Of a DNA stretch of 64,000 nucleotides, positions 1 to 64,000 are shown piece by piece (position 1 is the stretch's first letter; each line of letters opens with the position of its first letter). The notes under the pieces are model-generated. The model was not told where the DNA came from, did not search any database, and saw nothing but the letters and a program-made list of their open reading frames with translations. Position numbers and translations under genes: made by a program. Origin of the DNA: Cornus controversa (taxonomy: Eukaryota; Streptophyta; Magnoliopsida; Cornales; Cornaceae); assembly GCA_026545225.1 (NCBI GenBank), contig CM048848.1, positions 44,660,806 to 44,724,805 on the forward strand. The letters run 5' to 3'.

Positions 1-204
1 TGAACCACGCTACATCTTACGTCACTTGTGTTTGATTCTCTCTAACTCTCTCTTTTAATCTTGTGCATCAATTTCATTTATCTTATTTTACTATTGCTTT
101 TATTAGATTTGTTCTTGCAATTTAAATTAGTGAAAAATTGTCATAGTTTGCCATTGACCCTATTCACCCTCCCTTTAGGGTCAACACTTGGGTAACAGTT
201 ACAT
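1..204. other. Unassigned left-edge sequence
   Basis: No convincing coding signal. The stretch is T-rich and ends near 165-185 with CACCCTCCCTTTAGGGT. C-rich blocks of this kind occur near LTR/leader boundaries of some plant LTR elements, so this could be a scrap of another retroelement lying beside the copia fragment. That is a weak inference; no paired LTR or target-site duplication is visible because the window starts here. Confidence 0.3.
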
Positions 205-1524
205 CTAAGGATTTGTATCTTGAGCAATTAGATATGTACTACTTTCCTTCATAGAGACCTAGAAGAGGAGATTTACATGCAGCAACTAGAGGGTTTCTTA
301 GTTAAAAGAAAAGAGAAACTTGTGTGCAAGTTGATGAAGAGTTTGTACTACTTAAAGCAAGCCTCGAGGCAGTGGTACATAAAATTTGATAGTTTATGTA
401 GAGATATGGCTACAAAAAATGCAACACTGACCATTGCTGTTACTTCAAAAGGTTTGAGGTGAGTTACATCATACTGTTACTTTATGTTGATGACATATTA
501 GTGGCATGTTTTGATTTTAAAGAAATCGACAAGTTGAAGAAGCAGTTATCGAATGAGTTCGAGATGAAGGATCTTGGTACAGCGAAGCAGATACTTAGGA
601 TGGGGATTAAAAGGGACAAGCAGAAAGGTATTTTGCAGTTGTCTCAGGTTAGTGATGTTGAATGCATTTTGAAGAGATCAGCATAAGCAACGCTAAGCCG
701 GTGAGCACACCCTTAGCTAGCCACTTTCTTTTAACGAAGGATCAGTGTTGGAGGATAGAAGAAGAAAAGAACTTCATGGCTAAAGTTTCTCACGCTTTAG
801 CCATTGGAAGTTTAATGTATGCCATAGTGTGCACGAGACTAGACATTGCTTATACAGTGGGAATTGTGAACAGGTTCATGAGTGATCCAGGAAAGCTACA
901 TTGGGAAACAGTGAAATGGATATTGCGATATCTACGTAGTACCACAGAAAAATGCCTATGCTTCAGAAGAAGCGACTTGCGACTACATGGTTATGTAAAT
1001 GCTGATTTTGTCGGGAAAGTTGACCACAAATGAAGTACGATCGGGTATGTATTCACAGTTGGTACTACTGCAATCAGTTGGGTTCCACAGTTACAAAATA
1101 TTGTAGCGATGTTCACAACAGAGATAGAGTACATAGCAGTCATAAAGGCCAACAAAGAGATGATTTGGTTACAAGGTTTGTTGGCAGAGTTAGGATTCAA
1201 GTAAGTGAAGAATGTTTTGCACAGTGACAGTTAGAGTGTGATACACTTGGTGAAGGATTCTGCATTTCATTCAAGGACCAAACATATAGGACTTTGATAT
1301 CACTTCATTCGCTCGTTGTTAGAAGATGAAGTGTTGTTACTTGAGAAGATACTTGGCACCGAGAATCCTGTTGACATGTTAACCAAAGTAATGACGATAG
1401 AGAAATTGAAGTTTTACGCAGCTTCAGTAGGTCTTCTAGCTCGAAGATAGAAGATGAGCACACCGAAGTGCATTGCAATACACAAAGAGAGTTAATGGAG
1501 AAGATTCATTAGTCCTCTAGTCTC

Positions 1525-1536
1525 CAAGTGGGAGAT
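1525..1536 (+). other. Polypurine tract of the + strand copia fossil
   Basis: The purine-rich CAAGTGGGAGAT lies directly before the TGTTG start of the 3' LTR. In copia elements this site primes plus-strand DNA synthesis. Its position, right after the end of pol similarity and touching the LTR, supports the call. Confidence 0.7.
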
Positions 1537-1968
1537 TGTTGTGGTTGTGGAACTTGAGGACGATAATTTTTGGAAGGTTGACTGTTGGAAGATTTGTTTC
1601 TTATTATTATTGGACTTGTTTAGAAATTTAATTCCTAAATGAACTTTCCTTTTGAAACCCAAAAACTCGATGACCAAGACAACTTGGTGACCAAGATATC
1701 TCTTTTTATAAATAGGGGTTTTATGTAACGCTAAAATTGAGAATCAAATTATGAAAATAATTGTGAGCCGAAGAAATCCAATTTTGTGAAATTGGTGAAA
1801 GCAAGAGAGAAGAGAATTTGAGTGATTGAAATCCTCCATCATATATTTCATAGTGAAATTGTTCAGTGTGCTTTTTGGACGTAACCATTGTTAAGGGAAC
1901 CAAGTAAATATCTTGTTTTTATGTGTTTGTTTTATCTTCTGATTGCGTTTTCGCATATATTCTTAACA
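1537..1968 (+). repeat. 3' LTR of the + strand copia fossil
   Basis: The 432-bp segment opens TGTTGTGG and closes TCTTAACA, giving the short TGTT...AACA inverted termini usual for copia LTRs. It follows a polypurine tract and holds a TATA-like box about 170 bp in. No 5' partner is present, so the ends are predicted from terminal motifs only. Sequence after 1968 shows no further LTR features. Confidence 0.65.
1707..1715 (+). promoter_or_regulatory. TATA-like box in the copia LTR
   Basis: TATAAATAG sits inside the predicted LTR, about where the U3/R promoter is found in plant copia elements. It is a relic of the element's promoter; present activity is unknown. Confidence 0.5.
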
Positions 1969-2788
1969 TATTTTTATACTATGTGAGGCAAGAACTCGTA
2001 AGATAAATCTATTAGGAAGTTAGGACTCATCTTTTGTTTGACAAGCTTTCTAAGCAACTTTGTTCTATATGTTTATTCTGAATAGACCCCAAAATTAATA
2101 AAGTTATGCAACATGCTTCCAAAGAGATGAAAATAAAAAAAACTTGAATATGATTTGAAAATAAATAAAAATTATGTGACTCTGCAACTCTACATCATAT
2201 TTGCTGGTGTCACCAGTTTTGTAATTTCAAACAAATAATCAGTCAGTCAAAGCAATTACAGATAATCTAATGAATTCGCAACTAAGACGTGTTCTGTAAG
2301 AAAAGAAAAGAAAAGAAAATGTCCTAACTATAATGTAACTATAAATAAAGTATCATTTTGGTTAGCTTAACTCACATGTTAAGTCTTCATTTGTTGGCAA
2401 TTCATTCTCTTTTACCCAACCCTTAATAGTCCTGCAACCATTTAGTTGATACAAACAATGGTTTTCTTCTTGGGTATTTTCAGTTGCTTTATCCCGTTGT
2501 CGAGGTCATGGATATCTGACAATGTCGATGGTTAAAGTAAGAAAGCAGGTTCCTCCAGGAAACTAGAAAGCAAACCCAAGTCATCTTGAGCTCGAATCCT
2601 AGTTTCTTACTTCCCAATTAACTCACAACTTTCCTGGTTGTAATTATATGGAAGAAGTCGTTGGATTCAGGAGAAAGTCTACAATATTCCAGAAGTATTT
2701 TGACACGCGATACCCATTCCATACAATGTTCTTTATTTCTATTGGAAACTAATTTTTTATTATAAAAAATAATGAAGGGCGTTGTATG
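1969..2788. other. Non-coding spacer between the two copia fossils
   Basis: AT-rich sequence with no gene or repeat family that I recognise. It contains a small (AAAAG)n run at about 2301-2315. It carries no similarity to the satellite that begins at 5123. Confidence 0.5.
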
Positions 2789-2992
2789 TGTTAGAAATAA
2801 GAGAAAAATAGAGAAATATCTTTGAATTATATTAACGAATGGTATATGAAACAATATACAGTGAGAGCATATATATAGGAAAAGGAAAAGAGGTAGGTGA
2901 GTGGGGAGCAAGTTATCCTATACATGGTAAGTCTCCAATCATGGGAATCCTAATTTGATATGGATAAGGTAATATACTAATATATTTCAACA
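2789..2992 (-). repeat. 3' LTR of the - strand copia fossil
   Basis: The 204-bp block begins TGTTAGAA and ends TTTCAACA on the + strand, so either strand reads TGTT...AACA. On the - strand it follows the purine-rich tract GAGGAGGGG, as expected for a 3' LTR. A TATA-like CCTATATATATG lies on the - strand at 2869-2880. The second LTR is absent, so neither age nor a target-site duplication can be read. Confidence 0.7.
2869..2880 (-). promoter_or_regulatory. TATA-like element in the - strand copia LTR
   Basis: CCTATATATATG on the - strand lies inside the 204-bp LTR, about 115 bp from its start, where a copia U3 promoter is expected. It is a relic promoter. Confidence 0.4.
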
Positions 2993-5140
2993 CCCCTCCT
3001 CAAACTCAAGGTGGGTTATACAATGCCAGCTGGAGTTTAAAAATAAACTCTTGAAAATGCCCTGATGGACGAGATTTGGTGAGGATATCTGCTATCTAAT
3101 CACATGAAGTGACTGCTCGTAACTGCAAGATATTTTGAAGTAGACGATGATGAACAAAATGACAATCTATCTCAATGTGTTTGGTCTACTCATGAAACAC
3201 ATCATGTGTGCAATCTGAATATCACTTTTGTTATCATAATAGATGGGACTAGTAGTGGACGAAGAAACACCCATATCCTGAAGAATCCATCGTAACCATA
3301 AAAGCTCAGAAGTAGCATCGACAAGTGCTCTATACTCATCCTCAGTGCTAGATCGAGCAATAACAGACTATTTCTTACTACGCCAATAGATCAGTGAGCT
3401 ACCAAGAAAGAAACAATATCCTGTAGTGGAACGACAATCTGTTGGGTCGCCAGCCCAATCTACATTAGAATAAGCACGAAGTACCAGTGAAGACTGATGA
3501 GAGAAAAAGAGCACACGAAATAGAGTACCCTTGACATAACGGATAATAGAAAGAACATCATTAAAGTGAACTAATTTAGGCAAAGTCATGAACTGACTGA
3601 CGATATGAACAACATAAGAAATATCTGGACAAGTGATAGTAAGATATACTATACTATCAACCAACTGACGATACAAAATACCATCACAAAGAAGTTCATT
3701 ATCATATGAAGTAAGTCTCACGTTAGGCTCAAATGTAGTATCGGCAATCATGTTGTCGGTGATGCCAGCTTTAGAAAGAAGATCGGAACAATACTTTGCT
3801 TGAGTAAGGTAATAACCATCAGTAGCTCTAGAAATTTTCAGGCCAAGATCTTTCATTTCAAATTGATGATTGAGAAACTACTTAAGTTACTGAATACCCT
3901 AAGTATAATCTTCGGTGATGATCATATCATTAACATAAAGCAAGAGAAGAATAATACCATTTGCAGTACGCCAGATAAATAAAACTGAATTATATGTACT
4001 GGTAGAAAAACCAATGCGAGAAATATTAGAACTGAACTCGACAAACTAATCTTGAGGTGCCTGTTTAAGACCATATAAAGCACGCCTAAGTTTATAAACT
4101 TGATGAGGTGGATGATCAAAACTTGGAGGAGGCTTCAAATAAACTTTCTTGAGCAAATTATCATTGAAAAAATATTTTTGACATCCATCTGAAAAAGTTT
4201 CCAATGATGGGAAGTAGCCACAATAATAAGAGTACGAATAGAAGGAAGATGAGCAACATAAGCAAAAGTCTCCTCATAATCGATGCCATACACCTGTGTG
4301 AACCTCCTTGCCACAAGTCGGGCTTTATAGTGCTCAACAGATCCATCTGAATGAGTTTTGATTTTGTAGACCTATTTATATCCAATGGTAGACTTCTTTG
4401 GAAACAATTTAACTAGATCCCATATATGAGTCTGGGCAAGTGTATCTAACTCTTTTTTTATTGCTTGCTGCCATAAAGGGTTAGAGAAGGCCTCGCAAAA
4501 AGTGTGAGGTTCATGAAAGGTTGTAAGAGCATGATAACAATGATAGTGTTGAAGATGTGCAGGGAGGTTCTTACCCGAGTGGATCGATGATAATCCAAAA
4601 CAGTGGCAACATCAGGAGCTTCAGGCGGGACCGATGATTGGAACTCAACTACAGGAGGGTCAACCATATGTGATAAGCTAGAAGGGTCAACTGTATCTGA
4701 TGAGCTAGTAGAAGGAGAATCTAAAAAAAGATCTACAGATGTATCTAAAGGACGAATATGAAATTGGTGATCAGAAATACCAGTGAATTTGGATAAGTTA
4801 TGAAACATTTTATGTTCCCAAAAAATAACATGACGAGAGACTCTAAGGTGTCTCGTAACTGGATCATAACATCTATATCCCTTTTGTTCAAGTCCATACC
4901 CAAGAAAATAATAGAACTGAGCACGAGGTTGTAATTTTATTCGCTCATGAAGATGAAGAAGAACAAAATAAGCACACCCAAAAATTTTAAGATTATTATT
5001 GTCAGGAACCTGCCCATAAAGACGCTCAAATGGTATTTGATTTTGTAAAAGTGGTGTGGGTACACGATTCATGGTATAGACAACAGTGAGGAAACTTTAA
5101 CCCAAAAAGATGATGGCACAGAAAAATAAAATAAATTGAT

Positions 5141-5646
5141 AACAAAAGAGAAGGGCAAATAATGATTGGAATAGGGAAAATTACAAATACGTGGACTTTT
5201 GGAGTCAAATTTACAAGTGCATGAAGTCAAAGTCATGAAATTTTAAAAAAATGAATTGTCCTAAAATGGTGATGTAGATATGAAAAAATACTGTTTATTT
5301 TATTCAAGTACACAAACTACTCTTAATATTTTCACAACTAGTGATAAAAAAAAAGAGAAAAAACTAAATTTTGATCATTTGTTAACAAAGTAGTCTTCAC
5401 GAAAAGGGGTACCTTTATTCATAAAAGTGGTGCCAACGTGCAAAAATATAGTCATCCGATGATGATAATTTTATCATATTTTCAAATTGCATTACCTGTC
5501 ACTGAGCGATTATTAGTACATGAGTACTTTCATATACGCATAAGGTTGTTCCTTGATCTGATCCAATAACTCAACGAATATTCGATTTGATTACCTTATT
5601 GGTTAAAGATAGATTTAAAAAATAAAATAAAATAAAATAAATTAAC
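5141..5646 (+). repeat. Subunit A (type copy), 506 bp
   Basis: This is the first subunit of the HOR. Diagnostic features are the leader ATTGATAACAAAAGAGAAGG, an ACGTGGACTT variant of the first 30-bp module, AAATGGTGATGTAGATATG, and the central AACGTGCAAAAATATAG. It carries the GTACATGAGTACT dyad, but the second dyad has decayed. It directly follows the copia junction, so the array begins at a subunit start. Confidence 0.85.
5181..5240 (+). repeat. Internal 30-bp duplicated module within each subunit (example copy)
   Basis: TTACAAATACGTGGACTT starts at 5181 and TTACAAATGCATGAAGTC starts at 5211, exactly 30 bp apart. The same pair occurs in all six subunit types. It shows an older, shorter duplication inside the ancestral monomer, and it is near several inter-subunit crossovers. 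Confidence 0.75.
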
Positions 5647-6153
5647 ATCAAAAGAGAAGGAAAAAGAATTAATAGAATAGATAAACTTACAAATACATGC
5701 AGTTTTGGAGTCTAATTACAAAAGCATGAAGTTAAAGTCATGAAATTTGAAGGAATTGAATTGTCCTAAAATGCCTATGCGGATCTGGAAAAAAAATTGT
5801 TTATTTTATTCAAGTACCCAAACTACTGTTACCAGTGATAAAAAAGAAAATACTAAATTTTGATGACTAGTTAACAAATACTATTCACAAAAGGTAGTAC
5901 CTCTATTTACAAAAGTGGTGCCTGCGTACACAAAAATTGTCTGGAAAAATGTTGTCGTCCGATGATAACAAATTGATCAGATTCTCAAGTTCCATTTACT
6001 TGTCATTGAGAGATTACTAGTACATGAGTACTTTCATATACGCATAACCTTATTCCTTGATCTGATCCAATACCCTAACGGATATTCGATTTGATAACCT
6101 GATAAGCTAAGGACAGTTTTTTTAATAAAAAAAAAATTGTTAAATAAATTAAT
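5647..6153 (+). repeat. Subunit B (type copy), 507 bp
   Basis: Diagnostic features are the leader AACATCAAAAGAGAAGGAAA, ACATGCAGTTTTGGAGTCT, and GAAGGAATTGAATTGTCC. The leader carries a length polymorphism of about 10 bp (extra AAATAAATT-type sequence), which explains most HOR length differences between 2882 and 2894 bp. Confidence 0.85.
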
Positions 6154-6655
6154 ATCAAAAGAGAAAGGCAAATAATTATTAGAATATATAAAATTACAAA
6201 TACATGGACCTTTGGTGTCTAATTTACAAATGCATGAAGTCAAATTAACGGAATTTCAAAAAAATCAATTGTCCGATAATGTTGAATAGGATCTGAAATA
6301 ATACAGTCTATTGTATTCTAGTACACAAACTATTCATACTATTTTGACAACCTGTAACAAAAAATAAAAAAATTAAATTTTGAAATATTTTTCACCAAAA
6401 GTTGAACCCCTATCCACAAAAGTGGTCCATACTTTCACAAAACTGGAAATGAGAAATTTGAGTCATCTAATGATGATAATTTGATCATATTCTCAAATTA
6501 TATGTATTGGTCACTGAGAGATTACTACTACATGAGTACTTTCATATATGTTTAAAGTTATTAGTTTTTTCGTTGTAATAACCCAACGGATATCTGATTT
6601 GATAACCTGATCGACTAAGGAATGTTTTTTTTTAAATAAAATAAAATCAACTGAT
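6154..6655 (+). repeat. Subunit C (type copy), 502 bp
   Basis: Diagnostic features are GAGAAAGGCAAATAATTATT, ACATGGACCTTTGGTGTCT, GTTGAATAGGATCTGAAAT and GTGGTCCATACTTTCACAA. The CACGTG-like core seen in D is replaced here by CATACTTTCAC. Both dyads are present. Confidence 0.85.
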
Positions 6656-7161
6656 ATCAAAAGAGAAGGGCAAATAATGATTAGAGTACAAAAAATTACA
6701 AATACATGGACTTTTGGATTCTAATTTACAAACGCATGTAGTCAAATTAATGGAATTTCAAAAAAATCAATTGTCTGATAATGTTGATGTGGAGCTAAAA
6801 AAAAATAGGGTTTATTTAATTCTAGTGCACAAACTACTCATATTATTTTGACAACCTGTGATAAAAAATAAGAAAAACTAAATTTTGAAATATTTTTCCC
6901 AAAAGGTTATACCTCTATCCACAAAAGTGGTGCACACGTGCACAAAACTGGTAATGAAAAATTTGACTCATCTGACGATGATAATTTGATCAGATTCTAA
7001 AATTATATTTATTGGTCATTGAGAAATAACTACTACATGAGTACTTTCGTATATGTTTAATGTTGTTCTTTGTTTTGAACTAATAACTCAACGGATATTT
7101 GATTTGACAACCTGATCGACTAAAGATTGTTTTTTTAAAAAATGTAATAAAATAAATTGAT
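6656..7161 (+). repeat. Subunit D (type copy), 506 bp
   Basis: Diagnostic features are TTACAAACGCATGTAGTC, AAATAGGGTTTATTTAATTC and GTGGTGCACACGTGCACA, the last containing a CACGTG core. Two sequence types exist in the array: GATAATGTTGATGTGG in early units, and GATAATGTGGATGTGG from 15421 onward. Confidence 0.85.
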
Positions 7162-7489
7162 ATCAAAAGAGAAGGGCAAATAATGATTAGAATAAAAAAA
7201 ATTACAAATACATGGCCTTTTGGATTTTAATTTACAAATTCATGAAGTCAAATTAATGGAATTTCAAAAAAATCAATTGTCCGATAATGTTGATTTGGAT
7301 CTGAAAAAATACGGTTTATTTTATTTTAGTACACAAACTATTCGTATTATTTTGACAACCTGTGATAAAAAAATGAAGATAAAGAAACTAAATTTTGAAA
7401 TATTTTTCACAAAAATTGTACCTCCAACGGCAAAAGGGGTGCATACGTGCACAAAACAGGTAATGAAAAATTTGAGTCATCTGATAACG

Positions 7490-7515
7490 ATAATTTGATC
7501 AGATTCTCAAATTAT
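7490..7515. other. AT-rich dyad with 9-bp arms (example copy)
   Basis: ATAATTTGA (7490-7498) and TCAAATTAT (7507-7515) are perfect inverted arms around an 8-base spacer. The arrangement is kept in E and C, weaker in D, and decayed in A and B. It could extrude as a small hairpin. It lies about 25 bp upstream of the AGTACATGAGTACT dyad. Confidence 0.6.
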
Positions 7516-7540
7516 ATCTATTGGTCATTGAGAGATTAGT

Positions 7541-7554
7541 AGTACATGAGTACT
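7541..7554. other. Conserved dyad AGTACATGAGTACT (example copy)
   Basis: Five-base arms AGTAC and GTACT flank ATGA. The core TACATGAGTACTTT recurs in nearly every A-E subunit in all three domains and on both strands, while surrounding sequence varies. F always lacks it. This is a possible protein-binding or structural site; no function is shown. Confidence 0.6.
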
Positions 7555-7675
7555 TTTATATATGTTTAATGTTATTCTTTGTTTCGATCTAATAATCGAA
7601 CGAATATCTGATTTGATAACCTGCTCGACAATGAATTATTTTTTTTAAAAAAATAATAAAAGAAAATAAATTGAT

Positions 7676-8032
7676 ATAAGAAGAAACGAGCAAATAATGA
7701 TTAGAATAGGGAAAATTACAAAAACATGGACTTTTGTAGTTTAATTTACAAATGCATCAAGTCAAAGTCACGAAATTTCCAAAAAAAATGAATTGCTCGA
7801 AAATGCTGTTGTGGATATGAAAAATTAATGTTTATTTTATTCAAGTACGCAAAATACCATTACTATTTTGACAACCAGTGATAAAAAAAAAAATCAACTG
7901 AATTGTGATCACGAGTTTTCAAAATAGACTTGCCTACGTGCACAAAATTGGTGATGCAAAAATGGATATCCAGTTTGATAACCTGATCGGCTAAGGATAG
8001 TTTATCTAATAAGTAAAATAAAATAAATTGAT
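7676..8032 (+). repeat. Subunit F (type copy), shortened, 357 bp
   Basis: Diagnostic features are GAAGAAACGAGCAAATAATG, CAAAAACATGGACTTTTGTAG, GATCACGAGTTTTCAAAATAG and GCAAAAATGGATATCCAG. F lacks roughly 150 bp of the central block between the GTGCACAAAATTGG and GGATATCCAG segments, the part that holds both dyads in the other subunits. The deletion is shared by every F copy, so it predates HOR amplification. Confidence 0.85.
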
Positions 8033-10914
8033 AACAAAAGAGAAGGGCAAATAATGATTGGAATAGGGAAAATTACAAATACGTGGACTTTTGGAGTCAA
8101 ATTTACAAATGCATGAAGTCAAAGTCATGAAATTTTAAAAAAATGAATTGTCCTAAAATGGTGACGTAGATATGAAAAAATACTGTTTATTTTATTCAAG
8201 TACACAAACTACTCTTAATATTTTCACAACTAGTTATAAAAAAAAAAGAGAAAAAACTAAATTTTGATCATTTGTTAACAAAGTAGTCTTCACGAAAAGG
8301 GGTACCTTTATTCATAAAAGTGGTGCCAACGTGCAAAAATATAGTCATCCGATGATGATAATTTTATCATATTTTCAAATTGCATTACCTGTCACTGAGC
8401 GATTATTAGTACATGAGTACTTTCATATACGCATAAGGTTGTTCCTTGATCTGATCCAATAACTCAACGAATATTCGATTTGATTACCTTATTGGTTAAA
8501 GATAGATTTAAAAAATAAAATAAAATAACATCAAAAGAGAAGGAAAAAGAATTAATAGAATAGATAAACTTACAAATACATGCAGTTTTGGAGTCTAATT
8601 ACAAAAGCATGAAGTTAAAGTCATGAAATTTGAAGGAATTGAATTGTCCTAAAATGCCTATGCGGATCTGGAAAAAAAATTGTTTATTTTATTCAAGTAC
8701 CCAAACTACTGTTACCAGTGATAAAAAAGAAAATACTAAATTTTGATGACTAGTTAACAAATACTATTCACAAAAGGTAGTACCTCTATTTACAAAAGTG
8801 GTGCCTGCGTACACAAAAATTGTCTGGAAAAATGTTGTCGTCCGATGATAACAAATTGATCAGATTCTCAAGTTCCATTTACTTGTCATTGAGAGATTAC
8901 TAGTACATGAGTACTTTCATATACGCATAACCTTATTCCTTGATCTGATCCAATACCCTAACGGATATTCGATTTGATAACCTGATAAGCTAAGGACAGT
9001 TTTTTTAATAAAAAAAAAATTGTTAAATAAATTAATATCAAAAGAGAAAGGCAAATAATTATTAGAATATATAAAATTACAAATACATGGACCTTTGGTG
9101 TCTAATTTACAAATGCATGAAGTCAAATTAACGGAATTTCAAAAAAATCAATTGTCCGATAATGTTGAATAGGATCTGAAATAATACAGTCTATTGTATT
9201 CTAGTACACAAACTATTCATACTATTTTGACAACCTGTAACAAAAAATAAAAAAATTAAATTTTGAAATATTTTTCACCAAAAGTTGAACCCCTATCCAC
9301 AAAAGTGGTCCATACTTTCACAAAACTGGAAATGAGAAATTTGAGTCATCTAATGATGATAATTTGATCATATTCTCAAATTATATGTATTGGTCACTGA
9401 GAGATTACTACTACATGAGTACTTTCATATATGTTTAAAGTTATTAGTTTTTTCGTTGTAATAACCCAACGGATATCTGATTTGATAACCTGATCGACTA
9501 AGGAATGTTTTTTTTAAATAAAATAAAATCAACTGATATCAAAAGAGAAGGGCAAATAATGATTAGAGTACAAAAAATTACAAATACATGGACTTTTGGA
9601 TTCTAATTTACAAACGCATGTAGTCAAATTAATGGAATTTCAAAAAAATCAATTGTCTGATAATGTTGATGTGGAGCTAAAAAAAAATAGGGTTTATTTA
9701 ATTCTAGTGCACAAACTACTCATATTATTTTGACAACCTGTGATAAAAAATAAGAAAAACTAAATTTTGAAATATTTTTCCCAAAAGGTTATACCTCTAT
9801 CCACAAAAGTGGTGCACACGTGCACAAAACTGGTAATGAAAAATTTGACTCATCTGACGATGATAATTTGATCAGATTCTAAAATTATATTTATTGGTCA
9901 TTGAGAAATAACTACTACATGAGTACTTTCGTATATGTTTAATGTTGTTCTTTGTTTTGAACTAATAACTCAACGGATATTTGATTTGACAACCTGATCG
10001 ACTAAAGATTGTTTTTTTAAAAAATGTAATAAAATAAATTGATATCAAAAGAGAAGGGCAAATAATGATTAGAATAAAAAAAATTACAAATACATGGCCT
10101 TTTGGATTTTAATTTACAAATTCATGAAGTCAAATTAATGGAATTTCAAAAAAATCAATTGTCCGATAATGTTGATTTGGATCTGAAAAAATACGGTTTA
10201 TTTTATTTTAGTACACAAACTATTCGTATTATTTTGACAACCTGTGATAAAAAAATGAAGATAAAGAAACTAAATTTTGAAATATTTTTCACAAAAATTG
10301 TACCTCCAACGGCAAAAGGGGTGCATACGTGCACAAAACAGGTAATGAAAAATTTGAGTCATCTGATAACGATAATTTGATCAGATTCTCAAATTATATC
10401 TATTGGTCATTGAGAGATTAGTAGTACATGAGTACTTTTATATATGTTTAATGTTATTCTTTGTTTCGATCTAATAATCGAACGAATATCTGATTTGATA
10501 ACCTGCTCGACAATGAATTATTTTTTTTAAAAAAATAATAAAAGAAAATAAATTGATATAAGAAGAAACGAGCAAATAATGATTAGAATAGGGAAAATTA
10601 CAAAAACATGGACTTTTGTAGTTTAATTTACAAATGCATCAAGTCAAAGTCACGAAATTTCCAAAAAAAATGAATTGCTCGAAAATGCTGTTGTGGATAT
10701 GAAAAATTAATGTTTATTTTATTCAAGTACGCAAAATACCATTACTATTTTGACAACCAGTGATAAAAAAAAAAATCAACTGAATTGTGATCACGAGTTT
10801 TCAAAATAGACTTGCCTACGTGCACAAAATTGGTGATGCAAAAATGGATATCCAGTTTGATAACCTGATCGGCTAAGGATAGTTTATCTAATAAGTAAAA
10901 TAAAATAAATTGAT
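8033..10914 (+). repeat. HOR unit 2, 2882 bp
   Basis: Complete A-F unit with the short B leader. D and E are the early (type I) versions. Almost identical to unit 3 by eye. Confidence 0.9.
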
Positions 10915-13796
10915 AACAAAAGAGAAGGGCAAATAATGATTGGAATAGGGAAAATTACAAATACGTGGACTTTTGGAGTCAAATTTACAAATGCATGAAG
11001 TCAAAGTCATGAAATTTTAAAAAAATGAATTGTCCTAAAATGGTGACGTAGATATGAAAAAATACTGTTTATTTTATTCAAGTACACAAACTACTCTTAA
11101 TATTTTCACAACTAGTTATAAAAAAAAAAGAGAAAAAACTAAATTTTGATCATTTGTTAACAAAGTAGTCTTCACGAAAAGGGGTACCTTTATTCATAAA
11201 AGTGGTGCCAACGTGCAAAAATATAGTCATCCGATGATGATAATTTTATCATATTTTCAAATTGCATTACCTGTCACTGAGCGATTATTAGTACATGAGT
11301 ACTTTCATATACGCATAAGGTTGTTCCTTGATCTGATCCAATAACTCAACGAATATTCGATTTGATTACCTTATTGGTTAAAGATAGATTTAAAAAATAA
11401 AATAAAATAACATCAAAAGAGAAGGAAAAAGAATTAATAGAATAGATAAACTTACAAATACATGCAGTTTTGGAGTCTAATTACAAAAGCATGAAGTTAA
11501 AGTCATGAAATTTGAAGGAATTGAATTGTCCTAAAATGCCTATGCGGATCTGGAAAAAAAATTGTTTATTTTATTCAAGTACCCAAACTACTGTTACCAG
11601 TGATAAAAAGAAAATACTAAATTTTGATGACTAGTTAACAAATACTATTCACAAAAGGTAGTACCTCTATTTACAAAAGTGGTGCCTGCGTACACAAAAA
11701 TTGTCTGGAAAAATGTTGTCGTCCGATGATAACAAATTGATCAGATTCTCAAGTTCCATTTACTTGTCATTGAGAGATTACTAGTACATGAGTACTTTCA
11801 TATACGCATAACCTTATTCCTTGATCTGATCCAATACCCTAACGGATATTCGATTTGATAACCTGATAAGCTAAGGACAGTTTTTTTAATAAAAAAAAAA
11901 TTGTTAAATAAATTAATATCAAAAGAGAAAGGCAAATAATTATTAGAATATATAAAATTACAAATACATGGACCTTTGGTGTCTAATTTACAAATGCATG
12001 AAGTCAAATTAACGGAATTTCAAAAAAATCAATTGTCCGATAATGTTGAATAGGATCTGAAATAATACAGTCTATTGTATTCTAGTACACAAACTATTCA
12101 TACTATTTTGACAACCTGTAACAAAAAATAAAAAAATTAAATTTTGAAATATTTTTCACCAAAAGTTGAACCCCTATCCACAAAAGTGGTCCATACTTTC
12201 ACAAAACTGGTAATGAGAAATTTGAGTCATCTAATGATGATAATTTGATCATATTCTCAAATTATATGTATTGGTCACTGAGAGATTACTACTACATGAG
12301 TACTTTCATATATGTTTAAAGTTATTAGTTTTTTCGTTGTAATAACCCAACGGATATCTGATTTGATAACCTGATCGACTAAGGAATGTTTTTTTTTAAA
12401 TAAAATAAAATCAACTGATATCAAAAGAGAAGGGCAAATAATGATTAGAGTACAAAAAATTACAAATACATGGACTTTTGGATTCTAATTTACAAACGCA
12501 TGTAGTCAAATTAATGGAATTTCAAAAAAATCAATTGTCTGATAATGTTGATGTGGAGCTAAAAAAAAATAGGGTTTATTTAATTCTAGTGCACAAACTA
12601 CTCATATTATTTTGACAACCTGTGATAAAAAATAAAAAAAACTAAATTTTGAAATATTTTTCCCAAAAGGTTATACCTCTATCCACAAAAGTGGTGCACA
12701 CGTGCACAAAACTGGTAATGAAAAATTTGACTCATCTGACGATGATAATTTGATCAGATTCTAAAATTATATTTATTGGTCATTGAGAAATAACTACTAC
12801 ATGAGTACTTTCGTATATGTTTAATGTTGTTCTTTGTTTTGAACTAATAACTCAACGGATATTTGATTTGACAACCTGATCGACTAAAGATTGTTTTTTT
12901 AAAAAATGTAATAAAATAAATTGATATCAAAAGAGAAGGGCAAATAATGATTAGAATAAAAAAAATTACAAATACATGGCCTTTTGGATTTTAATTTACA
13001 AATTCATGAAGTCAAATTAATGGAATTTCAAAAAAATCAATTGTCCGATAATGTTGATTTGGATCTGAAAAAATACGGTTTATTTTATTTTAGTACACAA
13101 ACTATTCGTATTATTTTGACAACCTGTGATAAAAAAATGAAGATAAAGAAACTAAATTTTGAAATATTTTTCACAAAAATTGTACCTCCAACGGCAAAAG
13201 GGGTGCATACGTGCACAAAACAGGTAATGAAAAATTTGAGTCATCTGATAACGATAATTTGATCAGATTCTCAAATTATATCTATTGGTCATTGAGAGAT
13301 TAGTAGTACATGAGTACTTTTATATATGTTTAATGTTATTCTTTGTTTCGATCTAATAATCGAACGAATATCTGATTTGATAACCTGCTCGACAATGAAT
13401 TATTTTTTTTAAAAAAATAATAAAAGAAAATAAATTGATATAAGAAGAAACGAGCAAATAATGATTAGAATAGGGAAAATTACAAAAACATGGACTTTTG
13501 TAGTTTAATTTACAAATGCATCAAGTCAAAGTCACGAAATTTCCAAAAAAAATGAATTGCTCGAAAATGCTGTTGTGGATATGAAAAATTAATGTTTATT
13601 TTATTCAAGTACGCAAAATACCATTACTATTTTGACAACCAGTGATAAAAAAAAAAATCAACTGAATTGTGATCACGAGTTTTCAAAATAGACTTGCCTA
13701 CGTGCACAAAATTGGTGATGCAAAAATGGATATCCAGTTTGATAACCTGATCGGCTAAGGATAGTTTATCTAATAAGTAAAATAAAATAAATTGAT
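10915..13796 (+). repeat. HOR unit 3, 2882 bp
   Basis: Complete A-F unit with the short B leader and type I D and E. The C subunit now reads ACTGGTAATGAG where units 1-2 have ACTGGAAATGAG, a change carried by the rest of domain 1. Confidence 0.9.
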
Positions 13797-16677
13797 AACA
13801 AAAGAGAAGGGCAAATAATGATTGGAATAGGGAAAATTACAAATACGTGGACTTTTGGAGTCAAATTTACAAATGCATGAAGTCAAAGTCATGAAATTTT
13901 AAAAAAATGAATTGTCCTAAAATGGTGACGTAGATATGAAAAAATACTGTTTATTTTATTCAAGTACACAAACTACTCTTAATATTTTCACAACTAGTTA
14001 TAAAAAAAAAAGAGAAAAAACTAAATTTTGATCATTTGTTAACAAAGTAGTCTTCACGAAAAGGGGTACCTTTATTCATAAAAGTGGTGCCAACGTGCAA
14101 AAATATAGTCATCCGATGATGATAATTTTATCATATTTTCAAATTGCATTACCTGTCACTGAGCGATTATTAGTACATGAGTACTTTCATATACGCATAA
14201 GGTTGTTCCTTGATCTGATCCAATAACTCAACGAATATTCGATTTGATTACCTTATTGGTTAAAGATAGATTTAAAAAATAAAATAAAATAACATCAAAA
14301 GAGAAGGAAAAAGAATTAATAGAATAGATAAACTTACAAATACATGCAGTTTTGGAGTCTAATTACAAAAGCATGAAGTTAAAGTCATGAAATTTGAAGG
14401 AATTGAATTGTCCTAAAATGCCTATGCGGATCTGGAAAAAAAATTGTTTATTTTATTCAAGTACCCAAACTACTGTTACCAGTGATAAAAAAGAAAATAC
14501 TAAATTTTGATGACTAGTTAACAAATACTATTCACAAAAGGTAGTACCTCTATTTACAAAAGTGGTGCCTGCGTACACAAAAATTGTCTGGAAAAATGTT
14601 GTCGTCCGATGATAACAAATTGATCAGATTCTCAAGTTCCATTTACTTGTCATTGAGAGATTACTAGTACATGAGTACTTTCATATACGCATAACCTTAT
14701 TCCTTGATCTGATCCAATACCCTAACGGATATTCGATTTGATAACCTGATAAGCTAAGGACAGTTTTTTTAATAAAAAAAAAATTGTTAAATAAATTAAT
14801 ATCAAAAGAGAAAGGCAAATAATTATTAGAATATATAAAATTACAAATACATGGACCTTTGGTGTCTAATTTACAAATGCATGAAGTCAAATTAACGGAA
14901 TTTCAAAAAAATCAATTGTCCGATAATGTTGAATAGGATCTGAAATAATACAGTCTATTGTATTCTAGTACACAAACTATTCATACTATTTTGACAACCT
15001 GTAACAAAAAATAAAAAAATTAAATTTTGAAATATTTTTCACCAAAAGTTGAACCCCTATCCACAAAAGTGGTCCATACTTTCACAAAACTGGTAATGAG
15101 AAATTTGAGTCATCTAATGATGATAATTTGATCATATTCTCAAATTATATGTATTGGTCACTGAGAGATTACTACTACATGAGTACTTTCATATATGTTT
15201 AAAGTTATTAGTTTTTTCGTTGTAATAACCCAACGGATATCTGATTTGATAACCTGATCGACTAAGGAATGTTTTTTTTTAAATAAAATAAAATCAACTG
15301 ATATCAAAAGAGAAGGGCAAATAATGATTAGAGTACAAAAAATTACAAATACATGGACTTTTGGATTCTAATTTACAAACGCATGTAGTCAAATTAATGG
15401 AATTTCAAAAAAATCAATTGTCCGATAATGTGGATGTGGATAAAAAAAAATAGGGTTTATTTAATTCTAGTGCACAAACTACTCACATTATTTTGACAAC
15501 CTGTGATAAAAAATAAAAAAAACTAAATTTTGAAAATATTTTTCCCAAAAAGTTATACCTCTATCCACAAAAGTGGTGCACACGTGCACAAAACTGGTAA
15601 TGAAAAATTTGACTCATCTGATGATGATAATTTGATCAGATTCTAAAATTATATTTATGGGTGATTGAGAAATAACTACTACATGAGTACTTTCGTATAT
15701 GTTTAATGTTGTTCTTTGTTTTGAACTAATAACTCAACGGATATTTGATTTGACAACCTGATCGACTAAAGATTGTTTTTTTAAAAATGTAATAAAATAA
15801 ATTGATATCAAAAGAGAAGGGCAAATAATGATTAGAATAAAAAAAATTACAAATACATGGCCTTTTGGATTTTAATTTACAAATTCATGAAGTCAAATTA
15901 ATGGAATTTCAAAAAAATCAATTGTCCGATAATGTTGATTTGGATCTGAAAAAATACGGTTTATTTTATTTTAGTACACAAACTATTCGTATTATTTTGA
16001 CAACCTGTGATAAAAAAATGAAGATAAAGAAACTAAATTTTGAAATATTTTTCACAAAAATTGTACCTCCAACGGCAAAAGGGGTGCATACGTGCACAAA
16101 ACAGGTAATGAAAAATTTGAGTCATCTGATAACGATAATTTGATCAGATTCTCAAATTATATCTATTGGTCATTGAGAGATTAGTAGTACATGAGTACTT
16201 TTATATATGTTTAATGTTATTCTTTGTTTCGATCTAATAATCGAACGAATATCTGATTTGATAACCTGCTCGACAATGAATTATTTTTTTTAAAAAAATA
16301 ATAAAAGAAAATAAATTGATATAAGAAGAAACGAGCAAATAATGATTAGAATAGGGAAAATTACAAAAACATGGACTTTTGTAGTTTAATTTACAAATGC
16401 ATCAAGTCAAAGTCACGAAATTTCCAAAAAAAATGAATTGCTCGAAAATGCTGTTGTGGATATGAAAAATTAATGTTTATTTTATTCAAGTACGCAAAAT
16501 ACCATTACTATTTTGACAACCAGTGATAATAAAAAAAATCAACTGAATTGTGATCACGAGTTTTCAAAATAGACTTGCGTACGTGCACAAAATTGGTGAT
16601 GCAAAAATGGATATCCAGTTTGATAACCTGATCGGCTAAGGATAGTTTATCTAATAAGTAAAATAAAATAAATTGAT
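13797..16677 (+). repeat. HOR unit 4, 2881 bp, mosaic
   Basis: Complete A-F unit. Its D switches to the type II sequence (GATAATGTGGATGTGG from 15421) while its E is still type I. Its F carries private variants (GATAATAAAAAAAATC, CTTGCGTACGTG) that recur in the F of unit 5. Confidence 0.88.
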
Positions 16678-18552
16678 AACAAAAGAGAAGGGCAAATAAT
16701 GACTGGAATAGGGAAAATTACAAATACGTGGACTTTTGGAGTCAAATTTACAAATGCATGAAGTCAAAGTCATGAAATTTTAAAAAAATGAATTGTCCTA
16801 AAATGGTGACGTAGATATGAAAAAATACTGTTTATTTTATTCAAGTACACAAACTACTCTTAATATTTTCACAACTAGTTATAAAAAAAAAAGAGAAAAA
16901 ACTAAATTTTGATCATTTGTTAACAAAGTAGTCTTCACGAAAAGGGGTACCTTTATTCATAAAAGTGGTGCCAACGTGCAAAAATATAGTCATCCGATGA
17001 TGATAATTTTATCATATTTTCAAATTGCATTACCTGTCACTGAGCGATTATTAGTACATGAGTACTTTCATATACGCATAAGGTTGTTCCTTGATCTGAT
17101 CCAATAACTCAACGAATATTCGATTTGATTACCTTATTGGTTAAAGATAGATTTAAAAAATAAAATAAAATAACATCAAAAGAGAAGGAAAAAGAATTAA
17201 TAGAATAGATAAACTTACAAATACATGCAGTTTTGGAGTCTAATTACAAAAGCATGAAGTTAAAGTCATGAAATTTGAAGGAATTGAATTGTCCTAAAAT
17301 GCCTATGCGGATCTGGAAAAAAAATTGTTTATTTTATTCAAGTACCCAAACTACTGTTACCAGTGATAAAAAAGAAAATACTAAATTTTGATGACTAGTT
17401 AACAAATACTATTCACAAAAGGTAGTACCTCTATTTACAAAAGTGGTGCCTGCGTACACAAAAATTGTCTGGAAAAATGTTGTCGTCCGATGATAACAAA
17501 TTGATCAGATTCTCAAGTTCCATTTACTTGTCATTGAGAGATTACTAGTACATGAGTACTTTCATATACGCATAACCTTATTCCTTGATCTGATCCAATA
17601 CCCTCACGGATATTCGATTTGATAACCTGATAAGCTAAGGACAGTTTTTTTAATAAAAAAAAAATTGTTAAATAAATTAATATACAAAGAGAAAGGCAAA
17701 TAATTATTAGAATATATAAAATTACAAATACATGGACCTTTGGTGTCTAATTTACAAATGCATGAAGTCAAATTAACGGAATTTCAAAAAAATCAATTGT
17801 CCGATAATGTTGAATAGGATCTGAAAAAATACGGTTTATTTTATTTTAGTACACAAACTATTCGTATTATTTTGACAACCTGTGATAAAAAAATGAAGAT
17901 AAAGAAACTAAATTTTGAAATATTTTTCACAAAAATTGTACCTCCAACGGCAAAAGGGGTGCATACGTGCACAAAACAGGTAATGAAAAATTTGAGTCAT
18001 CTGATAACGATAATTTGATCAGATTCTCAAATTATATCTATTGGTCATTGAGAGATTAGTAGTACATGAGTACTTTTATATATGTTTAATGTTATTCTTT
18101 GTTTCGATCTAATAATCGAACGAATATCTGATTTGATAACCTGCTCGACAATGAATTATTTTTTTTAAAAAAATAATAAAAGAAAATAAATTGATATAAG
18201 AAGAAACGAGCAAATAATGATTAGAATAGGAAAAATTACAAAAACATGGACTTTTGTAGTTTAATTTACAAATGCATCAAGTCAAAGTCACGAAATTTCC
18301 AAAAAAAATGAATTGCTCGAAAATGCTGTTGTGGATATGAAAAATTAATGTTTATTTTATTCAAGTACGCAAAATACCATTACTATTTTGACAACCAGTG
18401 ATAATAAAAAAAATCAACTGAATTGTGATCACGAGTTTTCAAAATAGACTTGCGTACGTGCACAAAATTGGTGATGCAAAAATGGATATCCAGTTTGATA
18501 ACCTGATCGGCTAAGGATAGTTTATCTAATAAGTAAAATAAAATAAATTGAT
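16678..18552 (+). repeat. HOR unit 5, contracted four-subunit form, 1875 bp
   Basis: The order is A, B, a C/E hybrid, F. C continues through GTTGAATAGGATCTGAA at about 17,826 and then reads as E (AAAATACGGTTTATTTTA). About 1007 bp, equal to two subunits, are missing relative to the full unit. The switch keeps register, as unequal homologous recombination between subunits would. Confidence 0.9.
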
Positions 18553-21446
18553 AACAAAAGAGAAGGGCAAATAACGACTGGAATAGGGAAAATTACAAAT
18601 ACGTGGACTTTTGGAGTCAAATTTACAAATGCATGAAGTCAAAGTCATGAAATTTAAAAAAAATGAATTGTCCTAAAATGGTGACGTAGATATGAAAAAA
18701 TACTGTTTATTTTATTCAAGTACACAAACTACTCTTAATATTTTCACAACTAGTTATAAAAAAAAAAGAGAAAAAACTAAATTTTGATCATTTGTTAACA
18801 AAGTAGTCTTCACGAAAAGGGGTACCTTTATTCATAAAAGTGGTGCCAACGTGCAAAAATATAGTCATCCGATGATGATAATTTTATCATATTTTCAAAT
18901 TGCATTACCTGTCACTGAGCGATTATTAGTACATGAGTACTTTCATATACGCATAAGGTTGTTCCTTGATCTGATCCAATAACTCAACGAATATTCGATT
19001 TGATTACCTTATTGGTTAAAGATAGATTTAAAAAATAAAATAAAATAAAATAAATTAACATCAAAAGAGAAGGAAAAAGAATTAATAGAATAGATAAACT
19101 TACAAATACATGCAGTTTTGGAGTCTAATTACAAAAGCATGAAGTTAAAGTCATGAAATTTGAAGGAATTGAATTGTCCTAAAATGCCTATGCGGATCTG
19201 GAAAAAAAATTGTTTATTTTATTCAAGTACCCAAACTACTGTTACCAGTGATAAAAAAGAAAATACTAAATTTTGATGACTAGTTAACAAATACTATTCA
19301 CAAAAGGTAGTACCTCTATTTACAAAAGTGGTGCCTGCGTACACAAAAATTGTCTGGAAAAATGTTGTCGTCCGATGATAACAAATTGATCAGATTCTCA
19401 AGTTCCATTTACTTGTCATTGAGAGATTACTAGTACATGAGTACTTTCATATACGCATAACCTTATTCCTTGATCTGATCCAATACCCTAACGGATATTC
19501 GATTTGATAACCTGATAAGCTAAGGACAGTTTTTTTAATAAAAAAAAAATTGTTAAATAAATTAATATACAAAGAGAAAGGCAAATAATTATTAGAATAT
19601 ATAAAATTACAAATACATGGACCTTTGGTGTCTAATTTACAAATGCATGAAGTCAAATTAACGGAATTTCAAAAAAATCAATTGTCCGGTAATGTTGAAT
19701 AGGATCTGAAATAATACAGTCTATTGTATTCTAGTACACAAACTATTCATACTATTTTGACAACCTGTAACAAAAAATAAAAAAATTAAATTTTGAAATA
19801 TTTTTCACCAAAAGTTGAACCCCTATCCACAAAAGTGGTCCATACTTTCACAAAACTGGTAATGAGAAATTTGAGTCATCTAATGATGATAATTTGATCA
19901 TATTCTCAAATTATATGTATTGGTCACTGAGAGATTACTACTACATGAGTACTTTCATATATGTTTAAAGTTATTAGTTTTTTCGTTGTAATAACCCAAC
20001 GGATATCTGATTTGATAACCTGATCGACTAAGGAATGTTTTTTTTTTAAATAAAATAAAATCAACTGATATGAAAAGAGAAGGGCAAATAATGATTAGAG
20101 TACAAAAAATTACAAATACATGGACTTTTGGATTCTAATTTACAAACGCATGTAGTCAAATTAATGGAATTTCAAAAAAATCAATTGTCCGATAATGTGG
20201 ATGTGGATAAAAAAAAATAGGGTTTATTTAATTCTAGTGCACAAACTACTCACATTATTTTGACAACCTGTGATAAAAAATACAAAAAACTAAATTTTGA
20301 AAATATTTTTCCCAAAAAGTTATACCTCTATCCACAAAAGTGGTGCACACGTGCACAAAACTGGTAATGAAAAATTTGACCCATCTGATGATGATAATTT
20401 GATCAGATTCTAAAATTATATTTATGGGTCATTGAGAAATAACTACTACATGAGTACTTTCGTATATGTTTAATGTTGTTCTTTGTTTTGAACTAATAAC
20501 TCAACGGATATTTGATTTGACAACCTGATCGACTAAAGATTGTTTTTTTAAAAAATGTAATAAAATAAATTGATATCAAAAGAGAAGGGCAAATAATGAT
20601 TAGAATAAAAAAAATTACAAATACATGGACTTTTGGATTCTAATTTACAAATTCATGAAGTCAAATTAATGGAATTTCAAAAAAATCAATTGTCCGATAA
20701 TGTTGATTTGGATCTGAAAAAATACGATTTATTTTATTCTAGTACACAAACTATTCGTATTATTTTGACAACCTGTGATAAAAAAAATTAAGATAAAAAT
20801 ACTAAATTTTGAAATATTTTTCACAAAAATTGTACCTCCAACGGCAAAAGGGGTGCATACGTGCACAAAACAGGTAATGAAAAATTTGAGTCATCTGATA
20901 ACGATAATTTGATCAGATTCTCAAATTATATCTATTGGTCATTGAGAGATTAGTAGTACATGAGTACTTTTATATATGTTTAATGTTATTCTTTGTTTCG
21001 ATCTAATAATCGAACGAATATCTGATTTGATAACCTGCTCGACAATGAATTATTTTTTTAAAAAAAATAATAAAAGAAAATAAATTGATATAAGAAGAAA
21101 CGAGCAAATAATGATTAGAATAGGGAAAATTACAAAAACATGGACTTTTGTAGTTTAATTTACAAATGCATCAAGTCAAAGTCACGAAATTTCCAAAAAA
21201 AATGAATTGCTCGAAAATGCTGTTGTGGATATGAAAAATTAATGTTTATTTTATTCAAGTACGCAAAATACCATTACTATTTTGACAACCAGTGATAAAA
21301 AAAAAAATCAACTGAATTGTGATCACGAGTTTTCAAAATAGACTTGCCTACGTGCACAAAATTGGTGATGCAAAAATGGATATCCAGTTTGATAACCTGA
21401 TCGGCTAAGGATAGTTTATCTAATAAGTAAAATAAAATAAATTGAT
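18553..21446 (+). repeat. HOR unit 6, 2894 bp
   Basis: Complete A-F unit with the long B leader. D and E are both type II; E reads TACGATTTATTTTATTC and AATTAAGATAAAAATAC, which removes the 92-codon ORF of type I E. Confidence 0.9.
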
Positions 21447-24340
21447 AACAAAAGAGAAGGGCAAATAATGATTGGAATAGGGAAAATTACAAATACGTGG
21501 ACTTTTGGAGTCAAATTTACAAATGCATGAAGTCAAAGTCATGAAATTTTAAAAAAATGAATTGTCCTAAAATGGTGACGTAGATATGAAAAAATACTGT
21601 TTATTTTATTCAAGTACACAAACTACTCTTAATATTTTCACAACTAGTTATAAAAAAAAAAGAGAAAAAACTAAATTTTGATCATTTGTTAACAAAGTAG
21701 TCTTCACGAAAAGGGGTACCTTTATTCATAAAAGTGGTGCCAACGTGCAAAAATATAGTCATCCGATGATGATAATTTTATCATATTTTCAAATTGCATT
21801 ACCTGTCACTGAGCGATTATTAGTACATGAGTACTTTCATATACGCATAAGGTTGTTCCTTGATCTGATCCAATAACTCAACGAATATTCGATTTGATTA
21901 CCTTATTGGTTAAAGATAGATTTAAAAAATAAAATAAAATAAAATACATTAACATCAAAAGAGAAGGAAAAAGAATTAATAGAATAGATAAACTTACAAA
22001 TACATGCAGTTTTGGAGTCTAATTACAAAAGCATGAAGTTAAAGTCATGAAATTTGAAGGAATTGAATTGTCCTAAAATGCCTATGCGGATCTGGAAAAA
22101 AAATTGTTTATTTTATTCAAGTACCCAAACTACTGTTACCAGTGATAAAAAAGAAAATACTAAATTTTGATGACTAGTTAACAAATACTATTCACAAAAG
22201 GTAGTACCTCTATTTACAAAAGTGGTGCCTGCGTACACAAAAATTGTCTGGAAAAATGTTGTCGTCCGATGATAACAAATTGATCAGATTCTCAAGTTCC
22301 ATTTACTTGTCATTGAGAGATTACTAGTACATGAGTACTTTCATATACGCATAACCTTATTCCTTGATCTGATCCAATACCCTAACGGATATTCGATTTG
22401 ATAACCTGATAAGCTAAGGACAGTTTTTTTAATAAAAAAAAAATTGTTAAATAAATTAATATCAAAAGAGAAAGGCAAATAATTATTAGAATATATAAAA
22501 TTACAAATACATGGACCTTTGGTGTCTAATTTACAAATGCATGAAGTCAAATTAACGGAATTTCAAAAAAATCAATTGTCCGATAATGTTGAATAGGATC
22601 TGAAATAATACAGTCTATTGTATTCTAGTACACAAACTATTCATACTATTTTGACAACCTGTAACAAAAAATAAAAAAATTAAATTTTGAAATATTTTTC
22701 ACCAAAAGTTGAACCCCTATCCACAAAAGTGGTCCATACTTTCACAAAACTGGTAATGAGATATTTGAGTCATCTAATGATGATAATTTGATCATATTCT
22801 CAAATTATATGTATTGGTCATTGAGAGATTACTACTACATGAGTACTTTCATATATGTTTAAAGTTAATAGTTTTTTGTTCTAATAACCCAACGGATATC
22901 TGATTTGATAACCTGATCGACTAGGGAATGTTTTTTTTTTTAAATAAAATAAAATCAACTGATATCAAAAGAGAAGGGCAAATAATGATTAGAGTACAAA
23001 ACATTACAAATACATGGACTTTTGGATTCTAATTTACAAACGCATGTAGTCAAATTAATGGAATTTCAAAAAAATCAATTGTCCGATAATGTGGATGTGG
23101 ATAAAAAAAAATAGGGTTTATTTAATTCTAGTGCACAAACTACTCACATTATTTTGACAACCTGTGATAAAAAATAAAAAAAACTAAATTTTGAAAATAT
23201 TTTTCCCAAAAAGTTATACCTCTATCCACAAAAGTGGTGCACACGTGCACAAAACTGGTAATGAAAAATTTGACCCATCTGATGATGATAATTTGATCAG
23301 ATTCTAAAATTATATTTATGGGTCATTGAGAAATAACTACTACATGAGTACTTTCGTATATGTTTAATGTTGTTCTTTGTTTTGAACTAATAACTCAACG
23401 GATATTTGATTTGACAACCTGATCGACTAAAGATTGTTTTTTTAAAAAATGTAATAAAATAAATTGATATCAAAAGAGAAGGGCAAATAATGATTAGAAT
23501 AAAAAAAATTACAAATACATGGACTTTTGGATTCTAATTTACAAATTCATGAAGTCAAATTAATGGAATTTCAAAAAAATCAATTGTCCGATAATGTTGA
23601 TTTGGATCTGAAAAAATACGATTTATTTTATTCTAGTACACAAACTATTCGTATTATTTTGACAACCTGTGATAAAAAAAATTAAGATAAAAATACTAAA
23701 TTTTGAAATATTTTTCACAAAAATTGTACCTCCAACGGCAAAAGGGGTGCATACGTGCACAAAACAGGTAATGAAAAATTTGAGTCATCTGATAACGATA
23801 ATTTGATCAGATTCTCAAATTATATCTATTGGTCATTGAGAGATTAGTAGTACATGAGTACTTTTATATATGTTTAATGTTATTCTTTGTTTCGATCTAA
23901 TAATCGAACGAATATCTGATTTGATAACCTGCTCGACAATGAATTATTTTTTTAAAAAAAATAATAAAAGAAAATAAATTGATATAAGAAGAAACGAGCA
24001 AATAATGATTAGAATAGGGAAAATTACAAAAACATGGACTTTTGTAGTTTAATTTACAAATGCATCAAGTCAAAGTCACGAAATTTCCAAAAAAAATGAA
24101 TTGCTCGAAAATGCTGTTGTGGATATGAAAAATTAATGTTTATTTTATTCAAGTACGCAAAATACCATTACTATTTTGACAACCAGTGATAAAAAAAAAA
24201 ATCAACTGAATTGTGATCACGAGTTTTCAAAATAGACTTGCCTACGTGCACAAAATTGGTGATGCAAAAATGGATATCCAGTTTGATAACCTGATCGGCT
24301 AAGGATAGTTTATCTAATAAGTAAAATAAAATAAATTGAT
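21447..24340 (+). repeat. HOR unit 7, 2894 bp
   Basis: Complete A-F unit with a long B leader of the AAATACATT type. It shares private variants in the C tail and D leader with unit 8 (CTAGGGAATG, GTACAAAACATT). Confidence 0.9.
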
Positions 24341-27224
24341 AACAAAAGAGAAGGGCAAATAATGATTGGAATAGGGAAAATTACAAATACGTGGACTTTT
24401 GGAGTCAAATTTACAAATGCATGAAGTCAAAGTCATGAAATTTTAAAAAAATGAATTGTCCTAAAATGGTGACGTAGATATGAAAAAATACTGTTTATTT
24501 TATTCAAGTACACAAACTACTCTTAATATTTTCACAACTAGTTATAAAAAAAAAAGAGAAAAAACTAAATTTTGATCATTTGTTAACAAAGTAGTCTTCA
24601 CGAAAAGGGGTACCTTTATTCATAAAAGTGGTGCCAACGTGCAAAAATATAGTCATCCGATGATGATAATTTTATCATATTTTCAAATTGCATTACCTGT
24701 CACTGAGCGATTATTAGTACATGAGTACTTTCATATACGCATAAGGTTGTTCCTTGATCTGATCCAATAACTCAACGAATATTCGATTTGATTACCTTAT
24801 TGGTTAAAGATAGATTTAAAAAATAAAATAAAATAACATCAAAAGAGAAGGAAAAAGAATTAATAGAATAGATAAACTTACAAATACATGCAGTTTTGGA
24901 GTCTAATTACAAAAGCATGAAGTTAAAGTCATGAAATTTGAAGGAATTGAATTGTCCTAAAATGCCTATGCGGATCTGGAAAAAAAATTGTTTATTTTAT
25001 TCAAGTACCCAAACTACTGTTACCAGTGATAAAAAAGAAAATACTAAATTTTGATGACTAGTTAACAAATACTATTCACAAAAGGTAGTACCTCTATTTA
25101 CAAAAGTGGTGCCTGCGTACACAAAAATTGTCTGGAAAAATGTTGTCGTCCGATGATAACAAATTGATCAGATTCTCAAGTTCCATTTACTTGTCATTGA
25201 GAGATTACTAGTACATGAGTACTTTCATATACGCATAACCTTATTCCTTGATCTGATCCAATACCCTAACGGATATTCGATTTGATAACCTGATAAGCTA
25301 AGGACAGTTTTTTTAATAAAAAAAAAATTGTTAAATAAATTAATATCAAAAGAGAAAGGCAAATAATTATTAGAATATATAAAATTACAAATACATGGAC
25401 CTTTGGTGTCTAATTTACAAATGCATGAAGTCAAATTAACGGAATTTCAAAAAAATCAATTGTCCGATAATGTTGAATAGGATCTGAAATAATACAGTCT
25501 ATTGTATTCTAGTACACAAACTATTCATACTATTTTGACAACCTGTAACAAAAAATAAAAAAATTAAATTTTGAAATATTTTTCACCAAAAGTTGAACCC
25601 CTATCCACAAAAGTGGTCCATACTTTCACAAAACTGGTAATGAGATATTTGAGTCATCTAATGATGATAATTTGATCATATTCTCAAATTATATGTATTG
25701 GTCATTGAGAGATTACTACTACATGAGTACTTTCATATATGTTTAAAGTTAATAGTTTTTTGTTCTAATAACCCAACGGATATCTGATTTGATAACCTGA
25801 TCGACTAGGGAATGTTTTTTTTTTTAAATAAAATAAAATCAACTGATATCAAAAGAGAAGGGCAAATAATGATTAGAGTACAAAACATTACAAATACATG
25901 GACTTTTGGATTCTAATTTACAAACGCATGTAGTCAAATTAATGGAATTTCAAAAAAATCAATTGTCCGATAATGTGGATGTGGATAAAAAAAAATAGGG
26001 TTTATTTAATTCTAGTGCACAAACTACTCACATTATTTTGACAACCTGTGATAAAAAATAAAAAAAACTAAATTTTGAAAATATTTTTCCCAAAAAGTTA
26101 TACCTCTATCCACAAAAGTGGTGCACACGTGCACAAAACTGGTAATGAAAAATTTGACCCATCTGATGATGATAATTTGATCAGATTCTAAAATTATATT
26201 TATGGGTCATTGAGAAATAACTACTACATGAGTACTTTCGTATATGTTTAATGTTGTTCTTTGTTTTGAACTAATAACTCAACGGATATTTGATTTGACA
26301 ACCTGATCGACTAAAGATTGTTTTTTTAAAAAATGTAATAAAATAAATTGATATCAAAAGAGAAGGGCAAATAATGATTAGAATAAAAAAAATTACAAAT
26401 ACATGGACTTTTGGATTCTAATTTACAAATTCATGAAGTCAAATTAATGGAATTTCAAAAAAATCAATTGTCCGATAATGTTGATTTGGATCTGAAAAAA
26501 TACGATTTATTTTATTCTAGTACACAAACTATTCGTATTATTTTGACAACCTGTGATAAAAAAAATTAAGATAAAAATACTAAATTTTGAAATATTTTTC
26601 ACAAAAATTGTACCTCCAACGGCAAAAGGGGTGCATACGTGCACAAAACAGGTAATGAAAAATTTGAGTCATCTGATAACGATAATTTGATCAGATTCTC
26701 AAATTATATCTATTGGTCATTGAGAGATTAGTAGTACATGAGTACTTTTATATATGTTTAATGTTATTCTTTGTTTCGATCTAATAATCGAACGAATATC
26801 TGATTTGATAACCTGCTCGACAATGAATTATTTTTTTAAAAAAAATAATAAAAGAAAATAAATTGATATAAGAAGAAACGAGCAAATAATGATTAGAATA
26901 GGGAAAATTACAAAAACATGGACTTTTGTAGTTTAATTTACAAATGCATCAAGTCAAAGTCACGAAATTTCCAAAAAAAATGAATTGCTCGAAAATGCTG
27001 TTGTGGATATGAAAAATTAATGTTTATTTTATTCAAGTACGCAAAATACCATTACTATTTTGACAACCAGTGATAAAAAAAAAAATCAACTGAATTGTGA
27101 TCACGAGTTTTCAAAATAGACTTGCCTACGTGCACAAAATTGGTGATGCAAAAATGGATATCCAGTTTGATAACCTGATCGGCTAAGGATAGTTTATCTA
27201 ATAAGTAAAATAAAATAAATTGAT
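24341..27224 (+). repeat. HOR unit 8, 2884 bp
   Basis: Complete A-F unit. It carries the same private C/D variants as unit 7 but the short B leader, so it is a near-duplicate of unit 7 with a local exchange at the A/B border. Confidence 0.9.
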
Positions 27225-30117
27225 AACAAAAGAGAAGGGCAAATAATGATTGGAATAGGGAAAATTACAAATACGTGGACTTTTGGAGTCAAATTTACAA
27301 ATGCATGAAGTCAAAGTCATGAAATTTTAAAAAAATGAATTGTCCTAAAATGGTGACGTAGATATGAAAAAATACTGTTTATTTTATTCAAGTACACAAA
27401 CTACTCTTAATATTTTCACAACTAGTTATAAAAAAAAAAGAGAAAAAACTAAATTTTGATCATTTGTTAACAAAGTAGTCTTCACGAAAAGGGGTACCTT
27501 TATTCATAAAAGTGGTGCCAACGTGCAAAAATATAGTCATCCGATGATGATAATTTTATCATATTTTCAAATTGCATTACCTGTCACTGAGCGATTATTA
27601 GTACATGAGTACTTTCATATACGCATAAGGTTGTTCCTTGATCTGATCCAATAACTCAACGAATATTCGATTTGATTACCTTATTGGTTAAAGATAGATT
27701 TAAAAAATAAAATAAAATAAAATACATTAACATCAAAAGAGAAGGAAAAAGAATTAATAGAATAGATAAACTTACAAATACATGCAGTTTTGGAGTCTAA
27801 TTACAAAAGCATGAAGTTAAAGTCATGAAATTTGAAGGAATTGAATTGTCCTAAAATGCCTATGCGGATCTGGAAAAAAAATTGTTTATTTTATTCAAGT
27901 ACCCAAACTACTGTTACCAGTGATAAAAAAGAAAATACTAAATTTTGATGACTAGTTAACAAATACTATTCACAAAAGGTAGTACCTCTATTTACAAAAG
28001 TGGTGCCTGCGTACACAAAAATTGTCTGGAAAAATGTTGTCGTCCGATGATAACAAATTGATCAGATTCTCAAGTTCCATTTACTTGTCATTGAGAGATT
28101 ACTAGTACATGAGTACTTTCATATACGCATAACCTTATTCCTTGATCTGATCCAATACCCTAACGGATATTCGATTTGATAACCTGATAAGCTAAGGACA
28201 GTTTTTTTAATAAAAAAAAAATTGTTAAATAAATTAATATCAAAAGAGAAAGGCAAATAATTATTAGAATATATAAAATTACAAATACATGGACCTTTGG
28301 TGTCTAATTTACAAATGCATGAAGTCAAATTAACGGAATTTCAAAAAAATCAATTGTCCGATAATGTTGAATAGGATCTGAAATAATACAGTCTATTGTA
28401 TTCTAGTACACAAACTATTCATACTATTTTGACAACCTGTAACAAAAAATAAAAAAATTAAATTTTGAAATATTTTTCACCAAAAGTTGAACCCCTATCC
28501 ACAAAAGTGGTCCATACTTTCACAAAACTGGTAATGAGATATTTGAGTCATCTAATGATGATAATTTGATCATATTCTCAAATTATATGTATTGGTCACT
28601 GAGAGATTACTACTACATGAGTACTTTCATATATGTTTAAAGTTAATAGTTTTTTGTTCTAATAACCCAACGGATATCTGATTTGATAACCTGATCGACT
28701 AAGGAATGTTTTTTTTTTAAATAAAATAAAATCAACTGATATCAAAAGAGAAGGGCAAATAATGATTAGAGTACAAAAAATTACAAATACATGGACTTTT
28801 GGATTCTAATTTACAAACGCATGTAGTCAAATTAATGGAATTTCAAAAAAATCAATTGTCCGATAATGTGGATGTGGATAAAAAAAAATAGGGTTTATTT
28901 AATTCTAGTGCACAAACTACTCACATTATTTTGACAACCTGTGATAAAAAATAAAAAAAACTAAATTTTGAAAATATTTTTCCCAAAAAGTTATACCTCT
29001 ATCCACAAAAGTGGTGCACACGTGCACAAAACTGGTAATGAAAAATTTGACCCATCTGATGATGATAATTTGATCAGATTCTAAAATTATATTTATGGGT
29101 CATTGAGAAATAACTACTACATGAGTACTTTCGTATATGTTTAATGTTGTTCTTTGTTTTGAACTAATAACTCAACGGATATTTGATTTGACAACCTGAT
29201 CGACTAAAGATTGTTTTTTTAAAAAATGTAATAAAATAAATTGATATCAAAAGAGAAGGGCAAATAATGATTAGAATAAAAAAAATTACAAATACATGGA
29301 CTTTTGGATTCTAATTTACAAATTCATGAAGTCAAATTAATGGAATTTCAAAAAAATCAATTGTCCGATAATGTTGATTTGGATCTGAAAAAATACGATT
29401 TATTTTATTCTAGTACACAAACTATTCGTATTGTTTTGACAACCTGTGATAAAAAAAATTAAGATAAAAATACTAAATTTTGAAATATTTTTCACAAAAA
29501 TTGTACCTCCAACGGCAAAAGGGGTGCATACGTGCACAAAACAGGTAATGAAAAATTTGAGTCATCTGATAACGATAATTTGATCAGATTCTCAAATTAT
29601 ATCTATTGGTCATTGAGAGATTAGTAGTACATGAGTACTTTTATATATGTTTAATGTTATTCTTTGTTTCGATCTAATAATCGAACGAATATCTGATTTG
29701 ATAACCTGCTCGACAATGAATTATTTTTTTTTAAAAAATAATAAAAGAAAATAAATTGATATAAGAAGAAACGAGCAAATAATGATTAGAATAGGGAAAA
29801 TTACAAAAACATGGACTTTTGTAGTTTAATTTACAAATGCATCAAGTCAAAGTCACGAAATTTCCAAAAAAAATGAATTGCTCGAAAATGCTGTTGTGGA
29901 TATGAAAAATTAATGTTTATTTTATTCAAGTACGCAAAATACCATTACTATTTTGACAACCAGTGATAAAAAAAAAAATCAACTGAATTGTGATCACGAG
30001 TTTTCAAAATAGACTTGCCTACGTGCACAAAATTGGTGATGCAAAAATGGATATCCAGTTTGATAACCTGATCGGCTAAGGATAGTTTATCTAATAAGTA
30101 AAATAAAATAAATTGAT
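27225..30117 (+). repeat. HOR unit 9, 2893 bp
   Basis: Complete A-F unit with the AAATACATT-type long B leader, as in unit 7, but without the CTAGGGAATG variant of units 7-8. Confidence 0.9.
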
Positions 30118-33001
30118 AACAAAAGAGAAGGGCAAATAATGACTGGAATAGGGAAAATTACAAATACGTGGACTTTTGGAGTCAAATTTACAAATGCATG
30201 AAGTCAAAGTCATGAAATTTTAAAAAAATGAATTGTCCTAAAATGGTGACGTAGATATGAAAAAATACTGTTTATTTTATTCAAGTACACAAACTACTCT
30301 TAATATTTTCACAACTAGTTATAAAAAAAAAAGAGAAAAAACTAAATTTTGATCATTTGTTAACAAAGTAGTCTTCACGAAAAGGGGTACCTTTATTCAT
30401 AAAAGTGGTGCCAACGTGCAAAAATATAGTCATCCGATGATGATAATTTTATCATATTTTCAAATTGCATTACCTGTCACTGAGCGATTATTAGTACATG
30501 AGTACTTTCATATACGCATAAGGTTGTTCCTTGATCTGATCCAATAACTCAACGAATATTCCATTTGATTACCTTATTGGTTAAAGATAGATTTAAAAAA
30601 TAAAATAAAATAACATCAAAACAGAAGGAAAAAGAATTAATAGAATAGATAAACTTACAAATACATGCAGTTTTGGAGTCTAATTACAAAAGCATGAAGT
30701 TAAAGTCATGAAATTTGAAGGAATTGAATTGTCCTAAAATGCCTATGCGGATCTGGAAAAAAAATTGTTTATTTTATTCAAGTACCCAAACTACTGTTAC
30801 CAGTGATAAAAAAGAAAATACTAAATTTTGATGACTAGTTAACAAATACTATTCACAAAAGGTAGTACCTCTATTTACAAAAGTGGTGCCTGCGTACACA
30901 AAAATTGTCTGGAAAAATGTTGTCGTCCGATGATAACAAATTGATCAGATTCTCAAGTTCCATTTACTTGTCATTGAGAGATTACTAGTACATGAGTACT
31001 TTCATATACGCATAACCTTATTCCTTGATCTGATCCAATACCCTAACGGATATTCGATTTGATAACCTGATAAGCTAAGGACAGTTTTTTTAATAAAAAA
31101 AAAATTGTTAAATAAATTAATATCAAAAGAGAAAGGCAAATAATTATTAGAATATATAAAATTACAAATACATGGACCTTTGGTGTCTAATTTACAAATG
31201 CATGAAGTCAAATTAACGGAATTTCAAAAAAATCAATTGTCCGATAATGTTGAATAGGATCTGAAATAATACAGTCTATTGTATTCTAGTACACAAACTA
31301 TTCATACTATTTTGACAACCTGTAACAAAAAATAAAAAAATTAAATTTTGAAATATTTTTCACCAAAAGTTGAACCCCTATCCACAAAAGTGGTCCATAC
31401 TTTCACAAAACTGGTAATGAGATATTTGAGTCATCTAATGATGATAATTTGATCATATTCTCAAATTATATGTATTGGTCATTGAGAGATTACTACTACA
31501 TGAGTACTTTCATATATGTTTAAAGTTAATAGTTTTTTGTTCTAATAACCCAACGGATATCTGATTTGATAACCTGATCGACTAAGGAATGTTTTTTTTT
31601 ATAAATAAAATAAAATCAACTGATATCAAAAGAGAAGGGCAAATAATGATTAGAGTACAAAAAATTACAAATACATGGACTTTTGGATTCTAATTTACAA
31701 ACGCATGTAGTCAAATTAATGGAATTTCAAAAAAATCAATTGTCCGATAATGTGGATGTGGATAAAAAAAAATAGGGTTTATTTAATTCTAGTGCACAAA
31801 CTACTCACATTATTTTGACAACCTGTGATAAAAAATAAAAAAAACTAAATTTTGAAAATATTTTTCCCAAAAAGTTATACCTCTATCCACAAAAGTGGTG
31901 CACACGTGCTCAAAACTGGTAATGAAAAATTTGACCCATCTGATGATGATAATTTGATCAGATTCTAAAATTATATTTATGGGTCATTGAGAAATAACTA
32001 CTACATGAGTACTTTCGTATATGTTTAATGTTGTTCTTTGTTTTGAACTAATAACTCAACGGATATTTGATTTGACAACCTGATCGACTAAAGATTGTTT
32101 TTTTAAAAAATGTAATAAAATAAATTGATATCAAAAGAGAAGGGCAAATAATGATTAGAATAAAAAAAATTACAAATACATGGACTTTTGGATTCTAATT
32201 TACAAATTCATGAAGTCAAATTAATGGAATTTCAAAAAAATCAATTGTCCGATAATGTTGATTTGGATCTGAAAAAATACGATTTATTTTATTCTAGTAC
32301 ACAAACTATTCGTATTATTTTGACAACCTGTGATAAAAAAAATTAAGATAAAAATACTAAATTCTGAAATATTTTTCACAAAAATTGTACCTCCAACGGC
32401 AAAAGGGGTGCATACGTGCACAAAACAGGTAATGAAAAATTTGAGTCATCTGATAACGATAATTTGATCAGATTCTCAAATTATATCTATTGGTCATTGA
32501 GAGATTAGTAGTACATGAGTACTTTTATATATGTTTAATGTTATTCTTTGTTTCGATCTAATAATCGAACGAATATCTGATTTGATAACCTGCTCGACAA
32601 TGAATTATTTTTTTTAAAAAAATAATAAAAGAAAATAAATTGATATAAGAAGAAACGAGCAAATAATGATTAGAATAGGGAAAATTACAAAAACATGGAC
32701 TTTTGTAGTTTAATTTACAAATGCATCAAGTCAAAGTCACGAAATTTCCAAAAAAAATGAATTGCTCGAAAATGCTGTTGTGGATATGAAAAATTAATGT
32801 TTATTTTATTCAAGTACGCAAAATACCATTACTATTTTGACAACCAGTGATAAAAAAAAAAATCAACTGAATTGTGATCACGAGTTTTCAAAATAGACTT
32901 GCCTACGTGCACAAAATTGGTGATGCAAAAATGGATATCCAGTTTGATAACCTGATCGGCTAAGGATAGTTTATCTAATAAGTAAAATAAAATAAATTGA
33001 T
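30118..33001 (+). repeat. HOR unit 10, 2884 bp
   Basis: Complete A-F unit with the short B leader. It shares the private ACATCAAAACAGAAGG variant in B with unit 11, and AATGACTGGAATAG at the A start with units 5, 11 and 12. Confidence 0.9.
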
Positions 33002-35885
33002 AACAAAAGAGAAGGGCAAATAATGACTGGAATAGGGAAAATTACAAATACGTGGACTTTTGGAGTCAAATTTACAAATGCATGAAGTCAAAGTCATGAA
33101 ATTTTAAAAAAATGAATTGTCCTAAAATGGTGACGTAGATATGAAAAAATACTGTTTATTTTATTCAAGTACACAAACTACTCTTAATATTTTCACAACT
33201 AGTTATAAAAAAAAAAGAGAAAAAACTAAATTTTGATCATTTGTTAACAAAGTAGTCTTCACGAAAAGGGGTACCTTTATTCATAAAAGTGGTGCCAACG
33301 TGCAAAAATATAGTCATCCGATGATGATAATTTTATCATATTTTCAAATTGCATTACCTGTCACTGAGCGATTATTAGTACATGAGTACTTTCATATACG
33401 CATAAGGTTGTTCCTTGATCTGATCCAATAACTCAACGAATATTCGATTTGATTACCTTATTGGTTAAAGATAGATTTAAAAAATAAAATAAAATAACAT
33501 CAAAACAGAAGGAAAAAGAATTAATAGAATAGATAAACTTACAAATACATGCAGTTTTGGAGTCTAATTACAAAAGCATGAAGTTAAAGTCATGAAATTT
33601 GAAGGAATTGAATTGTCCTAAAATGCCTATGCGGATCTGGAAAAAAAATTGTTTATTTTATTCAAGTACCCAAACTACTGTTACCAGTGATAAAAAAGAA
33701 AATACTAAATTTTGATGACTAGTTAACAAATACTATTCACAAAAGGTAGTACCTCTATTTACAAAAGTGGTGCCTGCGTACACAAAAATTGTCTGGAAAA
33801 ATGTTGTCGTCCGATGATAACAAATTGATCAGATTCTCAAGTTCCATTTACTTGTCATTGAGAGATTACTAGTACATGAGTACTTTCATATACGCATAAC
33901 CTTATTCCTTGATCTGATCCAATACCCTAACGGATATTCGATTTGATAACCTGATAAGCTAAGGACAGTTTTTTTAATAAAAAAAAAATTGTTAAATAAA
34001 TTAATATCAAAAGAGAAAGGCAAATAATTATTAGAATATATAAAATTACAAATACATGGACCTTTGGTGTCTAATTTACAAATGCATGAAGTCAAATTAA
34101 CGGAATTTCAAAAAAATCAATTGTCCGATAATGTTGAATAGGATCTGAAATAATACAGTCTATTGTATTCTAGTACACAAACTATTCATACTATTTTGAC
34201 AACCTGTAACAAAAAATAAAAAAATTAAATTTTGAAATATTTTTCACCAAAAGTTGAACCCCTATCCACAAAAGTGGTCCATACTTTCACAAAACTGGTA
34301 ATGAGATATTTGAGTCATCTAATGATGATAATTTGATCATATTTTCAAATTATATGTATTGGTCATTGAGAGATTACTACTACATGAGTACTTTCATATA
34401 TGTTTAAAGTTAATAGTTTTTTGTTCTAATAACCCAACGGATATCTGATTTGATAACCTGATCGACTAAGGAATGTTTTTTTTTTTAAATAAAATAAAAT
34501 CAACTGATATCAAAAGAGAAGGGCAAATAATGATTAGAGTACAAAAAATTACAAATACATGGACTTTTGGATTCTAATTTACAAACGCATGTAGTCAAAT
34601 TAATGGAATTTCAAAAAAATCAATTGTCCGATAATGTGGATGTGGATAAAAAAAAATAGGGTTTATTTAATTCTAGTGCACAAACTACTCACATTATTTT
34701 GACAACCTGTGATAAAAAATAAAAAAAACTAAATTTTGAAAATATTTTTCCCAAAAAGTTATACCTCTATCCACAAAAGTGGTGCACACGTGCACAAAAC
34801 TGGTAATGAAAAATTTGACCCATCTGATGATGATAATTTGATCAGATTCTAAAATTATATTTATGGGTCATTGAGAAATAACTACTACATGAGTACTTTC
34901 GTATATGTTTAATGTTGTTCTTTGTTTTGAACTAATAACTCAACGGATATTTGATTTGACAACCTGATCGACTAAAGATTGTTTTTTTAAAAAATGTAAT
35001 AAAATAAATTGATATCAAAAGAGAAGGGCAAATAATGATTAGAATAAAAAAAATTACAAATACATGGACTTTTGGATTCTAATTTACAAATTCATGAAGT
35101 CAAATTAATGGAATTTCAAAAAAATCAATTGTCCGATAATGTTGATTTGGATCTGAAATAATACGATTTATTTTATTCTAGTACACAAACTATTCGTATT
35201 ATTTTGACAACCTGTGATAAAAAAAATTAAGATAAAAATACTAAATTTTGAAATATTTTTCACAAAAATTGTACCTCCAACGGCAAAAGGGGTGCATACG
35301 TGCACAAAACAGGTAATGAAAAATTTGAGTCATCTGATAACGATAATTTGATCAGATTCTCAAATTATATCTATTGGTCATTGAGAGATTAGTAGTACAT
35401 GAGTACTTTTATATATGTTTAATGTTATTCTTTGTTTCGATCTAATAATCGAACGAATATCTGATTTGATAACCTGCTCGACAATGAATTATTTTTTTTT
35501 AAAAAATAATAAAAGAAAATAAATTGATATAAGAAGAAACGAGCAAATAATGATTAGAATAGGGAAAATTACAAAAACATGGACTTTTGTAGTTTAATTT
35601 ACAAATGCATCAAGTCAAAGTCACGAAATTTCCAAAAAAAATGAATTGCTCGAAAATGCTGTTGTGGATATGAAAAATTAATGTTTATTTTATTCAAGTA
35701 CGCAAAATACCATTACTATTTTGACAACCAGTGATAAAAAAAAAAATCAACTGAATTGTGATCACGAGTTTTCAAAATAGACTTGCCTACGTGCACAAAA
35801 TTGGTGATGCAAAAATGGATATCCAGTTTGATAACCTGATCGGCTAAGGATAGTTTATCTAATAAGTAAAATAAAATAAATTGAT
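33002..35885 (+). repeat. HOR unit 11, 2884 bp
   Basis: Complete A-F unit, a close sister of unit 10 by the shared B variant ACATCAAAACAGAAGG. D and E are type II. Confidence 0.9.
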
Positions 35886-38767
35886 AACAAAAGAGAAGGG
35901 CAAATAATGACTGGAATAGGGAAAATTACAAATACGTGGACTTTTGGAGTCAAATTTACAAATGCATGAAGTCAAAGTCATGAAATTTTAAAAAAATGAA
36001 TTGTCCTAAAATGGTGACGTAGATATGAAAAAATACTGTTTATTTTATTCAAGTACACAAACTACTCTTAATATTTTCACAACTAGTTATAAAAAAAAAA
36101 GAGAAAAAACTAAATTTTGATCATTTGTTAACAAAGTAGTCTTCACGAAAAGGGGTACCTTTATTCATAAAAGTGGTGCCAACGTGCAAAAATATAGTCA
36201 TCCGATGATGATAATTTTATCATATTTTCAAATTGCATTACCTGTCACTGAGCGATTATTAGTACATGAGTACTTTCATATACGCATAAGGTTGTTCCTT
36301 GATCTGATCCAATAACTCAACGAATATTCGATTTGATTACCTTATTGGTTAAAGATAGATTTAAAAAATAAAATAAAATAACATCAAAAGAGAAGGAAAA
36401 AGAATTAATAGAATAGATAAACTTACAAATACATGCAGTTTTGGAGTCTAATTACAAAAGCATGAAGTTAAAGTCATGAAATTTGAAGGAATTGAATTGT
36501 CCTAAAATGCCTATGCGGATCTGAAAAAAAAATTGTTTATTTTATTCAAGTACCCAAACTACTGTTACCAGTGATAAAAAAGAAAATACTAAATTTTGAT
36601 GACTAGTTAACAAATACTATTCACAAAAGGTAGTACCTCTATTTACAAAAGTGGTGCCTGCGTACACAAAAATTGTCTGGAAAAATGTTGTCGTCCGATG
36701 ATAACAAATTGATCAGATTCTCAAGTTCCATTTACTTGTCATTGAGAGATTACTAGTACATGAGTACTTTCATATACGCATAACCTTATTCCTTGATCTG
36801 ATCCAATACCCTAACGGATATTCGATTTGATAACCTGATAAGCTAAGGACAGTTTTTTTAACAAAAAAAAAATTGTTAAATAAATTAATATCAAAAGAGA
36901 AAGGCAAATAATTATTAGAATATATAAAATTACAAATACATGGACCTTTGGTGTCTAATTTACAAATGCATGAAGTCAAATTAACGGAATTTCAAAAAAA
37001 TCAATTGTCCGATAATGTTGAATAGGATCTGAAATAATACAGTCTATTGTATTCTAGTACACAAACTATTCATACTATTTTGACAACCTGTAACAAAAAA
37101 TAAAAAAATTAAATTTTGAAATATTTTTCACCAAAAGTTGAACCCCTATCCACAAAAGTGGTCCATACTTTCACAAAACTGGTAATGAGATATTTGAGTC
37201 ATCTAATGATGATAATTTGATCATATTCTCAAATTATATGTATTGGTCATTGAGAGATTACTACTACATGAGTACTTTCATATATGTTTAAAGTTAATAG
37301 TTTTTTGTTCTAATAACCCAACGGATTTCTGATTTGATAACCTGATCGACTAAGGAATGTTTTTTTTTTAAATAAAATAAAATCAACTGATATCAAAAGA
37401 GAAGGGCAAATAATGATTAGAGTACAAAAAATTACAAATACATGGACTTTTGGATTCTAATTTACAAACGCATGTAGTCAAATTAATGGAATTTCAAAAA
37501 AATCAATTGTCCGATAATGTGGATGTGGATAAAAAAAAATAGGGTTTATTTAATTCTAGTGCACAAACTACTCACATTATTTTGACAACCTGTGATAAAA
37601 AATAAAAAAAACTAAATTTTGAAAATACTTTTCCCAAAAAGTTATACCTCTATCCACAAAAGTGGTGCACACGTGCACAAAACTGGTAATGAAAAATTTG
37701 ACTCATCTGATGATGATAATTTGATCAGATTCTAAAATTATATTTATGGGTCATTGAGAAATAACTACTACATGAGTACTTTCGTATATGTTTAATGTTG
37801 TTCTTTGTTTTGAACTAATAACTCAACGGATATTTGATTTGACAACCTGATCGACTAAAGATTGTTTTTTTTAAAAATGTAATAAAATAAATTGATATCA
37901 AAAGAGAAGGGCAAATAATGATTAGAATAAAGAAAATTACAAATACATGGACTTTTGGATTCTAATTTACAAATTCATGAAGTCAAATTAATGGAATTTC
38001 AAAAAAATCAATTGTCCGATAATGTTGATTTGGATCTGAAAAAATACGATTTATTTTATTCTAGTACACAAACTATTCGTATTATTTTGACAACCTGTGA
38101 TAAAAAAAATTAAGATAAAAATACTAAATTTTGAAATATTTTTCACAAAAATTGTACCTCCAACGGCAAAAGGGGTGCATACGTGCACAAAACAGGTAAT
38201 GAAAAATTTGAGTCATCTGATAACGATAATTTGATCAGATTCTCAAATTATATCTATTGGTCATTGAGAGATTAGTAGTACATGAGTACTTTTATATATG
38301 TTTAATGTTATTCTTTGTTTCGATCTAATAATCGAACGAATATCTGATTTGATAACCTGCTCGACAATGAATTATTTTTTTTTAAAAAATAATAAAAGAA
38401 AATAAATTGATATAAGAAGAAACGAGCAAATAATGATTAGAATAGGGAAAATTACAAAAACATGGACTTTTGTAGTTTAATTTACAAATGCATCAAGTCA
38501 AAGTCACGAAATTTCCAAAAAAAATGAATTGCTCGAAAATGCTGTTGTGGATATGAAAAATTAATGTTTATTTTATTCAAGTACGCAAAATACCATTACT
38601 ATTTTGACAACCAGTGATAAAAAAAAAATCAACTGAATTGTGATCACGAGTTTTCAAAATAGACTTGCGTACGTGCACAAAATTGGTGATGCAAAAATAG
38701 ATATCCAGTTTGATAACCTGATCGGCTAAGGATAGGTTGTTTAATAAGTAAAATAATATAAATTGGT
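35886..38767 (+). repeat. HOR unit 12, 2882 bp, last homogenised unit
   Basis: Complete A-F unit. Subunits A to E match domain 1, but in F the sequence changes after about 38,690 to the domain 2 form (GATAGGTTGTTTAATAAG, AATATAAATTG). The boundary between domains therefore lies within this F. Confidence 0.88.
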
Positions 38768-39629
38768 AACAAAAGAGACGGGCAAATAATGATTGGAATA
38801 GGGAAAATTACAAATACGTGGACTTTTGGAGTCAAATTTACAAATGCATGAAGTCAAATTAATGGAATTTAAAAAAAATCAATTGTTCGATAATGTTGAA
38901 GTGGATCTAAAAAAATACGGTTTATTTTATTCTAGTACACAAACTACTCATATTATTTTGACAACCTGTGATAAAATATAAAAAAACTTAATTTTGAAAT
39001 ATTTTTCACAAAAAGTTGTACCTCCATCCTCAAAAGGGGCGTATACGTGTACAAAACAGGTAATGAAAAATTTGAGTCATCTGATAATGATAATTTGATC
39101 AGATTCTCAAATTATATTTACTGGTCAATGAGAGATTAGTAGTACATGAGTACTTTTATATATGTTTAATGTTATTCTTTGTTTCGATCTAATAATCGAA
39201 CGGATATCTGATTTGATAACTTGCTTGACAATAAATTATTTTTTTAAAAAAAATTATAAAATAAAATAAATTGATATCAGAAAAAAAGAGCAAATAATGA
39301 TTAGATTAGGAAAAATTACAAAAGTATGGACATTTGTAGTTCAATTTACAAATGCATGAAGTCAAAGTCAAGAAATTTCCAAAAAAATGAATTGCACGAA
39401 AATGCTGATGTGGAAATGAAAAATTAACGTTTATTTTATTCAAGTACACAAAATACCTTTACTATTTCACAACCAGTAATAAAAAAAAAATCAACTAAAT
39501 TGTGATCACGAGTTATCAAAATAGACTTGCCTACGTGCACAAAATTGGTCATGCAAAAATGGATATCCAGTTTGATAACCTGATCGGCTAAGGATAGTTT
39601 TTTTAATAATTAAAATAAAATAAACTGAT
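38768..39629 (+). repeat. Dimeric unit: A/E1 hybrid (508 bp) + F (354 bp)
   Basis: The unit starts as A (ATGATTGGAATAGGG, ACGTGGACTTTTGGAGTC) and changes to the E1 body after about 38,855 (CAAATTAATGGAATTT). F follows from 39276. B, C and D are missing. The breakpoint lies at or just after the 30-bp duplicated module, where subunits are most alike. Confidence 0.88.
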
Positions 39630-40522
39630 AGCGAAAGAGAAGGGCAAATAATGATTGGAATAGGGAAAATTACAAATACGTGGACTTTTGGAGTCAAATT
39701 TACAAATGCATGAAGTCAAATTAATGGAATTTAAAAAAAATCAATTGTTCGATAATGTTGAAGTGGATCTAAAAAAATACGGTTTATTTTATTCTAGTAC
39801 ACAAACTACTCATATTATTTTGACAACCTGTGATAAAAAATAAAAAAACTAAATTTTGAAATATTTTTCACAAAAAGTTGTACCTCCATCCTCAAAAGGG
39901 GCACATACGTGTACAAAACAGGTAATGAAAAATTTGAGTCATCTGATAATGATAATTTGATCAGATTCTCAAATTATATTTACTGGTCAATGAGAGATTA
40001 GTAGTACATGAGTACTTTTATATATGTTTAATGTTATTCTTTGTTTCGATCTAATAATCGAACGGATATCTGATTTGATATCCTAGTAGTAAGATGGAAA
40101 TAATATACTTTACACTATAGGAGAGTCAAAGAAGAGGTGTTTAAAATAATAAAATAAAATAAATTGATATCAGAAGAAAAGAGCAAATAATGATTAGAAT
40201 AGGGAAAATTACAAAAACATGGACTTTTGGAGTTTAATTTACAAATGCATGAAGTCAAAGTCATGAAATTTCCAAAAAAATGAATTGCACAAAAATGCAG
40301 ATGTGGATATGAAAAATTAACGTTTATTTTATTCAAGTACGCAAAATACCATTACTATTTTGACAACCAGTGATAAAAAAAAATTAACTAAATTGTGATC
40401 ACATGTTTTCAAAATAGACTTGCCTACGTGCACAAAATTGGTGATGCAAAAATGGATATCCAGTTTGATAACCTCATCGGCTAAGGATAGTTTATTTAAT
40501 AAGTAAAATAATATAAATTGAT
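39630..40522 (+). repeat. Dimeric unit: A/E1 hybrid with filler + F, 893 bp
   Basis: Same A/E1 + F plan as the preceding dimer and very similar to it, so probably a tandem duplicate. The E1 tail carries about 59 bp of unrelated sequence at 40081-40139 in place of the usual tail. F runs from 40169. Confidence 0.88.
40081..40139. other. Non-satellite filler of about 59 bp inside a satellite subunit
   Basis: After GATTTGATA (ending 40080) the expected tail (ACCTGCTCGACAATGAATT) is replaced by sequence with no match to any subunit. The satellite resumes with TTTAAAATAATAAAATAAAA. The sister dimer at 38768-39629 has the normal tail. This looks like filler DNA at a repaired break; I do not recognise its source. 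Confidence 0.75.
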
Positions 40523-42840
40523 AACAAAAGAGACAGGCAAATAATGATTGGAATAGGGAAAATTACAAATACGTGGACTTTTGGAGTCAAATTTACAAAT
40601 GCATGAAATCAAAGTCATGAAATTTTAAAAAAGTGAATTGTCCTAAAATGGTGATGTAGATATGAAAAAATACTGTTTCTTTTATTCAAGTACACAAACT
40701 ACTCTTAATATTTTCACAACTAGTGATAAAAAAAAAGAGAAAAAACTAAATTTTGATCATCTGTTAACAAAGTAGTCTTCACGAAAAGGGGTACCTTTAT
40801 TCACAAAAGTGGTGCCGACGTGCAAAAATATAGTCATCTGATGATGATAATTTTATCATATTTTCAAATGGCATTACCTGTCACTGAGAGATTATTAGTA
40901 CATGAGTACTTTTATATACGCATAAGGTTGTTCCTTGATCTGATCCAATAACTCAACGAATATTCGATTTGATTACCATATTGGTTAAAGATAGATTTTA
41001 AAAAAAAATAAAAAAACAAATTAACATCAAAAGAGAAGGAAAAAAATTAATAGAATAGATAAAATTACAAATACATGCAGTTTTGGAGTCTAATTTACAA
41101 ATGAATGAAGTTAAAGTCATGAAATTTGAAGGAATTGAATTGTCCTAAAATGCATATGCGGATTTGAAGAAAAAATTATTTATTTTATTCAAGTACCCAA
41201 ACTACTGTTACAATTTTGACAACCAGTGATAAAAAAGAAAATACTAAATTATGATGACTAGTTAACAAATACTATTCACAAAAGGTAGTACCTCTATTTA
41301 CAAAATTGGTGCCTGCGTACACAAAAATTATCTGGAAAAATGTAGTCGTCCGATGATAACAAATTGATCAGATTCTCAAGTTCCATTTACTTGTCATTGA
41401 GAGATTACTAGTACATGAGTACTTTCATATACGCATAACCTTATTCCTTGATCTGATCCAATACCCTAACGCATATTCGATTTGATAACCTGATAAGCTA
41501 AGGACAGTTCTTTTTTTTTTTTTAAAAATTGTTAAATAAATTAATATCAAAAGAGAAAGGCAAATAATTATTAGAATATATAAAATTACAAATACATGGA
41601 CCTTTGGTGTCTAATTTACAAATGCATGAAGTCAACTTAACGGAATTTCAAAAAAATCAATTGTCCGATAATGTTGAAGGGGATCTGAAATAATACAGTT
41701 TATTGTATTCTAGTACACGAACTATTCATTCTATTTTGACAACCTGTAATAAAAAATAAAAAAAACTAAATTTTGAAATATTTTTCACAAAAAGTTGAAC
41801 CTCTATCCACAAAAGTGGCCCATACTTTCACAAAACTGGTAATGAGAAATTTGAGTCATCTAATGATGATAATTTGATCATATTCTCAAATTATATGTAT
41901 TGGTCATTGAGAGATTTCTACTACATGAGTACTTTCATATATGTTTAAAGTTATTAGTTTTTTCGTTCTAATAACCCAACGGATACCTGATTTGATAACC
42001 TGATCGACTAAGGAATGTTTTTTTTTTTAAATAAAATAAAATCAACTGATATCAAAAGAGAAGGGCAAATATTGATTAGAGTACAAAAAATTACAAATAC
42101 ATGGACTTTTGGATTCTAATTTACAAACGCATGTAGTCAAATTAATGGAATTTTAAAAAAATCAATTGTTCGATAATGTTGATGTGGATCTAAAAAAATA
42201 GGGTTTATTTTATTCTAGTGCACAAACTACTCATATTATTTTGACGTGTGATAAAAAATAAAAAAATAAATTTTGAAATATTTTTCACAAAAAGTTGTAC
42301 CTCCATCCTCAAAAGGGGCGCATACGTGTACAAAACAGGTAATGAAAAATTTGAGTCATCTGATAACGATAATTTGATCAGATTCTCAAATTATATTTAC
42401 TGGTCAATGAGAGATTAGTAGTACATGAGTGCTTTTATATATGTTTAATGTTATTCTTTGTTTCGATCTAATAATCCAACGGATATCTGATTTGATAACA
42501 TGGTCGACGACGAATTAATTTTTTTTAAAAAATAATAAAATAAAATAAATTGATATTAGAAGAAAAGAGCAAATAATGATTAGAATAGGGAAAATTACAA
42601 AAACATGGACTTTTGGAGTTTAATTTACAAATGCATCAAGTCAAAGTCATGAAATTTCCAAAAAAATGAATTGCACGAAAATGCTGATGTGGATATGAAA
42701 AATTAACGTTTATTTTATTCAAGTACGCAAAATAGACTTGCCTACGTGCACAAAATTGGTGATGCAAAAATGGATATCCAGTTTGATAACCTGATCGACT
42801 AAGGATAGTTTGTTTAATAAGTAAAATAATATAAATTGAT
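40523..42840 (+). repeat. Five-subunit unit A-B-C-D/E1-F, 2318 bp (first twin)
   Basis: Anchors: A 40523, B 41026, C 41546, D/E1 42051, F 42555. The fourth subunit begins as D (ACAAACGCATGTAGTC, AATAGGGTTTATTTTATTC) and ends as E1 (CCATCCTCAAAAGGGG). F is only 286 bp because a further segment between AAGTACGCAAAATA and GACTTGCC is lost. Confidence 0.88.
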
Positions 42841-45159
42841 AACAAAAGAGACGGGCAAATAATGATTGGAATAGGGAAAATTACAAATACGTGGACTTTT
42901 GGAGTCAAATTTACAAATGCATGAAGTCCAAATCATGAAATTTTAAAAAAATGAATTGTCCTAAAATGGTGATGTAGATATGAAAAAATACTATTTATTT
43001 TATTCAAGTACACAAACTACTCTTAATATTTTCACAACTAGTTATAAAAAAAAAAGAGAAAAAACTAAATTTTGATCATTTGTTAACAAAGTAGTCTTCA
43101 CGAAAAGGGGTACCTTTATTCATAAAAGTGGTGCCAACGTGCAAAAATATAGTCATCCGATGATGATAATTTTATCATATTTTCAAATTGCATTACCTGT
43201 CACTGAGAGATTATTAGTACATGAGTACTTTTATATACGCATAAGGTTGTTCCTTGATCTGATCCAATAACTCAACGAATATTCGATTTGATTACCTTAT
43301 TGGTTAAAGATAGATTTAAAAAAAAAATAAAAAAATAAATTAACATCAAAAGAGAAGGAAAAATAATTAATAGAATAGATAAAATTACAAATACATGCAG
43401 TTTTGGAGTCTAATTTACAAATGCATGAAGTTAAAGTCATGAAATTTGAAGGAATTGAATTGTCCTAAAATGCATATGCGAATTTGAAAAAAAAATTATT
43501 TATTTTATTCAAGTACCCAAATTATTGTAACAATTTTGACAACCAGTGATAAAAAAGAAAATACTAAATTATGATGACTAGTTAACAAATACTATTCACA
43601 AAAGGTAGTACCTCTATTTACAAAATTGGTGCCTGCGTACACAAAAATTATCTGGAAAAATGTAGTCGTCCGATGATAACAAATTGATCAGATTCTCAAG
43701 TTCCATTTACTTGTCATTGAGAGATTACTAGTACATGAGTACTTTCATATACGCATAACCTTATTCCTTGATCTGATCCAATACCCTAACGCATATTCGA
43801 TTTGATAACCTGATAAGCTAAGGACAGTTCTTTTTTTTTTTTTAAAAATTGTTAAATAAATTAATATCAAAAGAGAAAGGCAAATAATTATTAGAATATA
43901 TAAAATTACAAATACATGGACCTTTGGTGTCTAATTTACAAATGCATGAAGTCAACTTAACGGAATTTCAAAAAAATCAATTGTCCGATAATGTTGAAGG
44001 GGATCTGAAATAATACAGTTTATTGTATTCTAGTACACGAACTATTCATTCTATTTTGACAACCTGTAATAAAAAATAAAAAAAACTAAATTTTGAAATA
44101 TTTTTCACAAAAAGTTGAACCTCTATCCACAAAAGTGGCCCATACTTTCACAAAACTGGTAATGAGAAATTTGAGTCATCTAATGATAATAATTTGATCA
44201 TATTCTCAAATTATATGTATTGGTCATTGAGAGATTTCTACTACATGAGTACTTTCATATATGTTTAAAGTTATTAGTTCTTTCGTTCTAATAACCCAAC
44301 GGATACCTGATTTGATAACCTGATCGACTAAGGAATGTTTTTTTTTTAAATAAAATAAAATCAACTGATATCAAAAGAGAAGGGCAAATATTGATTAGAG
44401 TACAAAAAATTACAAATACATGGACTTTTGGATTCTAATTTACAAACGCATGTAGTCAAATTAATGGAATTTTAAAAAAATCAATTGTTCGATAATGTTG
44501 ATGTGGATCTAAAAAAATAGGGTTTATTTTATTCTAGTGCACAAACTACTCATATTATTTTGACGTGTGATAAAAAATAAAAAAATAAATTTTGAAATAT
44601 TTTTCACAAAAAGTTGTACCTCCATCCTCAAAAGGGGCGCATACGTGTACAAAACAGGTAATGAAAAATTTGAGTCATCTGATAACGATAATTTGATCAG
44701 ATTCTCAAATTATATTTACTGGTCAATGAGAGATTAGTAGTACATGAGTGCTTTTATATATGTTTAATGTTATTCTTTGTTTCGATCTAATAATCCAACG
44801 GATATCTGATTTGATAACATGGTCGACGACGAATTAATTTTTTTTAAAAAATAATAAAATAAAATAAATTGATATTAGAAGAAAAGAGCAAATAATGATT
44901 AGAATAGGGAAAATTACAAAAACATGGACTTTTGGAGTTTAATTTACAAATGCATCAAGTCAAAGTCATGAAATTTCCAAAAAAATGATTTGCACGAAAA
45001 TGCTGATGTGGATATGAAAAATTAACGTTTATTTTATTCAAGTACGCAAAATAGACTTGCCTACGTGCACAAAATTGGTGATGCAAAAATGGATATCCAG
45101 TTTGATAACCTAATCGACTAAGGATAGTTTGTTTAATAAGTAAAATAATATAAATTGAT
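42841..45159 (+). repeat. Five-subunit unit A-B-C-D/E1-F, 2319 bp (second twin)
   Basis: Same architecture as the preceding unit, including the D/E1 hybrid and the extra-short 286-bp F (44874-45159). By eye it matches closely, especially from C onward, with a few differences in A and B. It marks a recent local duplication. Confidence 0.88.
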
Positions 45160-48066
45160 AACAAAAGAGACGGGCAAATAATGATTGGAATAGGGAAAAT
45201 TACAAATACGTGGACTTTTGGAGTCAAATTTACAAATGCATGAAGTCCAAATCATGAAATTTTAAAAAAATGAATTGTCCTAAAATGGTGATGTAGATAT
45301 GAAAAAATACTATTTATTTTATTCAAGTACACAAACTACTCTTAATATTTTCACAACTAGTTATAAAAAAAAAAGAGAAAAAACTAAATTTTGATCATTT
45401 GTTAACAAAGTAGTCTTCACGAAAAGGGGTACCTTTATTCATAAAAGTGGTGCCAACGTGCAAAAATATAGTCATCCGATGATGATAATTTTATCATATT
45501 TTCAAATTGCATTACCTGTCACTGAGAGATTATTAGTACATGAGTACTTTTATATACGCATAAGGTTGTTCCTTGATCTGATCCAATAACTCAACGAATA
45601 TTCGATTTGATTACCTTATTGGTTAAAGATAGATTTAAAAAAAAAATAAAAAAATAAATTAACATCAAAAGAGAAGGAAAAATAATTAATAGAATAGATA
45701 AAATTACAAATACATGCAGTTTTGGAGTCTAATTTACAAATGCATGAAGTTAAAGTCATGAAATTTGAAGGAATTGAATTGTCCTAAAATGCATATGCGA
45801 ATTTGAAAAAAAAATTATTTATTTTATTCAAGTACCCAAATTATTGTAACAATTTTGACAACCAGTGATAAAAAAGAAAATACTAAATTATGATGACTAG
45901 TTAACAAATACTATTCACAAAAGGTAGTACCTCTATTTACAAAATTGGTGCCTGCGTACACAAAAATTATCTGGAAAAATGTAGTCGTCCGATGATAACA
46001 AATTGATCAGATTCTCAAGTTCCATTTACTTGTCATTGAGAGATTACTAGTACATGAGTACTTTCATATACGCATAACCTTATTCCTTGATCTGATCCAA
46101 TACCCTAACGCATATTCGATTTGATAACCTGATAAGCTAAGGACAGTTCTTTTTTTTTTTTAAAAAATTGTTAAATAAATTAATATCAAAAGAGAAAGGC
46201 AAATAATTATTAGAATATATAAAATTACAAATACATGGACCTTTGGTGTCTAATTTACAAATGCATGAAGTCAACTTAACGGAATTTCAAAAAAATCAAT
46301 TGTCCGATAATGTTGAAGGGGATCTGAAATAATACAGTTTATTGTATTCTAGTACACGAACTATTCATTCTATTTTGACAACCTGTAATAAAAAATAAAA
46401 AAACTAAATTTTGAAATATTTTTCACAAAAAGTTGAACCTCTATCCACAAAAGTGGCCCATACTTTCACAAAACTGGTAATGAGAAATTTGAGTCATCTA
46501 ATGATGATAATTTGATCATATTCTCAAATTTTATGTATTGGTCATTGAGAGATTTCTACTACATGAGTACTTTCATATATGTTTAAAGTTATTAGTTCTT
46601 TCGTTCTAATAACCCAACGGATACCTGATTTGATAACCTGATCGACTAAGGAATGTTTTTTTTTTAAATAAAATAAAATCAACTGATATCAAAAGAGAAG
46701 GGCAAATAATGATTAGAGTACAAAAAATTACAAATACATGGACTTTTGGATTCTAATTTACAAACGCATGTAGTCAAATTAATGGAATTTCAAAAAAATC
46801 AATTGTCCGATAATGTGGATGTGGATAAAAAAAAATAGGGTTTATTTAATTCTAGTGCACAAACTACTCACATTATTTTGACAACCTGTGATAAAAAATA
46901 AAAAAAACTAAATTTTGAAAATATTTTTCCCAAAAAGTTATACCTCTATCCACAAAAGTGGTGCACACGTGCACAAAACTGGTAATGAAAAATTTGACTC
47001 ATCTGATGATGATAATTTGATCAGATTCTAAAATTATATTTATTGGTCATTGAGAAATAACTACTATATGAGTACTTACATATATGTTTAACGTTGTTCC
47101 TCTTTTTGATCTAATAACTGAACGGATATTTGATTTGATAACCTGATCGAGTAAGGATTGTTTTTTTAAAAAAATGTAATAAAATAAATTGATATCAAAA
47201 GAGAAGGGCAAATAATGATTAGAATACCGAAAATTACAAATACATGGACTTTTGGATTCTAATTTACAAATTCATGAAGTCAAATTAATGGAATTTCAAA
47301 AAAATTAATTTTCCGATAATGTTGATGTGGATCTGAAAAAATACGGGTTATTTTATTCTAGTACACAAACTATTCGTATTATTTTGACAACCTGTGATAA
47401 AAAAATGAAGATAAAAAAACTAAATTTTGAAATATTTTTTATAAAAATTGTACCTCCAACGGCAAAAGGTGTGCATATGTGTACAAAACAGGTAATGAAA
47501 AATTTGAGTTATCTGATAACGATAATTTGATCAGATTCTCAAATTATATTTATTGGTCATTAAGAGATTAGTAGTACATGAGTACTTTTATATATGTTTA
47601 ATGTTATTCTTTGTTTCGATCTAATAATCGAACGGATATTTGATTTGATAACCTGCTCGACAATAAATTATTTTTTTTAAAAAAATAATAAAATAAAATA
47701 AATTGATATTAGAAGAAAAGAGCAAATAATGATTAGATTAGGAAAAATTACAAAAGCATGGACATTTGTAGTTCAATTTACAAATGCAGGAAGTCAAAGT
47801 CATGAAATTTCCAAAAAAATGAATTGCACGAAAATGCTGATGTGGAAATGAAAAATTAACGTTTATTTTATTCAAGTACACAAAATACCGTTACTATTAG
47901 ACAACCAGTGATAAAAAAAAAAAAAAATCAACTAAATTGTGATCATGAGTTATCAAAATAGACTTGCCTACGTGCACAAAATTGGTGATGCAAAAATGGA
48001 TATCCAGTTTGATAACCTGATCGGCTAAGGATAGTTTTTTTAATAAGTAAAATAAAATAAACTGAT
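45160..48066 (+). repeat. Complete A-F unit in domain 2, 2907 bp, mosaic
   Basis: Anchors: A 45160, B 45664, C 46185, D 46688, E 47194, F 47708. A to C match the twin units. From about 46,700 D reads like type II of domain 1 (CAAATAATGATTAGAG, GATAATGTGGATGTGG), and E is the E2 subtype, the only E2 in domain 2. The unit is therefore a recombinant between the two domain types. Confidence 0.85.
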
Positions 48067-48932
48067 AGCAAAAGAGAAGGGCAAATAATGATTGGAATAG
48101 GGAAAATTACAAATACGTGGACTTTTGGAGTCTAATTTACAAATTCATGAAGTCAAATTAATGGAATTTAAAAAAAATCAATTGTTCGATAATGTTGATG
48201 TGGATCTAAAAAAATACGGTTTATTTTATTCTAGTACACAAACTACTCATATTATTTTGACAACCTGTGATAAAAAATAAAAAAACTGAATTTTGAAATA
48301 TTTTTCACAAAGAGTTGTACCTCCATCCTCAAAAGGGGCGCATACGTGTACAAAATAGGTAATGAAAAATTTGAGTCATCTGATAACGATAATTTGATCA
48401 GATTCTCAAATTATATTTACTGGTCAATGAGAGATTAGTAGTACGTGAGTACTTTTATATATGTTTAATGTTATTCTTTGTTTCGATCTAATAATCGAAC
48501 GGATATCTGATTTGATAACCTGGTCGACGACGAATTAATTTTTTTTAAAAAATAATAAAATAAAATAAATTGATATCAGAAGAAAAGAGCAAATAATGAT
48601 TAGAATAGGGAAAATTACAAAAACATGGACTTTTGGAGTTTAATTTACAAATGCATCAAGTCAAAGTCATGAAATTTCCAAAAAAATGAATTGCACGAAA
48701 ATGCTGATGTGGATATGAAAAATTAACGTTTATTTTATTCAAGTACGCAAAATACCATTACTATTTGACAACCAGTGATAAAAAAAAAAAAAATCAACTA
48801 AATTGTGATCATGAGTTATCAAAATAGACTTGCCTACGTGCACAAAATTGGTGATGTAAAAATGGATATCCAGTTTCATAACCTGATCGGCTAAGGATAG
48901 TTTTTTTAATAAGTAAAATAAAATAAAATGAT
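48067..48932 (+). repeat. Dimeric unit A/E1 + F, 866 bp
   Basis: A-type start (ATGATTGGAATAGGG, ACGTGGACTTTTGGAG), then an E-like second module (CTAATTTACAAATTCATG), the E1 body, and F from 48575. The A-to-E switch lies a few bases earlier than in the dimers at 38768 and 39630, which suggests a separate exchange. Confidence 0.85.
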
Positions 48933-49573
48933 AGCAAAAGAGAAGGGCAAATAATGATTGGAATAGGGAAAATTACAAATACGTGGACTTTTGGAGTCAA
49001 ATTTACAAATGCATGAAGTCAAATTAATGGAATTTAAAAAAAATCAATTGTTCGATAATGTTGATGTGGATCTAAAAAAATATGGTTGATTTTATTCTAG
49101 TACACAAACTACTCATATTATTTTGACAACCTGTTATAAAAAATAAAAAAACTAAATTTTGAAATATTTTTCACAAAAAGTTGTACCTCCATCCTCAAAA
49201 GGGGCGCATACGTGTACAAAACAGGTAATGAAAAATTTGAGTCATCTGATAATGATAATTTGGTCAGATTCTCAAATTATATTTACTGGTCAATGAGAGA
49301 TTAGTAGTGCATGAGTACTTTTATATATGTTTAATGTTATTCTTTGTTTCGATCTAATAATCGAACGAATATCTGATTTGATAACCTGCTCGACGACGAA
49401 TTATTTTTTCTTAAAAAATAATAAAATAAAATAAATTGATATCAGAAGAAAAGAGCAAATAATGATTAGAATAGGGAAAATTACAAAAACATGGACTTTT
49501 GGAGTTTAATTTACAAATGCATCAAGTCAAATTCATGAAATTTCCAAAAAAATGAATTGCACGAAAATGCTGA
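48933..49573 (+). repeat. Partial dimer A/E1 + F cut at the orientation switch
   Basis: The A/E1 hybrid runs 48933-49440 and is followed by the first 133 bp of F (49441-49573), ending at GCACGAAAATGCTGA. The array then turns around. Confidence 0.85.
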
Positions 49574-50200
49574 CTTCATGCAATTCATTTTTTCAGAAAT
49601 TTCATGACTTTGACTTCATGCATTTGCAAATTAAACTACAAAAGTCCATGTTTTTGTAATTTTCCCTAATCTAATCATTATTTGCTCTTTTCTTCTGATA
49701 TCAATTTATTTTATTTTATTATTTTTTTAAAAAAAATAATTCATTGTCGAGCAGGTTATCAAATCAGATATCCGTTCGATTATTAGATTGAAACAAAGAA
49801 TAACATTAAACATATATAAAAGTACTCATGTACTACTAATCTCTCAATGACCACTAAATATAATTTGAGAATCTGATCAAATTATCGTTATCAGATGACT
49901 CAAATTTTTCATTACCTGTTTTGTGCACGTATGCACCCCTTTTGAGGATTGAGGTACAACTTTTTCTGAAAAATATTACAAAATTTAGTTTTTTATTTTT
50001 TATCACAGGTTGTCAAAATAATATGAGTAGTTTGTGTACTAGAATAAAATAAACCGTATTTTTTTAGATCCACATCAACATTATTGGACAATTGATTTTT
50101 TTGAAATTCCATTAATTTGACTACATGCGTTTGTAAATTAGAATCCAAAAGTCCATGTATTTGTAATTTTTTGTATTCTAATCATTATTTGCCCTTCTCT
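48990..50200. repeat. Palindromic orientation switch in the satellite (centre about 49,573)
   Basis: On the left, the E1 body and 133 bp of F run on the + strand. On the right, 126 bp of F and then an E1-type body run on the - strand. The arms pair as an imperfect inverted repeat of roughly 600 bp each; beyond that the unit order differs (F on the left, remnant D and C on the right). The tight core is GAATTGCA on the left against TGCAATTC on the right. Confidence 0.88.
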
Positions 50201-51557
50201 TTTGATATCAATTTATTTTATTACATTTTTTTAAAAAAATAATCCTTTTGGTGAAAAATACCACTTTTGTGGATAGAGGTTCAACTTTTGGTGAAAAATA
50301 TTTCAAAATTTAGTTTTTTTATTTTTTATTACAGGTTGTCAAAATAGTATGAATAGTTTGTGCACTAGAATACAATAAACTGTATTATTTTAGATCCACT
50401 TCTATATTATCGGACAATAGATTTTTTTGAAATTCCGTTAATTTGACTTCATGCATATGTAAATTAGACACCAAAGGTCCATGTATTTGTAATTTTATAT
50501 ATTCTAAAAATTATTTGCCTTTTTCTTTTGATATTAATTTATTTAACAATTTTTTTTTTTTTTAAAACTGTCCTTCGCTTATCAGGTTATCAAATCGAAT
50601 ATTCGTTAGGGCATTGGATCTGATTAAGGAATAAGGTTATGCGTATATGAAAGTAGTCATGTATTAGTCTTCTCTCAATGACAAGTAAATGGAACTTGAG
50701 AATCTGATCAATTTGTTATCGTCGGACGACTACATTTTTCTAGACAATTTTTGTGTACGCAGGCACCACTTTTGTAAATAGAGGTACTACCTTTTGTGAA
50801 TAGTATTTGTTAACTAGTCATCAAAATTTAGTATTTTGTTTTTTTATCACTGGTTGTCAAAATAGTAACAGTAGTTTGGGTACTTGAATAAAATAAACAA
50901 ATTTTTTTTCAAATCCACATAGGCATTTTAGGACAATTCAATTCCTTCAAATTTCATGACTTTAACTTCATGCATTTGTAAATTGGACTCCAAAACTGCA
51001 TGTATTTGTAGTTTTATCTATTCTATTAATTATTTTTCCTTCTCTTTTGATGTTAATTTATTTTATTTTATTTTTTTTAAAATCTATCTTTAACCAATAA
51101 GGTAATCAAATCGAATATTCGTTGAGTTATTGGATCAGATCAAGGAACAACCTTATGCGTATTTGAAATGACTCATGTACTAATAATCTCTCAGTGACAG
51201 GTAATGCAATTTGAAAATATGATAAAATTATCATCATCAGATGACTATATTTTGAACGTCGGCACCACTTTTATGAATAAAGGTACCCCTTTTCGTGAAG
51301 ACTACTTTGTTAACAAATGATCAAAATTTAGTTTTTTCTCTTCTTTTTTTTTTATCAGTAGTTGTGAAAATATTAAGAGTAGTTTGTGTACTTGAATAAA
51401 ATAAACAGTATTTTTTCATATCTACATCACCATTTTTGGACAATTCATTTTTTTAAAATTTCATGATTTGGACTTCATGCATTTGTAAATTTGACTCCAA
51501 AAGTCCACGTATTTGTAATTTTCCTATTCCAATCGTTATTTGCCCTTCTCTTTTGTT
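49574..51557 (-). repeat. Inverted unit i-1: A-B-C(partial)-D(remnant)-D/E1-F(partial)
   Basis: Subunits on the - strand: A 51052-51557, B 50533-51051, C about 50261-50532, a short D tail about 50207-50243, D/E1 hybrid 49700-50206, F fragment 49574-49699. Most of D and the tail of C are lost at a junction near 50244-50261 that carries a 16-nt repeat. Confidence 0.85.
50245..50300. other. Deletion junction with a 16-nt local repeat
   Basis: CTTTTGGTGAAAAATA occurs at 50245-50260 and again at 50285-50300, 40 bp apart. The second copy sits at its normal place in subunit C. The first lies exactly at the join between a D tail (ending AATCCTT) and the C body (restarting CCACTTTTGTGG). It looks like a templated insertion made during repair. 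Confidence 0.75.
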
Positions 51558-54428
51558 ATCAATTTATTTTATTTTACTTATTAAATAAACTATCCATAGC
51601 CGATCAGGTTACCAAACTGGATATCCATTTTTGAATCACCAATTTTGTGCACGTAGGCAAGTCTATTTTGAAAACTCGTGATCGCAATTTAGTTGATTTT
51701 TTTTTTATCACTGGTTGTCAAAATAGTAATGGTATTTTGCATACTTGAGTAAAATAAATGTTAATTTTTCATATCCACATCAGCATTTTCGTGCAATTTA
51801 GTTTTTTGGAAATTTCATGACATTGACTTCATGCATTTGTAAATTAAACTACAAAAGTCCATGTTTTTGTAATTTTCCCTAATCTAATCATTATTTGCTC
51901 TTTTTTTCTGATATCAATTTATTTTATTTTATTATTATTTTTTTAAAAATAATTCATTGTGGAGCATGTTATCAAATCAGATATCCGTTAGATTATTAGA
52001 TCGAAACAAAGAATAACATTAAACATATATAAAAGTACTAATGTACTACTAATCTCTCAATGACCACTAAATATAATTTGAGAATCTGATCAAATTATCA
52101 TTATCAGATGACTCAAATTTTTCATTACCTCTTTTGTGCACGTATGCACCCCTTTTGAGGATGGAGGTACAACTTTTTGTAAAAATATTTGAAAATTTAG
52201 TTTTTTTATTTTTTATCACAGGTGTTCAAAATAATATGAGTAGTTTGTGTACTAGAATAAAATAAACCGTATTTTTTTAGATCCACATCAACATTATCGG
52301 ACAATTGATTTTTTTGAAATTCCATTAATTTGACTACATGCATTTGTAAATTAGAATCCGAAAGTCCATGTATTTGTAATTTTTTGTATTCTAATCATTA
52401 TTTGCCCTTCTCTTTTGATATCAATTTATTTTATTACATTTTTTTAAAAAAACAATCCTTAGTCGATCAGGTTATCAAATCAAATATCCGTTGAGCTATT
52501 AGATCAAAAAAAGGAACAACATTAAACATATATGAAAGTACTCATGTAGTAGTTATTTCTCAATGACCAATAAATATAATTTTAGAAGCTGATCAAATTA
52601 TTATCATCAGATGAGTCAAATTTTTCATTACCAGTTTTGTGCACGTGTGCACCACTTTTGTGGATAGAGGTATAACCTTTTGGGAAAAATATTTCAAAAT
52701 TTAGTTTCTTTTTATTTTTTATCACAGGTTGTCAAAATAATATGAGTAGTCTGTGCACTAGAATAAAATAAACCCTATTTTTTTAGATCCACATCAACAT
52801 TATCGGACAATTGATTTTTTTGAAATTCCATTAATTTGACTACATGCGTTTGTAATTTAGAATCCAAAAGTCCATGTATTTGTAATTTTTTGTGCTCTAA
52901 TCATTATTTGCCCTTCTCTTTTGATATCAATTGATTTTATTTTATTTAGAAAAAAAAACATTCCTTAGTCGATCAGGTTATCAAATCAGATAGCCATTGG
53001 GTTATTAGAACGAAAAAACTAATAACTTTAAACATATTTGAAAGTACTCATGTACTAGTAATCTCTCAATGACCAATACATATAATTTGAGAATATGATC
53101 AAATTATCATCATTAGATGACTCAAATTTCTCATTACCAGTTTTGTGAAAGTGTGGACCACTTTTGTGGATAGAGGTTTAACTTTTTGTGAAAAATATTT
53201 CAAAATTTAGTTTTTTTATTTTTTATTACAGGTTGTCAAAGTAGTATGAATAGTTTGTGTACTAGAATACAATAAACTGTATTATTTCAGATCCACTTCA
53301 ACATTATCGGACAATTGATTTTTTTGAAATTCCGTTAATTTGACTTCATGCATTTGTAAATTAGACACCAAAGGTCCATGTATTTGTAATTTTATATATT
53401 CTAAAAATTATTTGCCTTTTTCTTTTGATATTAATTTATTTAACAATTTTTTTTAAAAAAAAAACTATCCTTAGCTTATCAGGTTATCAAATCGAATATC
53501 CGTTAGGGAATTGGATCAGATCAAGGAATAAGGTTACGCGTATATGAAAGTACTCATGTACTAGTAATCTCTCAATGACAAGTAAATGGAACTTGAGAAT
53601 CTGATCAATTTGTTATCGTCGGACGACTACATTTTTTCAGACAATTTTTGTGTACGCAGGCACCACTTTTGTAATAGAGGTACTATCTTTTGTGAATAGT
53701 ATTTATTAACTAGTCATTAAAATTTAGTATTTTGTTTTTTATCACTGGTTTGGGTACTTGAATAAAATAAACAATTTTTTTTTCAAATCCACATAGGCAT
53801 TTTAGGACAATTCAATTCCTTCAAATTTCATGACTTTAACTTCATGCATTTGTAAATTAGACTCCAAAACTGCATGTATTTGTAATTTTATCTATTCTAT
53901 TAATTATTTTTCCTTCTCTTTTGATGTTAATTTATTTTATTTTATTTTTTTTTAAATCTATCTTTAACCAATAAGGTAATCAAATGGAATATTCGTTGAG
54001 TTATTGGATCAGATCAAGGAACAACCTTATGCGTATATGAAAGTACTCATGTACTAATAATCTCTCAGTGACAGGTAATGCAATTTGAAAATATGATAAA
54101 ATTATCATCATCAGATGACTATATTTTTGCACGTCGGCACTACTTTTATGAATAAAGGTACCCCTTTTCGTGAAGACTACTTTGTTAACAAATGATCAAA
54201 ATTTAGTTTTTTCCCTTTTTTTTATCACTAGTTGTGAAAATATTAAGAGTAGTTTGTGTACTTGAATAAAATAAACAGTATTTCTTCATATCTACATCAC
54301 CATTTTAGGACAATTCATTTTTTTAAAATTTCATGACTTTGACTTCATGCATTTGAAAATTTGACTCCAAAAGTCCACGTATTTGTAATTTTCCCTATTC
54401 CAATCATTATTTGCCCTTCTCTTTTCTT
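51558..54428 (-). repeat. Inverted unit i-2: complete six-subunit HOR, 2871 bp
   Basis: Subunits on the - strand: A 53926-54428, B 53430-53925, C 52926-53429, D 52420-52925, D/E1 hybrid 51913-52419, F 51558-51912. It proves that the same A-F order exists in the inverted arm. Confidence 0.88.
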
Positions 54429-57105
54429 ATCAATTTATTTTATTTTACTTAATAAATAAACTATCCTTAGCCGATCAGGTTACCAAACTGGATATCCATT
54501 TTTGCATCACCAATTTTGTGCACGTAGGCAAGTCTATTTTGAAAACTCGTGATCGCAATTTAGTTGATTTTTTTTTATCACTGGTTGTCAAAATAGTAAT
54601 GGTATTTTGCGTACTTGAATAAATTAAACGTTAATTTTTCATATCCACATCAGCATTTTCGTGCAATTTATTTTTTTGGAAATTTCATGACTTTGACTTC
54701 ATGCATTTGTAAATTAAACTACAAAACTCCATGTTTTTGTAATTTTCCCTAATCTAATCATTATTTGCTCTTTTCTTCTGATATCAATTTATTTTATTTT
54801 ATTATTTTTAAAAAAAAAATAATTCATTGTCGAGCAGGTTATCAAATCAGATATCCGTTCGATTATTAGATCGAAACAAAGAATAACATTAATCATATAT
54901 AAAAGTACTCGTGTACTACTAATCTCTCAATGACCAATAAATATAATTTGAGAATCTGATCAAAATATCGTTATCAGATGACTCAAATTTTTCATTACCT
55001 GTTTTGTGCACGTATGCACCCCTTTTGAGGATGGAGGTACAACTTTTTCTGAAAAATATTTCAAAATTTAGTTTTTTTATTTTTTATCACAGGTTGTCAA
55101 AATAATATGAGTAGTTTGTGTACTAGAATAAAATAAACTGTATTTTTTTAGATCCACATCAACATTATCGGACAATTGATTTTTTTGAAATTCCATCAAT
55201 TTGACTACATGCGTTTGTAAATTAGAATCCAAAAGTCCATGTATTTGCAATTTTTTGTATTCTAATCATTATTTGCCCTTCTCTTTTGATATCAATTTAT
55301 TTTATTACATTTTTTTAAAAAAACAATCCTTAGTCGATCAGGTTATCAAATCAAATTTCCGTTGAGTTATTAGATCAAAAAAAGGAACAACATTAAACAT
55401 ATATGAAAGTGCTCATGTAGTAGTTATTTCTCAATGACCAATAAATATAATTTTAGAATCTGATCAAATTATCATCATCAGATGAGTCAAATTTTTCATT
55501 ACCAGTTTTGTGCACGTGTGCACCACTTTTGTGGATAGAGGTATAACTTTTTGGGAAAAATATTTCAAAATTTAGTTTTTTTTTTATTTTTTATCACAGG
55601 TTGTCAAAATAATATGAGTAGTTTGTGCACTAGAATAAAATAAACCCTATTTTTTTAGATCCACATCAACATTATCGGACAATTGATTTTTTTGAAATTC
55701 CAATAATTTGACTACATGCGTTTGTAAATTAGAATCCAAAAGTCCATGTATTTGTAATTTTTTGTACTCGAATCATTATTTGCCCTTCTCTTTCGATATC
55801 AGTTGATTTTATTTTATTTAAAAAAAAAAACATTCCTTAGTCGATCAGGTTATCAAATCAGATATCCGTTGGGTTATTAGAACGAAAAAACTAATAACTT
55901 TAAACATATATGAAAGTACTCATGTAGTAGTAATCTCTCAATGACCAATACATATAATTTGAGAATATGATCAAATTATCATAATTAGATGACTCAAATT
56001 TCTCATTACCAGTTTTGTGAAAGTATGGACCACTTTTGTGGATAGAGGTTCAACTTTTTGTGAAAAATATTTCAAATTTTAGTTTGTTTATTTTTTGTTA
56101 CAGGTTGTCAAAATAGTATGAATTGTTTGTGTACTAGAATACAATAAACTGTATTATTTCAGATCTACTTCAACATTATTGGACAATTGATTTTTTTGAA
56201 ATTCCGTTAATTTGACTTCATGCATTTGTAAATTAGACACCAAAGGTCCATGTATTTGTAATTTTATATATTCTAAAAATTATTTGCCTTTTTCTTTTGA
56301 TATTAATTTATTTAACAATTTTTTTTTAAAAAAAAACTATCCTTAGCTTATCAGGTTATCAAATCGAATATCCGTTAGGGTATTGGATCAGATCAAGGAA
56401 TAAAGTTATGCGTATATGAAAGTATTCATGTACTAGTAATCTCTCAATGACAAGTAAATGGAACTTCAGAATTTGATCAATTTGTTATCATCGGACGACT
56501 TCATTTTTCCAGACAATTTTTGTGTACACAGGCACCACTTTTGTAAATACAGGTACTACCTTTTGTGAATAGTATTTGTTAACTAGTCATCAAAATTTAG
56601 TATTTTGTTTTTTATAACTGGTTGTCAAAATTGTAACAGTAGTTTGGGTAGTTAAATCAAATAAACAATTTTTTTTTCAAATCCGCATAGGCATTTTAGG
56701 ACAATTCAATTCCTTCAAATTTCATGACTTTAACTTCATGCATTTGTAAATTAGACTCCAAAACTGCATGTATTTGTAATTTTATCTATTCTACTAATTA
56801 TTTTTCCTTCTCTTTTGATGTTAATTTATTTTATTATTATTTTTTTTAAATCTATCTTTAACCAATAAGGTAATCAAATCGAATATTCGTTGAGTTATTG
56901 GATCAGATCAAGGAACAACCTTATGCGTCATCAGATGACTATATTTTTGCACGTCGGCACCACTTTTATGAATAAAGGTACCCCTTTTCGTGAAGACTAC
57001 TTTGTTAACAAATGATCAAAATTTAGTTTTTTCTTTTTTTTTTATCACTAGTTGTGAAAATATTAAGAGTAGTTTGTGTACTTGAATAAAATAAACAGTA
57101 TTTTA
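54429..57105 (-). repeat. Inverted unit i-3: six subunits with A internally deleted
   Basis: F 54429-54782, D/E1 54783-55290, D 55291-55797, C 55798-56301, B 56302-56819, then a shortened A to about 57105. A has lost part of its central block at about 56,929 (TTATGCGT runs straight into CATCAGATG, removing the dyad block), and its first part near 57,105 (CAGTATTTT runs into ATTAAATAAAC). Confidence 0.82.
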
Positions 57106-57956
57106 TTAAATAAACTATCCTTAGCCGATCAGGTTATCAAACTGGATATCCATTTTTGCATCACCAATTTTGTGCACGTAGACAAGTCTATTTTGAAAAC
57201 TCGTGATCACAATTTAGTTAATTTTTTTTTTTTTTTATCACTGGTTGTCAAAATAGTAATGGTATTTTGCGTACTTGAATAAAATAAACGTTAATTTTTC
57301 ATATCCACATCAGCATTTTCGTGCAATTCATTTTTTTGGAAATTTCATGACTTTGACTTCATGCATTTGTAAATTAAACTACAAAAGTCCATGTTTTTGT
57401 AATTTTCCCTAATCTAACCATTATTTGCTCTTTTCTTCTGATATCAATTTATTTTATTTTATTATTTTTTTTAAAAAAATAATTCATTGTTGAGCAGGTT
57501 ATCAAATCAGATATCCGTTCGATTATTAGATCGAAACAGAGAATAACATTAAACATATATAAAAGTACTCATGTACTACTAATCTCTCAATGACCAATAA
57601 ATATAATTTGAGAATCTGATCAAATTATCGTTATCAGATGACTCAAATTTTTCATTACCTGTTTTGTGCACGTATGCACCGCTTTTGCCTTTGGAGGTAC
57701 AATTTTTGTGAAAAATATTTCAAAATTTAGTTTTTTTATCTTCATTTTTTATCACAGGTTGTCAAAATAATACGAATAGTTTGTGTACTAGAATAAAATA
57801 AACCCTATTTTTTTAGATCCACATCAACATTATCGGACAATTGATTTTTTTTGAAATTCCATTAATTTGACTACATGCGTTTGTAAATTAGAATCCAAAA
57901 GTCCATGTCTTTGTAATTTTCCCTATTCCAATCATTATTTGCCCTTCTCTTTTGTT
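57106..57956 (-). repeat. Inverted dimeric unit: A/D/E2 hybrid + F, about 851 bp
   Basis: F about 57106-57442, then a 514-bp hybrid (57443-57956). On the - strand the hybrid starts with the A leader, passes through a D-type second module (ACGCATGTAGTC) and continues as E2 (CAAAGGC in place of CAACGGC). It parallels the dimers of domain 2. Confidence 0.82.
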
Positions 57957-60900
57957 ATCAATTTATTTTATTTTACTTATTAAATAAACTATCCTTAGCC
58001 GATCAGGTTATCAAACTGGATATCCATTTTTGCATCACCAATTTTGTGCATGTACGCAAGTCTATTTTGAAAACTCGTCATCACAATTTAGTTGATTTTT
58101 TTTTTATCACTGGTTGTCAAAATAGTAATGGTATTTTGCGTACTTGAAGAAAATAAACGTTAATTTTTCATATCCACATCAGCATTTTCGTGCAATTCAT
58201 TTTTTTGGAAATTTCATGACTTTGACTTCATGCATTTGTAAATTAAACTACAAAAGTCCATGTGTTTGTAATTTTCCCTAATCTAATCATTATTTGATCT
58301 TTCCTTCTGATATCAATTTATTTTATTTTATTATTTTTTTAAAAAAATAATTCATTGTCGAACAGGTTATCAAATCAGATATTCGTTCAATTTTTAGATC
58401 GAAACAAAGAATAACATTAAACATATATAGAAGTACTCATGTACTACTAATCTCTCAATGACCAATAGATATAATTTGAGAATCTGATCAAATTATCGTT
58501 ATCAGATGACTCAAATTTTTAATTACCTATTTTGTGCACGTATGCACCCCTTTTGCCGTTGGAGGTATAATTTTTGTGAAAAATATTTCAAAATTTAGTT
58601 TTTTTATCTTCATTTTTTTATCACAGGTTGTCAAAATAATACGAATAGTTTGTTTACTAGAATAAAATAAACCGTATTTTTTTAGATCCACATCAACATT
58701 ATTGGACAATTGATTTTTTTGAAATTCCATTAATTTGACTTCATGAATTTGTAAATTTGAATCCAAAAGTCCATGTATTTGTAATTTTTTGTATTCTAAT
58801 CATTATTTGCCCTTCTCTTTTGATATCAATTTATTTAATTACATTTTTAAAAAAAACAATCCTTAGTCGACCAGGTTATCAAATCAAATATCCGTTGAGT
58901 TATTAGATCAAAAAAAGGAACAACATTAAACATATATGAAAGTACTCTTGTAGTAGTTATTTCTCAATGACCAATAAATATAATTTTACAATCTGATCAA
59001 ATTATCATCATCAGATGAGTCAGATTTTTCATTACCAGATTTGTGCACGGGTGCACCACTTTTGTGGATAGAAGTATAACTTTTTGGGAAAAATATTTCA
59101 AAATTTAGTTTTTTTTATTTTTTATAACAGGTTGTCAAAATAATATGAGTAGTTTGTGCACTAGAATAAAATAAACCCTATTTTTTTAGATCCACATCAA
59201 CATTATCGGACAATTGATTTTTTTGAAATTCCATTAATTTGACTACATGCGTTTGTAAATTAGAATCCAAAAGTCCATGTATTTGTATTTTTTTATATTC
59301 TAATCATTATTTGCCCTTCTCTTTTGATATCAGTTTATTTTATTACATTTTTTAAAAAAAACAATCCTTAGTCGAACAGGTTATCAAATCAAATATGCGT
59401 TGAGTTATTAGATCAAAAAAAGGAACAACGTTAAACATATATGAAAGTACTCATGTACTACTTATTTCTCAATGACCAATAAATATAATTTTAGAATCTG
59501 ATCAAATTATCATGATCAGATGAGTCAAAATTTTCATTACCAATTTTGTGCACGTGTGCACCACTTTTGTGGATAGAGGTATAACTTTTTGGGAAAAATA
59601 TTTCAAAATTTAGTTTTTTTTATTTTTTATCACAGGTTGTCAAAATAATATGAGTATTTTGTGCACTAGAATAACATAAACCCTATTTTTTTAGATCCAC
59701 ATCAACATTATCGGACAATTGATTTTTTTGAAATTCCATTAATTTGACTACATGCGTTTGTAAATTAGAATCCAAAAGTCCATGTATTTGTAATTTTTTG
59801 TACTCTAATCATTATTTGCCATTCTCTTTTGATATCTGTTGATTTTATTTTATTTAAAAAAAAAACATTCCTTAGTCGATCAGGTTATCAAATCAGATAT
59901 CCATTGGGTTATTAGAACGAAAAAACTAATAACTTTAAACATATATGAAAGTACTCATGTAGTAGTAATCTCTCAATGACCAATACATATAATTTGAGAA
60001 TGTGATCAAATTATCATCATTAGATGACTCAAATTTCTCATTACCAGTTTTGTGAAAGTATGGACCACTTTTGTGGATAGAGGTTCAATTTTTTGTGAAA
60101 AATATTTCAAATTTTAGTTTTTTTTATTTTATATTACAGGTTGTCAAAATAGTATGAATAGTTTGTGTACTAGTATACAATAAACTGTATTATTTCAGAT
60201 CCACTTCAACATTATCGGACAATTGATTTTTTTGAAATTTCGTTAATTTGACTTCATGCATTTGTAAATTAGACACCAAAGGTCCATGTATTTGTAATTT
60301 TATATATTCTAAAAATTATTTGCCTTTCTCTTTTGATATTAATTTATTTAACAATTTTTTTCTTTTTAAAAAAACTGTCCTTAGCTTATCAGGTTATCAA
60401 ATCGAATATCCGTTAGGGTATTGGATCAGATCAAGGAATATGGTTATGCGTATATGAAAGCACTCATGTACTAGTAATCTCTCAATGACAAGTAAATGGA
60501 ACTTGAGAATCTGATCAATTTGTTATCATCGGACGACTACATTTTTTTAGACAATTTTTGTGTACGCAAGCACCACTTTTGTAAATAGAGGTACTACCTT
60601 TTGTGAATAGTATTTGTTAACTAGTTATCAAAATTTAGTATTTTGTTTTTTATCACTGGTTGTCAAAATAGTAACAGTAGTTTGGGTACTTGAATAAAAT
60701 AAACAATTTTTTTTTCAAATCCGAATAGGCATTTTAGGACAATTCAATTCCTTCAAATTTCATGACTTTAACTTCATGCATTTGTAAATTAGACTCCAAA
60801 ACTGCATGTATTTGTAATTTTATCTATTCTATAAATTATTTTTCCTTCTCTTTTGATGTTAATTTATTTATTTTTACTTTTTTTTTAAATCTATCTTTAA

Positions 60901-61362
60901 CCAATAAGGTAATCAAATCGAATATTCGTTGAGTTATTGGATCAGATCAAGGAACAACCTTATGCGTATATGAAAGTACTCATGTACTAATAATCTCTCA
61001 GTGACAAGTAATGCAATTTGAAAATATGATAAAATTATCATCATTAGATGACTATATTTTTGCACGTCGGCACCACTTTTATGAATAAAGGTACCCCTTT
61101 TCGTGAAGACTACTTTGTTAACAAATGATCAAAATTTAGTTTTTTCTCTTTTTTTTTTATCACTAGTTGTGAAAATATTAAGAGTAGTTTGTGTACTTGA
61201 ATAAAATAAACAGTATTTTTTCATATCTACATCACCATTTTAGGACAATTCATTTTTTTAAAATTTCATGACTTTGACTTCATGCATTTGTAAATTTGAC
61301 TCCAAAAGTCCATGTATTTGTAATTTTCCCTATTCCAATCATTATTTGCCCTTCCCTTTTTT
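57957..61362 (-). repeat. Inverted unit i-5: seven-subunit HOR with doubled D, 3406 bp
   Basis: F 57957-58311, E2 58312-58824, D 58825-59328, a second D 59329-59833, C 59834-60337, B 60338-60857, A 60858-61362. Both D copies carry ACTACATGCGTTTG and the AACCCTATTTTTTTAG block. The unit is longer than the standard by one subunit. Confidence 0.85.
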
Positions 61363-63739
61363 ATCAATTTATTTTATTTTACTTATTAAATAAACTATCC
61401 CTAGCAGATCAGGTTATAAAATTGGATATCCATTTTCGCGTCACCAATTTTGTGCACGTAGGCAAGACTATTTTGAAAACTCAAGATCACAATTTAGTTG
61501 ATTTTTATTTTTATCACTGGTTGTCAAAATAGTAATGGTATTTTGTGTACTTGAATAAAATAAACGTTAATTTTTCATATACACATCAGCATTTTCGTAC
61601 AATTCATATTTTTTTTTTAAATTTGATGAGTTTGACTTCATGCATTTGTAAATTAAACTCCAAAAGTCCATGTTTTTGTAATTTTCCCTATTCTAATCAT
61701 TATTTGTTCTTTTCTTTTGATATCAATTTATTTTATTTTATTATATTTTAAAAAGAAAAAATCCATTGCCGATCAAGTTATCAAATCAGATATCCGTTCG
61801 ATTATTAGATCGAAAAAAGAATAACATTAAACATATATGAAAGTACTCAATGACCAATAAATATAATTTTAGAATCTGATCAAATTATCATCATCAGATC
61901 ACTCAAATTTTTCATTACCAGTTTTGTGCACGAATGAACCACTTTTGTGGATAGAGGTATAACTTTTTCGGAAAAATATATCAAAATTTAGTTTTTTTTA
62001 ATTTTTTATCACTGGTTGTAAAAATAGTATGAGTAGTTTTTGTACTAGAATAAAATAAACTGTATTTTTTTAGCTCCACATCAACATTATCGGACAATTG
62101 ATTTTTTTGAAACTCCATTAATTTCACTTCATGCATTTGTAAATTAGACTCCAAAAGTCCATGTATTTGTAATTTTTTGGATTCTAATCATTGTTCGCCC
62201 TTCTCTTTTGATATCAATTTATTTTATTACATTTTTTTAAAAAAACAATCCTTAGTCGATCAGGTTATCAAATCCGATATCCGTTGGGTTATTAGAACGA
62301 AAAAACTAATATCTTTAAACATATATGAAAGTACTCATGTAGTAGTAATCTCTCAATGACCAATAAATATAATTTGAGAATATGATCAAATTATCATCAT
62401 TAGATGACTCAAATTTCTCATTACCTGTTTTGTGAAAGTATGGACCACTTTTGTGGATAGAGGTTCAACTTTTTGTGAAAAATATTTCAAAATTTAGTTT
62501 TTTTATTTTTTATTACGGGTGGTCAAAATAGTATGAATAGTTTGCGTACTAGAATAAAATAAACTCTATTTTTTCAGATCCACATCAACATTATCGGACA
62601 ATTGATTTTTTTGAAATTCCATTAATTTGACTTCATGCATTTGTAAATTAGAATCCAAAAGTCTATGTATTTGTAATTTTATATATTCTAATAATTATTT
62701 GCCTTTCTCTTTTGATATTAATTTATTTAACAAATTTTTTTAAAAAAAAAACTATCCTTAGCTTATCAGGTTATCAAATCGAATATCCGTCAGGTTTTGG
62801 ATCAGACAAGGAATAACGTTATGCGTATATGAATATACTCATGTACTAGTAATCTCTCAATGACAAGTAAATGGAACTTGAGAATCTGATCAATTTTTAT
62901 CATTGGACGACTACATTTTTTCAGACAATTTTTGTGTACGTAGGCCCCACTTTTGTAAATAGAGGTACTACCTTCTGTGAATAGTATTTGTTAACTAGTC
63001 ATCAAAATTTAGTATTTTGTTTTTTATCACTGGTTGTCAAAATAGTAACAGTAGTTTGGGTACTTGAATAAAATAAACAACTTTTTTTCAAATCCACATA
63101 GGCATTTTAGGACAATTCAATTCCTTGAAATTTCATGACTGTAACTTCATGCATTTGTAAATTAGACTCCAAAACTCCATGTATTTGTAATTTTATCTAT
63201 TCTATTAATTATTTTTCCTTCTCTTTTGATGTTAATTTATTTTATTTTATTTATTTTTTAAATCTATCTTTAACCAATAAGGTAATCAAATCGAATATTC
63301 GTTGAGTTATTGGATCAGATCAAGGAACAACCTTATGCGTATATGAAAGTACTCATGTACTAATAGTCTCTCAGTGACAGGTAATGCAATTTGAAAATAT
63401 GATCAAGTATCATCATCAGATGACTATATTTTTGCACGTTGCCACCACTTTTATGAATAGAGGTACCCCTTTTTGTGAAGACTATTTTGTTAACAAATGA
63501 TCAAAATTTTATTTTTTCTCTTTTTTTTTTTTTTATCACTAGTTGAGAAAATATTAAGAGTAGTTTGTGTACTCGAATAAAATAAACAGTATTTTTTCAT
63601 ATCTACATCATCATTTTAGGACAATTCATTTTTTTAAAATTTCATGACTTTGACTTCATGCATTTGTAAATTTGACTCCAAAAGTCCACGTATTTGTAAT
63701 TTTCCCTATTCCAATCATTATTTGCCCTTCTCTTTTGTT
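61363..63739 (-). repeat. Inverted unit i-6: five-subunit HOR, 2377 bp
   Basis: F 61363-61731, a D-like subunit 61732-62212 (481 bp), C-like 62213-62715, B 62716-63230, A 63231-63739. The D-like subunit has lost part of the conserved dyad block (GAAAGTACTCAATGACC at about 61,840). The most diverged unit in the window by eye. Confidence 0.8.
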
Positions 63740-64000
63740 ATCAATTTATTTTATTTTACTTATTAAATAAACTATCCTTAGCCGACCAGGTTATCAAATT
63801 GGATATCCATTTTTGTATCTCCAATTTTGTGCACGTAGGCAAGACTATTTTGAAAACTCGTGATCACAATTTAGTTGATTTTATTTTTTTATCACTGGTT
63901 GTCAAAATACTAATGGTATTTTGCGTACTTGAATATAATAAACGTTATTTTTCATATCCACATCAGCATTTTCGTACAATTCATTTTTTTTGAAATTTCA
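63740..64000 (-). repeat. Partial subunit F at the right window edge
   Basis: Reads as inverted F (GGATATCCATTTTTG, CTCGTGATCACAATTTAG, CATCAGCATTTTCG) and is cut by the window end. The array continues to the right. Confidence 0.85.

Follow-up and report, generated by a model that had tools for sequence, protein, structure and literature searches.

A six-monomer higher-order satellite array with derived and inverted segments in Cornus controversa

The window, i.e. the whole analysed stretch of 64,000 nucleotides of Cornus controversa DNA, comprises remains of Ty1/Copia elements followed by an AT-rich satellite that entirely fills 5123-64000, a length of 58.9 kb. GC content is 0.26-0.28 in satellite windows versus 0.34-0.37 in 1-4000. 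A search profile derived from monomers A-F of the first unit detects 138 pieces over this stretch, and cutting at monomer starts yields 125 monomers in all, of types A to F:

1-5122, both strands: decayed Ty1/Copia pieces, one on the plus strand (RT 232-683) and one on the minus strand (SH3-like and RT between 5096 and 4138)
5123-5137, plus strand: F monomer tail at the array edge, 15 bp, its 15 bases matching by eye the end of the F monomer that precedes the following A
5138-8029, plus strand: type unit of the higher-order repeat (HOR), with A 5138-5643, B 5644-6150, C 6151-6652, D 6653-7158, E 7159-7672 and F 7673-8029
8030-16674, plus strand: three full hexamers starting at 8030, 10912 and 13794, 99.5-99.9% identical to unit 1, gaps not counted
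16675-18549, plus strand: four-monomer unit A-B-(C/E chimera)-F, 1875 bp, switching from C to E within monomer 17679-18192
18550-38764, plus strand: seven full hexamers starting at 18550, 21444, 24338, 27222, 30115, 32999 and 35883
38765-40519, plus strand: two E-F dimers whose E starts like A (A/E chimera), with an A-to-E switch in 38765 and 39627
40520-45156, plus strand: two ABCEF pentamers of 2318 and 2319 bp, 98.9% alike, F being only 286 bp in each
45157-48063, plus strand: one full hexamer, 2907 bp, 96% identical to units 1 and 12
48064-49576, plus strand: E-F dimer, E and a 139-bp F start; the E at 48930 is an A/E chimera, the E at 48064 a weaker case
49430-49710: inversion junction with head-to-head F starts, arms 49430-49565 and 49575-49710 of 136 bp each, 9 bases apart
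49577-64000, minus strand: inverted, more diverged array of 31 monomers

Four of the eight stop-to-stop pieces in the flank match Pfam families (RVT_2 three times, SH3_retrovirus once) and the other four have no match. The minus-strand Copia piece is cut at the satellite edge; within it lie two imperfect 27-bp tandem copies (4653-4706). Single stretches near 1538-1970 and 2787-2990, noted by eye in this flank, are presumably LTR-like.

The subunit lengths originally predicted for the type unit (506, 507, 502, 506, 514 and 357 bp) are exact, and the array start at 5123 was placed correctly, as the F tail precedes monomer A. In a multiple alignment of the first unit the six monomer types are 70-88% alike. 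The AT-rich monomer of about 505 bp falls into two groups, one with A, B and F and the other with C, D and E. Type F is the shortened form: relative to A it lacks one stretch of about 34 bp and another of about 112 bp. The predicted higher-order satellite with one shortened member is upheld.

The regular block (5138-38764, plus strand, 33.6 kb) contains 70 monomers in 11 full ABCDEF units, each 2881-2894 bp long, and one four-monomer unit. Identity among these 12 units is 98.7-100%, gaps not counted, and the units are far more alike than the monomer types. The cyclic order A-B-C-D-E-F is kept by 68 of the 69 neighbour pairs (maximum of 2000 shuffles: 24). Monomer A possesses lengths of 497 and 506-507 bp in this block, a difference that by eye is located in its A/T-rich tail. 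A single unbroken 2.88-kb repeat up to 64000, as had been proposed, is not present: the same unit is not repeated through 5123-64000, and the regular hexamer stops at 38764. The proposed spacing of 2881-2894 bp holds for the 11 full units and not, as stated, farther on.

The middle zone (38765-49576, plus strand) comprises 24 monomers, arranged as two EF dimers, two ABCEF pentamers, one hexamer, a further EF dimer, an E and an F start. Shared 21-mers recur here most often at a distance of 2318-2320 bp, and 18 of the 23 neighbour pairs follow the cyclic order (maximum of 2000 shuffles: 11). In the calculation of unit identities the fifth EF pair was taken in the wrong phase, as F followed by E, and its values near 83% are left aside.

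At the inversion junction 128 of the 136 bases match between the arms (94% alike), and the E monomers flanking it are 93.7% alike. The arms thus differ at 8 of 136 bases, which argues against a simple fold-back of a read. Read on the minus strand from 64000, the inverted zone consists of F, ABCDF, ABCDDEF, an E with an F/A fusion (56823-57445), BCDEF after EF, ABCDEF, ABC(cut, 50210-50535)E and a cut F, corresponding to the typing string FABCDFABCDDEFEFBCDEFABCDEFABCEF, in which the F/A fusion is counted as F. A D monomer is duplicated side by side at 58828-59836. The two inverted units tested are 95.6-95.9% identical to units 1 and 12 and 96.3% to each other. The cyclic order is followed by 25 of 30 neighbour pairs (maximum of 2000 shuffles: 15); the fixed order claimed for the six subunits is thus partly retained in this zone. 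The best ungapped lag is 504. Spacings of 2870-2874 bp are commonest, with 2213, 4038 and 2660 bp also frequent; the anticipated 2.88-kb dot-plot diagonal, present in 5138-38764, is therefore reduced in the inverted zone, not lost. The original prediction does not speak of the C/E chimera, the rearrangements in the middle zone or the change of strand at about 49570.

A monomer tree was computed from 122 of the 125 monomers, leaving out the F/A fusion and, at the inversion, both short pieces of F. The monomers cluster by their position in the unit: A, B, C, E and F each form a single clade and D requires two changes, because of the monomer at 61725, a possible D/E mosaic. The tree likewise unites A, B and F on the one hand and C, D and E on the other. 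Copies from the regular block cluster inside each type, with starred support for B, C, D, E and F and 91/74 for A; in the middle zone, B, C and most E copies have clades of their own. Divergence from the type unit is 2-9% for monomers of the middle zone and of the inverted zone.

Chimeras were called against type consensuses built without ten suspect monomers, and the gains stand without a shuffled null. With two parents instead of one, 114 of 125 monomers gain at most 2 bases and 11 gain at least 5. The C/E chimera (17679-18192) switches from C to E at base 138-148, and the monomers at 38765, 39627 and 48930 from A to E at base 82-94. A weaker A-to-E switch is located at base 67-69 of the monomer at 48064. 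The four A/E chimeras share one tree clade (97/99), so one exchange with subsequent copying may be enough for all of them. The monomer at 62216 may switch from C to D (gain 9), the E monomers of the pentamers carry a weak D-to-E signal, and gains are weak (5 or 6 bases) at 61725, 48064, 57446, 44367 and 42048.

Coding content is low, with only six open reading frames of at least 90 amino acids in 5138-64000, the longest of 92, and Rfam yields no match at gathering thresholds. Neither full nor core matches to the 17-bp CENP-B box occur on either strand of the window. TTTAGGG is found once and CCCTAAA never in the window, which lacks a telomere-repeat array. A 10-bp periodicity of A/T dinucleotides is not clear in the one unit analysed, the score of the best of nine periods (10.1) being attained by 9 of 200 shuffles. 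A nucleosome-like period of 168 bp was rejected, as AT-density autocorrelation in one unit is 0.06-0.10 at lags 170-180 versus 0.53 at 504. Internal direct repeats of the monomers were also rejected: in five of six types the best self-match does not exceed the highest of 10 shuffles, and in E (32 versus 29) the matched stretch is simple A-rich sequence. Inverted self-matches, compared with three shuffled scores that form no proper null, are above them in B, E and F, equal in A and C and below in D. For E the inverted self-match scores 41 versus 24-28 at about 476-499, in A/T-rich sequence; because the control compares two different shuffles with each other, no conclusion is drawn from these scores. 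The anchor sequence of the repeat has no exact match in viral_contigs or genome_contigs, neither of which is a collection meant for plants, which gives this negative little weight.

Extracts of published descriptions allow a comparison by architecture. Rye pSc250 has 571-bp monomers and multimers up to hexamers of about 3.5 kb, cited there from earlier work (PMC4857426); it resembles the present array in its long monomer, its hexamer multimers and the enrichment of solo LTRs beside its arrays. The likeness is one of architecture, not of sequence, and the word "truncated" is absent from the pSc250 text. Centromere HORs of switchgrass, 792 and 1131 bp long, consist of full monomers with a truncated one at the end (PMC4053949); compared by architecture only, they share the one truncated member and differ in their monomer of about 175 bp. 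The subtelomeric khipu of Phaseolus has a monomer of similar length, 528 bp, a likeness not drawn from sequence, and the text describing it does not use the term "higher-order" (PMC3797529). A pericentric repeat of 500 bp is described from Arabidopsis (PMC8122249). The extracts on Vaccinium HOR satellites (monomers of 36-240 bp) and Vicia faba satellites (687-2033 bp) do not describe a six-part arrangement like this one. Human alpha-satellite HORs also combine divergent monomers, fixed order and near-identical units, but possess a CENP-B box in part of their units (PMC8122249), which is not found here, and a 171-bp monomer (PMC4053949). According to the same extract, HORs occur in 76 of 171 plant and animal species with Sanger data (PMC4053949). 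The suggestion that such HORs are less often reported in plants loses weight in view of rye pSc250 (PMC4857426) and of the truncated-monomer HORs of switchgrass (PMC4053949). As far as these excerpts go, pSc250, switchgrass and khipu make the kind already known, and judged by architectural precedent the present HOR is ordinary in kind.

The same order of the six types is seen on both strands, chimeric monomers are present in the derivative arrangements, and one hexamer version occupies 33.6 kb at 98.7-100% identity. Very probably, this satellite array was shaped by concerted evolution, with inversion, unequal recombination and a recent amplification of one hexamer. Such an explanation draws on the HOR decomposition and monomer order, on the higher identity between units than between types (70-88%), on the monomer tree, in which all types but D are single clades, on chimeras with located switch points and on two inverted units of the same order with 95.6-95.9% identity to units 1 and 12. 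The missing Rfam matches, the few short open reading frames and the Copia remains at the edge agree with it. Counted against it are the lack of a CENP-B box, of telomere motifs other than the single TTTAGGG and of a clear 10-bp periodicity, and also the position of the uniform block at the array edge by Copia, whereas the multimers of rye pSc250 are reported, in the extract used, from array centres (PMC4857426).

The ABCDEF order would have arisen first, and part of the array would then have been inverted and have diverged. Dimers and pentamers may subsequently have been produced by unequal recombination between monomers in register, and the uniform block would stem from a single hexamer amplified recently. 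The order appears older than the recent local amplification, because it is seen in the diverged inverted zone and because copies of the regular block group within the types. The chimeric monomers point to unequal exchange between aligned, different monomers, of which they are the expected marks; gene conversion or rolling-circle reinsertion could each leave similar patterns.

Arrays of this kind are hard to assemble, and the irregular part and the inversion might be assembly errors in a repeat. This is very improbable, given that middle and inverted monomers depart by 2-9% from the type unit, that B, C and most E of the middle zone have their own clades and that the junction arms are non-identical at 94%; copy numbers in the uniform block could nevertheless be wrong in the assembly. 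Derivation of the monomer from a transposable element, e.g. a retrotransposon part turned tandem, is a route reported in plants (by title, PMC7004042), and Copia pieces do adjoin the array. It is unlikely here: when both strands of the 5.1-kb Copia flank were compared with monomers A-F, none of the 12 scores (25-31) rose above the highest of 20 shuffles (27-36), two being equal to it.

More evenly placed are two readings of the array's location and role. It may possibly be a functional centromere satellite loaded with CENH3, being AT-rich, long, HOR-organised and locally uniform, and in many species tandem repeats that are abundant and form HORs have been proposed to be centromeric (PMC4053949). 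The nearest architectural match, rye pSc250, is however described as subtelomeric (PMC4857426). Moreover, five of the six types fall outside the one- and two-nucleosome length classes of 135-195 and 315-375 bp given in a further extract, only F (357 bp) lying inside (PMC5895790), and an internal repeat in the monomers is not convincing. Conceivable to a similar degree is a satellite of subtelomeric or interstitial heterochromatin, comparable to pSc250 of rye or khipu of bean. In the excerpts, monomer length is comparable to both (PMC4857426, PMC3797529), and pSc250 combines multimers up to hexamers of about 3.5 kb with LTR sequence beside its arrays (PMC4857426); yet a telomere-repeat array is absent from the window, and the likeness to pSc250 and khipu is by description, not by sequence. 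The concertedly evolving array probably lies in heterochromatin, at or near the centromere or near a chromosome end, and its function, if any, is probably exerted via chromatin, without a product.

It is tentatively proposed that the array represents an undescribed satellite family whose order predates the inversion and was kept on both sides of it, whose dimers and pentamers split off at exchange points, and whose successive HOR stages the window would display. The window contains a uniform block of young hexamers, derived dimers and pentamers whose exchange points can be traced, and an older inverted block with the same order. Though of a kind already known, it offers a compact worked example for how plant higher-order repeats arise.
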